From positions 1-46,899 of the IMG/VR virus record IMGVR_UViG_3300020578_000135: a stretch of 46,899 nt of DNA. One strand, written 5' to 3'. The notes beneath the pieces were generated by a model. The model was given only the letters and a program-made list of their open reading frames with translations, searched no databases and was not told the origin of the DNA. Both the position numbers and the translations under genes were made by a program. The stretch comes from a virus. Shown one piece after another: positions 1-46,899 of this stretch; within the stretch, counting starts at the first letter, position 1, and each line of letters starts with the position of its first letter.

Positions 1-78
1 TTATTGGCAAGTGGCATAATATTATATCTTGTATTTATGATAACTTTTGTTAGTTCATGTATGGGTAACAACTTATGA
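1..78 (+). CDS. 3' end of a small membrane protein (partial)
   Basis: Frame 1 is open from the window edge to a TGA at 76-78. The visible 25 residues are mostly hydrophobic (ILYLVFMITFV), so this looks like a C-terminal membrane segment with a short polar tail. The stop overlaps the next start as ATGA, which indicates translational coupling. The start lies outside the window. No function can be given. Confidence 0.5.
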   Translation, partial: LLASGIILYLVFMITFVSSCMGNNL

Positions 79-359
79 TACACGATCCTTCAGAATACAA
101 AGCGTCAATAGTTCTGACATATCAGCAAATGTGGGAAGTGTCTAAAGCCATATCCGCTCGGATAGCTGATTGGGTAGGGGCTGGAGTTTTGTCTGAAAAA
201 GATTTAGAAATAAATTGGCTGACTCAAGTTCAACAAATTTTAGAACCACATATCACATACGCGGTAGACGAATGGGAAAACGAATTGGTTGACAAAGAGA
301 TACTTGATTTGGATCAAGCTATAAATAAAATGTTAGAAGAAGACGGCAGTGATAGCTGA
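75..359 (+). CDS. hypothetical protein, 94 aa
   Basis: Small acidic protein, probably soluble and helical, rich in Glu, Asp and Leu in its C-terminal half. It has no Cys and no membrane segment. The start overlaps the preceding stop (ATGA) and there is no strong ribosome site of its own, so it is probably translated by coupling. Its last codons overlap the next small gene. I do not recognise the family. Confidence 0.6.
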   Translation: MIHDPSEYKASIVLTYQQMWEVSKAISARIADWVGAGVLSEKDLEINWLTQVQQILEPHITYAVDEWENELVDKEILDLDQAINKMLEEDGSDS

Positions 360-471
360 TCATCATAATATATTAGATACCACAGAATTAGATTTATTTT
401 TTGTGGGAACAATTATAGTATGCGCTATAATAGCATTTTATGTCAAACGATTATTAAATCGACAGGACTGA
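349..471 (+). CDS. small single-pass membrane protein, 40 aa (GTG start)
   Basis: A GTG start preceded by the purine-rich stretch AGAAGAAGA opens a 40-codon frame ending in TGA at 469-471. The protein has a polar N-terminus, one hydrophobic segment (FFVGTIIVCAIIAFYV) and a basic tail (KRLLNRQD), so it would sit N-out/C-in by the positive-inside rule. It overlaps the gene before it and ends just before the next. It is one of several very small membrane proteins in this early region; function unknown. Confidence 0.45.
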   Translation: MIADHHNILDTTELDLFFVGTIIVCAIIAFYVKRLLNRQD

Positions 472-476
472 TATTT

Positions 477-725
477 ATGGATGACGAAGATTTGTCAGAA
501 TTTAACTGTGTTCAATGCGGTGTTAACACATTGAAAATATTTGAATATTATGCATTAAAAGATGATGTTTGGGCGCTAGCCCAAACAGAAAAGGGCATGC
601 TTTGCATAACGTGTTTTGAAAGCATAACTAAAATTACTTTGAATGGAAATCATTTTATTGATTATCCAATCAATACTGGTAATTTTATACGTTCTGATCT
701 TTTGCAAAATCGAATAAACAGTTAA
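477..725 (+). CDS. hypothetical zinc-binding-type protein, 82 aa
   Basis: I chose the ATG at 477 (MDDEDLSEF) because ACAGGA lies at the right distance upstream; the longer open frame from 420 overlaps the small membrane gene. It contains a CxxC pair near residue 12 (CVQC) and a second near residue 43 (CITC), a spacing typical of a small zinc ribbon. It is followed by a strong hairpin and then by tRNA-Val. Function unknown. Confidence 0.6.
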   Translation: MDDEDLSEFNCVQCGVNTLKIFEYYALKDDVWALAQTEKGMLCITCFESITKITLNGNHFIDYPINTGNFIRSDLLQNRINS

Positions 726-736
726 TTTTTAATTTT

Positions 737-773
737 ATTAAGCGAATTAAAAATAAATTTTAATTTGCTTAAT
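737..773 (+). terminator. hairpin, probable terminator
   Basis: Arms at 737-752 and 758-773 pair over 16 positions (one G-T wobble) around a 5-base loop. It lies 12 bases after the stop of the gene at 477-725 and is AT-rich. There is no long T run after it, so it may act in RNA end-protection or bidirectionally rather than as a classic terminator. Confidence 0.5.
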
Positions 774-779
774 AATCAA

Positions 780-799
780 GTAACGTGTGCACACGTTAC
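780..799. repeat. 20-bp perfect palindrome
   Basis: GTAACGTGTGCACACGTTAC reads identically on both strands. With no loop it suits a dimeric DNA-binding protein better than an RNA hairpin. It lies 69 bases upstream of tRNA-Val, in a 143-base non-coding gap, so it could be an operator for the tRNA and downstream operon. The regulator is not known. Confidence 0.55.
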
Positions 800-868
800 A
801 ACGGGGTTAAAAACCGTATGGCCCAGCCAGTGTTTTAACAAGGGGAGCGAACCGTCCCCCCACGATTT

Positions 869-940
869 GGGCTGTTAGCTCAGTGGTAGAGCAGCACTTT
901 TACAAGGTGAAGGTCGTAGGTTCAAACCCTACACGGCCCA
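869..940 (+). tRNA. tRNA-Val (anticodon UAC)
   Basis: A full cloverleaf can be drawn: 7-bp acceptor GGGCTGT/ACGGCCC, D-arm GCTC...GAGC, anticodon loop TTTACAA giving anticodon TAC, T-stem GTAGG/CCTAC and discriminator A. The anticodon stem has one G-A mismatch at its top. CCA is not encoded. It reads GUA codons, common in the AT-rich genes around it. A gene starts 16 bases downstream. Confidence 0.88.
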
Positions 941-955
941 CGAAGGAGAATAAAA

Positions 956-1240
956 ATGAGTAATACTATTGATAAAATATATTATATTCCAAGTATGCCA
1001 GAAAATTATTATGGGCAGACTTTGTCGGTGTCCAATATAGATGTTAATTCATATATTTGGATTGGTAATAACAGAAATGCAGAATTGTATAAATTAATAA
1101 GCAAAGAAGTTGTTGATTTAACTGTTAATCATTCGGAGATTGAATACAGATTATCTTTTGAAAGATCTTCAGATAAAACAGTGTATCACGCTATTTGCGA
1201 TGTTAATACGCGTTTATCTGTAAAAACTTTTAATTCTTAG
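956..1240 (+). CDS. hypothetical protein, 94 aa
   Basis: Starts at ATG with AAGGAG just upstream, directly behind tRNA-Val, so the two are probably co-transcribed. The product is a small soluble protein with many Asn, Ser and Tyr residues, a single Cys, and no membrane segment or recognised motif. It ends 8 bases before the next gene. Function unknown. Confidence 0.65.
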   Translation: MSNTIDKIYYIPSMPENYYGQTLSVSNIDVNSYIWIGNNRNAELYKLISKEVVDLTVNHSEIEYRLSFERSSDKTVYHAICDVNTRLSVKTFNS

Positions 1241-1248
1241 GAGGCTTT

Positions 1249-1767
1249 ATGGGAATGGATGTTTACGGAAAAAATCCTAAAAATGAAACCGGTGAATATT
1301 TTAGAAACAATGTTTGGTGGTGGCATCCTTTGTGGGAATATATAGAGAATACTTTTCCTGCAATAGCTGGTAAGGTGGAGTATGGTCATTCAAATTCTGG
1401 AAGCGGACTAAACTCTGTCGATGCAAAAAAACTTGCTGATAAATTGGCAGTGCATATAAAGAATGGTTCTGTCAAACAGTATCAAGAATCTTATATGAAG
1501 AATTTAGAAGAATTAGAACTTGAAGACTGTGAATACTGTGATCAAACTGGTCTAAGAAAATGGGCACCGGGGAGTTTTGTTTATTTAGAAGAAGAAAAGA
1601 AAGAAAACGTCCTAAAAGATGAATTAGGAAATATTATATTGACATGCAATGCTTGTAATGGTTTAGGTAAAAAGAAAAGCTTTCAATGTAATTATCCATT
1701 TTCTGAGGAGAATGTAATAGAATTTCAAAAATTTTTAGCCAATTGTGGCGGATTTTCAATATGGTAA
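1249..1767 (+). CDS. phage protein with DnaJ-type CxxCxxxG zinc motif, 172 aa
   Basis: Strong ribosome site (TAGGAGG) before the ATG. The N-terminus (MGMDVYGKNP) and the WWW cluster near residue 23 look like a family of small phage proteins of unknown role. In the C-terminal half CEYCDQTG (near residue 93) and CNACNGLG (near 130) form two CxxCxxxG knuckles like half of the DnaJ cysteine-rich domain, so one zinc is probably bound. Without a J domain this is not a DnaJ; protein or RNA binding is a guess. Confidence 0.7.
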   Translation: MGMDVYGKNPKNETGEYFRNNVWWWHPLWEYIENTFPAIAGKVEYGHSNSGSGLNSVDAKKLADKLAVHIKNGSVKQYQESYMKNLEELELEDCEYCDQTGLRKWAPGSFVYLEEEKKENVLKDELGNIILTCNACNGLGKKKSFQCNYPFSEENVIEFQKFLANCGGFSIW

Positions 1768-1786
1768 TATCAACAAAAGGAAAGTT

Positions 1787-2233
1787 ATGAACAAGAAAAA
1801 AATAATCATACAACAAGCTATATCTAACAATTTTGAAAATGCACATTTCATACTTTATAAGTTAAACAATAAAGGCGTCAAGGAAGTTCTTTACTTTAAA
1901 GAAGTAACTAGAGCATCAAAAAATAATAAACCTTTAAACTTTTTTGGCGTTAAAACTTCTAAATATGGAATTAGAATTTCCCAAGGGGCAACCCATTGGT
2001 GTTTAGCTATCTTGGGAAATGAATCAGCTGATGTATTGGTGGAAGATTTTATTCCAGAACCAATGACAAAAAATCAGTATCAACTTAATGATGATACGTA
2101 TGTTCATGTGAATAGATACAATAAAAATCTTAAATTTTCTATTGGTCTTTCTCAAGAAGAATTATATAATAAACGTAAAATTTCTAAAAAAGAAATGGAA
2201 GAATTAAATAAAATAGCCCAAATGCTTCAGTAG
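1787..2233 (+). CDS. hypothetical protein, 148 aa
   Basis: I took the ATG at 1787 (MNKKKIIIQQ) because AAAGGAA lies just upstream; the longer frame from 1745 overlaps the preceding gene. The product is lysine-rich with alternating hydrophobic strands in the middle and a charged helical C-terminus (KKEMEELNKIAQMLQ). No known motif. Confidence 0.65.
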   Translation: MNKKKIIIQQAISNNFENAHFILYKLNNKGVKEVLYFKEVTRASKNNKPLNFFGVKTSKYGIRISQGATHWCLAILGNESADVLVEDFIPEPMTKNQYQLNDDTYVHVNRYNKNLKFSIGLSQEELYNKRKISKKEMEELNKIAQMLQ

Positions 2234-2255
2234 TTTAATGAAGGAGAATGTTTTA

Positions 2256-2672
2256 ATGAAAGATTATTCTGAAATTATTAAAGATATTACCAATTCAATT
2301 CAATACGAAAAAGAAATGATTGAAAAGGCTTCTAATATAATTTCAAATGCTATTAATTCGACTATTGCTTATAAAAATGAAATGCAAGAAAAACTTGATT
2401 TATTAAAGCAAGATATGATTAGTCCTTTTTTGGAAATTAATCCAAATATTGTTTCTACAATCAATTCTCTTTTATTAACTGTGGAAAATACTCTAACTTC
2501 TTTGATAAATACTTGTAATGAAATTTTGGCAATTGATAATTCTAACCGAAACACACACATTTATAATCAAGCTATTGTAGTTGAAAAATTACGAAATGTT
2601 TTAGTTGATCTTAATGCTAATTTAATTTCAATAAGAACAAATCCAGATATCGATCTTAATAATATATCTTAA
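2256..2672 (+). CDS. helical coiled-coil protein, 138 aa
   Basis: ATG at 2256 has AAGGAG ten bases upstream, better than the earlier ATG at 2238. The protein is almost entirely predicted helix, with heptad-like spacing of Ile/Leu (KEMIEKASNIISNAINS and later repeats) and no Cys. It could be a structural spacer or oligomerisation factor. The family is not recognised. Confidence 0.6.
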   Translation: MKDYSEIIKDITNSIQYEKEMIEKASNIISNAINSTIAYKNEMQEKLDLLKQDMISPFLEINPNIVSTINSLLLTVENTLTSLINTCNEILAIDNSNRNTHIYNQAIVVEKLRNVLVDLNANLISIRTNPDIDLNNIS

Positions 2673-2693
2673 TATCAATAATTAGGAGTCTTT

Positions 2694-3368
2694 ATGTCAA
2701 ATAATCCTGAAGATATTTTTAATCAAAATGATGATGACATTTTCCAAACTAATGAAAATACTTCTCAAAAAATAAGCGAAACAATAGCAAATCGTATTGC
2801 TGGCGAAAATGCTGATTTCAAAATAGATACTTCAGATTTGTTGACAAAAGCAGGTCAAGTTGATTCTAGGGCAAGAATAGTTATTGCTTTGCTAGAAGCT
2901 GCAGGAAACTGGGGTGATACAACTCATAATACTGGTTTGACAAAAGCTATATTTCATGTCTTGGATCAAATGACTGATAGTCGCTTTAGTAAAACCTACG
3001 AATTCTATCGGCTAGAACAGAATATTATTCAGCAACAAGTGTTGTTGTATGTTTTGGAAGAAATGATTGTTGATGATTCTGATGAGTTGAAAGAATTGGT
3101 GTCCGCTCTTAATGTTGATATTACTCCTACTTTTATATTGACTTATATTAAAACTTTTCATAATATTTTAACTCATACGATTAATAAGCATAAAATTGTT
3201 TATCAAATATTGTCTAAAGAATTGGAAATAAAACAAGAAGAAAGTATTATAGACAATAAAAACGAAATAGCTTCTATGTATAGTGTAAAAGCATTTGTGT
3301 ATTCTCATGTGGCTAAATCACTTAACAAAAATTATATTTCTTCTAAACGCAAAGAATATAATTTATGA
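2694..3368 (+). CDS. hypothetical protein, 224 aa
   Basis: TAGGAG precedes the ATG. The N-terminal 35 residues are acidic and Asn/Asp-rich, probably disordered; the rest looks helical, with a hydrophobic core segment near residues 110-165. It ends in a basic tail (SSKRKEYNL). The stop overlaps the start of the putative membrane metalloprotease (ATGA), so the two may act together. Function unknown. Confidence 0.65.
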   Translation: MSNNPEDIFNQNDDDIFQTNENTSQKISETIANRIAGENADFKIDTSDLLTKAGQVDSRARIVIALLEAAGNWGDTTHNTGLTKAIFHVLDQMTDSRFSKTYEFYRLEQNIIQQQVLLYVLEEMIVDDSDELKELVSALNVDITPTFILTYIKTFHNILTHTINKHKIVYQILSKELEIKQEESIIDNKNEIASMYSVKAFVYSHVAKSLNKNYISSKRKEYNL

Positions 3369-3886
3369 TAAATACTTTGAATTTAAAATATGATGATTAT
3401 TGGACAAATTCTTTTTATCCAAAGATTGCTTTATTTGTAGAGTATGAAAAAATAAAGAAAATATATAAATCTAAAATAAAATTAATTTATTCCATACTTA
3501 CTGCTTGTGCCGTTGCTCAGATTAGTTATGCTTTTATAAGCCCTCCTATAGCTATTCTAATGTCTCTAGGCATTATAATTCATGAATTGGGTCATTATAT
3601 GTATGGAAAAGCTTTTAACGCGAAAGCGTCTTATCCATTGTTTATTCCTGTTCCATTTTTATTAATAGGCTTAACTCATATAGCAGACATAGATCCTGCA
3701 AATTTACCAATGATTTCTATGGCGGGTTTGTTGTTGGAATTTATTTATATTTTATTTATGATTTTTTATAATAGTTTTTACAAATTTTATAGCATAAATA
3801 TTTTAATAACATATTATTTAATTTCTTTTATTTTTAACTATTTTGGATTTGACGGTAAAAAATATCGTCAAGCCAAACAAAAGTGA
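3365..3886 (+). CDS. site-2-protease-like (M50) membrane zinc metalloprotease, 173 aa
   Basis: A multi-pass membrane protein with HELGHYMYG near residue 74, the HExxH zinc site of intramembrane M50/S2P proteases, inside a hydrophobic helix. A likely third ligand lies in FGFDGKKY near the C-terminus, matching the family's DG motif. Four to five membrane segments are visible. Known S2Ps cut transmembrane helices of anti-sigma factors or signal peptides. It is short for the family and has no PDZ domain. Its start overlaps the preceding stop. The phage target is unknown, perhaps a host membrane regulator. Confidence 0.7.
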   Translation: MINTLNLKYDDYWTNSFYPKIALFVEYEKIKKIYKSKIKLIYSILTACAVAQISYAFISPPIAILMSLGIIIHELGHYMYGKAFNAKASYPLFIPVPFLLIGLTHIADIDPANLPMISMAGLLLEFIYILFMIFYNSFYKFYSINILITYYLISFIFNYFGFDGKKYRQAKQK

Positions 3887-3894
3887 GGAATATT

Positions 3895-4062
3895 ATGTTA
3901 ATGCTTTTAAGTCCGTTTATTATCATAGGTGTAGTATCAAAATTGCGCAATATACAATTGAGTAGCATAATTGAAAGATATGAAGAACAACTATTTGTGG
4001 ATTATACTTTTGCTTCTATTGTCAACAATTTGGATTTGGACGAGAAAACGGAGAGCGAATAG
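3895..4062 (+). CDS. small membrane-anchored protein, 55 aa
   Basis: ATG at 3895 has GAGGAA upstream and ends in TAG at 4060-4062. The first 15 residues are hydrophobic (MLMLLSPFIIIGVV), followed by a charged, mostly acidic helix. This suits an N-terminal membrane anchor with a cytoplasmic tail. It follows the metalloprotease by 8 bases and overlaps the next gene by one base. Confidence 0.5.
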   Translation: MLMLLSPFIIIGVVSKLRNIQLSSIIERYEEQLFVDYTFASIVNNLDLDEKTESE

Positions 4063-4271
4063 TGAAAAAACAAGAAAATATAAAACAATTTTTAGATGAA
4101 TGTTTTTTTGATATAAACGGATTTTCTTCTTTAAATCCTAATCATTCTGAAGTAATTAAAATTCTTACAAAGATGTTTGTAGGAGTATCAACTGCTATAT
4201 GGTCTTTTATAGAACTTAAAGAACATTTAAAACTCAATAGAAAGTATAAAAATTATGACGGACAATTTTGA
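4062..4271 (+). CDS. hypothetical protein, 69 aa (GTG start)
   Basis: Starts with GTG overlapping the previous stop by one base; AACGGAGAG is the ribosome site. The protein is small and Lys/Phe-rich with one moderately hydrophobic helix (FVGVSTAIWSFIEL). Its 3' end overlaps the next gene by 17 bases. Function unknown. Confidence 0.5.
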   Translation: MKKQENIKQFLDECFFDINGFSSLNPNHSEVIKILTKMFVGVSTAIWSFIELKEHLKLNRKYKNYDGQF

Positions 4272-4653
4272 TTACCAAAACAAACTTACTTCTTTTACAT
4301 TTTCTATGACTGCTGCGGCAAAAACCAAAGAGGAATTAAATAAGAAAGTTAAAATTTTGCAAGAACGGATAGACAAATTGGTTAACGATTTTACAATTGA
4401 TGATTTACCAGTATTGAAACCGATTCTAAGTTTGACTCGATCCAAAACCGATCTAAAGAGATTAGCTAAAGCTGTAGATAGGGTTGCAGATATAGTTGAA
4501 ATTTATGATTCTCTAAATGGTAAATTGAAGATTGTTGAAATGGTTGAAACTGATCCAAATTGGTTTGCTTCTACCTTTGGAGACTTTGAGAAAGATATTG
4601 ATAATGCAATAAACAAAATCATGGCTGTAGATAAGGAGGACCCTAATGATTGA
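4255..4653 (+). CDS. helical hypothetical protein, 132 aa
   Basis: Translation probably re-initiates inside the end of the preceding gene (ATG at 4255). The protein is strongly helical and Lys/Asp-rich, with no Cys and no membrane segment. It overlaps the start of the E2-like gene by 8 bases, so it is the most upstream gene tightly coupled to the ubiquitin-like cassette and may be part of it. I recognise no domain. Confidence 0.6.
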   Translation: MTDNFDYQNKLTSFTFSMTAAAKTKEELNKKVKILQERIDKLVNDFTIDDLPVLKPILSLTRSKTDLKRLAKAVDRVADIVEIYDSLNGKLKIVEMVETDPNWFASTFGDFEKDIDNAINKIMAVDKEDPND

Positions 4654-6613
4654 TTATAGTATTGTAACTAAAGACGAAACTCAAAGCGCTACTATTCGAG
4701 GCACTGTAAAGTCTTTTAATCTTGACCATGTTACCGAAAAAGATTTGACATCTTTTTATGTTAACTTTTCAAAGTATGCATTTATAGACACTGGTTTGTT
4801 GCCGTTAGATGGTACTGGATTATTGGCTTATCGTCAAGCCGGTAATCATTGTCAAGTAGTTGTACAACATGTTCCAGGAGTTTCTAGAATAATATGGGGC
4901 AAATACGAAAATGATACAAGTGCTCAAACATATCATCTTGCGCAGCCTTACAGAATTTATATAGGAGATTTGCTTGATGGTAATTTTTATGGCGCAAGAA
5001 TGTTTTATTCTCCTGTGCCAATTACTTCTCCTAATCAAGTTTTATATCATGTCAATTTGCCAAATATTAATTGTAAAGGTTATCGCGGAAACGCTGTCGG
5101 ATGGGTTTGTTTGTATCATAATGAAAATTGGACTGACATTCCTTTGGGGGAAAAAGTTTTTCGCATTATAGAAAGATGTTCTGGTTCTGAAGCTTACAAT
5201 GACAATAACATGTCAGAAACTGATGGTCCGAGATTTTACAGAGATCATTATTCTGCGAGAGCAATGAATAATGAGTTACTTGCGGATGATTATAAATATT
5301 TATGGGATCCTTTTGAATGGCATAAAAAGACTGATAAAGATGGATTTCAATGGACTCTCAATGAATCTTTGTGGATACCTGTTCTTGTGCAAGATAAGGA
5401 TAATCAATCGCAACATTATCATAATGGAACTCCATTGACATTGGGAATGGCAATTACTGGAGACTATGCCGCATACTATAGTGATAAGAATAAAACAAAA
5501 CCTGTCAATGCAATAGCTAGAAAAGATAAAGAGTTTAAAGATATTAATAGTTTTGCTTTTATTAAAAAAGCTTATGCTGATAGCGCAGTAATAAATAAAT
5601 CTTCAGATTTTTATAATCCTTATGAGAGTGTAGAATCTTTGCGAGAAAACTATTTTTTAACTGCTAAATCTCACAGTAAAGTTGTTGACGCGGAACTTGA
5701 AGAAGACGTACTTGAAATTGAAAATGAATATGTTACCTGCTCTTGTTGTCAACATGATACATCAAAAGATGATGCACATGTAGTTCAAAATTATTATTAT
5801 TGTCCTGATTGTTTTGAAGAAAATTGTGTTTATGTAGCAAGTCGTGATGAACATTATCATACGGATTATGTTACCTACATTGATAGGTACGGCGAATACT
5901 TCCATAATGATGATATTGTAACTTGTTCAAATTGTGATAGTCATTTTCACCTTGACTATGTAGTAAAAGGATATCAACCTTATTGGAATAATGATAAGGA
6001 AGAATACGATCTTTGTACTGAATGCATCAAATCCCCTGAACAACAAATAGGTGCTATACCTTGCGCAAAATGCGATGATTGTTCAACACTTATGCCAATT
6101 TATGAATCTTATCCTAGTTATTACAATCGTTATGCTTACATTGAAAATGATAAACTTGTTGTGAAGTATACTTGTAAAGCTACTTGTTCAAATGGTGTAT
6201 ACGAAGACAAAATAATTTGTCCTTGTGGACAACTTAAAGTAAATGTTGAACATGATGAATATACTCCGAGTTTAGAGAAAATGCACGAACTTGGAATTGT
6301 GCAGCATGTAGACGATACAGTTTGTCTTACAATTTCTGAAGATAAAAATTATTCTTTTTATCCGTTAAAAGAAATACTTGATTATGCTAAGTTACCTTAT
6401 GATTTTGATAAAAATATAATTAATTCTCCTGTATATAACAAAGCATGCAAAGGCTGCACATGCTTTAATTCTGACAATAAACTTGTTTATGATCCTTCAA
6501 AATTTAACATAGAGACTTTAGAAGAATTAAAAATGATTCATATTATTATGAATCACGAACAGGACAACATTCTTATGAATGCAAATATTGTTAAAACATT
6601 CGAATTACCGTAA
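4646..6613 (+). CDS. E2-like (Prok-E2_D / PRTRC protein B type) conjugating protein fused to a cysteine-rich zinc tail, 655 aa
   Basis: First gene of the ubiquitin-like cassette, with AAGGAGG before the ATG. Residues about 65-185 fit the Prok-E2_D pattern: QVVVQHVPGVSRIIWG, a P-x-x-IYI strand at 101-106, MFYSPVPI, then LPN and GWVCLYH, with Cys155 where PRTRC-B proteins carry their conserved Cys. That residue would hold the modifier as a thioester before transfer. Residues 365-530 are a separate zinc region: CxxC pairs at 365/368, 386/389, 427/430, 457/460, with further Cys at 473, 476, 479, 510, 514, 525 and 527, plus a small C606 cluster. The tail could be an E3-like or substrate-binding module. 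The E2 call is pattern-based, and family members are usually about half this length. Confidence 0.65.
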   Translation: MIDYSIVTKDETQSATIRGTVKSFNLDHVTEKDLTSFYVNFSKYAFIDTGLLPLDGTGLLAYRQAGNHCQVVVQHVPGVSRIIWGKYENDTSAQTYHLAQPYRIYIGDLLDGNFYGARMFYSPVPITSPNQVLYHVNLPNINCKGYRGNAVGWVCLYHNENWTDIPLGEKVFRIIERCSGSEAYNDNNMSETDGPRFYRDHYSARAMNNELLADDYKYLWDPFEWHKKTDKDGFQWTLNESLWIPVLVQDKDNQSQHYHNGTPLTLGMAITGDYAAYYSDKNKTKPVNAIARKDKEFKDINSFAFIKKAYADSAVINKSSDFYNPYESVESLRENYFLTAKSHSKVVDAELEEDVLEIENEYVTCSCCQHDTSKDDAHVVQNYYYCPDCFEENCVYVASRDEHYHTDYVTYIDRYGEYFHNDDIVTCSNCDSHFHLDYVVKGYQPYWNNDKEEYDLCTECIKSPEQQIGAIPCAKCDDCSTLMPIYESYPSYYNRYAYIENDKLVVKYTCKATCSNGVYEDKIICPCGQLKVNVEHDEYTPSLEKMHELGIVQHVDDTVCLTISEDKNYSFYPLKEILDYAKLPYDFDKNIINSPVYNKACKGCTCFNSDNKLVYDPSKFNIETLEELKMIHIIMNHEQDNILMNANIVKTFELP

Positions 6614-6631
6614 AGATAAGGAGAATATATT

Positions 6632-8380
6632 ATGACTGAAACACAGAATGGTATAACTATAAATGATTTAGATTTTTTCTATATGCCCAATGGAGTCCCG
6701 TGCTTTTTGGGAAATAAAGAAAATGTTATAAATATTATAGAAAATGATTTGCAATTCACTATATATTATATCTTAACTGACAAATCAACTTTTAAAACAT
6801 ATACAAAAACAGAACCTAGCGGTTATCAACAAATACCTGGTTCATATAGTAGAATTTGGACCAGCGGTAAAACAACTGAAATTGTTGAAGAAGATCGTCA
6901 AATGTGTTTGTTTAAAGTTGTTAAGAATATGATTGGCAGAGTTTGTCAACCTGTTGAAAACGATGCTTTCGGAGAAACTTTTGTTGGTTTGGAAGCAGAA
7001 GCTATATACAACTTGCCTGCAATTCCTAAAACTCTTATTGCTAAACTAGACGAGTTTTTCAGATTGGTTCATGCCCAACATGGCACTGAATCAATTGTTA
7101 TGCTAACTTTTGATACAACAAATATGACATCAGATTCTTGGGGAATCCTAGTTCCTAAACAGGAGAATACTTCTGTTCATTGTAAGTATGATCCGGAATC
7201 TATAGTAGAAATGAAAGAAGAACATTTGTCCATTGTTGGTTCAGTTCATTCTCATCCGGAAATGGCGGCTTATGCTTCTGGTACAGATCATGAGGATCAA
7301 GCTGATTTTGATGGTCTACATATTACTTTTGGCTGGCAAAAGACAAAAGATAATAATGCGACTCAATACCATATTGAGATGCAAATGGCCGGGGTAGCTT
7401 ATACTTTGAAACCTGAAGATGTCTTTGAAATTGAGACTAAAATAAATGATCCAGATCCAGAAGTTGTTAAGTGGACGGAGAATGTCTCAAAAAAAGCCTA
7501 CCCCCCGTATTCGGCTTCGGGGGACACAATCAAGCAGCCGTACCAGCAGCCACATCAACAACCACAAACAACCAGCAATACAACGACGTCTACTACGGAT
7601 ATTGGTCGTAGCACGCGCCAAAATCTTCTTGGCAGTATAACTGATATTCATCTACAGGATGATGTTATTCTGGTATGCGAAGTAGAGCCCTATGCTCAAG
7701 TTGTTCATTGTCCATTGTGTGAATATGAACTCTCTACTGTTGATATAAACAATAGAATGTGTTCTGGGTGTGAAGGTATAATTGCAACACCTTCAGACAA
7801 TGTTCAGGATATAATAGCAAGCGTTAAATATCATGAAGAGTCTAAGTATGCGTGGCTTATGAAAGGTATGAAGCCGCCTAATACACATGAGCTATTTAGT
7901 AAAATATATCTTTATTGTAAAGACAACGATGCAAAAGACATGTTTATGTTGATTTACGATGATGGATTATTGCCACAATATGATAAAAATAATTCTAAAT
8001 CACTTGATCCAGCTGATGATGATGAAGAATTTACTTTATGTTGCAATAAACCATTAAGTGAAATCTACAGTGAAGCTTGCAGTTCTTTATGCAGTGATTG
8101 CGATCGTCCAATAACTCATGAACATTTAGTTCTGTTTCAAGATGCACATATAGAAAAAAACATTACCTTTTATTCATATGAAAGTGAATGTTGGGAATGT
8201 AAAAACTATGAAACAGAACTATGTCCACCGTATCGTAATCTCATCATTGATTGGATTCGAAACGGAGAAGTTCCACAAGAAGAGTGCATAGCTGAAATAT
8301 GCGATTCTTTTCAACCAGTTCATCCATATTCAACCGAAGCTACACAGTCAATAACAAACACTGCTTGGCAGAACGATTAA
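6632..8380 (+). CDS. JAB/JAMM-domain metalloprotease (PRTRC protein A-like) with zinc clusters, 582 aa
   Basis: Residues about 110-270 form a JAB/MPN domain. The signature HSHP at 206-209 is followed at the right distance by S216 and D219 (H-x-H-P-x6-S-x2-D), giving two His and one Asp to bind zinc. Enzymes of this family cut isopeptide bonds or mature ubiquitin-like tails. A Gln/Pro/Thr-rich linker (about 290-325) leads to a zinc-ribbon-like segment (C360, C363, C377, C380) and a second Cys group (C470-C490, C520, C523, C531). The gene has AAGGAG at its start and sits 18 bases after the E2-like gene and 15 before the E1-like gene. The likely job is to process the modifier encoded at 9177 or remove it from targets. 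Confidence 0.82.
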   Translation: MTETQNGITINDLDFFYMPNGVPCFLGNKENVINIIENDLQFTIYYILTDKSTFKTYTKTEPSGYQQIPGSYSRIWTSGKTTEIVEEDRQMCLFKVVKNMIGRVCQPVENDAFGETFVGLEAEAIYNLPAIPKTLIAKLDEFFRLVHAQHGTESIVMLTFDTTNMTSDSWGILVPKQENTSVHCKYDPESIVEMKEEHLSIVGSVHSHPEMAAYASGTDHEDQADFDGLHITFGWQKTKDNNATQYHIEMQMAGVAYTLKPEDVFEIETKINDPDPEVVKWTENVSKKAYPPYSASGDTIKQPYQQPHQQPQTTSNTTTSTTDIGRSTRQNLLGSITDIHLQDDVILVCEVEPYAQVVHCPLCEYELSTVDINNRMCSGCEGIIATPSDNVQDIIASVKYHEESKYAWLMKGMKPPNTHELFSKIYLYCKDNDAKDMFMLIYDDGLLPQYDKNNSKSLDPADDDEEFTLCCNKPLSEIYSEACSSLCSDCDRPITHEHLVLFQDAHIEKNITFYSYESECWECKNYETELCPPYRNLIIDWIRNGEVPQEECIAEICDSFQPVHPYSTEATQSITNTAWQND

Positions 8381-8395
8381 AAGGAGATATTTTGT

Positions 8396-9157
8396 ATGTC
8401 AAATAAACAACATAGATTTATTTTGATCGGAGCAGGCGGTATTGGAACTTGGCTTGCTGCTGGTTTAGTGAGACTTCTAGAATGGAAATATCCTGGATCT
8501 GCTTTGATTATAGTTGATGGAGATACTTTTGAAGAAAAGAATAAAGAACGGCAAGATTTTACTAAAACAGGAAATAAAGCTACAGTAAAAGCTTATGAAT
8601 TAACTTCTCAGTTTAATCAAACAAATATTATTCCTGTTCCAAAGTGGATAGTTGGTGAAAACTTTGAGGGAGTTGATGATGAAAATTCATCAAAGATAAA
8701 AGCTTCACAACTAATAACAGACGGTGATGTAGTATTTGCTGTGGTTGACAATTTTGCTGCTAGAAAAATAATCTTTGATGCTGCTAGTAATCTAAATCAT
8801 ATTGATGTTTTTACTGGCGGTAACGATGACGCTTTATTTGGCTCTATATATCATTATCAAAAACGCGACGGAAAAGAAATAACTGAACATCCGGTTGTAA
8901 CCCATTCTGAATATGAGAATCCGCCAGATAAAAATCCTGGAGAACTTTCTTGTCAAGAAAGATCAAAAATTCAAGGAGGCACTCAACTTCTTGCAACAAA
9001 CATGGCTGTTGCAGCGTTTTTGCTGGCCAGAACCCAAAAGATCATAGTAAACGAAGAATCCCCTACAGAAGCAGAGATATACTTTGATCTTGGTTTAGGT
9101 AGGGCTGAACCATATGATCGAACTGTAAGTAAAACAATGGCAGAAATAGCAAAATAA
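8396..9157 (+). CDS. ThiF/E1-like adenylating enzyme (PRTRC ThiF type), 253 aa
   Basis: Single Rossmann-fold E1 domain. GAGGIG at 12-17 is the nucleotide loop; D41 and D43 with N49, R52 and Q53 match the D-x-D...N-x-x-R-Q ATP site; VVDN at 116-119 is the second conserved acidic patch. C186 in GELSCQER is at the place where PRTRC ThiF proteins have their likely catalytic Cys. Such enzymes activate the C-terminal glycine of a small beta-grasp protein as an adenylate, then a thioester. It lies between the JAB gene and the ubiquitin-like gene, each within 20 bases, with AAGGAGA upstream. No MoeB/ThiF CxxC zinc pairs are visible. Confidence 0.85.
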   Translation: MSNKQHRFILIGAGGIGTWLAAGLVRLLEWKYPGSALIIVDGDTFEEKNKERQDFTKTGNKATVKAYELTSQFNQTNIIPVPKWIVGENFEGVDDENSSKIKASQLITDGDVVFAVVDNFAARKIIFDAASNLNHIDVFTGGNDDALFGSIYHYQKRDGKEITEHPVVTHSEYENPPDKNPGELSCQERSKIQGGTQLLATNMAVAAFLLARTQKIIVNEESPTEAEIYFDLGLGRAEPYDRTVSKTMAEIAK

Positions 9158-9176
9158 AATAACAAGGAGAAAAGAA

Positions 9177-9431
9177 ATGCAAATAAATAACAATTCCACA
9201 GGAAACCCTTCTGGAGGTATTGCGAATGTGCGCTTTGGCGTATATTCTCAAAGTACTCCTGTTGTAGGTAAAACTGTAAAAGAAATACGTGAACAATTTG
9301 GAAAACTTTGGGGTATTCCTTCGGATGCCACTGTTTACAAAGGCAAAGACAAAATGGATGATAACTATGTTGTTCAGGCAAATGACAACTTGGAATTCCA
9401 TCGTCGAGCTGGCGAAAAAGGTAACATCTAA
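9177..9431 (+). CDS. ubiquitin-like modifier (Prok_Ub / PRTRC protein C type), 84 aa
   Basis: Very small protein with AAGGAG upstream, last in the four-gene cassette. Residues 16-76 fit a beta-grasp pattern: strand, TVKEIREQFGKLWG helix, strand (ATVYKG), and closing strand (DNLEFHRRAGEKG). The ending RRAGEKG closely resembles the end of PRTRC protein C, assigned to the Prok_Ub family. Gly82 is followed by two more residues (Asn-Ile), so the mature modifier may end in Gly82 after trimming by the JAB protein. The first 14 residues are Asn/Gly-rich and probably disordered. It is the natural substrate of the E1-like enzyme just upstream. Confidence 0.72.
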   Translation: MQINNNSTGNPSGGIANVRFGVYSQSTPVVGKTVKEIREQFGKLWGIPSDATVYKGKDKMDDNYVVQANDNLEFHRRAGEKGNI

Positions 9432-9445
9432 TTTATTTAAAGTTT

Positions 9446-9481
9446 GTGGGGGAGGCTAGTTCTTGAACTATCCTCCCCCAC
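9446..9481 (+). terminator. strong GC-rich hairpin between modifier and ATPase genes
   Basis: Arms GTGGGGGAGGCTAGTT and its near-perfect complement form a 16-position stem with one C-T mismatch around the tetraloop CTTG. It begins 15 bases after the stop of the ubiquitin-like gene. There is no T run after it, so it may attenuate rather than fully terminate, or set the 3' end of an abundant modifier mRNA. It also argues that the ATPase starts at 9508, not at the TTG inside the loop. Confidence 0.7.
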
Positions 9482-9507
9482 ATCAACAAATATTAACGAG
9501 GTATTCT

Positions 9508-11118
9508 ATGCTTCTTTCTCAAATCAAACTTGGCACACCTTCTTTATGGATGAAAACTAAAGATTCATATCGAATGATTGATTATTTATTAGCTTCTAAT
9601 TTGCGTGAATTTTATATGATTCATTCTGATTTTGGTTTTAGTAAATTTGTGGACAAACAATGGTTGCCTATTTTGGTGGATAAATTTGATCCTGAAAATG
9701 GGAGTTCAACTCAAGCGGTTACTTATGATGTAAGCCTTGCTTACAGTTATCTAAAACAAGAGAACCTTTTGCATCGTTCTACTTTTATACATAATGTAGT
9801 AAATAATGTTGACGTGTTTGTTATGCAGTATGGAAATCTTATTGCTTCTTCTTTGAGAAATTACCGTGAATCTTTTTATGAAGATGATGTGTATTCTTTC
9901 CCTTTGCAACACGTTGTATTTTCTCATCAAGATTGTCCTGAAACCCACAAATCTTTATTTACTCATATTGAATCTAGTCCAATGTCATTGGATGAAATTA
10001 AATCTATATTATTTCATTTTAATAATGTTAGCGATGGTATGTTTGTTAGTGAAAAAGATGTGGAAGATATTGCTAAAGCTGGTTCAGGTTTATCGGAGTT
10101 TGAATTTATCAATTTGTCTTTGCTTTCTATCATTGACAAGAAGAAGATAAATCCTGAATATATTTATCAAAGTAAAATGAAGAACATTAAACAAAATGGA
10201 ATTCTAGAAATTATAAAGCCTACTAATTCTTTTGATAAAATTGGTGGACTAGATTTGGCTAAAGATATTGTAGCCAAAATAGTATGGTTATGGAATAATC
10301 CACAAAAAGCAAAAGAATACGGAGTACAACCAATAAGGCGTATGCTTATGGTTGGAGTGCCTGGCACCGGCAAATCAGCAATTTGTGAAGCTACCGCAAA
10401 AGAATTGAATCTAGATTTGGCTCGCACCGGCGTTAGTCAAGTCATGAATTCTTTTGTTGGTCAATCAGAGTCAAACATGCGTGCAGTTTTTCAACAAATT
10501 AAAGTTATGGCACCGCTGTGTGTTTGGATTGACGAGTTTGGTCGCGATCTATCTGGTGGCGCCAGTTCTTCATATGTAGACGGTGGCACTACTGATCGTG
10601 TTCATGGTGAATTTCTAACTGGTCTACAAGAGCTTCCTGAGAATGTTTTCTTAATTTGCGCTGCAAATCAACTTGAAAACCTTCGTCCAGAAATGCTTCG
10701 TGCAGACCGTTTTGATAAAATTATGTTCGTTGGATTACCTTCTTTTGAAGAAAGAAAAGAAATATTTAAAATATATCTTAGTGATATTCAAACTGATTAT
10801 GAATATGATTATGATAAATTATCCGAAGCGACTTGGGGTTACACTGGTGCAGAAATAAAAGCTTTGATTAGAGAAACTAAATTTAATGTAGTTTCTTCTC
10901 AAGTTCGTAGTATAAATGATGAAGATATCATCAATCAATCATATTATATGAGAAATATACTTTGGAATAAAAATAAAGAAATGATTAAAGATTTGTACAA
11001 GTCTGCTCTTCAACAGTGGGACTTTGCATCAAGTTCTCAATTTAATGAAGCAGAATCTATAATTTCTGGAAACTATGGTAAAGTGCGTTCTGTAACAAAA
11101 TCGAAAGGAAATTGGTAA
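9508..11118 (+). CDS. AAA+ ATPase, Ycf46-like, 536 aa
   Basis: Start set at ATG 9508 behind ACGAGG, because the upstream TTG at 9463 lies inside a hairpin. Residues 1-235 are a helical N-domain; 240-460 are one classic AAA module with Walker A GVPGTGKS (283-290), Walker B VWIDEF (D342, E343), sensor N387 and arginine fingers R398/R401 in LRADRFD, then WGYTGAEI. The DGGTTDRV stretch after Walker B is typical of Ycf46-type AAA proteins rather than proteasomal ATPases. The C-terminus (KGNW) lacks an HbYX proteasome-docking tail. It probably unfolds or remodels proteins, perhaps those tagged by the modifier encoded just upstream; that link is inference from position. Confidence 0.85.
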   Translation: MLLSQIKLGTPSLWMKTKDSYRMIDYLLASNLREFYMIHSDFGFSKFVDKQWLPILVDKFDPENGSSTQAVTYDVSLAYSYLKQENLLHRSTFIHNVVNNVDVFVMQYGNLIASSLRNYRESFYEDDVYSFPLQHVVFSHQDCPETHKSLFTHIESSPMSLDEIKSILFHFNNVSDGMFVSEKDVEDIAKAGSGLSEFEFINLSLLSIIDKKKINPEYIYQSKMKNIKQNGILEIIKPTNSFDKIGGLDLAKDIVAKIVWLWNNPQKAKEYGVQPIRRMLMVGVPGTGKSAICEATAKELNLDLARTGVSQVMNSFVGQSESNMRAVFQQIKVMAPLCVWIDEFGRDLSGGASSSYVDGGTTDRVHGEFLTGLQELPENVFLICAANQLENLRPEMLRADRFDKIMFVGLPSFEERKEIFKIYLSDIQTDYEYDYDKLSEATWGYTGAEIKALIRETKFNVVSSQVRSINDEDIINQSYYMRNILWNKNKEMIKDLYKSALQQWDFASSSQFNEAESIISGNYGKVRSVTKSKGNW

Positions 11119-11119
11119 A

Positions 11120-11758
11120 ATGAGTCAACCTAATTTTGACGTAAATGAATTTATAGATAGTGTTAAAGATGATAATCAAGAAAATGACAATGTCATTAGT
11201 CAGCCACCTAAAGAATACAAGACTGAATTGTACAAGAAATGGTTTAAATCAAAATCTCAAAGCGGTTTTTTATCGATAAAACCATGGTTTGAAGGAATGA
11301 AATTTAAAATAGACATTGGTAAAACTTCTTCTGAAGGAAAGTTATTAAGTAGCACAAATGTTTACGTAGACGCTATGGATTTTGCTGCTTATCTCAATGC
11401 TATAGTTTTTGGAACTGCTTCTACAATATATTCAGCCAATGAGAAACTTGGTTTACCGAGCGGTGAATCTTTTGCTTCTTTTGGTGGCGCTGATATTAAT
11501 GGAAAACCAGTCAGTAGAATTTTTAAATCACATTATTGGCAAAATGGTGATTCTTTTGATTCTAATGCTTTTGTTTGGAAATGTGGCCATTTTGGAGCAC
11601 GAAAATCAGAAACGGGTGCTTTTATTCCAGATTATAAGTCTCCGTTATCTGTTGATTTCTTGAAGGTTTCTAAACAGGAAATATGTTCTATATCATATCT
11701 TTTAAATATTTCTTTGTTTGGTTATGTGTCGAACAATCCCAACTGGTATGATCAATAG
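11120..11758 (+). CDS. hypothetical protein, 212 aa
   Basis: Starts one base after the ATPase stop, with AAAGGAAA inside the end of that gene as ribosome site. The first 40 residues are acidic and disordered; residues 50-205 look like a mixed alpha/beta domain rich in aromatic residues (KPWFEGMKFKIDIGK). Tight coupling to the AAA gene suggests an adaptor or partner. The family is not recognised. Confidence 0.65.
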   Translation: MSQPNFDVNEFIDSVKDDNQENDNVISQPPKEYKTELYKKWFKSKSQSGFLSIKPWFEGMKFKIDIGKTSSEGKLLSSTNVYVDAMDFAAYLNAIVFGTASTIYSANEKLGLPSGESFASFGGADINGKPVSRIFKSHYWQNGDSFDSNAFVWKCGHFGARKSETGAFIPDYKSPLSVDFLKVSKQEICSISYLLNISLFGYVSNNPNWYDQ

Positions 11759-11773
11759 TAGGGAGATTTATTA

Positions 11774-12127
11774 ATGAGTGATCAAAATCAAGATTACAGG
11801 GTACAGATAGAATCAATACTGCTTGCTGTTGCAAATAAAATGGAAGAAAGAATGTCTGTATACGAACAGCGTTTAGAACAAATAGAAAAACAGATTGCTA
11901 CTTTGGTTGTAGGATTTGGAGAACAGGCTGTTTTCGTAGAAGCATTGCTTTCTCAAATTGCCTTTGCAGATGAAGGTGGACGAAAGGCATTTCAAGATTC
12001 GCTGCAAGAGTCTAGAAAACAAATGTTGAATATAATGAAAGAAGGGGCTGATGATTTATTGGGCTCAACAGATTCAAACATTGCCCCATCCGTTAAAAGC
12101 GTGGCTGAACAAAAGTTATCTAACTGA
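11774..12127 (+). CDS. coiled-coil protein, 117 aa
   Basis: TAGGGAG precedes the ATG. Residues 20-50 form a clear coiled coil (MEERMSVYEQRLEQIEKQI), followed by an amphipathic helix. There is no Cys and no membrane segment. The 3' end overlaps the next gene by 77 bases in another frame. Probably an oligomeric accessory or scaffold protein; function unknown. Confidence 0.6.
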   Translation: MSDQNQDYRVQIESILLAVANKMEERMSVYEQRLEQIEKQIATLVVGFGEQAVFVEALLSQIAFADEGGRKAFQDSLQESRKQMLNIMKEGADDLLGSTDSNIAPSVKSVAEQKLSN

Positions 12128-12338
12128 AATTTCTAACGGATATTGCGTACTTTTTGTTCATCCTGACACTTATACTTTAATAAGTAAGGATTTTTATTAT
12201 TTGTCAATTGTGTATCCTCTTGTAAAAGAGGTGCATAATGATACAAATTCTTTTTTTATTCTTCCATTTAACGATTTGTTACCATACATAAAAGATGGCG
12301 ACTTAAGTTTTTATAATTTTTCAAAGGAGAGCGTATAA
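12051..12338 (+). CDS. hypothetical protein, 95 aa
   Basis: The first ATG in this frame (12051) has GAAGGGG upstream, but lies 77 bases inside the preceding gene, so a later start is possible. The product is rich in Tyr, Phe and Leu with short beta-like segments and looks like a small globular protein. Its stop overlaps the next ATG (TAATG). Function unknown. Confidence 0.5.
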   Translation: MIYWAQQIQTLPHPLKAWLNKSYLTEISNGYCVLFVHPDTYTLISKDFYYLSIVYPLVKEVHNDTNSFFILPFNDLLPYIKDGDLSFYNFSKESV

Positions 12339-12991
12339 TGACATTTCCATTGCCTGCTTTATCCAAATTTAATAAAAGATATGTAAATGGTCTTTTATCG
12401 AATCTGCGGATACCGTTTATTGCTGAATATTATGCTTATATAGAAACAGATCAACTTTCTGTTTTGCAAAATTTTCACAAATACTTTAGACCTGATTCTA
12501 TTGAACGACAGTCTGATTTGCATTTTTCTTCTTTTACTCAAACAAAGAAAGAAAAAATACAAAATAAAGTTTCTGAAATAGGTACACAAAAAAGATTTAT
12601 ATATCCTTTTAAACTTTCACAATTAATTGAAGACCATTTTTCAATTTATCCATTATCAGAAGTTGATTTTGTATTTAATTATTATATTTCCACAAATAGA
12701 ATAATTCGCGTTAATGATAACAAATCAACTGAATATTTGTTGATTAAACCTAATCCCTTTAATAAGGAAGAATACACTTCTCTAAAACAAGAATATGATT
12801 CTAAATATTCTTTTAAATCTATTCAACTTGCCATAATGAACGTAGCTGATGTTACGGCTAGATACAAAAAGGATTATGAAGCTATGTTGATAAAATTGGA
12901 AAAATTGAATGAAGAAAACATTAGTTTAAAGAACCAAATATGTTCAATGAATGAACAGATTATAAAATCAAACAGTTATACTTGGCAATGA
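12338..12991 (+). CDS. hypothetical protein with C-terminal coiled coil, 217 aa
   Basis: Ribosome site GGAGAG precedes the ATG, which overlaps the previous stop. The N-terminal 140 residues are Lys/Phe/Tyr-rich without a known motif; residues 165-210 form a coiled coil (EAMLIKLEKLNEENISLKNQ). It lies in the operon leading to the two E2-like paralogues. Confidence 0.6.
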   Translation: MTFPLPALSKFNKRYVNGLLSNLRIPFIAEYYAYIETDQLSVLQNFHKYFRPDSIERQSDLHFSSFTQTKKEKIQNKVSEIGTQKRFIYPFKLSQLIEDHFSIYPLSEVDFVFNYYISTNRIIRVNDNKSTEYLLIKPNPFNKEEYTSLKQEYDSKYSFKSIQLAIMNVADVTARYKKDYEAMLIKLEKLNEENISLKNQICSMNEQIIKSNSYTWQ

Positions 12992-13007
12992 AAAGGACCC
13001 TATTTAT

Positions 13008-13943
13008 ATGAACACATTTGCTGTTTCTTTTAATAATTTACAGTATGATATAAATCTTTACTGTGTTAATTCTAATCACGAGGATTATAAAGAAGCTGTT
13101 CAAAAAAATTCTATGTCAAAAATAGATTTTGAATCTTTGGAGAATGGTCTTTTTCTTATTCCTTTGTATAATTTCTCGTTGCCAATTAAAGATGGTGAAC
13201 GTGTAATAAACTGTTATTACAAAATTTCTGATAACTATGAGATTGTTACGTGGAACGATAGTAATTTATCTACTATAATTATAACTGCTTTTAAATTGCA
13301 TGTTAAGTCGTTACTTGTTAACTGTTCTGATGCTTCAAATTCAACAGGTATGAGTTATCTATCTCGTCAATTGTTTCCAACCAATTCTCTTCAAGGTGGT
13401 GTGATATATTCATCTACTTTGAATTTGATTGCAGATGTTGCAAAGAGAAAAGTTCCCCAACCTCTTTGCAGTTTTTATTCTGATCCAGCTATTAAATTTT
13501 ATTCGAAAACTTATCAATACGCAAATTCAACACGTACGCCAAACTGTTCTCACCCGGTACTTGTTAAACACCAAGAAAAACCAATAGGCTGTAGCTATTC
13601 TGACCATACAGAATGCGCTTATTTTCAGCAGAATAAACAATTGATAAGAACAGATTGCTATAATGATAATGTTGAAAGTTCGCAAGTTTCAAAATATGAA
13701 TTATATAAATCTATTTACAATAATTCTAGTGTTGTTTATCTAATTATGATTAATGATAAAATTCATAATCAACTAACGTATTTTTATAATTTCTTCAGTG
13801 AAGTAGATGAATACTATACTGTAGAAGCTATAAAGGAATACGAAAATGTTATTAGGACAACTTCAAATAATGTAAAAGTAGAAAATCTTGTTGATTCTGA
13901 TGATTCTAAGAAAAATAGTTATCTTCTAAACCTTGTTAGTTAG
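13008..13943 (+). CDS. hypothetical protein with Cys-rich C-terminal half, 311 aa
   Basis: AAAAGGA precedes the ATG. The first 130 residues show alternating beta-strand-like segments. Residues 155-225 contain a run of Cys and His (SFYSDP region, NCSHPV, GCSYSDHTECAYF, RTDCYND) that could bind one or two metal ions. It is directly upstream of the E2-like paralogue at 13954 and ends 10 bases before it. A partner of the E2-like proteins is possible from position only. Confidence 0.6.
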   Translation: MNTFAVSFNNLQYDINLYCVNSNHEDYKEAVQKNSMSKIDFESLENGLFLIPLYNFSLPIKDGERVINCYYKISDNYEIVTWNDSNLSTIIITAFKLHVKSLLVNCSDASNSTGMSYLSRQLFPTNSLQGGVIYSSTLNLIADVAKRKVPQPLCSFYSDPAIKFYSKTYQYANSTRTPNCSHPVLVKHQEKPIGCSYSDHTECAYFQQNKQLIRTDCYNDNVESSQVSKYELYKSIYNNSSVVYLIMINDKIHNQLTYFYNFFSEVDEYYTVEAIKEYENVIRTTSNNVKVENLVDSDDSKKNSYLLNLVS

Positions 13944-13953
13944 GACCAATATT

Positions 13954-15363
13954 ATGACTATGCCAAAAGTTCCATTTGATTATCAGCATGTTAGCGAAGA
14001 TCTTGCCGAAACTACTTATTTTATAAGTTCTGTTGGACAAGTTCATAAGGATTATGTTCACATTCTAAAACAGGATCCACCAGCTACTGCGATTGGCAAT
14101 GGATTTTTTGATTCTATTCAATCTCAACCGTTTAATTATACTTATATTAGAATGCCAACAAATCTTTTCTTTCATAAAATTCGTACCGAAAACACCAATT
14201 TTATTAATGAAATGGATAATTCTGTTGATGATTTGTTAAAAGTATTTCCGATTGCTACTCGGTATATAAATTCTTCAAATCATATGGTTGTTGAACGCCC
14301 ACCTTTTAAAGCTACTATTCGTTTTACCCCGGCTCGGGCTCAAAAAGTTTTCAACACAAAAACCAATGTAGTTAAAGAAGTTTGGGTTCCTTGGCAAGTA
14401 TATATTGTAAATTTTAATTTGTATCGTAACGCATACAAAATGAAAATGTTTTTTAGAGACGCTCCTTTGTCTTCTGTAAATTCGCGCTTATATGATCCGT
14501 GGACAACAAACCTTTATGCTGATAATGTTGTATGTTTTGGGTCTGACGGTGTTATGGTTGAATCGCAAATCAACAGCATGCCTAGTGATCAAAGAACTTT
14601 GAAGAATGTTTTTGATATTTTGTGTATGTCGTATTGGATGGGTGGTTGGAATGGGGATATCCTTCCTTCTTGGAATTCCTTGCCAACATGGCTTAGAATT
14701 CCTCATGAAACTGATCCTAGAATAACTGAATCTTATTTTAAAAACGAAACTGACTTTAATATCTATAATCAAGCGCTTTCAAAAACTGTGTTTACAAAAC
14801 ACAGACACAAAGAATATAAGCAGTACGTTGAACTTTTGGATATTTGGTCTAATTATTCACTATCTGATGTTTTGCATTTGATGTCAAAGTATAAAAATAA
14901 TTACAATAATAGTGAAAAAACAAATGTTGCTACTTTGAAGAATCAATTAGCAGAATCGGCACAAGAGGACATGTATTATTGCGAATCCAGTCATCCACAT
15001 TATTCAAATAGTGGTTTATTTTTACTTGAAAGAGATCTTGCTTTATTCTTTAAGCATCATGAAGCTAATTGGCGTCCCCATGAAATTTCTGGACAAGTAG
15101 ATATTCTTACTTCTCGGGATCGTAATAATACTGATTATTATTTGGAAGAAACTTTTGAAATACTTCCCGGAATCAAACAACGTTCTTATCAATTTTTGAT
15201 TCAGGAAGAACTTCATGAGCATCTTAGTAAGATAATAGAATACGCAAATAGAAAGTATCCAATTAAATCTAAAAATCAAACAAACTATCAAACTGCCAAT
15301 TTTGCATTTGGTGGATTTGAAGATGTTATTTTTGAAGAAGACAATCCTAACGATCTCTACTAA
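13954..15363 (+). CDS. divergent E2-like (Prok-E2_D-like) protein, 469 aa
   Basis: Start at ATG 13954 (MTMPKVPF) with TTAGGA upstream. Residues 115-200 show the PRTRC-B/Prok-E2_D order: a strand (KATIRFTPARA), VPWQVYIVNF, KMKMFFRDAPL, then TNLYADNVVCFGS with Cys194 at the expected catalytic place. SYWMGGWNGDILPSW after about residue 225 parallels the Trp/Phe segment that follows the Cys in PRTRC-B. It shares this block with the next gene. Residues 240-469 are a long helical tail with no zinc knuckles. No E1 or modifier lies next to it; the cassette 5 kb upstream would supply them. Family call by eye, so uncertain. Confidence 0.5.
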   Translation: MTMPKVPFDYQHVSEDLAETTYFISSVGQVHKDYVHILKQDPPATAIGNGFFDSIQSQPFNYTYIRMPTNLFFHKIRTENTNFINEMDNSVDDLLKVFPIATRYINSSNHMVVERPPFKATIRFTPARAQKVFNTKTNVVKEVWVPWQVYIVNFNLYRNAYKMKMFFRDAPLSSVNSRLYDPWTTNLYADNVVCFGSDGVMVESQINSMPSDQRTLKNVFDILCMSYWMGGWNGDILPSWNSLPTWLRIPHETDPRITESYFKNETDFNIYNQALSKTVFTKHRHKEYKQYVELLDIWSNYSLSDVLHLMSKYKNNYNNSEKTNVATLKNQLAESAQEDMYYCESSHPHYSNSGLFLLERDLALFFKHHEANWRPHEISGQVDILTSRDRNNTDYYLEETFEILPGIKQRSYQFLIQEELHEHLSKIIEYANRKYPIKSKNQTNYQTANFAFGGFEDVIFEEDNPNDLY

Positions 15364-15383
15364 AAAGGAGGATTTGTAATACT

Positions 15384-16607
15384 ATGGATAGTGTAAGTAA
15401 ATTTACCACTTTTAGTCGTTGGTATAGTTATTTTATAGGTGTAGATGACGCTGGCGCAAAATATTACAAAGATCCTGAGAATAGAGCCAGATTGACTTCT
15501 CAAGAACCAGATATACTTAAAAAACATTCAAGAACAAGAGAATTTAAAAACGCAATTTCTTTTAGCACTGAAGTGCATCATAATGCATCTGTAATATCTA
15601 GTGCAAATACTCCAGTGTATTATTTTAGAAATAAAAAGTGTTTTGATGATTTGAATGAATTGTTCGGATTGGCAAGTTATAAAGCTAGCGGATTTTTACC
15701 TCCTGGTTTAGTAAGCTGTTCAAAGAACGTTGTTATTTTTGAAGTTCCACCTATGAAAAAGGTAGTTTCGTATGTCCCTACTGCCAGAGATAATATTAAT
15801 AGTGATATAGTAAAATTGTATTTAGTTGATAAATCGATTCCGGTTCCTTGGCAGATTTATGTAGCTATTTTTAATAATGATTATCGTTTAATTGATACCT
15901 ATATGTTTTATTCTAAAAATTCTATTATATCATTTGGTGTTGATCAAGATATTTACACTCCGGCACTTCCTAATTTTTATTCAAACGGAATGCTGTGCCG
16001 TCCTTTTTACGGCACGAATGATGACGTGAATAGATATTCTGAAGACTTGTCTGGAGTTATTTCAGCCGCTTATGATTCTGTTTGGAATAGTGGATGGAAT
16101 TCAGATTTGATTGATAGTCTTATAGATGCGATGTGGGTTGGCAAACATACGTATTACAAAGATTTCCAGAATCCTTTACGCGAAAAAGTTCCAGTTTTAT
16201 TTGATAGATATGCAAACGCTATTTCTTGTATTTCTTATGGAAGTAAAAGTAAAGCTTTTTCCATATATGCTGATGCTGTTTCCGAATTTGATTTGGATCA
16301 AATATCCAAAACTTATTTTGGAAATCCCAGCAGATATCAAACTTGGGAAAGAGATGTAGAAGCCGAAAGAGACAGACTAGTAAGTGATTATACAGAATCT
16401 TATAGTTCAGATTCTGACGACTCTGAGCTAGAAGATTATTTGGAACAGAATATGAATGTTAATAGAATGAATGCAAAAACTTTTAGAACTGTAATAAATG
16501 ATATTATTAACTTTAGTGCGAAAGAAAATTTGACTATATTAGGTTCATCTAATATGAAACACCAAGCCGCAGATCATTTTTCTAAAATTATCAATCAAAA
16601 AGCATAG
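15384..16607 (+). CDS. divergent E2-like (Prok-E2_D-like) protein, 407 aa
   Basis: AAAAGGAGG upstream; the ATG lies 21 bases after the previous stop. It is a paralogue of the gene before it: VPWQIYVAIFN (154-164), TYMFYSKNSI, then LPNFYSNGMLC with Cys205 at the position of a catalytic E2 Cys, and SVWNSGWNSDLI further on. NVVIFEVPP (115-123) also matches the first E2-like gene at 4646. The C-terminal 80 residues are acidic (SSDSDDSELEDYLEQN) then helical. If real, the phage has three E2-type proteins for one E1. A hairpin follows the stop. Confidence 0.5.
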   Translation: MDSVSKFTTFSRWYSYFIGVDDAGAKYYKDPENRARLTSQEPDILKKHSRTREFKNAISFSTEVHHNASVISSANTPVYYFRNKKCFDDLNELFGLASYKASGFLPPGLVSCSKNVVIFEVPPMKKVVSYVPTARDNINSDIVKLYLVDKSIPVPWQIYVAIFNNDYRLIDTYMFYSKNSIISFGVDQDIYTPALPNFYSNGMLCRPFYGTNDDVNRYSEDLSGVISAAYDSVWNSGWNSDLIDSLIDAMWVGKHTYYKDFQNPLREKVPVLFDRYANAISCISYGSKSKAFSIYADAVSEFDLDQISKTYFGNPSRYQTWERDVEAERDRLVSDYTESYSSDSDDSELEDYLEQNMNVNRMNAKTFRTVINDIINFSAKENLTILGSSNMKHQAADHFSKIINQKA

Positions 16608-16610
16608 TTG

Positions 16611-16632
16611 AAGACTGTTTTTTGTCTTTTTT
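16611..16632 (+). terminator. small hairpin with T run, putative terminator
   Basis: AAGAC at 16611-16615 pairs with GTCTT at 16624-16628, followed at once by a T run. It lies right after the stop of the second E2-like paralogue and before a regulator gene, where a transcription end is expected. The stem is only 5 bp. Confidence 0.4.
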
Positions 16633-16667
16633 CCAATACTATATAGACATAGATAAACTTGGAAAAA
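16628..16667. promoter_or_regulatory. 9-bp inverted repeat, putative operator of the MerR-like gene
   Basis: TTTTTCCAA and TTGGAAAAA are perfect inverted copies separated by 22 bases that contain TACTAT, a possible -10 box. The repeat ends 12 bases before the MerR-like regulator, a usual place for an autoregulatory site. No good -35 box is visible. Confidence 0.4.
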
Positions 16668-16679
16668 GGTGTTTAAAAT

Positions 16680-16985
16680 ATGTCTAAATTAAAAAATAAC
16701 CAACATCCTACTTTTTCTCGAATAGAAGTTTCATATATATTGAATGTTTCTACTTTAACCATATCTAATAGAGAAAAAAAAGGAAAGTACCCTAAACCAA
16801 AAAGAGATTTGAACAATTATAGAGTTTATACGTTAAATGATATATTCAATCTTCAACTTATAACTTATAATCATATTGATCCCAAACCAATTGTGTCAAT
16901 TTTGTTTGATAAAGGGTATAAAGATCCTAGTGTTGTTACGCAGATTATTGATGAAGTATTATCACGTAGGAGTCAAAATGACTAA
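16680..16985 (+). CDS. MerR-like winged-helix regulator, 101 aa
   Basis: Residues 11-55 fit the MerR-type DNA-binding fold: FSRIEVSYILNVSTLTISNR helix-turn-helix, then a basic wing (KKGKYPKPKRDLNNYRVY) and TLNDIFNL, as in excisionase/MerR proteins. The C-terminal 45 residues have no effector domain, so it is a short DNA-binding protein or excisionase-like factor. The inverted repeat just upstream may be its site. Its stop overlaps the next start. Confidence 0.65.
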   Translation: MSKLKNNQHPTFSRIEVSYILNVSTLTISNREKKGKYPKPKRDLNNYRVYTLNDIFNLQLITYNHIDPKPIVSILFDKGYKDPSVVTQIIDEVLSRRSQND

Positions 16986-17211
16986 CTCAAACGAAAACGG
17001 AGAGGATGTTTCCCTTGTTGAGGAAGTATCTACTTTAGTTTCAACAGATGTAGTAGCTGATTTAAAATCTGGAATATTCAATCTTTTTAATTCTCTGTAT
17101 GCGAATTATTCGTATCAATACGGTCCAGTTGATGGTATGATTATGGCAATAGAGTATTTAAAAAGTATAATAGATTTCTTTCAAAACACTTTGGAAGAGA
17201 ATATAAAATAA
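16978..17211 (+). CDS. hypothetical protein, 77 aa
   Basis: ATG at 16978 has GTAGGAG upstream and overlaps the regulator's 3' end by 8 bases. The protein is acidic at its N-terminus with an aromatic, helical C-terminus (SIIDFFQNTLEEN). No Cys, no membrane segment, no recognised family. Confidence 0.6.
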   Translation: MTNSNENGEDVSLVEEVSTLVSTDVVADLKSGIFNLFNSLYANYSYQYGPVDGMIMAIEYLKSIIDFFQNTLEENIK

Positions 17212-17247
17212 TAAAATAACAACTAAACAACTAACAGGAGACAAATA

Positions 17248-17667
17248 ATGATAGACCCAAAGAATGTAGTTTCTGTGACTGCTGGAATTGTAGCAGATCC
17301 AGAACTAGTAAATGACAGAATAGCAAAGATCAGAGTAGCCGTAGACTACGCTGGTTCAGAAAAAAACGTATCTGGAGCTTCTGGATATTTTGATGTGGTT
17401 TACTATTTGAAAGACGGAGAAACTTTCTCTTCAAAGAATGCATCGTTTGTTCACTCACAAATTACTGCAGCGAAAATGAAGAAAGGTTCTCAGATTCAAT
17501 TAGTGGGCAGACTTGTTCAGGAACGTTGGCAGCAAGATAGTCAAAATCGTTCTAGGGTTGTTATCGTTGCTGAATCAATTTCTTATGTTGGTTCTGCTGG
17601 AAAACCCGCTGAAAAACAAGAATCCTCATCTGCTAGTTCCGCTAGCAATGTACCAGATTCGTTTTAA
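17248..17667 (+). CDS. ssb: single-stranded DNA-binding protein, 139 aa
   Basis: OB-fold SSB: residues 5-112 run through strands VSVTAGIVADPEL, KIRVAVDY, FDVVYYL, then QIQLVGRLVQERWQQDSQNRS and RVVIVAESISYVG, matching the G-x-L...W...G pattern of phage/bacterial SSBs. A Ser/Ala/Gln-rich disordered tail ends in VPDSF, similar to the acidic DDDIPF tip that recruits replication and repair enzymes. ACAGGAG precedes the ATG. It coats single-stranded DNA during phage replication. Confidence 0.75.
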   Translation: MIDPKNVVSVTAGIVADPELVNDRIAKIRVAVDYAGSEKNVSGASGYFDVVYYLKDGETFSSKNASFVHSQITAAKMKKGSQIQLVGRLVQERWQQDSQNRSRVVIVAESISYVGSAGKPAEKQESSSASSASNVPDSF

Positions 17668-17671
17668 TTAA

Positions 17672-17764
17672 ATGGAACCGGTGGTTTTAGCAGCACTGCT
17701 TAGTGTTTTTGGCGCTATAGTCGTTGCTCTTATAGAAGGTTTATTTAATTACATTATTTCTTAG
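17672..17764 (+). CDS. 30-aa single-helix membrane protein
   Basis: A 31-codon frame (MEPVVLAALLSVFGAIVVAL...) sits between ssb and the next gene with no spare space, and is almost all one membrane helix. No ribosome site is obvious, but translation could be coupled to ssb, whose stop is 5 bases upstream. Function unknown. Confidence 0.4.
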   Translation: MEPVVLAALLSVFGAIVVALIEGLFNYIIS

Positions 17765-17772
17765 GAATGATT

Positions 17773-18531
17773 ATGACAGATTTTTCTGATGATGAAATAA
17801 AAGAACTTGTTTCAATGGCTTTATCTGAGGATGGAAATAAATTTAATCCTTTAAATGGTTTACATTTAGGGTATGCAGAAAGCTCATTATTAGAAACAAT
17901 GTCATCTATCTTAGAAAAATCTTTTACTAATTCTGAACTAAATCAGATTATGCAAGATTTAAGATCTGAATTAGTTTCTAAGAAATTGAATTTGACGATT
18001 AAAGACCTACATACTCAGGTCATTAATTGTCGCAAGTGTAAAGAGTTTAAACCAAGTCCAAATCTTCCTATGTGGAATGTCAAAAATCCAGACGTAGTTT
18101 TTATTGCTGATTATCCAATCTACAATAGAGACGTAGCTGAATTTTTCATTTCCACTTTAAAAAATGCGAATTTTTCTTCGGAGAAAGTTTGTTTAACCTA
18201 TTTAAATAGGTGCCCGTACCCCAAAAGAAAGTTTGAGAATCAGGAAATAATTAATTGTTCTCCTTATTTGCATTTGGAATTACAATTAATGAATCCTAAA
18301 TTAATAGTTGCTTTTGGTAGTGTTACGTCAGCTTCGTTATTAGGTTTACAGACTATTATAAAAGATTATCGTGGAAAAATTACTTGGGTAGGTTCTTGGC
18401 CAACTTTAATTACGTATTCACCAATCAGTATAGTGAAAACTAATTCTCAACTATTGGAACATTTCGTAAGTGACATGAAATTTGCTTATAATTATGTGTA
18501 TGGAAAAGAGGATAAACATGACAACCCATAG
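17773..18531 (+). CDS. Fe-S uracil-DNA-glycosylase superfamily protein, atypical, 252 aa
   Basis: Start at ATG 17773, since TAGGA is too close to the ATG at 17767. From residue 80 on the protein follows the family 4/5 uracil-DNA glycosylase plan: C86 and C89 (CRKC), C147 in TYLNRCPYPKR and C162 in IINCSPYL, the usual four Fe-S ligands, then LIVAFGSVTSASLLG. The usual first catalytic motif (GExPG) is replaced by IADYPIYNRD, so glycosylase activity is doubtful; it may bind or protect uracil-containing or modified DNA. The first 75 residues are an added helical domain. It follows ssb, consistent with DNA metabolism. Confidence 0.7.
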   Translation: MTDFSDDEIKELVSMALSEDGNKFNPLNGLHLGYAESSLLETMSSILEKSFTNSELNQIMQDLRSELVSKKLNLTIKDLHTQVINCRKCKEFKPSPNLPMWNVKNPDVVFIADYPIYNRDVAEFFISTLKNANFSSEKVCLTYLNRCPYPKRKFENQEIINCSPYLHLELQLMNPKLIVAFGSVTSASLLGLQTIIKDYRGKITWVGSWPTLITYSPISIVKTNSQLLEHFVSDMKFAYNYVYGKEDKHDNP

Positions 18532-18892
18532 TGACAATCAGATTGCAACAGATGAAGAAAATATAGAAAAATTTAAATCTGTAGTTTTAAAAGACGTTAA
18601 AAATGAATCTTCTTTAGAGGAAAAAGAATACTTAATTCAGAACGCGGCATTTTGGTTGTATATTTTGCAAATTACTAGACGCGATGTTGAATTTCAATTG
18701 AGTTCTCAAAAGTCTAAAGAAAAGATTGCTTTACAAGAACTTTTAAATGGCAGTCACACAAAAGAACAAATAATTGATTATAATAAAAGAAAAGACAAAT
18801 GGAGAATGAATGCCATAAAGTTTCTATCTGCTATAGAAAAGAAAACTTTATATGTCAAAATTTTAATTAAAAGTCAAAATGCAAACAAATAA
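18518..18892 (+). CDS. helical hypothetical protein, 124 aa
   Basis: ATG at 18518 has AAGAGGA upstream and overlaps the previous gene by 14 bases. The protein is charged and helical with no Cys or membrane segment. Its end (QNANK) overlaps the next start by 14 bases. Function unknown. Confidence 0.6.
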   Translation: MTTHSDNQIATDEENIEKFKSVVLKDVKNESSLEEKEYLIQNAAFWLYILQITRRDVEFQLSSQKSKEKIALQELLNGSHTKEQIIDYNKRKDKWRMNAIKFLSAIEKKTLYVKILIKSQNANK

Positions 18893-19424
18893 TTTTGGTT
18901 ACACTCTCAGATCTTTGTTAGATAAAGATGTTGAATGGAATGAAGAAAAATCTTATTTTTTTCATTGTTATTTTTCAACTTATAAAGATTGGATAGTTTA
19001 TAGTACAAAAATGATGGATAAAAATTTTGTTTTATATAACGCAGATAAATTCGCGTTAACAAATGGTAGAATCGTTCACCCGCAAAAAGATTCTTTTGAT
19101 TTTTGGTCTGTAGAACCAGTTAATTGTTTTCGATACAAATTAACTAAAAATTTTTATTACGAAGTAGTTAAATATCCGTATGACAAATATAATGTTGAAG
19201 GCTTAATAGTAGAAGGTGCGTATTGGTCAAACGGTTTTATTTATCACGTGAGAAACGAAGATATTGACAAGTCTTTGTATGCTGATCAAGTTTTAGAAAT
19301 AAATTTATTTATTGATCATAAATCAAAAATTAATTATGGTTATCCTGATGTGGAATTAAAATTGCATGATATAATTAACCTATACTGCCCTGGTAGCTCA
19401 GTGGATAGAGCAACGGACTTCTAA
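18879..19424 (+). CDS. hypothetical protein, 181 aa, 3' end inside tRNA-Arg
   Basis: Aromatic-rich soluble protein (many Tyr, Phe and Trp) with beta-like segments and no known motif. The frame runs 38 bases into the tRNA-Arg gene and stops at the TAA of its anticodon loop, so the last dozen residues are encoded by tRNA sequence. Either the tRNA was inserted into the 3' end of the gene, or the gene ends use the tRNA by chance. Confidence 0.6.
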   Translation: MQTNNFGYTLRSLLDKDVEWNEEKSYFFHCYFSTYKDWIVYSTKMMDKNFVLYNADKFALTNGRIVHPQKDSFDFWSVEPVNCFRYKLTKNFYYEVVKYPYDKYNVEGLIVEGAYWSNGFIYHVRNEDIDKSLYADQVLEINLFIDHKSKINYGYPDVELKLHDIINLYCPGSSVDRATDF

Positions 19425-19459
19425 TCCGCAGGTCGTAGGTTCGACTCCTACTCAGGGCG
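19387..19459 (+). tRNA. tRNA-Arg (anticodon UCU)
   Basis: Cloverleaf with acceptor GCCCTGG/TCAGGGC, D-arm GCTC...GAGC, anticodon loop CTTCTAA giving TCT, T-stem GTAGG/CCTAC and discriminator G; the top anticodon-stem pair is an A-C mismatch. CCA is not encoded. It reads AGA, rare in GC-rich hosts and frequent in these AT-rich genes. It lies 7 bases from tRNA-Thr, and the preceding CDS overlaps it. Confidence 0.9.
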
Positions 19460-19466
19460 CATATGT

Positions 19467-19538
19467 GCCCTTGTAGCTCAGTGGCAGAGCTCCCGCCTTG
19501 TAAGCGGGTGGTCGTAGGTTCAATTCCTATCAAGGGCT
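19467..19538 (+). tRNA. tRNA-Thr (anticodon UGU)
   Basis: Acceptor GCCCTTG/CAAGGGC, anticodon stem CCCGC/GCGGG with loop CTTGTAA giving TGT, T-stem GTAGG/CCTAT and discriminator T. CCA is not encoded. It reads ACA. It shares a nearly identical T-arm with the adjacent tRNA-Arg, suggesting one arose from the other or both came from the same tRNA cluster. Confidence 0.92.
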
Positions 19539-19556
19539 CATAAATGGACTGGAACT

Positions 19557-19614
19557 GATGGAAACGCACTGCGTGGTGGTAGGTAGGGTCTCCTTCATGC
19601 GGTGTGTTTCCATC
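19557..19614 (+). terminator. long hairpin after the tRNA pair
   Basis: GATGGAAACGCAC (19557-19569) pairs with 19602-19614 over 13 positions with one G-T wobble, and GCGTG/CATGC extend it inward; TTTATTTT follows. It lies 18 bases after tRNA-Thr and 19 before the next start. It probably ends the tRNA transcript or sets a 3' end; a small structured RNA is an alternative. Confidence 0.55.
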
Positions 19615-19633
19615 TTTATTTTAAGGAGATATT

Positions 19634-19954
19634 ATGCGAGTAACCTATTCAGATAATGAAACTGTTGCACTTACGTCTGTAACTGATAGCGCTTTCATTA
19701 AAAAAATGAATTATAGTTTTAAAGCGAAAATATTGATTATACAATTTAGTTCTAAATCTATATGGGCTTATGGTGATATAGACAAAAAAATGTTTGATAG
19801 TATGTTAAAATCAGATTCTGTTGGTAGTTTTTTCAATAAAAATATAAGAAACAAAAAACGCTGTGTGCAGATTTTAAAACACACAAAAGAAGGATTAGTT
19901 CAGGTAGCTTCTTCTGAAGCTTTAATGCCCGTTAGGAAATTGGAGATAAAATAA
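19634..19954 (+). CDS. KTSC-domain protein, 106 aa
   Basis: AAGGAG precedes the ATG. Residues 15-75 fit the KTSC domain pattern: a Ser-Ala-Phe-Ile start, KILIIQFSSKSIWAYGDI, then MLKSDSVGSFFNKNIR. KTSC domains are about 60-residue units found alone or fused to lysyl-tRNA synthetase and in many phages; their role is unclear, with nucleic-acid binding suggested. Its stop overlaps the next start by one base. Confidence 0.7.
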   Translation: MRVTYSDNETVALTSVTDSAFIKKMNYSFKAKILIIQFSSKSIWAYGDIDKKMFDSMLKSDSVGSFFNKNIRNKKRCVQILKHTKEGLVQVASSEALMPVRKLEIK

Positions 19955-20115
19955 TGGGTAAAAGAAAAAGAAGAAAAAAAAAGTTTTTTGTTGAAGATAA
20001 TGAGGTTTATTATGTTTATATGGCTACTAATGAGCAAATACAGGCCATTGCAGATCAAGTTTTTGGTATTAACAAAATTGAAAAAAATACAATTTCTCAA
20101 CCAGAAGGTAATTGA
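19954..20115 (+). CDS. small basic protein, 53 aa
   Basis: ATG overlaps the previous stop; GGAGA is upstream. The N-terminus is extremely basic (MGKRKRRKKKFF), then the chain becomes neutral to acidic. A nucleic-acid-binding or membrane-surface role fits the charge pattern. A possible promoter for the next gene overlaps its end. Confidence 0.5.
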   Translation: MGKRKRRKKKFFVEDNEVYYVYMATNEQIQAIADQVFGINKIEKNTISQPEGN

Positions 20116-20117
20116 GA

Positions 20118-20133
20118 TATAATATATAGTATA
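20118..20133 (+). promoter_or_regulatory. putative -10 box giving a leaderless or near-leaderless start
   Basis: TATAAT at 20118-20123 lies 9 bases before the ATG at 20133, and no ribosome site is present. A transcript starting 7-9 bases after the box would begin at or next to the ATG. Leaderless mRNAs are common in actinobacteria. A similar arrangement (TATAAT, TATAGT, ATG) occurs at 28486-28499 on the other strand. No good -35 box is seen. Confidence 0.5.
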
Positions 20134-20762
20134 TGACTACAATAGTTGCTTATCAAGGTCTTAACTTTGCCGTTGTTGGGCACGACTCAAGAATATCATC
20201 CGTAGATGACACTGGGTTTACTTCCCAAATATTAACTTTAGGAGATAACTCGGCTAAAGTAATGGTAAATGGAAAGTATTTGCTTGGGGCAGCAGGTGAC
20301 GTAAGAGCAATCAATATTTTGCATCATTCTTTTACGCCTCCTCCTCCCACCACAAATATGGTTGGTATGAAGTTAGATAAATTTTTTACTAATACTTTTA
20401 TTCCAGCTTTGAGAGAATGTTTTGAAAAGCAAGGTTATGCTGTTCCAGATACCGATGATAAAAAACATATAGCAGAGCAGGGGTCAACAATACTCGTTGT
20501 TGTGAATGGAGTAATCTATGTTGTTGACGAGGATTACTCATGGGCTTCAGATATAAATGGTTTATACGCGCTAGGTAGTGGATCAAGCTACGCGTTAGGC
20601 GCTATGCATATGAAAACTTCCGGTAGGAAAAAGAGCTTGGGTATTCATACTGCTAAAACCTTAGTTTTGAGTGCCCTATCAGTTGCATCTAAATTTGATC
20701 CTCATACAGGACCGCCTTTTAAAACTGTTGTTCAAGATTTTACTAAAAAAATTAAAAAATGA
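20133..20762 (+). CDS. proteasome beta / HslV-like Ntn-hydrolase, 209 aa
   Basis: N-terminus MTTIVAYQG places Thr2 next to the initiator Met, as in HslV and mature proteasome beta chains, where that Thr is the nucleophile. Asp18 (GHDSR), Lys42 (NSAKVMVN), GAAGD at 53-57 and YALGSGSSYALGAM at 145-158 match the conserved catalytic and structural motifs. Length suits an HslV/Anbu-type subunit. It would assemble into a barrel that cuts unfolded proteins delivered by an ATPase. There is no propeptide beyond Met1. It is about 10 kb from the ubiquitin-like cassette and AAA ATPase, so a link is inference. Phage prohead proteases are a different fold. Confidence 0.75.
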   Translation: MTTIVAYQGLNFAVVGHDSRISSVDDTGFTSQILTLGDNSAKVMVNGKYLLGAAGDVRAINILHHSFTPPPPTTNMVGMKLDKFFTNTFIPALRECFEKQGYAVPDTDDKKHIAEQGSTILVVVNGVIYVVDEDYSWASDINGLYALGSGSSYALGAMHMKTSGRKKSLGIHTAKTLVLSALSVASKFDPHTGPPFKTVVQDFTKKIKK

Positions 20763-20866
20763 TAGTTCAAGCAGTATTGGCTTTTATCATTTTAAGCATA
20801 AGTGCATTTATGTTGTATATTATTTTAGATAACGCAGAAAAAACGAGAAAAGATGATCAAAAATAG
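20759..20866 (+). CDS. 35-aa single-pass membrane protein
   Basis: ATG overlaps the stop of the proteasome-like gene (ATGA) and the frame ends with TAG at 20864-20866. The first 24 residues are one hydrophobic helix (VLAFIILSISAFMLYIIL), the rest is charged (NAEKTRKDDQK). Coupling suggests it works with, or merely follows, the hydrolase. Confidence 0.5.
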   Translation: MIVQAVLAFIILSISAFMLYIILDNAEKTRKDDQK

Positions 20867-21410
20867 TTATCAATTATCTAATTATACTCCTAATTTAAAT
20901 AGTGATGATTTGGACAAATGGTATAAAGAAGAATTTAAAATCATTGCTAATTCTTTTTGTAATGGTGATTTATTTGCTATCAGATATAATCCTAATGCTC
21001 AAAATGCTCAAAACTATTTATGCGAATATGAGAGAGCATTACATGTATTAAAGCATAATGGTTTTAGCGCTTTTAAATCTTATTCTATACATCCAATTGT
21101 TGCTGAAGATGTTAAAAAAATGTATCAAGAACAATTTCCAGAGATAAAATTGGAAAGTGAATTGATTGCTAAAAAAGGTGAACGCAAACAGAAATATGCT
21201 TTAGCAGAAAATTGGTGCAAAGAAAACGTAGGTAAAAAAGTTACTGTTAAAAGTATAATGAAGATAACAAAATGGTCTTATCCAACTGCCAATAATTTTG
21301 TACGATCAAGACCAAATGTGTTTGAAAAAATTGCAAAGGGTGTATACATTATAACAAATGCCAATAGCAACGCAACTAATAGGCGCGCTAAAAATGCAAA
21401 CAAAAAATAA
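20853..21410 (+). CDS. hypothetical protein with C-terminal helix-turn-helix-like segment, 185 aa
   Basis: ATG at 20853 overlaps the previous small gene, preceded by GAGAAAAGA. Residues 115-165 (LAENWCKENVGKKVTVKSI, MKITKWSYPTANNFVRSRPNVFEKI, GVYIIT) look like a winged helix-turn-helix. The first half is unrecognised. It could be a phage transcription regulator. The 3' end overlaps the next gene. Confidence 0.6.
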   Translation: MIKNSYQLSNYTPNLNSDDLDKWYKEEFKIIANSFCNGDLFAIRYNPNAQNAQNYLCEYERALHVLKHNGFSAFKSYSIHPIVAEDVKKMYQEQFPEIKLESELIAKKGERKQKYALAENWCKENVGKKVTVKSIMKITKWSYPTANNFVRSRPNVFEKIAKGVYIITNANSNATNRRAKNANKK

Positions 21411-21558
21411 TTTAAAATGTTTTAGTTGTAAAGAAAAATCAAAAGAAGTTATAAAAATTAAAGGTGCAATAGCTGATTCTCTTGATAAATCTTTAAAAGA
21501 TAAAAATTTATGTTTTAGTTGTATTTATAAATTTTGGTTAAAAAATAGTGATGGATGA
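21394..21558 (+). CDS. small zinc-ribbon protein, 54 aa
   Basis: The ATG at 21394 lies inside the end of the previous gene. CFSC near residue 9 and CFSC near residue 40 form two matching CxxC pairs about 30 residues apart, a zinc-ribbon layout. The protein is otherwise lysine-rich. Its stop overlaps the next open frame. Confidence 0.5.
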   Translation: MQTKNNLKCFSCKEKSKEVIKIKGAIADSLDKSLKDKNLCFSCIYKFWLKNSDG

Positions 21559-21569
21559 AAGGCTATAAC

Positions 21570-21869
21570 ATGACAAGCAGAGATACTCATGATATAGAAG
21601 AATACGAACGCGAACAAAAAACAACAAATCGCGAACAAAAAACAACAAATGTTCAGCCAGCATTAATGGTTAAATTGATGATGGAGTCTGAACCTTGTTT
21701 GTTTGCAAACAAAAGCCAACCTGCAGTTATTCCATATCGAATGCCACATAACTTAATGGTAATTAGAGATAAAATGCTCGACATTAGTCGGTGGCATGCG
21801 CAATTACAAATTTCTTTTGAAAGATGTTTACTTAGAGAGTCACTTAATTTGACTGTTGCGAGTGCGTAA
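21570..21869 (+). CDS. hypothetical protein, 99 aa, with a duplicated heptapeptide
   Basis: ATG at 21570 (MTSRDTHD) has GAAAGG upstream, better than 21555. The acidic N-terminus contains REQKTTN twice in tandem, from a perfect 21-base duplication. The rest is a helical segment with two Cys. Its stop overlaps the next ATG. Function unknown. Confidence 0.55.
   Translation: MTSRDTHDIEEYEREQKTTNREQKTTNVQPALMVKLMMESEPCLFANKSQPAVIPYRMPHNLMVIRDKMLDISRWHAQLQISFERCLLRESLNLTVASA
21609..21650 (+). repeat. 2 x 21-bp perfect tandem repeat
   Basis: Two identical 21-base units (start CGCGAACAAAA) lie end to end inside the gene at 21570-21869 and duplicate seven amino acids in frame. Perfect identity points to a recent replication-slippage event. 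Confidence 0.9.
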
Positions 21870-21982
21870 TGGTTAAATTAAATCTAAGTAAAGAGAAAAT
21901 AAAAGATTTTTTTATAAGTGTATTTTATATCTTGAAAGTAATCGTGATGTTCATTACAATATTAGCTAATCCATCGGTGTAA
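21869..21982 (+). CDS. 37-aa small membrane protein
   Basis: ATG overlaps the previous TAA. A basic N-terminus (MVKLNLSKEKIKDF) leads into one hydrophobic helix (FISVFYILKVIVMFITILA). It ends 4 bases before the next start. Function unknown. Confidence 0.45.
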   Translation: MVKLNLSKEKIKDFFISVFYILKVIVMFITILANPSV

Positions 21983-21986
21983 CATT

Positions 21987-22277
21987 ATGCACGCACTACC
22001 TATTTGGGATGATAAGAACGACAAAATTATTTGTTCAACTCCTTTAAAAACAATGTCTAAGCAAAATATTCATGATGTATTAGATACCATTGATATATCA
22101 ATGAAAATAAATGCGTTGAAGAAAGCTTTAAGCCAATACTCTTCAGTTGGCAACCAAATGAAAAAGTTAAAATATTATCAATTAAAAAAAGATCTTGAAT
22201 TAATAACACAATCAAATCTCAATTCTTCAATATCTATAAATGAATATGTGAATGAACAGGAGGAGTTACCTTTCTAA
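21987..22277 (+). CDS. helical hypothetical protein, 96 aa
   Basis: No strong ribosome site precedes the ATG; coupling with the small gene upstream is likely. The protein is helical and lysine-rich in the middle (KLKYYQLKKDLELI) with an acidic C-terminus ending EELPF, a little like an SSB-type tail, which may be chance. Its stop overlaps the next ATG. Confidence 0.5.
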   Translation: MHALPIWDDKNDKIICSTPLKTMSKQNIHDVLDTIDISMKINALKKALSQYSSVGNQMKKLKYYQLKKDLELITQSNLNSSISINEYVNEQEELPF

Positions 22278-22513
22278 TGTATAATTTAATAAACTTCAAT
22301 TTACACAATTCTTCAAATAACCCTATACATATTCATGTGCATTTTCCTGACAAAGAAAATTTAAATAAATCATTCTTTGATAATTTAAATGTTCTTTTGG
22401 AAGATTTAGAAGAAACCAATAAGGATGATGCAAACATTTCAATAGATGATAAATATATAGATACTTTTGTAGATAAGGATGGAGTAAGTTGGGATAATTA
22501 TCCAGATGACTAA
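22277..22513 (+). CDS. acidic hypothetical protein, 78 aa
   Basis: ATG overlaps the previous stop (TAATG), with AGGAGG 14-20 bases upstream. The first 30 residues look beta-rich (NPIHIHVHFPDK), the rest very acidic. A small binding or inhibitor protein (DNA-mimic-like charge) is possible but not shown. It overlaps the next gene by 8 bases. Confidence 0.5.
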   Translation: MYNLINFNLHNSSNNPIHIHVHFPDKENLNKSFFDNLNVLLEDLEETNKDDANISIDDKYIDTFVDKDGVSWDNYPDD

Positions 22514-22670
22514 ATCTAAAATAAAAACTCTTAAAGTGAAATCACAATGGGTGTGTCCTTCTTGCGAAAAAAGTTTAATTGTTTTTGTAGATATTAAATA
22601 TCCTCCAGTATGCACAAACAAAGATCGACATTCTACAAAAGATATTGAAATGCAGAAAGTTTTGCCATGA
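22506..22670 (+). CDS. small zinc-ribbon-like protein, 54 aa
   Basis: ATG at 22506 lies inside the end of the previous gene. The basic N-terminus (MTKSKIKTLKVKSQ) is followed by WVCPSCEKS and later CTNKDRH, giving Cys/His ligands for one zinc. No membrane segment. Function unknown. Confidence 0.5.
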   Translation: MTKSKIKTLKVKSQWVCPSCEKSLIVFVDIKYPPVCTNKDRHSTKDIEMQKVLP

Positions 22671-22733
22671 AGTTAACATCTTTGAATGTCAATTTGATAT
22701 AGTTAGTTTTTTAACGCATACAAAGAAAATACG

Positions 22734-22756
22734 TGATATAATTGTTGGAATATAAT
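22734..22756 (+). promoter_or_regulatory. putative extended -10 promoter before the nuclease gene
   Basis: TGATATAAT at 22734-22742 is an extended -10 (TGn-TATAAT), and a second TATAAT lies at 22751-22756. The 106-base gap before the nuclease gene is the first real break in the overlapping small-gene run, where a promoter is expected. No clear -35 box. Confidence 0.45.
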
Positions 22757-22776
22757 CAAAAAGAAAAGGGATTAAT

Positions 22777-23178
22777 ATGTCAAATAAATTAAATCCATGG
22801 ATATACAATGCAGAAGTTAAAAAAGTAGTTGATGGTGACACATTTGATATTGTCATTGATCTTGGTTTTGATACTCTTAGAAAAGGTAGAGTTCGCCTTT
22901 ATGGGGTTAATACGCCAGAAAGCCGAACAAAAGATGTAGCTGAAAAACAAAAAGGATTAGCTGCAAAAGAGTTCACTGACCAATGGCTTACTCGCGCAAA
23001 TTATAAAGTTAAAATAGAAACTTTTTTAGATAAAAATGAAAAATATGGTAGAATATTAGCCAAGGTTTGGAACGAGGGTGGCAACTGTCTCAATACCGAT
23101 ATTGTGGCCGCAGGTCTTGCGAGAGAATACTATGGTGTAGGAGACAAAACTTGGACAGAGTTCAAGAAAAATGACTAA
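22777..23178 (+). CDS. staphylococcal-nuclease-like thermonuclease, 133 aa
   Basis: AAAAGGG precedes the ATG. The protein has the SNase fold signatures: VVDGDTFDI (residues 17-25), GRVRLYGVNTPE (37-48), with the catalytic Arg, Asp and Glu, and KYGRILAKVW (about 88-97) with the second Arg. Members cut DNA and RNA to 3'-phosphates with calcium. There is no signal peptide, so it would act inside the cell, perhaps in host DNA breakdown. Confidence 0.85.
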   Translation: MSNKLNPWIYNAEVKKVVDGDTFDIVIDLGFDTLRKGRVRLYGVNTPESRTKDVAEKQKGLAAKEFTDQWLTRANYKVKIETFLDKNEKYGRILAKVWNEGGNCLNTDIVAAGLAREYYGVGDKTWTEFKKND

Positions 23179-23196
23179 AGAAAGCACAAAAAAATT

Positions 23197-23328
23197 ATGT
23201 TTGAATCAATTTTAATAGAAATGAGAATGTTGCATTGGCTCGGTGAAGAAAGGGCCAGAAAATCACACAGTTCAAAGTCATTGAAAAAGAACTGGGAATA
23301 TTATATCCAATTTTTGCAGGTTTCTTAA
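23197..23328 (+). CDS. small basic protein, 43 aa
   Basis: A 44-codon frame starts 18 bases after the nuclease stop with a weak A/G-rich site upstream. The product has a short hydrophobic helix with a His/Trp pair and a basic middle (RARKSHSSKSLKK). It may be a real small gene or chance. Confidence 0.35.
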   Translation: MFESILIEMRMLHWLGEERARKSHSSKSLKKNWEYYIQFLQVS

Positions 23329-23474
23329 GTAGTTCTTTTTTAGAAACCATCTTAGATCGCGGCTAATTTGCCATCATTTATGTAATTTGTCATCAATTAC
23401 TTTAAAAATCTATATAGGTAAAAAGTGAAAAAAATTTTAAAGGGCTAAAACGATTTTAAACACTTTTTTGAATT

Positions 23475-23502
23475 TTGAAAAATTACATTTTTATGATACT
23501 AT
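23475..23502 (+). promoter_or_regulatory. sigma70-like promoter with extended -10
   Basis: TTGAAA at 23475-23480, a 16-base spacer and TACTAT at 23497-23502 preceded by TG make a good housekeeping-type promoter. It ends a 196-base non-coding, very AT-rich gap. The predicted start is just upstream of AGGAGG at 23514 and the ATG at 23525, so the leader is very short. Confidence 0.6.
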
Positions 23503-23524
23503 TACAGTATAATAGGAGGCAATT

Positions 23525-23923
23525 ATGTCAGCTGAGCAGCGCAATCCCTTTGCTTTAAAAAATGCAGACAGGTTCGCCCTCGACTTCGAAACCGAAAGTG
23601 CTGCTGAATTCAGGGATAAAAGAAAAGCTATACGAATGGCCCAAGGAATAACTGATATAGAAGATATTCCTCAAGAAGAATACGATGCCTTACTTAAAAG
23701 AAATCAAGAACTTAAACTGCTTAAAGAGTCTGATCCCGTACAATTTGAAAACTTAATGTATCCAAAAGTTGCAGCTCCCAATGCAGCTGATGAGATAGTT
23801 TATGCCATTCACTCCGGTGCACCAGAATTACATGGCGGAATTATAGATCCTGGCTTTACAAAGGGAGGCACAGATCCTGCTTATACCGCGCGTGGACGGT
23901 GGCGATACAAAAGGGGCCAATAG
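23525..23923 (+). CDS. N-terminal part of a large frameshifted protein, 132 aa
   Basis: Strong ribosome site (AGGAGG) and promoter upstream. The frame encodes a charged helical N-terminus and then IHSGAPELHGGIIDPGF before ending in an Arg-rich, unnatural-looking tail (GRWRYKRGQ). The next open frame (+1) continues seamlessly, so the two pieces are probably one protein of about 620 residues. The shift would lie between 23847 and 23920. See the next entry. Confidence 0.6.
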   Translation: MSAEQRNPFALKNADRFALDFETESAAEFRDKRKAIRMAQGITDIEDIPQEEYDALLKRNQELKLLKESDPVQFENLMYPKVAAPNAADEIVYAIHSGAPELHGGIIDPGFTKGGTDPAYTARGRWRYKRGQ

Positions 23924-25403
23924 AGGAAAGGCGCAAGAGTTAAGGCAGCGTGTAGCAACACAAGAATTATTTGAAAAAAGTCGCAAACAATATGAAAGAA
24001 TGCTAGATGTTATAACCAAACCTGAAAACAAAATTAGAGCAGATTATAGGGCTCCATTTGTTTACGAAGATGCAGAGTTCATTTCTGCATCAAGACCTTC
24101 TGCTGGCATTCATGAAGGCTATTTTGGAAGAGCCGCCTGGAATAACGAGTGGACTGCTAATAAAACAATTTTTCAAGCAGCTGAACTAGCAGAAGACTTA
24201 AGTGCCTCTACTGGTGGTAGAGGGACGCTCCATATTTTTAGAGGAATAGAAAATTATACAATAGATGCAACAGGTTTACTTGGAGCAGATTATGGAGAAA
24301 CAGCACTTCTGGGAAAACATAAGCCAATAGCAGGATTATCTGGATATAAAAAAGAACTAAGAGCTCCAGGCTTCCATCTTGACTACTTGGACAAAGAGGG
24401 AATAGCACCTAGAGTCAGTAGAGCTGTTGAGGATATAGATTTAGCCTTTACAGAAAAAGTCTTAAAAGAAGACGTTGAAAAAATAAAAGCTGGACTTATA
24501 CCCGAAAGAGAATTATATGGATTAACTTTGGCTGAAAGAAATCCTGCAGTTGGGCAGTCGGGAGGCCCGTCTTTGGAAGATATTAGGGCAAGATTTAAAG
24601 GTAGTAGTGGACTAGAGGCCGCAGAACCTTCTCAAGCTGGGTTGGAATTTTTAGAAAAAGAAAAAATAAGAGTTGAAGCTGAGAATAAAGCTATAAAAAT
24701 AGAAAATGATTTAGCAAGGCCCGCAACAAGAGAAGCAATAGAAAAAGAAGGATATCTTTATCACTTTGCTCCGAACAGGTACGCTGAGAATATCGCCGAA
24801 AAAGGACTAGCATCCAATAAAGACCCACGCGCGGCACAAGGTCCTGGAAAAATATTTTATTGGACAGACCCCTCTCGTGCCAACACCGGTGCTTTTGCTC
24901 CTGATATAGGAGATAATGGCGGTTTAAATCTTTATAGAACAAAAGTTACTCCAGAAATGTTAGATTCATTTCAAATGGATCCTAAAATTAACCTCAGAAA
25001 AGATGGAATTGCAAGATCGGTTTTTTTTGAAGCCGACAGTTTTCCAGCTGAAAAAATTGGAATAGGAGAAGTTGATGAAAGTACTGGTAAAATTAGAATA
25101 AAATATGACTCGCTAGAGAATGTTAAACAAGGCTTAAAAGTTGGACAAAAAACCTCCTTACAAACCGAATTTAAGGCAAACAAAATAGTCCGCAGGCCAA
25201 ATGCCGTTCCTGTTATATCTAGATCTGAAGCTGGAATTGAAGTGTCTGAATTTTTGAATAGTGCTGGCAGAGCTAGGGCTACAATGGATTTATTGCGCGC
25301 CGGTAGCGAAACATCTGCTGCCGTAACCAAGGGGAAAAGGGGGGCTGGAGCATTGAGAAATGCTGCTTTAGCTGCTAACATTTTACGTAATAGGTTTGGA
25401 TAA
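23892..25403 (+). CDS. C-terminal part of the frameshifted protein; possible ADP-ribosyltransferase-like segment, 503 aa
   Basis: The first possible start here is GTG 23892 without a ribosome site; the frame is open from 23847, so expression probably depends on a +1 shift from the previous frame or reflects an indel. Near residue 288, YLYHFAPNRYAENIAEKGL followed by KIFYWTDPSRA resembles the His-then-Tyr pattern of ADP-ribosyltransferase-type domains found in phage polyvalent proteins; this is a loose match. The C-terminal 40 residues are Ala/Arg-rich. It could be an internal or injected virion protein. The next gene is convergent. Confidence 0.5.
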   Translation: MDGGDTKGANRGKAQELRQRVATQELFEKSRKQYERMLDVITKPENKIRADYRAPFVYEDAEFISASRPSAGIHEGYFGRAAWNNEWTANKTIFQAAELAEDLSASTGGRGTLHIFRGIENYTIDATGLLGADYGETALLGKHKPIAGLSGYKKELRAPGFHLDYLDKEGIAPRVSRAVEDIDLAFTEKVLKEDVEKIKAGLIPERELYGLTLAERNPAVGQSGGPSLEDIRARFKGSSGLEAAEPSQAGLEFLEKEKIRVEAENKAIKIENDLARPATREAIEKEGYLYHFAPNRYAENIAEKGLASNKDPRAAQGPGKIFYWTDPSRANTGAFAPDIGDNGGLNLYRTKVTPEMLDSFQMDPKINLRKDGIARSVFFEADSFPAEKIGIGEVDESTGKIRIKYDSLENVKQGLKVGQKTSLQTEFKANKIVRRPNAVPVISRSEAGIEVSEFLNSAGRARATMDLLRAGSETSAAVTKGKRGAGALRNAALAANILRNRFG

Positions 25404-25404
25404 T

Positions 25405-25789
25405 TTATATATTAATTTTTTTAATTTCTTTTTTAGTAGGACTAATCCAAGTCATAGAGACTAGTTTATTTTGAACAAAATGTAAATCAATCTCTACAAA
25501 AACTGATTTTGCGTTTTCTGCCCAGCAAACATCGTCAGTAAAATATACTACAGCACAAATGCTTATAGTTCTGTCTATAGTAATTCGCTTGTTTGATTTA
25601 AAATCAATCCCAGAATAATACAAATAACCATCTGAACACAAAAAATAATTTTCTAAATAATTATCAAAGTCTTTTGTTTGAAATCCGATTTCTTTCAAAT
25701 GAAGCTTTAAAATATTTTTGCAGGCTTTGAGGAATATAGTTTGGTATTTTAATATCAGTTAAAACTTCTAAATTGTCAAACAATCCCAT
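25405..25789 (-). pseudogene. small phage protein interrupted by a frameshift
   Basis: On the minus strand, ATG at 25789 (MGLFDNLEVL, with AAAGG upstream) opens a 41-codon frame that ends early, while the +1 frame carries on (IGFQTKDFDNYLENYF and beyond) to 25405. Joined, they give a normal phage protein of the MG(L/M)FD...FQTKD type. One extra A in the A5 run near 25717-25722 would restore the frame, so this is an indel or a homopolymer sequencing error. The function of the family is unknown. Confidence 0.6.
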
Positions 25790-25809
25790 ATATTATACCT
25801 TTTTATTTT

Positions 25810-25884
<75 letters not shown>

Positions 25885-25948
25885 GTGATTGTACACACTA
25901 TATTACTACACCTGAATCACTTTCACATGCCCAAATTGGTTATATATT

Positions 25949-26923
25949 TTATTTACCATATAACTTTTTAACAAGGGGAGACTCCCAAACAGTAGTATTT
26001 TTATATACTCTTTTTACTTTTAAAGGATCATTATGAAAGTGCAATGTATTATCTTCTCTAACTAAATCTTTTGCCAATTGTTCCCATTTTTCTTTGCCAA
26101 AAAGTTTAACTCCACTTGACCATATTTCTGTTTCTTCCACCTCGTGTTTAATATAACATCTGCAGAAGTACTTTTCGCCATTTTGTACAACGCCAACACC
26201 ATGAAAATATGGATGAGTACCCGGAAACAATGGAGACCCAGAAGGAAAAACGACTATATCACCGGCTTTTGGCTTATATGTTATGAGATCTCCATCAATA
26301 AAAAATCTAAGTTCACCACCATCATAGTCATCGTTAATATAAGTTGTACATGTTATGAAAAATTTATCACTAGGCCAATACCATTCTGATATATTAAAAT
26401 CAGTATGATAGTTCATAGATAAATCTCTAATACTTTTGCCATTGCTTTTGCACTCATCGCTTGGCTCAACATGATGGACGCCAATTACAACATCCGAAAT
26501 ATACTTTGCGTAGTTTGGGTTGGTAATGTAAGAATTTTTTGGTAATGTTATTTTATTTTTTTCCACGTAACTAGTACATGCAATAGTCACTGCTGTTCTT
26601 ATTGCATTGCTTGCATGTATCTCTTCATTGAAAATGATTTCTTCTTGATAACGTAGAACATCAGTCAAATCAGGATTAAGATGATTGGTCACCCTATCCT
26701 GAACCGCTAGGTGCATGGGCTTTTCGTCCATATAGCTACCAAAAACAAACCAGTCTTTCCACTTGTCAAAAAAGTATTTACCATTTTGTTCTTCATTTAC
26801 TTTTCTTGATTCAGATTCCCTTAAAGTGTCATATATCCTATCAAGTTGATCAAGCATATTTGAATAAACAAAAATTAATGGATAAATTTCTTTGTAGTCT
26901 AAATTTAGATTAGTTATTTTCAT
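25949..26923 (-). CDS. 2OG-Fe(II) oxygenase (prolyl 4-hydroxylase-like), 324 aa
   Basis: The C-terminal half is a double-stranded beta-helix oxygenase: YHTDFN gives the H-x-D iron ligands, TTYINDDYDGGELRFF and KPKAGDIVVFPSGSPLFPG follow the P4H pattern, and HGVGVVQNGEKYFCRC supplies the distal His and the Arg for 2-oxoglutarate. The first 150 residues are a separate helical part. Such enzymes hydroxylate proteins or small molecules using oxygen and 2-oxoglutarate. ATG overlaps the stop of the next upstream oxygenase (ATGA), so the two are co-translated. The substrate is unknown. Confidence 0.85.
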   Translation of the reverse strand: MKITNLNLDYKEIYPLIFVYSNMLDQLDRIYDTLRESESRKVNEEQNGKYFFDKWKDWFVFGSYMDEKPMHLAVQDRVTNHLNPDLTDVLRYQEEIIFNEEIHASNAIRTAVTIACTSYVEKNKITLPKNSYITNPNYAKYISDVVIGVHHVEPSDECKSNGKSIRDLSMNYHTDFNISEWYWPSDKFFITCTTYINDDYDGGELRFFIDGDLITYKPKAGDIVVFPSGSPLFPGTHPYFHGVGVVQNGEKYFCRCYIKHEVEETEIWSSGVKLFGKEKWEQLAKDLVREDNTLHFHNDPLKVKRVYKNTTVWESPLVKKLYGK

Positions 26924-27561
26924 ATGATTTTATTGAATCTACTTAAAGTGTAAAAATTTGTTACACAGTATTTTACCCCATCTGTAATGGGATCTGTTCG
27001 ATGAAAGGTCAACGCATCAAAAAAAATCACAGAGTTTTTTAAAGGCGAATAAACAAGCGTGGGTTCTTTTTCTCGTTCTTGAAAAAATAAATTTCCACCA
27101 TGAAAATCATCGTTTAAATATAAAATAGAAGACAAATGAACTGTTTGCTTATTGTGAGTAATAACCCATTCTGATTCTGAATCCCAATCTTTATGAAAAC
27201 CTATGTATTGTCCTTTTTCGTATTTGATAATCGTATCCCCTATTTGCGCTAACGTGCGCTGATTATATCTCTCCGCTATAGTTAATTCGTTTTTAATTTT
27301 AATATATGCATTTATTATTGCTGTTTTCGTTTCTAAATCTTGTTCATTGTCAAATGCCATAGTACATTCTTCCAAAGAAGAAAGATGTTCTTGTGGATCA
27401 TTTATATAATAGGCCCTTAGCATTGTTGGCTGAGCATCTTTTTCTGAATCTATTTTATATTGTTCTTTATTTAAATAAAAATATTGATGAGGCATGAAAC
27501 GCAGTAAGTGTTCAATAAAATTAGATGGTAAATAATCATAGTGTATAAAAGTAGAATACAT
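26920..27561 (-). CDS. 2OG-Fe(II) oxygenase (prolyl 4-hydroxylase-like), 213 aa
   Basis: GFHKDWD holds the H-x-D pair, HLSSILYLNDDFHGGNLFF is the typical central strand pair, and SVIFFDALTFHRTDPITDGVKY carries the third His and the 2-oxoglutarate-binding residues. It is about the minimal size for a P4H-type domain. The ATG directly follows the stop of the methyltransferase gene. It belongs to a four-gene minus-strand unit with the other oxygenase and an FkbM-like enzyme, suggesting joint modification of a protein or glycan. Confidence 0.85.
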   Translation of the reverse strand: MYSTFIHYDYLPSNFIEHLLRFMPHQYFYLNKEQYKIDSEKDAQPTMLRAYYINDPQEHLSSLEECTMAFDNEQDLETKTAIINAYIKIKNELTIAERYNQRTLAQIGDTIIKYEKGQYIGFHKDWDSESEWVITHNKQTVHLSSILYLNDDFHGGNLFFQEREKEPTLVYSPLKNSVIFFDALTFHRTDPITDGVKYCVTNFYTLSRFNKII

Positions 27562-28155
27562 TTATGCTGCTTCCCAGTGAAAATTGGCTCTCATCTTTTG
27601 ATGATCGACTACACTTGGATCAACCCACCAATCTTCGTGATGAATTCTTCTTATTAGTGTATAACCAAAAGAATCAAGTATATGTCTTTGTACATCCCTT
27701 GTAATAGAATTTTTATAATACATGTTTGCATCGTGTTCGAAAACTATAACAGTAAACCTATACTGAGAAAGGGGAACGGTTATCAGGCCTTGCAATGTAG
27801 TATAAGGATCCATAGGCCTCATGCTTGGGTAATATCCGCCGTCAATATCAACTTGTAAATAATCAATTTGTTTAGGAAAATTATTATCTTGAAAATAATT
27901 TATATAATTAAATTTTAACGCGTCTCCATAACATGGATTTTTTCTATTTTCTTGAAATTCCATTCTTCTTTCTTCAACTATCTCAAAAGAAACTCCATTC
28001 CATCCAAAATTTTTCTCTAAACAATACGTATTACTTCCATTTTTTGAATGAAAAGCGCCCAACTCTACGTAGTGTCCACCCTCTTTGAATCCAGACATTT
28101 CTAAGGCAAAGCGCTCTTGCTCGCTCATGCTTATTTTATTATTGCTCATCATCAA
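27562..28155 (-). CDS. FkbM-like methyltransferase, 197 aa
   Basis: HYVELGAFHSKNGSNTY matches the SAM-binding start of FkbM-type methyltransferases (VELGA-x-G), followed by LEKNFGWNGVSFEI and a GDAL segment; VDIDGG near residue 108 is the second acidic motif. FkbM enzymes O-methylate sugars or polyketides. Three ATG codons in a row at the start make the exact start unclear. It sits between an unknown gene and two oxygenases, perhaps tailoring the same product. Confidence 0.75.
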   Translation of the reverse strand: MMMSNNKISMSEQERFALEMSGFKEGGHYVELGAFHSKNGSNTYCLEKNFGWNGVSFEIVEERRMEFQENRKNPCYGDALKFNYINYFQDNNFPKQIDYLQVDIDGGYYPSMRPMDPYTTLQGLITVPLSQYRFTVIVFEHDANMYYKNSITRDVQRHILDSFGYTLIRRIHHEDWWVDPSVVDHQKMRANFHWEAA

Positions 28156-28486
28156 CTACTTTATTCCATAATTCAAAATATTCATCAGAGCTAATAAGTT
28201 TGGCAACTTCAGCAACACGGTCGGTGCTTGTCAAGGTTGATCTTTCATTTGATGCAATGGGAGAGTCAAGCTTGAAGTCCGTTACCACTTTCAAAACTGT
28301 CTCTACGATTTCCTCTATGGCCCCTGACGGTTCCAGCAAATGAAACATCAGTATATTTAACTTGTTAAGATTGTCAGTTATGGCTATTGCCACTCTATGA
28401 GCATCAGCGTGAGCAACGGCGTGGCTTGTTAGTATGGTATAAAATTTAATATAATTTTGCGTATAACTATTTTGTTTGTCTTTCAT
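28139..28486 (-). CDS. hypothetical helical protein, 115 aa
   Basis: I favour ATG at 28486 (MKDKQNSY), directly behind a TATAAT box, over the earlier in-frame starts at 28510 and 28495. The protein is helical with a His/Ala-rich patch (SHAVAHADAHRVAIAI) and a negatively charged end. It overlaps the methyltransferase gene by 17 bases. Function unknown. Confidence 0.55.
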   Translation of the reverse strand: MKDKQNSYTQNYIKFYTILTSHAVAHADAHRVAIAITDNLNKLNILMFHLLEPSGAIEEIVETVLKVVTDFKLDSPIASNERSTLTSTDRVAEVAKLISSDEYFELWNKVVDDEQ

Positions 28487-28502
28487 ACTATACATTATAG
28501 CA
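28486..28502 (-). promoter_or_regulatory. extended -10 box with leaderless-type start
   Basis: On the minus strand TGCTATAAT (TG-n-TATAAT; box at 28499-28494) is followed by GTATAGT and then ATG at 28486, 7 bases after the box. There is no ribosome site. The arrangement closely copies that at 20118-20133. Confidence 0.5.
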
Positions 28503-28520
28503 GAAGTCAAATTATAGACT

Positions 28521-29213
28521 CTACATTTTTTCCTTATCTCTTAGTCTATTTTTACTTGCAGCTATAGAAACAGCCAACCCAGCTGCAGCAGCGCTGCCAT
28601 ACAATATAGACTTCCTAGTAGCAAATTTTCTAATAACATTATATCCTGATGCGGATTTTACTTTACTTTCAAGATATTCTCTGGTTGACAGTGATGCTCC
28701 AACTGTGCTTTGAATACTAGCCTGCGGAGTTACGGCCTGTTGAATATTTTCAATAGTCGGCAGAATGCTCTTTCTCTCTAGATTTCTTGGAGTATTTTGA
28801 GCACTTTCTTCAATGGCGGACAATACTTTCTTTCTATTAAATTCCTCAAACGAATCGTCATCGAGTTTGCGACCAGAAGCACGACTGGCTTCTCGCTTAA
28901 GACGTTTATATTCTTTAGACTTCTTGCTTAGGTTTTTTAATTTTTTTCCTGCTTTAACTTTTTTTGGTTGAGGCTCATTTAATCTACGTGAAACGTTTTT
29001 TTCAGAAAAAAAGTCCTGATCTTCAGACAATTCCATCGTCGATCTTGGATCGGTTAGATCGTCTATGTCAAGTATGTTATCTCTCGGAACTCTTGAATCG
29101 TCTGCATTTAAAATATCATCTACGGTTCTAGTATTATTGCCTGGAGATAAACTATTGTCTAGAGATAAAGTATTTAAATCTATAGGGTCTACTTGCGGAT
29201 TTTTTTTAGGCAA
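28521..29213 (-). CDS. hypothetical basic protein with C-terminal membrane-like helix, 230 aa (TTG start)
   Basis: TTG start with GAGAGG at proper distance; no ATG is better placed. Residues 1-70 are acidic and disordered (many Asp and Asn), 80-115 very basic (KKVKAGKKLKNLSKKSK...), and the end holds one Ala/Gly-rich hydrophobic segment (SILYGSAAAAGLAVSIAA) with a basic tail. The layout suggests a virion or membrane-associated structural protein. Family not recognised. Confidence 0.55.
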   Translation of the reverse strand: MPKKNPQVDPIDLNTLSLDNSLSPGNNTRTVDDILNADDSRVPRDNILDIDDLTDPRSTMELSEDQDFFSEKNVSRRLNEPQPKKVKAGKKLKNLSKKSKEYKRLKREASRASGRKLDDDSFEEFNRKKVLSAIEESAQNTPRNLERKSILPTIENIQQAVTPQASIQSTVGASLSTREYLESKVKSASGYNVIRKFATRKSILYGSAAAAGLAVSIAASKNRLRDKEKM

Positions 29214-29247
29214 AAGACACCTCTCTTTGTTAGTTTAAAATAATTTA

Positions 29248-29280
29248 TTTGTTACTATTATATATGTTTATAGTAACAAA
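29248..29280. promoter_or_regulatory. 11-bp inverted repeat between divergent genes, putative operator
   Basis: TTTGTTACTAT and its exact complement ATAGTAACAAA flank 11 bases. It is centred in the 108-base gap between the divergent gene at 29213 and the holin gene at 29322. TATAAT-like sequences lie within it, so a repressor bound there could control both directions. Neither side has the T run expected of a terminator. Confidence 0.5.
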
Positions 29281-29321
29281 AAAAAACACAATGCTTAATT
29301 AATTTTTATTGGAGTATAATT

Positions 29322-29579
29322 ATGGAACAATTAAAGAATATATTACTCAGAATAGTTGCAACCTTTGCTGCATCAGGGTTGGGTGTGGTTGGTGCGGGAA
29401 CAATAGCCGGGGTGCCGATTTGGAAGGCTGTATTTATGGCTGGCATTGCTGGTGTGGCTACAGTTGTGGAAGGATTGTCGCGTGCATTCTTGGACGATGG
29501 CAAGCTCAGTGCTAAAGAAATTAACGAAGTATTCAACAAGGTGGACAAGAAGGCAAAGAAAGTCGCTGATGCAGAATGA
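29322..29579 (+). CDS. holin, 85 aa
   Basis: Two membrane helices (about 9-32 and 34-52: IVATFAASGLGVVGAGTIAG and WKAVFMAGIAGVATVV) with a short turn, then a charged cytoplasmic tail (KLSAKEINEVFNKVDKKAKK). Size, topology and its place three genes before the endolysin fit a class II holin that opens the membrane at lysis. TTGGAG precedes the ATG. Its end overlaps the lipoprotein gene (ATGA). Confidence 0.75.
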   Translation: MEQLKNILLRIVATFAASGLGVVGAGTIAGVPIWKAVFMAGIAGVATVVEGLSRAFLDDGKLSAKEINEVFNKVDKKAKKVADAE

Positions 29580-29770
29580 AAAAAGCGATAGTGACGGTGG
29601 CTATTTTGCTTTTATCTGGATGTGGATACGATGGAAGTTATCGTTACTCATGTCAAGATCCCATAAACTGGAAAAATGAAGAGTGCAATCCGCCGATATG
29701 CAAAGTTGATGGTGCGTGCTCAAAGGATCTTATTGGATTCGATTGGGAGGAAGAAACAGATGAGAAATAA
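29576..29770 (+). CDS. small phage lipoprotein, 64 aa
   Basis: Signal peptide MKKAIVTVAILLLSGC with lipobox LSGC, so Cys16 would be lipidated. The mature part (GYDGSYRYSCQDPINW, CNPPICKVDG) has four more Cys and matches a small lipoprotein seen next to lysis genes of aquatic phages. It may act like a spanin-type partner at the envelope or in superinfection exclusion. Start and end overlap its neighbours. Confidence 0.7.
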   Translation: MKKAIVTVAILLLSGCGYDGSYRYSCQDPINWKNEECNPPICKVDGACSKDLIGFDWEEETDEK

Positions 29771-30053
29771 GAAAAAATTTAGTCCAGAAGAACTTGATGC
29801 GCGTTTAAAATTTGTAGTTGGTTGCGTTCTTGCTGGAGTGCTGGCAATGACAACTGCTGGAGTACTGTATGCATTAGTTTTTGTTACTCAACCTATAGGT
29901 GTTCAATCAGAGAATGATAAGATGTTTTTCGGCGTGCTTTCAAGTGTTGCTACATTCATAACAGGAACTCTTGCCGGCTTGATGATCTCGACGGGCAGGA
30001 ATAAGCACGAGGGGGACCAGACGACCACCGAGGATAGTAGTCAGGAATCATGA
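29760..30053 (+). CDS. two-helix membrane protein, lysis cassette, 97 aa
   Basis: ATG at 29760 with GGAGGAAG upstream. A charged N-terminus (MRNKKKFSPEELDARL) precedes a long hydrophobic helix (about 17-44) and a second one (56-77), followed by an acidic tail. It may be an antiholin or second holin given its place between holin and endolysin genes. Its stop overlaps the endolysin ATG. Confidence 0.6.
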   Translation: MRNKKKFSPEELDARLKFVVGCVLAGVLAMTTAGVLYALVFVTQPIGVQSENDKMFFGVLSSVATFITGTLAGLMISTGRNKHEGDQTTTEDSSQES

Positions 30054-30745
30054 CGCAGGGGTATGTCACCGGCATAGACGTGTCCGAGTACCAGGGAGAA
30101 ATAGCCTGGAAGAAGGTCGCCTCGTTCGGGTTTGATTTTGCATACATTAGAAGCAACGTAGGCACCAAGCAGGATTCCATGCTCGAATACAACTCAAAGC
30201 GCGTAGCGAAAAACAAGATACCGTTCGGTTACTACGTGTACGTGAAGCCAGAACTCAACGCCGAGGAGCAGATATCAATTCTTCTCGAGGCACACTGCAA
30301 GTATGGGGCGAACCTCGCTCCACAGATAGATGTAGAGCACCACGGTGACCTCCACCCAAGGCACGTGAGGAAATCCGTTGACTACATCATCAAGCGTGCG
30401 ACCGAAACACTCGGGAGACCCCCAACGGTGTACAGTGGCGATTGGTTCTGGAATTCGAGGGTCAAGTCGCGCAAGCACGGCAACTGCCCGCTATGGGTGG
30501 CGAAATACGTCCAGTACTCGCATAAGCAATTTGAGCAGAACGGCGTGCCGATGAACCCCGCCGACTGGGTCGATTGGGCATTATCTTTTGAACAGCCCAA
30601 ACCACTGATGGGCTGGAAGGATTGGGACATATGGCAGTTCGCCGCTGGGTATAACAACTGCGGCAAGCGATACGGGATGGTCTCCAACGACCTTGATTTG
30701 AACATCATGAAGGCAGAATGCATGGCGAGGCTTAAGCTAGGCTAA
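30050..30745 (+). CDS. GH25 endolysin (N-acetylmuramidase), 231 aa
   Basis: GH25 fold: GIDVSEYQG (8-16) with the first catalytic Asp, AYIRSNVG, GYYVYVKP, then PQIDVE at about 91-96 with the Asp/Glu pair, and WDIWQFA near 185. It cuts the beta-1,4 bond between MurNAc and GlcNAc in peptidoglycan. There is no signal peptide, so it depends on the holin. The last 20 residues carry no separate wall-binding domain. The gene is much more GC-rich than those upstream. Confidence 0.88.
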   Translation: MTQGYVTGIDVSEYQGEIAWKKVASFGFDFAYIRSNVGTKQDSMLEYNSKRVAKNKIPFGYYVYVKPELNAEEQISILLEAHCKYGANLAPQIDVEHHGDLHPRHVRKSVDYIIKRATETLGRPPTVYSGDWFWNSRVKSRKHGNCPLWVAKYVQYSHKQFEQNGVPMNPADWVDWALSFEQPKPLMGWKDWDIWQFAAGYNNCGKRYGMVSNDLDLNIMKAECMARLKLG

Positions 30746-30772
30746 GCCCAAGAATGGTGGAAAATTCATTCA

Positions 30773-33700
30773 TTACTCCTCGTCGTTTTTTAAGACTTCA
30801 TGAATGTAATGGACGCCCAGAGCTACAGCGGTTGCAATGATAGCCATCTTTCTGGTCTCGCCAGACAATGTAACAAACATTACAAAGCTACCAGCTAGAG
30901 TAAAAGCTAATCCAGCTGTGGTTTCCCAGACTTTCTTGCCCAAACCAAACCAATTCATTTTTTTCATTTCTATACCCCCTTGCATATAGTAATCGAATAT
31001 ACTGTTTCTTGTTAAAATAATATCTTCTTCGTCGCCTTCTGGGCCTTCTATTCCACCGCCTTCTTCCTCTTCTTTTTCTAATTCTTCTTCCTTTCTAGCA
31101 GCGTCTCCAGAACCCACAGAAGCTTGACCCCCACCAGGACTACCCCCACCACCTGAAGACCCCCCAGAAGGGCTCCTGGGGCTTCCAGGGGCCCCTGTAG
31201 AAGCCGCTGCGGTGCCTATTGTGGATATTACGGTGGCAGCCGCTATGATCGTTCTGCGATCCCCTACGTCTATGCTAGAACCGGTTGGCACATACTCATC
31301 AAAGCCTTCTCCGTATATATTAATTTCTTCTTCAAAAGCTTCTTTAATTTCTTCTGGTGCCTCGGTCAAAGCTTCTGACAATTCAGACTTTTGCTCTTCG
31401 GTAAAAAGCTCTGGCTCTATAGCAGCGAATACTTCTTGGGCAGTTTCTGTAGAAACATTATTAAAGTTTTCATTTAAAATAATAGCTACGGCTACAACTG
31501 CGGCTATGGGTTCATCATCTTTTTTAGTTAAAGCCTCAATAACGTTGCCCAGACCCTCAACGGTTTTAACTGACTCAACAAGTTCTGTTGTTTTTTCTTC
31601 CGAAAGTTCTTCTAAAACTTCAACCAATTTGTCCGGTTCAACTTGTTCCACTATTTCCGCAAGCTCTTCTGAACTAGCTTCATCTATTGCGTCCAAAATT
31701 TCTTCAGTTGTTGCGTCTATTTCTATTACTACTTCATCTTGTGATGATTCTGTTTCTTCTTGTGTGGATTCTTCTTGGTCTGTTTCTTCTTGCTGTTGTT
31801 CTTCTTCTGGGGATTGTTCTGGTTCATCAGGAAGAGTCGTCGAAGTTGTCTCAGGCTCCTCAGGCTGAGGTTCCTCTTTATCATCAGGAACAGTAGTTTG
31901 TGGCAATGTTGTCGTTGTTGTGGTACTGGTTGAAGATGTCTCTGGCGGGATGGTCGTTGTTGAGGTCGTTGTTGAAGTCGTTGAAGTCGTTTCAGGAACA
32001 GTAGTTGTCGTCGTGGTCGTCGTAGCCGTTGGAACATAAACAGTTGTAGTAGTTGGGGCAACATATTCGGTAGTGGTGGTAACTGGTGGAACATAAACAG
32101 TTGTGGGCGGCACAGTTGTAGACGGAACCGTAGTTGGTGGAACAGTAGTGGGCGGCAGCGTGGTTGTCGTGGTTGTCGTGGTTGTTGTTGTTGGAGTGGG
32201 GCCGTACTCAAGAACAACACGAAGACGCTTGCCGACTCCAGGGCAGGGATCGCCAAAGCGATTGTTCGACGCCCAGACTGTGACCGTGCTTTCACCAAGA
32301 GCAATGCTGCTGACGTACGATACAGACGAAGCGGCGTGGCAATCACCAATTGTGTAGTTTCCGTTTGAACCGTTTGGAGTTCCGTAGCTTGCGAACAACA
32401 CGTCTGTAAACACGTTGCCCTGAGGAACTGTCAAGGTAAGATTGCCGTTTTCGTTTACTCCTCCCCAGACTGCATTGACAGGGACCGTGGTTGTGGTTGT
32501 GGGAGGAACGGTGGTTGTTGTTGACGTGGTTGTCGTTGTCGTAGAGGTGGTTGTCGTGGTTGTCGTGGTTGTCGTGGAGACTGGGTTTGGATCAACGACG
32601 CTCGCGACAGATGTTGAGTCGCTGATGCGCAGCATGTCGACAAAGTAGATGTCGCCGCCGCCTGAGGGAAGTGTGAAGCTCGAGATGATCTTGCCGTTGC
32701 CGTTGAAATAGATCTCTTTGTAATAGCCAGGAGCCTGGCAGGTTGAGCAGCCGGCGGTAAGAACCGAGTGGCTGATCGTAAATGACGCTGTTGTGTTGTC
32801 GGCGTATGTGACGGTGCCTGTCTCGTTGCCGTTCTTTGCACCAACGCGGAAGTAAAAGCTTCGCGGATTCAACGACGACGGAAGCGTAAATACGACAGGC
32901 TGTGCCGGATAACTTGCGTAGATTGCGTAACCTTGCGTGCCGTAGCCGTTGCTCAGGTTCGCGTAGTACCAACCGCCTTGGTTTGATGTCGTCAGGTTGC
33001 TGTTGTTGACAGTGACGGTAAGACCAGTAAGCGTTGGCCCGGGACCCTCGAATTGTTCTGTTGTCTCTGTGCCTTGACCCGCGGCGGGGATTGTCGTTGT
33101 CGTAGTGGTAGTTGTAGTAGTTGTGGTAGTGGTCGTAGTCGTAGTAGTGGTAGGCGCAACCGCATCGGTTGTTGTCACCGCAAGGGTCATTGCGACCGAG
33201 ACGCCGTCTGCGTCTACAGCGTTCACCGTTACATTCGAGGTGCCCGCCGTAACCGCCGTTATTGTTATCGTGCCCGCCGTAGCGCTTGACATGGATGCCG
33301 ATATCGAACCAAGCGGAACCACCGTCTCGTTGCTTGAAGATTTAGTGAAGGTCCACTGTGCTTGTGTGGTCGCATCATCAGCCAAAACAAATGACGCAGT
33401 TGTCGCTGTGTTTCGGACGATAGAGGCAGCAATTGTCGGCGCAGTCACCACTGTCGGAGCGGTGTTCACTCTGGCTGTTGCTGAGTAGGTGATGTTCCTC
33501 ACCTGTTGAAGGTTGTTGAGCCCACCAGTTGCGGCAGTAAAACCCCAGTAGACCTCGCCGCTGAAGTTGCTGAAGTTTGCCTCAATGTTGGCAGAGACGG
33601 CGTCGAACAACTTTTCACCCGCGTCGAGCATGTCGCCGTCATAGTTCTTGTCGAGCCAGACCGAGACCTTGTCAGTCGTTGACTCCCACAAAATTTTTGT

Positions 33701-34249
33701 TTTGCGCCACTGATTGTCTTCGAGGTTTCCGACGTCGACGGGATTCTGACCCCACTGCGAAGCGGCTATGTGGTAGACGTTCCCGTTCTTCATCAGCCCG
33801 ACGTGGTCGTTGTACGGGTCGTAAACATCGCTGTTCCAGTAGGTGTCGTACTCAACCACGAAGGACGGAGTCACGCCATGGTATCCGAGACCGCCGCCCG
33901 CGCCGCCTGCCGCCGTCGAGTTCGGTTGCATGACGAACGCCATCCCGTCCGCGCCCCAGTCCGATGCGCCGAGGTATACCTCAGCCGTGAGGCAGAAGTC
34001 GTTGGCCAGGTTGATGCGGGTCTTATTCCAGACGGCGCCGAACTGGCCGTTAGTCGCTGGAGTCAGTCGAATCGTGCCAGCATTGTCTTGCCCGACTCCG
34101 CCAAACACGAAGTTGGAAGCAGAGTAGGCGGTGTTGCAGTCACCTGTCGCTTTAACAACAGCACTGTCAAGTGATGAAAAAAAACTAAATAAAAATGCTA
34201 TTGCTACAACTAGCGATACAAAATTTCGCGCAACAAAACGTCTTTTCAA
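30773..34249 (-). CDS. large secreted, membrane-anchored multi-lectin adhesin, 1158 aa (TTG start)
   Basis: TTG start with AGGAGG. Order: signal peptide (1-35), legume-type (L-type) lectin domain about 40-255 (GADGMAFVMQ, FVVEYDTYWNSDVYDPYNDH with its Ca/Mn ligands), an Ig-like region, poly-Thr linker, a beta-sandwich domain, a second poly-Thr linker, then a SUEL/galactose-binding lectin-like domain around 590-680 (FTDVLFASYGTPNG, GDCHAA, NNRFGDPCPGVGKRLRV). More Thr-rich repeats, a long Glu-rich stretch, a Gly/Ser-rich hinge and a C-terminal hydrophobic anchor end it. The GC-rich lectin half and AT-rich anchor half differ in base use, so it may be a fusion. It could bind glycans on the host or between infected cells. 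No phage-tail motif is visible. Confidence 0.75.
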   Translation of the reverse strand: MKRRFVARNFVSLVVAIAFLFSFFSSLDSAVVKATGDCNTAYSASNFVFGGVGQDNAGTIRLTPATNGQFGAVWNKTRINLANDFCLTAEVYLGASDWGADGMAFVMQPNSTAAGGAGGGLGYHGVTPSFVVEYDTYWNSDVYDPYNDHVGLMKNGNVYHIAASQWGQNPVDVGNLEDNQWRKTKILWESTTDKVSVWLDKNYDGDMLDAGEKLFDAVSANIEANFSNFSGEVYWGFTAATGGLNNLQQVRNITYSATARVNTAPTVVTAPTIAASIVRNTATTASFVLADDATTQAQWTFTKSSSNETVVPLGSISASMSSATAGTITITAVTAGTSNVTVNAVDADGVSVAMTLAVTTTDAVAPTTTTTTTTTTTTTTTTTTTTIPAAGQGTETTEQFEGPGPTLTGLTVTVNNSNLTTSNQGGWYYANLSNGYGTQGYAIYASYPAQPVVFTLPSSLNPRSFYFRVGAKNGNETGTVTYADNTTASFTISHSVLTAGCSTCQAPGYYKEIYFNGNGKIISSFTLPSGGGDIYFVDMLRISDSTSVASVVDPNPVSTTTTTTTTTTSTTTTTTSTTTTVPPTTTTTVPVNAVWGGVNENGNLTLTVPQGNVFTDVLFASYGTPNGSNGNYTIGDCHAASSVSYVSSIALGESTVTVWASNNRFGDPCPGVGKRLRVVLEYGPTPTTTTTTTTTTTLPPTTVPPTTVPSTTVPPTTVYVPPVTTTTEYVAPTTTTVYVPTATTTTTTTTVPETTSTTSTTTSTTTIPPETSSTSTTTTTTLPQTTVPDDKEEPQPEEPETTSTTLPDEPEQSPEEEQQQEETDQEESTQEETESSQDEVVIEIDATTEEILDAIDEASSEELAEIVEQVEPDKLVEVLEELSEEKTTELVESVKTVEGLGNVIEALTKKDDEPIAAVVAVAIILNENFNNVSTETAQEVFAAIEPELFTEEQKSELSEALTEAPEEIKEAFEEEINIYGEGFDEYVPTGSSIDVGDRRTIIAAATVISTIGTAAASTGAPGSPRSPSGGSSGGGGSPGGGQASVGSGDAARKEEELEKEEEEGGGIEGPEGDEEDIILTRNSIFDYYMQGGIEMKKMNWFGLGKKVWETTAGLAFTLAGSFVMFVTLSGETRKMAIIATAVALGVHYIHEVLKNDEE

Positions 34250-34356
34250 CTTCAGCGCCTCCTAGGGGCGCACCAATTTTACATCACGCGTAATTGCACT
34301 GGCTTCACCACTGATGTATTATTGTTGTGCACGTTTGATGATGTAGGAGCACTTGT

Positions 34357-35244
34357 ATGCCAGGCGGAGTAAAAAATTGGGCTTCTGGGCAAACTCTTGA
34401 TGCCGCAGATTTAAATGACTATATTGCGAATCAAGTCATTGCAAGATTTGCAACCATAGCCGCAAGAACTGCTGCCTACGGTGTTGCTGGCGCGCCAGCA
34501 CTTCAGTCTGGTCTCTTTGCGTATGTTGAATCGACGGAGAGGTTGTATTACTACGACGGTACATCCTGGGATGAAATCGGCGCCCAAGTAGAAGATGGTG
34601 AAATAGTTACCATAAAACTTGCTGATGGTGCTGTGACCACTGTCAAACTTGCAGACGGTGCCGTGACAACTATAAAACTTGCGGACGCCAACGTAACTAC
34701 AGCAAAGATTGCTGACTCCAGCGTAACCACAGCAAAGATTGCTGATGCCAATGTAACCACGGCAAAGATTGCAGACGAGGCCGTAACATCAGCAAAAATT
34801 GCAGACGGAACAATCGTAAATGCGGACATAAATGCTGCGGCGGCTATTGCATATGGCAAACTTAATTTAAATAACTCAATAACCGTAACGGATTTAGCGA
34901 CTGGTGCGCCAAGGGCTGGATTTAGGTCTACTCAAAATTCACAAACTGGAACAACATATACGGTTGCATTATCTGACCTTGGTGCTCTTGTTGAACTAAG
35001 TAATACGAACCCAATTACCCTGACCGTTCCAGCAGAAGCAACTGTTGCTTTTGCTGTGGGAGACAGAATTGATATTTTGCAGACCAACACTGGTCAGGTG
35101 ACGGTTGTCGGAGCAACTAGCCCGACTACCGTCACGGTCAATGGATATGACGACGCCCTCAAACTCAATGGTAAATGGGCAGCAGCAACCCTAATTAAAA
35201 GAGCGACCAACAGTTGGGTTCTCATTGGCAATATTACAACATGA
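34357..35244 (+). CDS. tail-fibre protein with VTTAKIAD-type repeats, 295 aa
   Basis: TAGGAG precedes the ATG. The N-terminal 80 residues (GQTLDAADLNDYIANQVI, RLYYYDGTSWDEIG) are typical of phage fibre-attachment domains. Residues 83-150 are seven near-identical 11-residue repeats (xVTTAKIADAN), a triple-helical shaft. The C-terminal 100 residues form a beta-rich head (TLTVPAEATVAFAVGDRIDI). The next gene overlaps by ATGA. Confidence 0.8.
   Translation: MPGGVKNWASGQTLDAADLNDYIANQVIARFATIAARTAAYGVAGAPALQSGLFAYVESTERLYYYDGTSWDEIGAQVEDGEIVTIKLADGAVTTVKLADGAVTTIKLADANVTTAKIADSSVTTAKIADANVTTAKIADEAVTSAKIADGTIVNADINAAAAIAYGKLNLNNSITVTDLATGAPRAGFRSTQNSQTGTTYTVALSDLGALVELSNTNPITLTVPAEATVAFAVGDRIDILQTNTGQVTVVGATSPTTVTVNGYDDALKLNGKWAAATLIKRATNSWVLIGNITT
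34600..34812 (+). repeat. 33-bp tandem repeats in the fibre shaft
   Basis: Seven degenerate 33-base units (AAACTTGC.GA and AAGATTGC.GA cores) code the VTTAKIADAN-type repeats. Copy number can change by recombination, altering fibre length. Confidence 0.75.
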
Positions 35245-36509
35245 TTCCTGGAATAATTGATTCTTCTGGTGGGGAAATACTTGCCGCTTTTTCGGATACG
35301 TTTACCAGAGCAGACAGTACGACAATTTATACATCCACAAATAAGTGGCAAGAACTGAAGGGGGATTGGTCAATCTCTTCCAATCGTCTTGCCACTGTTG
35401 CTTCACCAGCGACTAATCCAATTGCCGTTGTGCAAACAAATACAAAGAATGCTCAAGTCCAAATTGGACAGGGCTCATCTGGATTTGGGTGGGGCGTGGC
35501 TTTTTGGGCGGTTGATGCAGACAACTACTTTATCGCCGTAACAGAAATGGCCGCTGGAAATTTTACGTTTTATACTTGTCCGACAAATACATCTGTTGTG
35601 ACTTTAATTGGTACGACATGCACATACCCAGCAAACTACGCCGCAACACCCAGCACATCGTATTCGTGTCCTTCTGGTGGAACTCTTAGTGGAACAACAT
35701 GCAATACGGTTTCGTATTCGTGCGTGTTTGGAGACCTTGATGGAACAAATTGTTATGGAGGTGGAACACTTCTTGACACTACAAACGACGTTGCAACACC
35801 TGGATGCAATCCAACAACGATAGATGATGGAATCTATTTGTCGGGCTGTGGTTGTTTTGGCTATGAAGTAGGAGACCCTGCAACCTGTAGTTGCTACAGT
35901 GGTTACAACCTTCCACCCGACCCACTATTTGGTTGCGCTTTTTACATTTGGTCACAGGGATTTTTTAACGGGGTGTGTTGGGAATTCAAAAGAAGTGGCT
36001 GTGTTTATTACCCAACAGGACAAACGCTTTATTGCCCACTTGGAACACCCGATGGAAATCGTTGCTTGCTTGGCCCAGCAACAGCGTCATATGGAAGTTA
36101 CCCAGCCACAGCAACCACAACGTATTCCTGCCCGACAAATAGTTCAATTGTCACCCTGTCTGGTTCGACATGCGTTTACCCAGCAAACTATGCGGCGACA
36201 GCAAACACTGGAACAAATTACAGCCACACCATTATTCTCAAAAAAGTCGATGCTTCTGTTCTTACCACGGTTGCTGTGTCAAGTGCTGTGGTAACTTCTA
36301 GTTCAAGCGCCAGACCTTCGTATGTAAGGGTTAATACATCTGAAGAAGGAGTAATTATATCCGCTCCGTTGGATAACGGGGGCGGAACAATGAGTCTTTC
36401 CCACACAGCCATTGGAGCAAAACGTGGTAAGAAACACGGTGTTGCACTATCATCGGTATCGGCAACAGCAGCCACAAACGTGGACAACTTCGAATATCAA
36501 CCAGCATAA
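35241..36509 (+). CDS. tail-fibre/adhesin with cysteine-rich insert, 422 aa
   Basis: Start at ATG 35241 overlapping the previous stop. Residues 15-115 and 340-420 together look like one concanavalin/LamG-type beta-sandwich (FSDTFTRADS, WGVAFWAVDADNYFIAV ... HTIILKKVDASVLTTVAVSS). Between them lie about 230 residues with over 20 Cys in EGF-like spacing. Two copies of a CPTNxSxVTL...CxYPANYAAT block bracket the insert. The receptor-binding tip seems to have gained disulphide-rich modules in a surface loop. Probably a receptor-binding protein. Confidence 0.65.
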   Translation: MIPGIIDSSGGEILAAFSDTFTRADSTTIYTSTNKWQELKGDWSISSNRLATVASPATNPIAVVQTNTKNAQVQIGQGSSGFGWGVAFWAVDADNYFIAVTEMAAGNFTFYTCPTNTSVVTLIGTTCTYPANYAATPSTSYSCPSGGTLSGTTCNTVSYSCVFGDLDGTNCYGGGTLLDTTNDVATPGCNPTTIDDGIYLSGCGCFGYEVGDPATCSCYSGYNLPPDPLFGCAFYIWSQGFFNGVCWEFKRSGCVYYPTGQTLYCPLGTPDGNRCLLGPATASYGSYPATATTTYSCPTNSSIVTLSGSTCVYPANYAATANTGTNYSHTIILKKVDASVLTTVAVSSAVVTSSSSARPSYVRVNTSEEGVIISAPLDNGGGTMSLSHTAIGAKRGKKHGVALSSVSATAATNVDNFEYQPA

Positions 36510-36520
36510 GGAGACAAATT

Positions 36521-36841
36521 ATGTCATTTAAAATTAAAGCAACCAGCAACGGACCACTCGTTGATTTTGACGATGAACTTATTGGACTTACGGACACACA
36601 GCAACTCATCGCCGCATGCGAGGCAAATGGGTCACTATTGGGCGACCTTTGGACGCACATCTCCACCGAGTTGCAGAATTCTGTTTCTGTCATTATTGAT
36701 GGAGTTTCTTCAAACATGAGCAGTGTTTCCCCGCAGAAAACCTTTGCATACATTAACTCAATACTTCAATACACAAATTTCAAAAACATTCAGTGGGCGC
36801 AGTACGTGAGGGCGCGAGACGCAGCAGCAGCAGAGGACTGA
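36521..36841 (+). CDS. small tail-associated or chaperone-like protein, 106 aa
   Basis: AAGGAGA precedes the ATG. Helical soluble protein with one Cys and no known motif; it follows the fibre gene immediately and ends in an Ala/Asp tail. A tail-fibre chaperone or minor structural role is a guess from position. Confidence 0.55.
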   Translation: MSFKIKATSNGPLVDFDDELIGLTDTQQLIAACEANGSLLGDLWTHISTELQNSVSVIIDGVSSNMSSVSPQKTFAYINSILQYTNFKNIQWAQYVRARDAAAAED

Positions 36842-36842
36842 T

Positions 36843-37028
36843 ATGGGAAAAAAGAAGAAGGTCGCCGATGGGCAACCGTTCAACGAAGTTCGTTTTAATG
36901 TGTGTCTTGCTTGCCCACGTTTCTTTAAGCCGACTGGTCAATGCAAAGAGTGTGGCTGTTTTATGCGAATAAAAACAAGATTGAAATTTGCCGAATGTCC
37001 TATTGGTAAATGGGGCAAAGAAAACTAG
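36843..37028 (+). CDS. small zinc-binding phage protein, 61 aa
   Basis: GAGGA precedes the ATG. FNVCLACPRFFKPTGQCKEC gives CxxC and CxxC pairs, GCFM and ECPIGKW follow; the CxxCP...CxxCGCF...CPIGKW pattern is seen in short proteins of many aquatic phages. One zinc ion is likely bound. Function unknown. It is the last plus-strand gene of the window. Confidence 0.7.
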   Translation: MGKKKKVADGQPFNEVRFNVCLACPRFFKPTGQCKECGCFMRIKTRLKFAECPIGKWGKEN

Positions 37029-37036
37029 ACACAAAT

Positions 37037-37321
37037 TTATAAGAAGTGTTTTGCTATTGCCGTTGAGGCAAGGACAACCCACGCGACATTGAACCAGATG
37101 ATTGTCGGGAGCGTCTTTATTGTTGATGTCAGGATGAGCGCAAGGCTCGACACCAGCGCAAATATGTAAAGCCACCACCACTGCTTACCGAACAGCAATC
37201 CAGGAATGATGATGGACAGTTTGGTGCCGAACGCCCAAGCCTCAATTGCGTTGACCTTGTTCCAGTAACTCTTCTCAAAGAATTTCTTGGATATCTGGAC
37301 AATGTCTTGTGGTGTAAGCAT
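37037..37321 (-). CDS. two- to three-pass membrane protein, 94 aa
   Basis: A polar N-terminus (MLTPQDIVQISKKFFEK) is followed by hydrophobic helices around 32-50, 49-68 and 72-90, rich in Trp and Ile. It lies at the convergent junction with the zinc-protein gene. Nothing marks it as a second holin; function unknown. Confidence 0.6.
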   Translation of the reverse strand: MLTPQDIVQISKKFFEKSYWNKVNAIEAWAFGTKLSIIIPGLLFGKQWWWLYIFALVSSLALILTSTIKTLPTIIWFNVAWVVLASTAIAKHFL

Positions 37322-37332
37322 GACTCTTTTCC

Positions 37333-38079
37333 TTAGTCGACCAAATTTTCCTGTATTTCCCGAAGTATGCCTTGCGATATCTTTGCATTCTTAAATAACT
37401 TGTATTTTTCAGAAAGTTTAGCAAACCTTCGGTGTGGAGAAACGTGAATCAATGAACTGGACAACCTGTTTAGGGACTGAGTTAATCTAAATTTTCGTAG
37501 TTCAATTTTTGCGTCGGTTTGACACTCAACGTAACCAATTGGCTCACCTGCTGGAACATGCAATTCGGTGACCCCATACCATAGTTGAAATTCAAAATTC
37601 ATTGGTCTAAACCAATTGGCAACGTCAAACTCTCCAGGAACTATGGCGCCATACTCTGAATGAACTGTTTTGTGAAAAAACGGCGGGCTGATTGAGACGT
37701 TTAACGAAGGGGCATCCGTAAAAAAAATTATTGGGTGCATGTAGTTGAGCAATAAACAATTTTCCAAAGTTGGCTTGTGCAGTAGTTCAATGCCAGTTTG
37801 ATATCTTCGTTGGTCGTCTTCTGACTTGACATCGTATGAGATGTGCTGTCCGTCAATTACGCTGACCCGAGTGTCATTGCTTGACCTCAAAACAAAAATT
37901 TTTTTTAATCTATTCCCAACAGCAGGACAACGTAAATAGTCGTCTCTATTGTCTTTTAGGTCGGCTTTTAGCGGAGATAGTTCTTCAAATAAACTGTTTG
38001 GAAACGGATACAAATGCGAAAAGTCGTATTGGTTTCCCAGGCCGTGTGCTGGTGCCCAATACAGCGTTACTTTGCTCAT
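37333..38079 (-). CDS. conserved hypothetical protein, related in pattern to the one at 39887, 248 aa
   Basis: ATG at 38079 (MSKVTLYW) has AGGA upstream; the TTG at 38085 is worse. The C-terminal half (PPFFHKTVHSEY, WFRPMNFEFQLWYG, LHVPAGEPIGYVEC) follows the same order as the 39887 protein (FRTAPGW..., GTAMYHIVPFER), a pattern I associate loosely with a DUF6065-like family. It sits in the halogenase/oxygenase block. Function unknown. Confidence 0.6.
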   Translation of the reverse strand: MSKVTLYWAPAHGLGNQYDFSHLYPFPNSLFEELSPLKADLKDNRDDYLRCPAVGNRLKKIFVLRSSNDTRVSVIDGQHISYDVKSEDDQRRYQTGIELLHKPTLENCLLLNYMHPIIFFTDAPSLNVSISPPFFHKTVHSEYGAIVPGEFDVANWFRPMNFEFQLWYGVTELHVPAGEPIGYVECQTDAKIELRKFRLTQSLNRLSSSLIHVSPHRRFAKLSEKYKLFKNAKISQGILREIQENLVD

Positions 38080-38088
38080 GGGCAAATC

Positions 38089-38736
38089 CTAGTAGCCAGC
38101 AAAGTCCGCTGGGTCCTCAAAGGGTTGATACGTATCGCACTTGTATTTGGGCAAAAGTTCTAACATTCGCCCTCTCCATGGGAGCCTTATTTCGTCTTCA
38201 TCCATCCATCTTGGTCCTTTTGTGTGATACCAGTGGTCTGGCTCAGTGAAATGTATAAAACACATTTCGAGGGAACTGAAGAAAGAGTTATTTGGAAATT
38301 TTGGTCGCCAGTGCATTTGCTCACTACCGAGATACAAAAGCGCATCACCGTTCTTCATTAGGTATGGCTTGCCTTCTACATAAATCTCCCAATCGATATT
38401 GCCAGCCAATTGTAAATCTATTGTGTATGTGCATGCGTTTATGTCTATGTGTGGGGGTATGTTTGGGGTTCCAAACATTGGGCAATACTTTGCCCACTTC
38501 CAATAAGACGGTATTGCGGTTTCGCCAAAATATGTTTTTGCGCAGCCGTATATTATTTCATAAAACTTGTCATTGACAGTTTTATTAACAATTGAGTTAA
38601 TCATTGGAATATCGTTTGTTATTCGTCCCCAGCCAGTGCTTTTGACAACCTTTTGACCAAACTGCTGATTTGACAATTCCAAACGTATTAATTCATCGGG
38701 AATCAACTGTTGAATCAGAATTGGAAATGTTTTCAT
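38089..38736 (-). CDS. 2OG-Fe(II) oxygenase-like protein, 215 aa
   Basis: PPHIDINACTYTIDLQLAG provides the H-x-D pair and the following strand; KNGDALLYLGSEQMHWRPKF carries the distal His and an Arg. The overall size and order fit a small double-stranded beta-helix oxygenase. It starts within ATGA of the next oxygenase, so both are co-translated. The substrate is unknown. Confidence 0.7.
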   Translation of the reverse strand: MKTFPILIQQLIPDELIRLELSNQQFGQKVVKSTGWGRITNDIPMINSIVNKTVNDKFYEIIYGCAKTYFGETAIPSYWKWAKYCPMFGTPNIPPHIDINACTYTIDLQLAGNIDWEIYVEGKPYLMKNGDALLYLGSEQMHWRPKFPNNSFFSSLEMCFIHFTEPDHWYHTKGPRWMDEDEIRLPWRGRMLELLPKYKCDTYQPFEDPADFAGY

Positions 38737-39440
38737 TGTTCATTATTTGGTTGATTTGCTGGATTGGTGTCAATCACATGAAATTGCTGAATATTGTTAT
38801 GCGTTTCATTAACCGCCGAAGGTCGTCGGTTGGATAATATAAATGAACTAACAATCCATTTGTCGTTTGTTATTGGTACGCACGACTGATGTGGATGAGT
38901 CCAGTTTGCTGGAAAAAGCGCTACTGAGCCAGCAGTCGCTTTTATTTTTAAACCATGAAGTGGGAAAGAGGTTTCTCCACCTCGCTCGACTGTATTTAGG
39001 TACATGACGGCTCCAAGGACCCTAAGACAAGTTGGTTCTGGGTCCCATGGCGCTCCATCGTGATGGCTTCTGTAATATCCTTTTTCCATATTGTATTTTT
39101 GTAGCCTGTAGCCGCTGTCGTAAAGATTTGGCGCTATTCGAATTTCCTGAAATTCTTCAACGTATAGGGATATTGCAGCCCACAACGACCTGTAAATTCT
39201 CATTTCAAATGCTCTGTATTTGTCGTAGTCGCACCCTCTTTCTCGTGCTTGGTCACCACTGAAATCAAAGTCCATTGTCCACTTTATGCTTGTGTCAACA
39301 CCAGCAAGAGTCGGTCCTGGGTAAAACAATTTTTGAAAATCCTCTTTACATGACTCTATTAATTCAGAGCACGTATCAAGCGGGATTATGTCTGGAATGA
39401 CTGCAATATGTGTGCTTTTGCCGCCAATAAGTTCAATCAT
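38733..39440 (-). CDS. 2OG-Fe(II) oxygenase (prolyl 4-hydroxylase-like), 235 aa
   Basis: YYRSHHDGAPW holds the H-x-D pair; VLGAVMYLNTVERGGETSFP is the usual central block; TAGSVALFPANWTHPHQSCVPITNDKW gives the third His and the 2-oxoglutarate-binding Lys/Arg region. It is the clearest P4H-type enzyme of this block. Start and stop overlap the neighbours by ATGA, so it is in a tight operon. Confidence 0.85.
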   Translation of the reverse strand: MIELIGGKSTHIAVIPDIIPLDTCSELIESCKEDFQKLFYPGPTLAGVDTSIKWTMDFDFSGDQARERGCDYDKYRAFEMRIYRSLWAAISLYVEEFQEIRIAPNLYDSGYRLQKYNMEKGYYRSHHDGAPWDPEPTCLRVLGAVMYLNTVERGGETSFPLHGLKIKATAGSVALFPANWTHPHQSCVPITNDKWIVSSFILSNRRPSAVNETHNNIQQFHVIDTNPANQPNNEQ

Positions 39441-39886
39441 TCTTCCTCCGCCTCAAAAGGAACAACTTCGATTGTCGTTGAATTCTTTTCAATATTATCC
39501 AATTTGGCAACAAGTTCATATTTCCCAGGAAACGTTAGTGATATTGCTATTTGAACATGATGTGAATCCATAGCCATTACTGGAACATTCCAGTTATCTT
39601 TTCCTGTTTTTATTCCATATGGTCTAATAAAAAATGAATATTTTGATGATTCATTCCAATCATCTGCATACGTTATTCCAACTGGTTCGCCAACGTATAC
39701 TCGCACGTCCTCTTTGTTGAAGCCATTGTCCGTTGGTATTGAAACCACGCAAATGTTTGTTCTATCAAAATCATGCGATTCACTTCGCTCCGAATCACCA
39801 TGTTGTATGGGCAGTTTCCACTCTTCGGCCAAAGCGTAAGCGTCTTCCACTTTTCTTTCTTGAGGGCAAAATACGAATCTGTACAT
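39437..39886 (-). CDS. hypothetical protein, possible Ig-like beta-sandwich, 149 aa
   Basis: Residues 50-145 alternate hydrophobic strands and end in KYELVAKLDNIEKNSTTIEV, like an Ig-like fold. The ATG directly follows the stop of the upstream gene, and its own stop overlaps the oxygenase start. Function unknown; it may be a virion or enzyme-associated module. Confidence 0.55.
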   Translation of the reverse strand: MYRFVFCPQERKVEDAYALAEEWKLPIQHGDSERSESHDFDRTNICVVSIPTDNGFNKEDVRVYVGEPVGITYADDWNESSKYSFFIRPYGIKTGKDNWNVPVMAMDSHHVQIAISLTFPGKYELVAKLDNIEKNSTTIEVVPFEAEEE

Positions 39887-40726
39887 TTACTCGACCAACT
39901 TGTCCATTCTCTTTTGCTCGCGTTTGTAGCCGCCGTGAGTATCTTCTTTTGTTGTGAATACTGCCCCAAAACCCGTGTGTTTCATTAATCCATGAATTGA
40001 TGCATCTCCCTTTATAACTGAAGTATTCAGCATTGAATGCTTTCTCTCAAAAGGGACAATGTGATACATCGCAGTTCCCTCGTCTATTCTGAACGGTTCG
40101 TTAGTGAGAACGTTGAGTACACAATTTGCACTTGGATACGAATCTGTATGGATAACTGCCCCAAGGACTTGGTAGTTTCGGCTCGGCTCCCACAGAACTG
40201 GCAAAAATAATGAAGACCAGCCTGGGGCCGTTCTAAATACCCATGGATTAACCAGTTTTAAATACGATGATTCGCGAGGCTTTTGTTTTGCCACTGGACA
40301 TTCAGTCCCAGATTGGTAATTAGAAAACTGATTTCTGAAAAGCGAATCCATGGTGAAATAGTAATCCATGTCATCTTCTGACACTGTTTCTGCTTGAAAC
40401 AAATGAGAATCAACTATGTTGTACCGAGCGTCTATCTTTTGGTCAAACTTGGATATGGGGCGGCGTATGTCCAATGATGCCCACAGTGGGAGGATGTACC
40501 CAGTTCTAAGAAAATCTGCCAACCCATAACATCGTTTTAACGAAGTTTCACCGCTGGGAATTTGTTTGTACCAGTCTGGAATTTTTGAGCGCGATTCCCT
40601 GACCGCTAAAGTTGGGTGCCATAATCTGTTGTCGACTGGTGCAGCAAATAATTCATTTGGTTTTGGGGATGGAATTTGGTCCCAAATTTTTGCAGTGCGG
40701 CGCCTACTTTTTGAAAAGGGCCGCAT
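39887..40726 (-). CDS. conserved hypothetical protein (DUF6065-like pattern), 279 aa
   Basis: I prefer ATG at 40726 (MRPFSKSR) over 40792, which overlaps the halogenase gene by 89 bases. Visible blocks are IPDWYKQIPSG, LKRCYGLADFLRTGYILPLW, VFRTAPGWSSLF, HTDSYPSANCVLN and GTAMYHIVPFER, which resemble a conserved family of unknown function sometimes found near tailoring enzymes. It is directly behind the halogenase gene, so a role in halogenation or substrate delivery is plausible. Confidence 0.6.
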   Translation of the reverse strand: MRPFSKSRRRTAKIWDQIPSPKPNELFAAPVDNRLWHPTLAVRESRSKIPDWYKQIPSGETSLKRCYGLADFLRTGYILPLWASLDIRRPISKFDQKIDARYNIVDSHLFQAETVSEDDMDYYFTMDSLFRNQFSNYQSGTECPVAKQKPRESSYLKLVNPWVFRTAPGWSSLFLPVLWEPSRNYQVLGAVIHTDSYPSANCVLNVLTNEPFRIDEGTAMYHIVPFERKHSMLNTSVIKGDASIHGLMKHTGFGAVFTTKEDTHGGYKREQKRMDKLVE

Positions 40727-42167
40727 GGTCAATCTTTCTAGTTTTTGCTTGCTCCATCTTTTTCCCAGCATATATCTTTGCGCATGGCTCATGGCTTTGA
40801 TATGCGTTCAGTTGCTCAAGGGCAACTTCTTTATTTAGGACACCTTGTCCTTGCGCAACATGCCAAAAATGTTCGGAGAGAAACAGTTCATAACCAAAAA
40901 TTGGAATGTCATGGGCTTCTGGCATTCTTTCTTTCCACAATTCAAGCAGGAAATTCAAAGTTGATGGCTTTTCTGCGTGTTGCTGAGCCCTCCACATTTC
41001 GGTGTCTGTTCTGTCAGAAATATAATGTAAGGAAATCATTGTAATGATATTTTCCAGCAAGGATTCGTACCTCAACTTATACTGCCTTGCCTGTGCCTCG
41101 TTGCCAACATGAAAGGTCGGGAGCATTGAGCAAATCATTCTTGCCTGCTGAATTGATGTGCTTATGGCAGTTGCCTCAAGTGGCTCAACAAATGATGTTG
41201 ACAATCCGACCGCAGCACAATTGAATAGCAAGCCATTCTCAAAATATCCAGATTTGAATCTAATTATTCTTGCTGGAGTTATTTCTTTTCCGTGCGCCTC
41301 GGACATTTCCTTTACTGCCTGTTCATCGCTGCAAAAATCGGAAGCAAAAACATAACCGTTTCCGCGACGCTCCTGTGTTGGAATTTCCCACATCCAGCCG
41401 TTGGGCATTGCGCGAGCACGAGTGTACGGGTTTATTCTTCCAGTTTCATCTTTGGGTGTCGGCAAAACAGCGGCAGAATCGCAAGGAATATACTTTCTAT
41501 AACTATTAAATTTATCATTGTCAACAAGTTTGCTCATTAGCACCCTATTAAAGCCACTTGCATCCACGTAAAAATCAGCAGAGCATTTTAGATTAGTGTC
41601 AGTAAAGATGCTGGTTATATTTCCGCTCTCTACATTTCTTTCTATTTTGGTCACTATTCCTTCACCAAACTGAACACCCCTTTGTTTGCATAATTTTGTC
41701 AAATATGCGTTTAACTTAAATGTGTCAAAATGAAATTGATTTGTTGTGGCATGGGGACTTTCCTTGTTGTCCACAACTTTTCCGTTTTCCAAATGTGTCA
41801 ACATTGCTGGTGTCAAAAGCCAATTATTAAAATGCGCAAACGTATAAACGGCATTAAAATTATTGGGTCCTAGTGCGCTGCCGCTAATGCTATGAAAATA
41901 ATCTGGAGTATGATTTGTCCAGTTTTCGAACCGAATTCCATACTTGTGAGTTGCAGCGCATTCCCTTATCATTTCGCCTACTGGAATATTGCACGGCTGC
42001 TGAAAATAGTGGCGCCAGTGTTCTGTGGAACCCTCCCCGACGCCAATAATTCCGATTTTTTCAGAAGATATTACAGTTACTTTATAATTTCTAAATAAAC
42101 TGTTGATAGTTAGCGCAGTGATTAATCCAGAAGTGCCAGAACCAACAATGCATACATGTTTTTGCAC
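40704..42167 (-). CDS. flavin-dependent tryptophan-halogenase-like enzyme, 487 aa (GTG start)
   Basis: GTG start with AGGTGA upstream. VGSGTSGL (8-15) binds FAD; GVGEGSTEHWR and HKYGIRFENW (with the likely catalytic Lys) match the halogenase signatures; NGWMWEIP holds the W-x-W-x-I-P motif that blocks monooxygenase activity. Full length. These enzymes chlorinate or brominate Trp, free or in peptides, and need a flavin reductase, which is not seen here. In the phage context the target may be a tryptophan in a protein or a signalling molecule. It is co-located with four 2OG oxygenase-type genes. Confidence 0.85.
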   Translation of the reverse strand: MQKHVCIVGSGTSGLITALTINSLFRNYKVTVISSEKIGIIGVGEGSTEHWRHYFQQPCNIPVGEMIRECAATHKYGIRFENWTNHTPDYFHSISGSALGPNNFNAVYTFAHFNNWLLTPAMLTHLENGKVVDNKESPHATTNQFHFDTFKLNAYLTKLCKQRGVQFGEGIVTKIERNVESGNITSIFTDTNLKCSADFYVDASGFNRVLMSKLVDNDKFNSYRKYIPCDSAAVLPTPKDETGRINPYTRARAMPNGWMWEIPTQERRGNGYVFASDFCSDEQAVKEMSEAHGKEITPARIIRFKSGYFENGLLFNCAAVGLSTSFVEPLEATAISTSIQQARMICSMLPTFHVGNEAQARQYKLRYESLLENIITMISLHYISDRTDTEMWRAQQHAEKPSTLNFLLELWKERMPEAHDIPIFGYELFLSEHFWHVAQGQGVLNKEVALEQLNAYQSHEPCAKIYAGKKMEQAKTRKIDHAALFKK

Positions 42168-42171
42168 GGCG

Positions 42172-42789
42172 TCACCTGAACCATGTAACCAAAGAATATT
42201 TCACTTCATTGCTGGAATTAGAGCCAACTGGATTGGCGTAATGGAAGTAAGGGAAATTTGAAGGAAACATTACGGCAGAACCAGCCTTTGGCTTTACGGA
42301 AACATTGAACAATGGGAATGTCAATTCGCCACCAGCAAAATTATCGTTCAGGAAAGCAACAATGCTAAAAATTCTTTGATTGGTGGGGTGGTGGTCAACA
42401 TGACCCTTGTATTCTGCGCCACGCCCATACTTGTTGATTGCAAAGCCTTCGTCTTCGTTGACATCAATGTTGTACATATTTCTATACGTCCATACGATTT
42501 TTTGTAAATCCCCATGAATTTTATGCCACGATTCAACGAGGGGGATTATTCTTTGTTCTGCTACGGCTTCCAACGGCATCCCCAGCACCGCCAAGTCGCA
42601 CAATAGCGAAGACCTGTAATCTGGTCTTTCTGATTGTGTTTCAGAGGTTCCAACTCTCGACATATACCAAGAAAGATAACCCCATGACTGACCGCACTCA
42701 GCCTCAACGTCATCTACGAATGTTCCTGGCTTAAAACAGTTATCAAATACAAGCAGACAAGGTGCAAGTTCTTTCGGTTCTGTTGACAT
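42172..42789 (-). CDS. 2OG-Fe(II) oxygenase (prolyl 4-hydroxylase-like), 205 aa
   Basis: YKGHVDHHPTN holds the H-x-D pair, FSIVAFLNDNFAGGELTFP the central strand block, and KPKAGSAVMFPSNFPYFHYANPV the distal His and 2-oxoglutarate site. It lies 5 bases upstream of the halogenase gene and downstream of the collagen-like tail gene, so it may hydroxylate that protein. Confidence 0.85.
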   Translation of the reverse strand: MSTEPKELAPCLLVFDNCFKPGTFVDDVEAECGQSWGYLSWYMSRVGTSETQSERPDYRSSLLCDLAVLGMPLEAVAEQRIIPLVESWHKIHGDLQKIVWTYRNMYNIDVNEDEGFAINKYGRGAEYKGHVDHHPTNQRIFSIVAFLNDNFAGGELTFPLFNVSVKPKAGSAVMFPSNFPYFHYANPVGSNSSNEVKYSLVTWFR

Positions 42790-42824
42790 GATGTAAACCT
42801 ATCACACCCAACAGGGTGAGAAAA

Positions 42825-43139
42825 TCACATTCCATCTATGAATGCGATATTGCTCAAAAGTCTTGAGATTTCAAGTTTTACTGGATAATTGATTTCCGAC
42901 TCATCTTCTGGCACAACGTGAGCAGCGGTGTCATATGTTTCTGGGTCAAGCCCAAGTTTGAGGATTGCACCATACAACTGACGCTCAAGTTCTTTCTTGA
43001 CACGATTTGCCTCTTGCACCTTTTCCTCTGCGGAAAGCAACGAAAATTCATATGGCATTTGAGGTGTCCTCCAAATTGTTGGCGATGTAAAACCGCTTCC
43101 AATAATACCACTTGCATCAATGTAGGCCTGGTCAGTCAT
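42825..43139 (-). CDS. hypothetical protein, tail-assembly-like, 104 aa
   Basis: Start at ATG 43139 (MTDQAYIDAS) with GAGGAC upstream, overlapping the previous gene by 8 bases. Helical middle (SAEEKVQEANRVKKELERQL) and no Cys. It follows tail-fibre genes and may be a fibre chaperone or cap. Not recognised. Confidence 0.55.
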   Translation of the reverse strand: MTDQAYIDASGIIGSGFTSPTIWRTPQMPYEFSLLSAEEKVQEANRVKKELERQLYGAILKLGLDPETYDTAAHVVPEDESEINYPVKLEISRLLSNIAFIDGM

Positions 43140-44292
43140 CCAAGTCCTCAACATATGTCAAATTTGATGCCGCCACGTGTGTTGTTATGCCCCTGGTCAT
43201 GACGGCAAGAGTTCCCTGATTTCCTGGGTTTCCTGCATTTCCTGGATTTGCTGTTCCGCCTGCATACGAAGGATTGTGAAATGGATTTCCAGGATGAGAA
43301 AACGGGTTCCCAGGATGGGAAAACGGGTTCCCAGGATGAGAATGGTGAAATGGATTTCCAGGATGAGAATGGTGAAATGGATTTCCAGGATGAGAATTTC
43401 CTGGGTTTGTGTGCTGATGGGACGGATTGTGATGCCCTGGGTGATGCCCCCCAAAACAATAACCAGCGTTATGTTCCGTGCCGTGGAAGCAGTTTGGTGC
43501 TTGGTGATGGGATGGGTGATGGAAGTGCCCAGGCGGATTATGTCCGCCAGGGTGATGACCTTGGGCATGTCCAGCAGGGTGATGACCTTGGGCATGTCCG
43601 CCAGGATTGTGTCCAGAACCGCCAGGATTGTGTCCAGAACCGCCAGGGTTATGACCAGGGTTCCCTGCGACGCTGTCGCCAGACACACCAGGGTTGCCAG
43701 ATGCTCCAGCAGTTCCCTCGCTAACGAATGTTCCAGAGCCGCTGATTGATTTGGCGAGGACTAAAACGGAGCCACCGCCCTGACCTGCCGAACCACCAGT
43801 TCCAGCGGTCCCAGGATTTGCTCCAGAACCTCCACCAGCATTTGCCGTTCCAGGGTTTCCATCAGCGCCAGCCGCTCCAGCAAACCAAACGCGCCTAGTG
43901 GCGCTTTTTTGCATGATTCCTTCAATAAGGGAATCCATGTTGCGCACTTCGGCGAGTGTCAATGTTCCTGAGATTGCATCTGCTGAAATGTATCCAGCGG
44001 TTCCGTCTATCCGTGTCATTACACTTCCAGCCAGGACTGCTGTGGTTTGGGCGGTGCCAGTCGGCATTCCGATTGTTCCGTTATTTGTCAATGTTTCTTT
44101 TACAAAAATTTTGAAACCGTTTGTAAACAACGTGACGCTTGAATTTACGGTCAATGTGTTGTAGTACATGTCTCTAGACAGACTTGTATTTGTAGAAATA
44201 GTTACATTGCCATCGCTGCCGTTACCAAAAATTTTATCGGTTCCCGTTTTTTGAACTGGACTTTGGTCTGAGCCAAATCTTTCAAATGCCAT
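43132..44292 (-). CDS. collagen-like, Gly/Pro/His-rich tail protein, 386 aa
   Basis: The N-terminus (DGNVTISTNTSLSRDMYY, LTVNSSVTLFTNG) is paralogous to the next gene and fits a tail-fibre head. Residues about 140-210 are Gly-rich; about 210-360 hold dozens of His in repeats such as GHNPGGS, AQGHHPG and SHPGNPFHH. The Gly-Pro pattern suggests a flexible or collagen-type shaft, and the clustered His could bind metal ions. Neighbouring prolyl-hydroxylase-like enzymes make hydroxylated prolines a tempting idea. Confidence 0.7.
   Translation of the reverse strand: MAFERFGSDQSPVQKTGTDKIFGNGSDGNVTISTNTSLSRDMYYNTLTVNSSVTLFTNGFKIFVKETLTNNGTIGMPTGTAQTTAVLAGSVMTRIDGTAGYISADAISGTLTLAEVRNMDSLIEGIMQKSATRRVWFAGAAGADGNPGTANAGGGSGANPGTAGTGGSAGQGGGSVLVLAKSISGSGTFVSEGTAGASGNPGVSGDSVAGNPGHNPGGSGHNPGGSGHNPGGHAQGHHPAGHAQGHHPGGHNPPGHFHHPSHHQAPNCFHGTEHNAGYCFGGHHPGHHNPSHQHTNPGNSHPGNPFHHSHPGNPFHHSHPGNPFSHPGNPFSHPGNPFHNPSYAGGTANPGNAGNPGNQGTLAVMTRGITTHVAASNLTYVEDLDD
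43278..43400 (-). repeat. tandem repeat array coding SHPGNPF units
   Basis: About six units of 18-27 bases, each containing a variant of TTCCCAGGATG(A/G)GAA, run in tandem and encode SHPGNPF and SHPGNPFHH. High identity between units suggests ongoing expansion or contraction. Confidence 0.7.
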
Positions 44293-44293
44293 A

Positions 44294-45031
44294 TCACGCC
44301 ACCTGCATATAGTTCACGGTGCCAGCCGATGCCCCAGTACCTCCAGTTACATCGGTGCTTACACCAGCATTGAGAGTAGAAGCAGAAGAAACAATCAAAA
44401 TTACCCCACCACCACCGCCTCCCGAGCCAGCGGTGCCTGGCGCCTTAAAGTGTGCTGTTCCAGAAGAAACGGTTATATACCGTGCAGCGATAACGATGAC
44501 TCCACCACCAGTGCCAGACGAACCACCAGCGCCGCCTCTCAAGAATGTTGGCGTTGTTGATGCCGCGGTGACTGCCCATCCGCGGATTGCTTGAAATGGC
44601 TGCTGATAATACAAAGAACCACCGAGCGCTGAGGTTGGTTCTGTGGCTGTTTGTGCTCCGCTGGAGCCGCCAAGACTGTGGGTTACCGCCGTGTTCACAG
44701 CACCACCCTGAGCGAGCGTGCCAGCCGTAGTGAAGCCAGTGGTAAATCCAACCACCGATGCCGAACCAAGCGTCAAAACATTTTGAACAAAAATCCTGTA
44801 GCCACCTGGGTCAAGTGTTATGGTGTCATTTATTGTTAGGTTGCGATAATTCTGGTCTCTTGTGAGAGTTGTGTTCGCGGAGATTGTGACGTCGCCATCC
44901 GCTCCAGTCCCATAGACGGGGTCTGGAAGGTTCAAATAACTTGCCAAGTTTGCCAGTGAGCCCGAAATACTTGATGTGGACTCCGCTGTTGAAATTGACG
45001 AGTTGTTCAGACGGACAAAACTGGCAACCAT
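44294..45031 (-). CDS. tail-fibre protein, Gly/Ala-rich, 245 aa
   Basis: Residues 35-100 (YGTGADGDVTISANTTLTRD, LTINDTITLDPGGYRIFVQN) match the head of the next gene, so the two are paralogues. The second half is glycine-rich (GGAGGSSGTGGGVIVIAARY) and resembles glycine-rich polysaccharide-binding tail adhesins. Only one base separates its stop from the next start. Confidence 0.7.
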   Translation of the reverse strand: MVASFVRLNNSSISTAESTSSISGSLANLASYLNLPDPVYGTGADGDVTISANTTLTRDQNYRNLTINDTITLDPGGYRIFVQNVLTLGSASVVGFTTGFTTAGTLAQGGAVNTAVTHSLGGSSGAQTATEPTSALGGSLYYQQPFQAIRGWAVTAASTTPTFLRGGAGGSSGTGGGVIVIAARYITVSSGTAHFKAPGTAGSGGGGGGVILIVSSASTLNAGVSTDVTGGTGASAGTVNYMQVA

Positions 45032-45393
45032 CAGGTCTCTTCAACTCCGTTCAGAATAATATTCACTGCGGTGTTTGCGCTGGCAGAACCGATAATTTGG
45101 TCGCTGTTGGTTGCGTTGGCAGTGCTCCCGTTATTGGTGAGCACCAAGTTGGTCTGGAACGTGAGCGTCTCGTTTGCTCCGATAGATAAAGAATTGAAAA
45201 AATTCTGAGACGATTCCTGGGCAACGTTGAGCGGCTTGCACACAAGCGTTACCGTCACGGCAGACGCTGTCGTGTTGCAGAGGATAATCTGCTTGACGAT
45301 GGTCGTCGTGCTCTGCGGCACGGTGTAGAGCACGGTGCTTGTCGTGGTGTTTAGTTGGGTAGGACCAACCAATCGTTTTTGTGTCAATGCCAT
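45031..45393 (-). CDS. small beta-rich tail protein, 120 aa
   Basis: Thr/Ser/Asn-rich strands (STVLYTVPQSTTTIVKQI, TVTLVCKPL, ANETLTFQTNLVL) suggest a compact beta-sandwich of a kind common in phage neck or fibre-adaptor proteins. Start and stop touch its neighbours. No enzyme motif. Confidence 0.6.
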   Translation of the reverse strand: MALTQKRLVGPTQLNTTTSTVLYTVPQSTTTIVKQIILCNTTASAVTVTLVCKPLNVAQESSQNFFNSLSIGANETLTFQTNLVLTNNGSTANATNSDQIIGSASANTAVNIILNGVEET

Positions 45394-45394
45394 A

Positions 45395-46899
45395 TCAGAT
45401 AACCTCCATGTAGAACCTTACCAAAGTATCTCTTGCCGAGACGGTTGCGGTTGAACCTTCTCCTGCGGTATGCGTAACCGTTATTCCATCCCCAGCCGAA
45501 ACATCTGCCATGTAATTTCCAACCGTGTCAGTTGCAAGGTTGATGGGGTCGTTGACCCACGCGGTGCCGTTCCACTTGAGGAAATCGCCAGAAGCCGCAG
45601 CCGTGATGGTGACATCGCCGACGTCATCAAGCGTGTTGATTGTCGGGATTGAGGCATTAACCCACGCGGAGCCGTTCCACTTCAGGAACTCGCCGTTGGC
45701 AGCGCTGGTAATTGTGACATCACCAATATCGTTGAGCGTTGCTGGTGTCAGCGATGCGGCGTACGTTTCGGTTGCTATGTTGTCGTAGGTTGTTCCGTCC
45801 GTGGTTATTTCCCACTTGTCGTTGGTTTCGTTCCAGCGAAGAGCGACATTTGTGGATGAACCGCGCTCGATTTCGATTCCCGCGTTCTCCGATGGGGCGC
45901 CAGAGGCATTGCTGTTGAAAACGATGATGTTGTCCGCCAACTCAATCGTCTCTGTATTGACGGTGGTCGTGGTCCCCGAGACGGTCAGGTTGCCCGTGAC
46001 CGTCAGGTTGTCGTCGACGGTGACGGTTCCGCCAGCCGAGTCAATCGTGAGGTTGCCTGAAGATGTGTCAATCTCGCCAGCGGCGGTGAGACCGACCTGG
46101 ACGTTCCTGATGCTGAACGAACCGTCTGGCTTTACGAACGAATTTATCGTGTAGTCATGGGACTGCCAGGTTTGTATCTTGTTGCCAGAGGCGGCATACT
46201 CGTTGGCGGTAACCATGAGTCCTCTTTGGGTTGCGCCATTCGTGCCATAAATTTCAACGGTGCCGCCACCGCCATCGCCCGTGAAGCCAGAGATTCGACC
46301 CCCGCCAGTCAGCGAGAAATTGCCGTATTGACTTACCGTCAATCCAGAATTCATATGATTACGCACAAGGAGAAGACTTGGTCCGTTGCCGTCGGCGAAG
46401 GAGGCTTCTGATGCCCTGACGGTCAAGAATGCTTCTTGTTGCCCATTCACGTTTGGAATTGACGTTGCGGTTGTACCAGTGATTCGTATTTGGTTGCTCG
46501 TGTTGATGTTGCCATTGACGGTCAAGACGTCATCGACGGTCACCGTGCCGCCAGCCGAGTCAATCGTCAGGTTGCCCGACGTGGTGTCTATTTCCCCAGC
46601 GGCAGTGATTCCGACCTGGACGGCATCGAGCGTCGCGCCAGCGAACGTCGGGTTGGCATTCGTGGCGACAGATTGACCGATTGCGATGGTTGGCGTTGCC
46701 GTTTCTCCAGAGTTGTCAGTGAGCGTTACACCCGTACCAGCAACGAGGCTCGCTACGTAGTCACCAGTCGTGTCGGTGCCCAGCGCCACCGAGTTGGGCT
46801 GAATGGTCGCGGCAATTGATGCATTTGCACTCCCATTGAACGAAGCCGAGCCAGTTACGTCGCCCGTCAACTCAATTGTTCGCGAGGTGGCGAGCGTTG
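45395..46899 (-). CDS. tail-fibre protein, partial (5' end beyond window)
   Basis: The minus-strand frame is open to the right edge; the start is outside. Visible are two copies each of an AAGEIDTTSGNLTIDSAGG block and a GDVTITSAANGEFLKWNGSA block, arrays typical of long phage tail fibres and side fibres. NASIAATIQPNSVALGTDT near the edge is the usual fibre start region. About 500 residues are visible. Confidence 0.75.
   Translation of the reverse strand, partial: TLATSRTIELTGDVTGSASFNGSANASIAATIQPNSVALGTDTTGDYVASLVAGTGVTLTDNSGETATPTIAIGQSVATNANPTFAGATLDAVQVGITAAGEIDTTSGNLTIDSAGGTVTVDDVLTVNGNINTSNQIRITGTTATSIPNVNGQQEAFLTVRASEASFADGNGPSLLLVRNHMNSGLTVSQYGNFSLTGGGRISGFTGDGGGGTVEIYGTNGATQRGLMVTANEYAASGNKIQTWQSHDYTINSFVKPDGSFSIRNVQVGLTAAGEIDTSSGNLTIDSAGGTVTVDDNLTVTGNLTVSGTTTTVNTETIELADNIIVFNSNASGAPSENAGIEIERGSSTNVALRWNETNDKWEITTDGTTYDNIATETYAASLTPATLNDIGDVTITSAANGEFLKWNGSAWVNASIPTINTLDDVGDVTITAAASGDFLKWNGTAWVNDPINLATDTVGNYMADVSAGDGITVTHTAGEGSTATVSARDTLVRFYMEVI

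Follow-up and report, generated by a model that had tools for sequence, protein, structure and literature searches.

The window is a 46,899-nucleotide stretch of viral DNA, positions 1 to 46,899 of IMG/VR record IMGVR_UViG_3300020578_000135, and all of the features discussed here are located on its plus strand. Four adjacent genes encode an E2-like protein of 655 residues (4646 to 6613), a JAMM/JAB isopeptidase (6632 to 8380), a 253-residue ThiF-type E1 (8396 to 9157), and an 84-residue ubiquitin-like modifier (Ubl, also called the tag; 9177 to 9431). The genes are separated by gaps of 18, 15, and 19 bases and lie where the initial annotation of this DNA had placed them. That annotation passed over two further E2-like genes downstream, a hairpin, two upstream proteins, and an HslV-like protease gene 11 kb downstream. 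The hairpin (9446 to 9481) resembles a terminator and would end the Ubl transcription unit; almost every locus has one 3' of the Ubl gene, followed in most by a T-run, with no clear T-run in the window copy. The additional E2-like proteins 2 and 3 are encoded at 13954 to 15363 and 15384 to 16607. Directly 5' of E2-like protein 1 is a gene for a conserved 132-residue protein (4255 to 4653), found in 19 of 20 loci in one comparison and 23 of 26 in another (L082 included). Further upstream is a membrane metalloprotease-like protein (3365 to 3886), a possible partner that carries an HELGH plus DG motif in an alignment of 21 homologues and matches Pfam M50 at E = 0.037, below the cut-off. Assignment of the conserved upstream proteins as PRTRC E or F was rejected, as the profiles do not match.

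The order E2-JAMM-E1-Ubl is repeated in 42 related IMG/VR phage contigs of up to 268 kb, some with blocks cut at contig ends, and in one GTDB contig. Because the block recurs in a fixed order across contigs, the observation is far beyond chance, and the cassette occupies one fixed place throughout the phage family. The genes also display the excess of third-codon-position changes that real genes should show. WhiB, a marker of actinophages (PMC10202952), is encoded in 17 of 19 records and therefore indicates actinobacterial hosts. Together, the carriers look like one family of large actinobacterial viruses from freshwater.

Modifier, E1, JAMM, and E2-like proteins

The modifier of the window has no direct family match in HMM searches of Pfam, NCBIfam, PHROGs, and PADLOC. 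Its AlphaFold2 model is predicted to be a ubiquitin-like β-grasp, and its closest structural neighbors in Foldseek and VIA are ubiquitin-like proteins. The C-terminal motif EFHR[R/K]xGEKG is invariant (44/44), and relatives share the glycine end with no fixed extension beyond it. In the window, the terminal glycine is Gly82 (9420 to 9422), followed by Asn-Ile. The last residues are KG rather than GG, which counts against conjugation.

The E1 is matched by Pfam ThiF at E = 1.8e-12, above the gathering score, and its motif PGExSC is conserved in 44 of 44 sequences, placing the catalytic Cys186 at 8951 to 8953. In the isopeptidase, Pfam Prok-JAB is matched at E = 1.2e-6, also above the gathering score. 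Its HSHP..SGxD motif is found in 41 of 42 relatives, the sole exception being a truncated sequence; the HxHx7SxxD residues are His206, His208, and Asp219, and a Cys-rich tail is present. Of the motifs reported initially, those found again include GAGGIG, D-x-D, and C186 within PGELSCQ in the E1, HSHP-x6-S-G-T-D in the JAMM protein, and the RRAGEKG-NI end of the tag. With conserved adenylation motifs and catalytic cysteine in the E1, a JAMM motif kept in relatives, and a predicted β-grasp with a conserved C-terminus, the roles first given to these three proteins are supported.

The E2 assignment stands in part, being upheld by conservation and profile-profile comparison with PRTRC_B, although the E2 fold was not confirmed by Foldseek or VIA. 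HMM searches of Pfam, NCBIfam, PHROGs, and PADLOC gave no direct family match to the 655-residue protein of the window. It is probably made up of a Prok-E2_D/PRTRC_B-related domain at about residues 1 to 300 and a zinc-rich C-terminal tail, with Cys155 (5108 to 5110) and Cys143 invariant in 35 homologues. Profile-profile comparison with PRTRC_B gave E = 7e-5 for E2-like protein 1, 5.6e-6 for protein 2, and 9e-7 for protein 3, with control pairs at E = 0.09 or worse; protein 2 is related to protein 3 at E = 5e-38, and protein 3 to protein 1 at E = 4e-8. Comparisons for the E2 and Ubl families were weak with shallow alignments, and deeper alignments settled the E2 relationship but not that of Ubl to PRTRC_C. 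One homologue of protein 2 (L075) also matches Prok-E2_D at E = 0.0076. An invariant cysteine is found in 30 of 30 sequences of protein 2 (codon 14533 to 14535) and 28 of 28 of protein 3 (codon 15996 to 15998). The whole-length 655-residue model had no Foldseek match, and VIA returned weak matches to E2s (Z 3.4 at best) and to LIM/RBR zinc folds. PDB sequence-profile searches gave no relevant match for the tag, E1, or E2, and the histidine used by classical or PRTRC E2s is not evident in the phage E2-like proteins. From its profile relationships, the 655-residue protein is best described as a divergent Prok-E2_D/PRTRC_B relative.

In most homologues of E2-like protein 1, the C-terminus is an acidic-Pro-Phe sequence resembling the docking tip of SSB. 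A PF end is found in 20 of 29 non-redundant E2s, and among 444 ORFs, 17 of the 19 that end in PF are E2-family members (Fisher p = 2e-15, with relatedness ignored). The window's own E2s do not have the PF tip.

Relation to PRTRC and other bacterial systems

The PRTRC cassette of plasmids (TIGR03734-TIGR03742), which in composition corresponds to class 6d in Iyer et al. 2006 (PMC1779556), is among the closest known arrangements. Shared with it are the Ubl, E2_D-type E2, JAMM, and ThiF E1 components, the order B-A-ThiF, the JAMM HxHx7SxxD motif, the SC catalytic region of the E1, and a tag ending in ...GxKG, which resembles the FRRAAGTKG end of PRTRC_C from EbN1. Profile-profile comparison links the phage E1 to PRTRC_ThiF (E = 8e-22) and the JAMM protein to PRTRC_A (E = 1e-9), set against the same controls at E = 0.09 or worse. 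These are also their best NCBIfam matches, at 32.2 bits against a cut-off of 144.75 and 23.5 bits against 101.8, so that both fall far short of family membership. Unlike PRTRC, the phage block has the tag gene 3' of the E1, contains a further pair of E2 paralogues as well as zinc tails and tips resembling that of SSB, and is carried by actinophages. In a tree, the phage E1s form one separate deep clade on a very long branch, and one GTDB scan found no bacterial relatives of the E1 apart from a phage-like contig.

In the window and in 11 further phage records, some of which are fragments, the models for PRTRC ParB, C, D, E, and F had no match; the EbN1 plasmid served as a positive control for D and E, and F was run without one. 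The lack of D, E, and F noted initially is thus borne out. Of the four proposed PRTRC roles, homology extends to B, A, and ThiF, while the tag is marginal against PRTRC_C (profile-profile E = 0.029, with no HMM match to TIGR03738). The label "PRTRC type" is similarly apt for homology and for the B-A-ThiF order, but not for membership in the PRTRC cassette. The description of a "stripped-down" pathway is abandoned, given that the phages encode three E2-like proteins in this block along with conserved partners of its own. Since ParB, C, D, E, and F were not detected and the E1 sits in its own deep clade, the block is, as judged from sequence, PRTRC-related and no PRTRC cassette.

Cap2 of type II CBASS is an E2-E1 fusion, whereas the phage E1 and E2 are separate ORFs and are phage-borne rather than part of a host immune operon. 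Common to the phage proteins, to type II CBASS Cap2/Cap3, and to Bub operons is bacterial E1/E2/JAB-like chemistry (PMC10097602, PMC13373217). The four roles of Ubl, E2, JAMM, and E1 are likewise shared with Bil (BilABCD). The Bil E1 forms a pseudodimer of two domains, BilA contains a pair of Ubl domains, and BilB carries a CEHH motif (PMC11354881), in contrast to the one-domain 253-residue E1, the single 84-residue Ubl, and no evident CEHH in the phage.

Possible alternative functions

Two nearby genes raise the question of whether tagged proteins are degraded. In almost every locus, the gene after Ubl encodes an AAA ATPase (9508 to 11118 in the window; Pfam AAA, 3.6e-25), and an HslV/proteasome-β-like peptidase of 209 residues is encoded at 20133 to 20762 (PHROG 1040, E = 6e-23). 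The peptidase matches the HslV/proteasome-β family profile and displays proteasome-type catalytic residues, with an N-terminal Thr after Met, Asp17, a Lys, and a GSG loop; of the 41 distinct related records searched, 29 have its gene, which lies about 11 to 13 kb downstream in many relatives. It is of the same Ntn-hydrolase kind, PHROG 1040, as the phage HslV/proteasome homologues PPH and AAH, of which PPH is about 140 residues long and AAH was not found in actinophages by the study that describes them (PMC8665760); by comparison, the protein described here is about 209 residues long, is encoded near a Ubl cassette, and occurs in actinophages. In a route similar to that of ubiquitin and the proteasome, the AAA protein would unfold tagged proteins and the HslV-like peptidase destroy them, yielding amino acids or removing defence proteins. 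We consider this unlikely. Because the terminator-like hairpin parts Ubl from AAA and AAA homologues are also found in phages without the cassette, the ATPase was withdrawn as a member of the cassette operon, and among the AAA C-termini listed none has an HbYX proteasome-docking tail. Two clades that carry the cassette, with contigs of 180 to 194 kb among them, lack the HslV-like gene, and cultured phage DSL-LC01 has that gene but no annotated cassette. Given this patchy distribution and the DSL-LC01 copy, the proteasome connection is kept as a rival reading, and the link of the cassette to both genes is possible and weakly supported.

Phages often carry anti-phage genes, which favors a role in superinfection exclusion or as a weapon between phages, where virion proteins of rivals would be tagged in a Bil-like manner. 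According to passages of two papers that cite the work (PMC13373217, PMC12660748), Bil conjugates its Ubl and so disturbs phage assembly. Such a role for the phage cassette is also unlikely, as it is conserved family-wide in one place, unlike sporadic defence genes, its E1 and tag do not have the Bil features given above, and PADLOC found no Bil match, returning for the E1 weak E1-E2 model matches only. A sulfur-carrier pathway of the ThiS/MoaD/TtuB kind, where a thiocarboxylate tag would serve cofactor, cysteine, or tRNA modification, draws on the tag's top VIA match, the sulfur carrier TtuB (level with ubiquitins), on ThiF/MoeB models whose matches to the E1 are no better than E = 1e-6, and on the JAB proteins that accompany sulfur carriers (PMC1779556). 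This is quite improbable, given that three conserved E2-like proteins have no role in such a pathway, no sulfurtransferase was noted adjoining the cassette, and the E1 is closest to PRTRC_ThiF. A virion-assembly module similar to lambda TAPI/TAPK, for which the precedent is the pairing of Ub-like and JAB proteins in the tail assembly clusters of phages (PMC1779556), is scarcely credible beside E1 and E2 genes and annotated neighbors that include SSB- and UDG-family genes, not tail genes.

A probable phage-run conjugation pathway

The fixed gene order, the invariant catalytic motifs, the predicted β-grasp tag, and the E1, JAMM, and E2 homology make it probable, at about 80%, that the phage runs its own pathway for Ubl conjugation and removal; the chemistry, targets, and timing in infection that follow are our reading of these computed genes, residues, and conservation. 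The JAMM protein would trim the modifier to Gly82, a step that concerns the two extra residues in the window and that most relatives would not need. The E1 would then adenylate Gly82 and keep the modifier bound to Cys186 through a thioester. From there, as many as three E2-like proteins may accept it, through Cys155 or the invariant cysteine of the paralogues, and transfer it to target lysines, with the JAMM protein later cutting it off its targets. No dedicated E3 gene is evident, which counts against the pathway; E2-like protein 1 may act in place of a ligase through its zinc-rich tail.

With several E2s, several targets are suggested. Because the first E2 of most relatives ends in an SSB-like acidic-Pro-Phe sequence, it may dock through this tip on proteins that partner SSB, and the targets may lie in host DNA replication, repair, or recombination. 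This analogy is tentative, with the odds somewhat against it. The fuller scheme, in which three E2s, one mimicking SSB in most relatives, tag host replication and repair proteins that the phage AAA and HslV-like proteins then destroy, is distinctly unlikely.

A complete ubiquitin-like tagging pathway in viruses of bacteria appears not to have been described before. No phage-borne E1-E2-Ubl-JAMM set was reported in the literature searched, with incomplete coverage, and the searched text of a survey of 224 jumbo phages (PMC7824862) describes no such pathway. Work on bacterial Ubl conjugation has so far dealt chiefly with its use by hosts against phages (Bil, CBASS), and plasmids are known to carry cassettes that are uncharacterised (PRTRC). 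If large phages do carry a complete and conserved set, these roles would be reversed, with the virus operating the pathway. The cassette also offers a route to learning the function of PRTRC-like systems, since an infection can be followed over time and points to likely targets, and from the SSB-like tip comes a docking hypothesis that can be tested directly. The pathway could ultimately reveal how large actinobacterial viruses rewire host proteins.

Gene content and conservation of the cassette

The window, a 46,899-base IMG/VR virus record classed as linear, is probably a fragment. The four plus-strand genes of the initial annotation, encoding a 655-aa E2-like protein (4646-6613), a JAB/JAMM isopeptidase (6632-8380), a ThiF-type E1 (8396-9157) and an 84-aa ubiquitin-like (Ubl) tag (9177-9431), agree exactly in their coordinates with ORFs found in the window. 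Both the ThiF and JAB proteins are above the Pfam gathering scores; their top NCBIfam matches are PRTRC_ThiF and PRTRC_A, each far under the family cut-off, and direct family searches with the window's 655-aa and 84-aa proteins gave no match.

Scans of IMG/VR placed the cassette at 43 loci, spread over 42 contigs of 14-268 kb, and one further copy lies on a GTDB contig; the order E2-JAMM-E1-Ubl is identical wherever the contig is long enough. The E1s are 55-81% identical to that of the window and carry PGExSC in 44/44 cases. HSHP..SGxD is present in 41 of 42 JAMM proteins, the sole exception (L002) being truncated, and all 44 tags contain EFHR[R/K]xGEKG, followed by 0-2 extra residues. Codon-position differences indicate purifying selection, most evident in the tag gene, where the window and the related locus L057 differ by 13/9/66% at positions 1/2/3. 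With 16 PRTRC-type E1s as the outside set, the phage E1s form a single clade (support 100/100, stem 4.4 changes per site), whose placement among them is unsure because the branches are long. WhiB, taken as an actinophage marker (PMC10202952), is found in 17 of 19 records searched and not in the window itself, a fragment.

Two contigs stand apart. The 268-kb IMGVR_UViG_3300042868_009074 has two differing cassette copies (L007, L065) and two HslV-like genes, through either duplication or an assembly join. The GTDB contig (PXAT01000157.1), binned as an Ectothiorhodospiraceae MAG, has a divergent cassette (E1 identity 56%) with a JAMM separate from its zinc tail and, by eye, a ParB-like ORF; it is probably from a phage of a different host, or misbinned.

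The tag, the E2-like proteins and PRTRC ancestry

An AlphaFold2 model of the tag, made with 29 homologues, predicts a beta-grasp arrangement (core pLDDT about 90) with strands 16-20, 23-27, 52-55, 58-60 and 71-75 and a helix at 34-45. In Foldseek, the PDB matches are led by ubiquitin variants, NEDD8 and Bacteroides Ubb, at probability 1.00 with TM about 0.6 and E about 1e-3. In VIA, TtuB, ubiquitins and Raf RBDs are tied at Z 8.3-9.0, and the closest viral models are mostly giant-virus ubiquitins rather than phage proteins.

The first E2 family matches PRTRC_B by profile (E=7e-5, 35 sequences; unrelated control pairs, E=0.09 or worse), Cys143 and Cys155 are invariant, and the motif YHVNLPNINCKGYRGNxVGWICLYH is similar to the HPN...ICL stretch of E2s. 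Structure search supports the E2 role weakly: at Z 3.1-3.4, 120-135 residues of region 40-240 align with Ubc13 and UBE2L3, and LIM and RBR domains are weak matches to the zinc tail (351-394). Two further E2-like ORFs lie downstream, at 13954-15363 (E=5.6e-6 to PRTRC_B, 6.8e-6 to the first E2) and 15384-16607 (E=9.3e-7 and 4e-8). They are mutual paralogues (E=5e-38), both match PRTRC_B more strongly than the first E2 does, and each family has one invariant Cys (30/30 and 28/28, respectively) in an LPNxY..G.xC-like stretch. A homologue in L075, a locus of the most divergent phage clade, matches Pfam Prok-E2_D at E=0.0076, under cut-off.

Pro-Phe is the C-terminal pair in 20 of 29 non-redundant first E2s, usually preceded by acidic residues (DDEEPF, EDDEGPF). 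The 444 plus-strand ORFs from 20 loci include 19 with a terminal PF, and the E2 family accounts for 17 of them (Fisher p=2e-15, the related sequences not being independent). Two of the 17 are downstream paralogues in the close relatives L057 and L003, where the tip is missing from the first E2. All three E2s of the window are without it, so the tail evidence concerns the family and not the window genome. The C-terminal tip of E. coli SSB (SSB-Ct) reads DDDIPF. In bacterial SSB this tip is a docking site for many genome-maintenance proteins (PMC10164576). For the SSB that the phage itself encodes, the C-terminus is VPDxF or similar. That the E2 tip docks on SSB-partner proteins is possible, though less likely than not.

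The label "PRTRC type" holds for ancestry and gene order, which the phage cassette has in common with PRTRC A, B and ThiF, and not for membership. Models of ParB, C, D, E and F were unmatched in the window and 11 other phage records; the EbN1 plasmid control matched D and E, F being without a positive control. For C, profile-profile comparison with the tag is marginal (E=0.029), and EbN1 PRTRC_C has a similar ...GxKG end (FRRAAGTKG). The phage cassette is therefore not a PRTRC cassette, and the testable features of Bil and CBASS were likewise lacking. PRTRC-like systems adjoin replication and repair genes elsewhere: a human-gut "phage" scaffold (MT835919; L045:7-1682 and L045:6445-7140) has JAB, ThiF and a PRTRC_B-like E2 near an apparent beta-clamp ORF, and a Sutcliffiella plasmid has Rad52, dnaN, E2_D, JAB and ThiF close together.

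Neighbouring genes

Upstream of the cassette are a conserved 224-aa protein, a conserved membrane-metalloprotease-like protein (3365-3886; HExGH and a C-terminal DG motif) and a 132-aa protein, which at nearly every locus directly precedes the first E2. A terminator-like GC-rich hairpin (9446-9481) separates the Ubl and AAA ATPase genes; it stands behind the tag gene at nearly every locus, conserved in position and variable in sequence, mostly with a T-run next. The AAA ATPase (9508-11118), lying beyond this hairpin, is therefore probably a separate transcription unit, and it has relatives in Rhodobacter, Pseudomonas and Mycobacterium phages that are without the cassette. It resembles anti-phage IetA/IteA models (PADLOC 6e-32; NCBIfam IteA 90 bits, under cut-off). 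In L075 and L078, both of the most divergent clade, about 2.3 kb of additional genes (about 11100-13310), including a 347-aa ORF in L075, separate Ubl from AAA.

An HslV/proteasome-beta-like Ntn hydrolase (20133-20762; MTTI start, DSR, GSG loop) is present in 29 of 41 distinct records, about 11-13 kb downstream of the cassette in many relatives, and is absent from two cassette-bearing clades. Homologues occur in the cultured Actinomycetia phage DSL-LC01 (52% identical), whose annotated genes do not include the cassette, and in two Caudovirales records (ct2KA10; about 30%); proteasome homologues were already known from phages (PMC8665760). A degradation route, in which tagged proteins would pass to the AAA ATPase and this protease, is unlikely. 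By eye, several minus-strand ORFs (25949-27561 and 38089-42789) resemble 2-oxoglutarate-dependent hydroxylases and one (40704-42167) is tryptophan-halogenase-like; DSL-LC01 likewise carries an annotated tryptophan halogenase.

A putative tagging cycle

The literature searched, coverage of which was incomplete, yielded no account of a phage-borne E1-E2-Ubl-JAMM set, and in the text searched of a survey describing 224 jumbo phages in detail there is no mention of E1-like, JAB, proteasome or Ub-like proteins (PMC7824862). The best-supported reading, which builds on computed genes, motifs, conservation, homology and a predicted tag fold and from which we infer every chemical step, is a reversible tagging cycle. 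The JAMM would trim the tag, the E1 would activate the trimmed tag, one of the three E2s would transfer it to targets and at times that are likewise conjectural, and the JAMM would take it off again.

What the first reader, a model, noticed from the sequence alone, without database searches (positions are those of the whole stretch)
25949..42789. Five 2OG-Fe(II) oxygenases, with a collagen-like protein as possible substrate
P4H-like genes at 25949, 26920, 38089, 38733 and 42172 make an unusual number for one phage segment. The last lies beside genes for Pro-rich tail proteins. Hydroxylated prolines in phage tails could stabilise collagen-like shafts.
Basis: partly seen in the sequence, partly recalled or inferred. 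Interest (0 to 1): 0.63.

Follow-up and report, generated by a model that had tools for sequence, protein, structure and literature searches.

The report
Halogenase-hydroxylase cassette beside phage tail adhesins

Summary
Five 2OG-Fe(II) oxygenase ORFs exist at the stated coordinates: four pass Pfam PF13640; 38089 rests on a PHROG match and an HxD...H motif. The count is ordinary for aquatic phages, and the '43132' protein is not collagen (longest Gly-X-X run 5; P=0.13).

What matters was missed. The three oxygenases at 38-43 kb flank an intact flavin-dependent halogenase (40704-42167, PF04820, E=5e-94) and follow a glycine-rich tail protein pair whose long member (HPG, 43132-44292) carries a disordered His/Pro/Asn loop. 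In 75 of 84 deduplicated virus groups with this halogenase, such a tail protein lies within 4 kb, through three gene orders. Loop composition follows gene content: His-rich with the halogenase (median 10%), Tyr-rich with oxygenases only, neither without the cassette. Oxygenase number tracks Asn and Asn-Pro in the loop after phylogenetic correction. VirX1, the only characterised viral halogenase I know of, lies in a similar island in cyanophage Syn10.

Best reading: a tail-adhesin modification island, with HPG as substrate (0.6). The chemistry is inferred: His and Pro/Asn are likeliest targets; halogenated His itself is about 0.35. The His/Tyr contrast is one evolutionary split. The 25949/26920 pair is separate.

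The parts
45395..46870 (-). FIB491: tail fibre-like protein, upstream end of the tail module (may be cut by the window end)
   Evidence: phrog_9729 tail fiber E=4.2e-10; homologous tail proteins lie upstream of the cassette in several relatives
45031..45393 (-). U120: small conserved protein preceding the PG pair
   Evidence: phrog_20100 E=4.5e-8; precedes the PG pair in nearly all relatives
44294..45031 (-). GLY245: short glycine-rich (PG) tail protein, His-poor paralogue of HPG
   Evidence: phrog_13336 E=8.6e-6; His 0-7 in relatives
43132..44292 (-). HPG: long glycine-rich tail adhesin-like protein with His/Pro/Asn-rich loop (about residues 214-338); proposed substrate
   Evidence: 34 His and 31 Pro in 386 aa; loop pLDDT below 50 between more confident halves; N-domain matches haloarchaeal virus 'putative adhesin', hhalign prob 95.9
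42825..43154 (-). U109: small protein between HPG and OXY5, possible assembly or adaptor protein
   Evidence: similar small ORFs occur beside OX genes in relatives; no family hit
42172..42789 (-). OXY5: prolyl-4-hydroxylase-like 2OG-Fe(II) oxygenase
   Evidence: PF13640 E=4.9e-15; PDB 3itq/5hv0 E=1.6e-8
40704..42167 (-).
   Evidence: PF04820 E=5.3e-94; K75, E331 and GxGxxG invariant in 85 of 85 aligned sequences
39887..40792 (-). U301: DUF6065/dUTPase-fold protein that accompanies HAL and PG genes; role unknown
   Evidence: phrog_7084 E=1.1e-16; of 44 family members 8 match DUF6065 and 7 dUTPase; model pLDDT 79.8, weak dUTPase fold match
39437..39886 (-). U149: conserved small cassette protein, unknown
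   Evidence: found beside OX genes in most relatives
38733..39440 (-). OXY4: P4H-like 2OG-Fe(II) oxygenase
   Evidence: PF13640 E=5.9e-8; PDB 3itq E=1.9e-5
38089..38736 (-). OXY3: divergent 2OG-type oxygenase (PHROG label 'ferrochelatase')
   Evidence: phrog_2954 E=6e-15; HID...H motif
37333..38085 (-). U250: conserved cassette protein, unknown
   Evidence: phrog_17480 E=2.1e-21; follows OXY4/OXY3 in the closest relatives; no significant hhalign match to U301
37037..37321 (-). 94-aa protein with hydrophobic (membrane-like) stretches, downstream of the cassette
   Evidence: homologue 73-76% identical near the end of the cassette in L006, L007, L011
25949..26923 (-). OXY1: 2OG oxygenase of a separate cluster, not part of the cassette
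   Evidence: PF13640 E=6.9e-8; 2 distant relatives in IMG/VR by a single-sequence search
26920..27561 (-). OXY2: 2OG oxygenase of the same separate cluster
   Evidence: PF13640 E=1.2e-10
27562..28155 (-). FkbM-like methyltransferase beside OXY1/OXY2
   Evidence: PF05050 E=0.0037, below the curated cut-off

Best explanation
The 37.3-45.4 kb minus-strand block is a tail-adhesin modification island. U120, GLY245 and HPG are tail-tip proteins. HPG has a beta N-domain and a glycine-rich domain from which a long, repetitive, disordered His/Pro/Asn loop projects. The P4H-like oxygenases OXY5, OXY4 and OXY3 probably hydroxylate loop residues (Asn-Pro motifs are the likeliest site: Pro, or Asn). The flavin halogenase HAL probably halogenates aromatic loop residues, His being the best candidate. 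U301 and U149 are partner proteins of unknown role. The modified loop would be displayed at the tail tip, where it could alter receptor binding, protect against proteolysis or limit escape by the host. Shown: gene linkage across many phages, intact HAL catalytic residues, oxygenase motifs, predicted loop disorder, covariation of loop composition with gene content. Inferred: that these are tail-tip proteins, that HPG is the substrate, which residues are modified, and the benefit.
For: Linkage: 75 of 84 deduplicated HAL groups have a long PG gene within 4 kb (median 1.4 kb), 74 with U301 and 73 with OX, in three arrangements. Composition after residue 150: HAL class His 10%, Pro 6.8%; OX-only class His 3%, Tyr 8.9%, Pro 6.7%; no-cassette PG proteins His 0.3%, Tyr 1.9%, Pro 1.9%. 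OX number tracks Asn (r=0.59, p=0.0002) and Asn-Pro (r=0.57, p=0.0004) on phylogenetic contrasts, the strongest positive of 20 residues. Trp is absent from the loop in 29 of 71 HAL-bearing loci, so Trp there cannot be the general target. HAL K75/E331 invariant, 85/85. Parallel islands: VirX1 (identical to 6QGM) in Syn10, and halogenases in S-WAM1, S-CREM1, P-TIM40, P-RSM6 and Sf-FR1, follow glycine-rich tail proteins and precede oxygenase genes; four of the six also have a U301 relative. S-SRM01's FDH abuts a gp38-like adhesin; DSL-LC01's lies one gene away from collagen-like genes. Relatives carry PF11397 GlcNAc-transferases, 7e-35 in the close relative L008. Precedents for protein-level action: SrpI brominase on proteusins (PMC10858898), QhpG on a protein Trp (PMC7876137).
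Against: No biochemical or proteomic data exist for this virus. The His-versus-Tyr contrast between HAL and OX-only classes is one split on the tree, so it is a single evolutionary event. Oxygenase number does not track Pro after correction. Several isolate halogenases (S-H38, Syn1, S-PM2, Sf-CH3, S-MbCM6, P-SSM2, S-SSM7, S-H35, CP21) are not directly beside glycine-rich adhesins. Halogenase groups L105 and L111 have no glycine-rich protein at the usual position. No flavin reductase gene was identified in the cassette. The HPG model is poor (pLDDT 59) and has no PDB fold match.
Confidence: 0.6

Rival explanations
1. The halogenase and oxygenases make or tailor a small molecule (halogenated amino acid or sugar, antibiotic, capsule decoration) during infection; their place beside tail genes is incidental.
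For: Iyer and colleagues proposed this for the jumbo cyanophage cluster (PMC7824862); S-SSM7's FDH sits among carbamoyltransferase and sugar genes; VirX1 accepts many small substrates (PMC8407142).
Against: 75 of 84 HAL groups in the window's clade keep it within 4 kb of PG genes, and loop composition covaries with gene content. No NRPS, PKS, carbamoyltransferase or sugar genes were seen in the window's cassette.
Confidence: 0.2
2. The tail-fibre module is a recombination hot spot where unrelated cargo genes accumulate, so linkage carries no functional meaning.
For: Tail-fibre loci are known hot spots of exchange (general knowledge); gene order varies and extra OX or GT genes come and go.
Against: The same gene set persists from 89% to about 43% HAL identity with fixed neighbours; related PG genes without the cassette lack the His/Tyr/Pro loop.
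Confidence: 0.1
3. The His-rich loop is a metal-binding tail tip (Fe, Zn or Ni) that needs no modification; the oxidising enzymes act on something else.
For: HxH and HH are enriched in loops (1.7 and 2.0 times shuffles); HxH-bound iron is known in phage tail tips (own knowledge, not looked up).
Against: Does not explain the link of HAL with His and of OX number with Asn-Pro, nor the Tyr-rich class with the same enzymes minus HAL.
Confidence: 0.1
4. HAL acts on the adhesin but as a monooxygenase or cross-linking oxidase rather than a halogenase.
For: QhpG, a halogenase-like flavoenzyme, dihydroxylates a protein Trp (PMC7876137) and is a weak match to HAL (2.2e-8, far below its cut-off); WxWxIP is WxFxIP in 16 of 85.
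Against: The catalytic Lys and Glu and the first Trp and the Pro of WxWxIP are invariant (85/85), as in true halogenases.
Confidence: 0.15
5. One reading: P4H-stabilised collagen-like tail shaft.
For: P4H-like enzymes; 13 of 24 loop prolines are followed by Gly, the X-Pro-Gly context of collagen P4H; DSL-LC01 has a halogenase one gene away from true collagen-like genes.
Against: No Gly-X-Y register (longest run 5, P=0.13); the Pro-rich segment is a disordered insertion; the model ignores His and HAL.
Confidence: 0.05

Closest known systems
VirX1 flavin-dependent halogenase of cyanophage Syn10 (PDB 6QGM)
   Same: Same enzyme family; encoded after glycine-rich, His-bearing tail proteins and before a U301/DUF6065 relative and 2OG oxygenases, as here
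   Different: Distant HAL (VirX1 scores 185 bits against the HAL profile); Syn10 tail proteins are PF21722-type, not PG-type; a second FDH is present
RiPP flavin halogenases (SrpI brominase on proteusin peptides)
   Same: Flavin halogenase acting on a ribosomal peptide through a disordered region (PMC10858898)
   Different: RiPP leader/core peptides of secondary metabolism, not a virion protein; the expected target here is His-rich, Trp-poor
Poly-Gly-II tail adhesins (gp38 of S16 and PP01)
   Same: Glycine-rich tail-tip protein with variable loops projecting from a glycine-rich core (PMC12892980)
   Different: No detectable sequence or fold match; gp38 is not known to be chemically modified
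Bacterial and viral prolyl 4-hydroxylases (B. anthracis-type P4H 3itq/5hv0)
   Same: Fold family and motif; nearest solved sequences to OXY5 and OXY4
   Different: Substrate here is not collagen-like; target residue unknown
Skp1 hydroxyproline GlcNAc-transferase family (PF11397)
   Same: Occurs in several relatives of the cassette
   Different: Absent from the window; acceptor in phages unknown
Halogenase/2OG cluster of jumbo cyanophages (Iyer et al., PMC7824862)
   Same: Halogenase plus 2OG enzymes in a phage cluster
   Different: Read there as secondary metabolism or capsule decoration, with carbamoyltransferases and sugar genes; not linked to tail adhesins

Membership tests
Flavin-dependent (tryptophan-type) halogenase | PF04820 match over nearly the full length | tested here: met
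   E=5.3e-94, residues 5-447 of 487
Flavin-dependent (tryptophan-type) halogenase | GxGxxG, catalytic Lys and Glu conserved | tested here: met
   G9, G11, G14, K75, E331 in 85 of 85; Lys aligned with PDB 6nsd
Flavin-dependent (tryptophan-type) halogenase | WxWxIP motif | tested here: met
   Window has GWMWEIP; second Trp is Phe in 16 of 85 aligned sequences
Flavin-dependent (tryptophan-type) halogenase | Halide-dependent halogenation activity | not testable with these tools
   needs an enzyme assay
2OG-Fe(II) oxygenase / prolyl 4-hydroxylase | PF13640 above curated cut-off | tested here: met
   OXY1, OXY2, OXY4, OXY5 met; OXY3 has no Pfam hit
2OG-Fe(II) oxygenase / prolyl 4-hydroxylase | HxD...H triad | tested here: met
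   Present in all five by motif and in nearly all relatives
2OG-Fe(II) oxygenase / prolyl 4-hydroxylase | Prolyl substrate | not testable with these tools
   Pro enriched beside OX genes but OX number tracks Asn/Asn-Pro, not Pro
Collagen-like protein | Extended Gly-X-Y register | tested here: not met
   Longest run 5, P=0.13 by shuffling
Poly-Gly-II (gp38-like) adhesin | Homology or fold match to gp38 | tested here: inconclusive
   No PDB sequence match and no Foldseek match, but the model is weak (pLDDT 59), so membership is not claimed
Poly-Gly-II (gp38-like) adhesin | Glycine-rich core with variable loop | tested here: met
   Alignment A1 and model
DUF6065 (U301) | Pfam DUF6065 match above cut-off | tested here: inconclusive
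   Window copy: none; 8 of 44 relatives match at E<0.01, best 5.8e-5; the L239 relative is below cut-off

The most novel reading that the evidence does not exclude
Many aquatic phages, VirX1 phages among them, chemically arm their own tail-tip adhesins: a phage-encoded set of 2OG oxygenases and a flavin halogenase hydroxylates and halogenates (chiefly histidine in the window's clade) a low-complexity display loop. This would be a class of virion protein modification not described before and the natural function of many viral halogenases.
Probability: 0.35. Interest if true: 0.93.

Novelty: new variant of a known kind. Interest (0 to 1): 0.72.

Why it matters
No natural substrate of a viral halogenase was found in the papers searched; phage halogenases and 2OG enzymes are usually listed as auxiliary metabolic genes. 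The gene neighbourhood gives a concrete, testable substrate: glycine-rich tail adhesins with His-, Tyr- or Trp-bearing loops. It would add halogenation and hydroxylation to the chemistry phages use on their own virions, suggest a new layer of host recognition, and offer enzymes that act on repetitive His/Pro/Asn peptides. Because cultured cyanophages such as Syn10, S-CREM1 and S-WAM1 carry like islands, proteomics on existing stocks could settle it.

Tried and rejected
Collagen reading of HPG: rejected by the register test. All five oxygenases as one system: rejected; 25949/26920 sit in a separate cluster with two distant relatives. DNA relatives among isolates: none by megablast. GLY245 homologues in the isolate phage collection: none at 1e-5. 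Host from genome contigs: one weak hit only, so the host stays unknown. First scan with Gly-rich PG profile A4 picked poly-Gly patterns and gave 3 loci; redone with the N-domain. Trp in the loop as general halogenase target: rejected, absent in 29 of 71. Oxygenase number versus Pro: the raw correlation of 0.62 vanished after phylogenetic contrasts (r=0.16). HAL versus His as independent repeats: not possible, one split. HPG fold search: no match. Promoter scan: no excess over shuffles. The VirX1 paper itself is not held.
Full report
Observation. Four pass the Pfam cut-off for PF13640; 38089 is supported only by phrog_2954 and an HxD...H motif. Five such genes are not remarkable: HTVC008M annotates six within 7 kb, and S-CREM1 seven in about 4.6 kb with one JmjC gene among them. 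They form two clusters. 25949/26920 lie beside a weak FkbM-like gene and have two distant relatives in IMG/VR by a single-sequence search. 38089, 38733 and 42172 belong to a larger block. The window is an IMG/VR record of 46,899 bases, probably a fragment, host unknown.

What was missed. Between the oxygenases, 40704-42167 encodes a flavin-dependent halogenase (PF04820, E=5.3e-94; phrog_2928, E=3.1e-100). In 85 aligned sequences the FAD motif, the Lys aligned with the catalytic Lys of solved halogenases and the Glu of EPLEA are invariant; the second Trp of WxWxIP is Phe in 16.

The tail protein. HPG (43132-44292) has an N-terminal beta domain, a glycine-rich half, a segment of about 125 residues rich in His, Pro and Asn, then the second glycine-rich half. 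AlphaFold2 gives more confident flanking parts and a loop below pLDDT 50 (overall 59, so weak). It is not collagen: the longest Gly-X-X run is 5, expected by chance at P=0.13. In the loop 22 of 24 prolines follow Asn or His and 13 precede Gly. Its neighbour GLY245 is a His-poor paralogue. The N-domain also occurs in haloarchaeal virus proteins annotated 'putative adhesin' (tblastn E=0.01; hhalign prob 95.9), near a U301 relative but no halogenase.

Linkage. Halogenase and HPG profiles fetched relatives from viral contigs, and broader PG queries sampled relatives without the halogenase. After deduplication, 75 of 84 groups with the halogenase have a long PG gene within 4 kb, 68 with PG upstream on the same strand, 6 downstream, 1 on the opposite strand. 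Of the nine exceptions, four (L080, L124, L136, L137) are short or truncated contigs; L089, L098 and L100 have a different glycine-rich tail protein close upstream; L105 and L111 have none at that position. Only the 80 best of 570 halogenase hits were returned, so this describes the nearer clade.

Composition follows gene content. From residue 150 on, long PG proteins with the halogenase have a median of 10% His; with oxygenases but no halogenase 8.9% Tyr and 3% His; with no cassette gene near 0.3% His and 1.9% Tyr. Pro is equal in the two cassette classes (6.8 and 6.7%) and low without (1.9%). On a tree of the short PG protein the His/Tyr change happens once, so the p-values overstate it and the halogenase-His link is suggestive, not replicated. 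Within the halogenase clade, the number of oxygenase genes correlates with Asn frequency (r=0.59, p=0.0002, 33 contrasts) and Asn-Pro (r=0.57, p=0.0004), the strongest positive among 20 residues; Pro as such does not. By raw count of residues, Asn is not significant. This fits hydroxylation at Asn-Pro sites, on either residue.

Trp is absent from the loop in 29 of 71 halogenase-bearing loci, which argues against Trp there as the general halogenase target; His and Tyr remain.

Isolates. Among 19 isolate or named records with a halogenase examined, eight place it beside glycine-rich tail proteins or one gene from collagen-like ones: Syn10, S-WAM1, S-CREM1, P-TIM40, P-RSM6, Sf-FR1, S-SRM01, DSL-LC01. 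In Syn10 one of two adjacent halogenases is VirX1 itself (identical to 6QGM over 530 residues by phmmer extent and score), after three glycine-rich proteins with 6-11 His and before a U301 relative (hhalign prob 97.2) and PF13759 oxygenases. S-SRM01's sits next to a gp38-like adhesin whose glycine-rich part carries a Trp/Cys-rich insert. Others (S-H38, Syn1, S-PM2, Sf-CH3, S-MbCM6, P-SSM2, S-SCSM2R, S-SSM7, S-H35, CP21, HTVC008M) lie in other contexts (S-H38 has a glycine-rich ORF 4.5 kb upstream), so not every phage halogenase need have this role. This sample was chosen by hand.

Partners. PF11397 GlcNAc-transferases, the family of the Skp1 hydroxyproline enzyme (family meaning from own knowledge), occur in seven OX-only groups beside the PG genes and beside the cassette of the close relative L008 (7e-35). 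They suggest that hydroxylated residues can be glycosylated further in relatives; none is in the window. U301 has a dUTPase-like fold signal and a role I cannot name.

Conclusion. The best-supported reading is a tail-adhesin modification island with HPG as substrate. Linkage of the enzymes to the adhesin pair is strong (my estimate 0.85); HPG as substrate 0.6; His halogenation 0.35. A literature search of the held library found secondary-metabolite or capsule readings for phage halogenases (PMC7824862) and auxiliary-metabolism readings (PMC10611076, PMC10452541), and none that names tail adhesins; the library is incomplete and lacks the VirX1 paper.

Noticed in passing
window 6632-11118 and 20133-20762, + strand: A JAB-domain protein (PF14464 1.2e-6, weak PRTRC_A), ThiF/E1-like protein (PF00899 1.8e-12, PRTRC_ThiF-like), an 84-aa ORF that may be ubiquitin-like (no hit), a CDC48-like AAA ATPase (2e-40) and a weak proteasome-beta-like protein: a possible phage ubiquitin-like/PRTRC-like module.
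   Followed up: partly
window 30773-34249, - strand: 1158-aa protein with an L-type lectin domain (PF18483, 5.7e-43), a SUEL lectin domain and long Thr tracts, followed on the other strand by tail fibre-like genes.
   Followed up: no
window 25949-28155, - strand: Second cluster of two 2OG oxygenases with a weak FkbM-like methyltransferase; nearly no relatives in IMG/VR by a single-sequence search.
   Followed up: partly
L095:6377-8254 and L093:6185-8254: HPG relatives with extreme His repeats (about 20% His, runs such as RSNHHHHTQTNHHHHTDSHHHTRS) beside the halogenase.
   Followed up: no
L070, L270, L271, L274, L276, L278 and relatives: Halogenase-free cassettes whose long PG loop is Tyr/Pro/Asn-rich and nearly His-free, with PF11397 GlcNAc-transferase genes near the PG pair.
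   Followed up: partly
L239:15616-15861: A ferredoxin gene (Fer4_15, 2.9e-19) lies near the end of the halogenase-free oxygenase cassette.
   Followed up: no
L315:7491-8579 (S-SRM01): Gp38-like adhesin next to a flavin halogenase carries a Trp/Cys-rich insert (CWGGGECGRRQVCNWWGNCWWEASQW) and no His: a possible Trp substrate.
   Followed up: no
L312:6889-7710 (HRTV-15) and L320:7654-8391 (S-CREM1): U301/DUF6065 relatives near tail adhesins; the S-CREM1 copy is annotated 'triphosphate nucleotidohydrolase', probably a fold-level label.
   Followed up: partly
PHROG labels on the OXY proteins: PHROG calls these 2OG-type proteins 'DNA endonuclease V' and 'ferrochelatase', and the same names appear in cyanophage records: probable propagated misannotation.
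   Followed up: no
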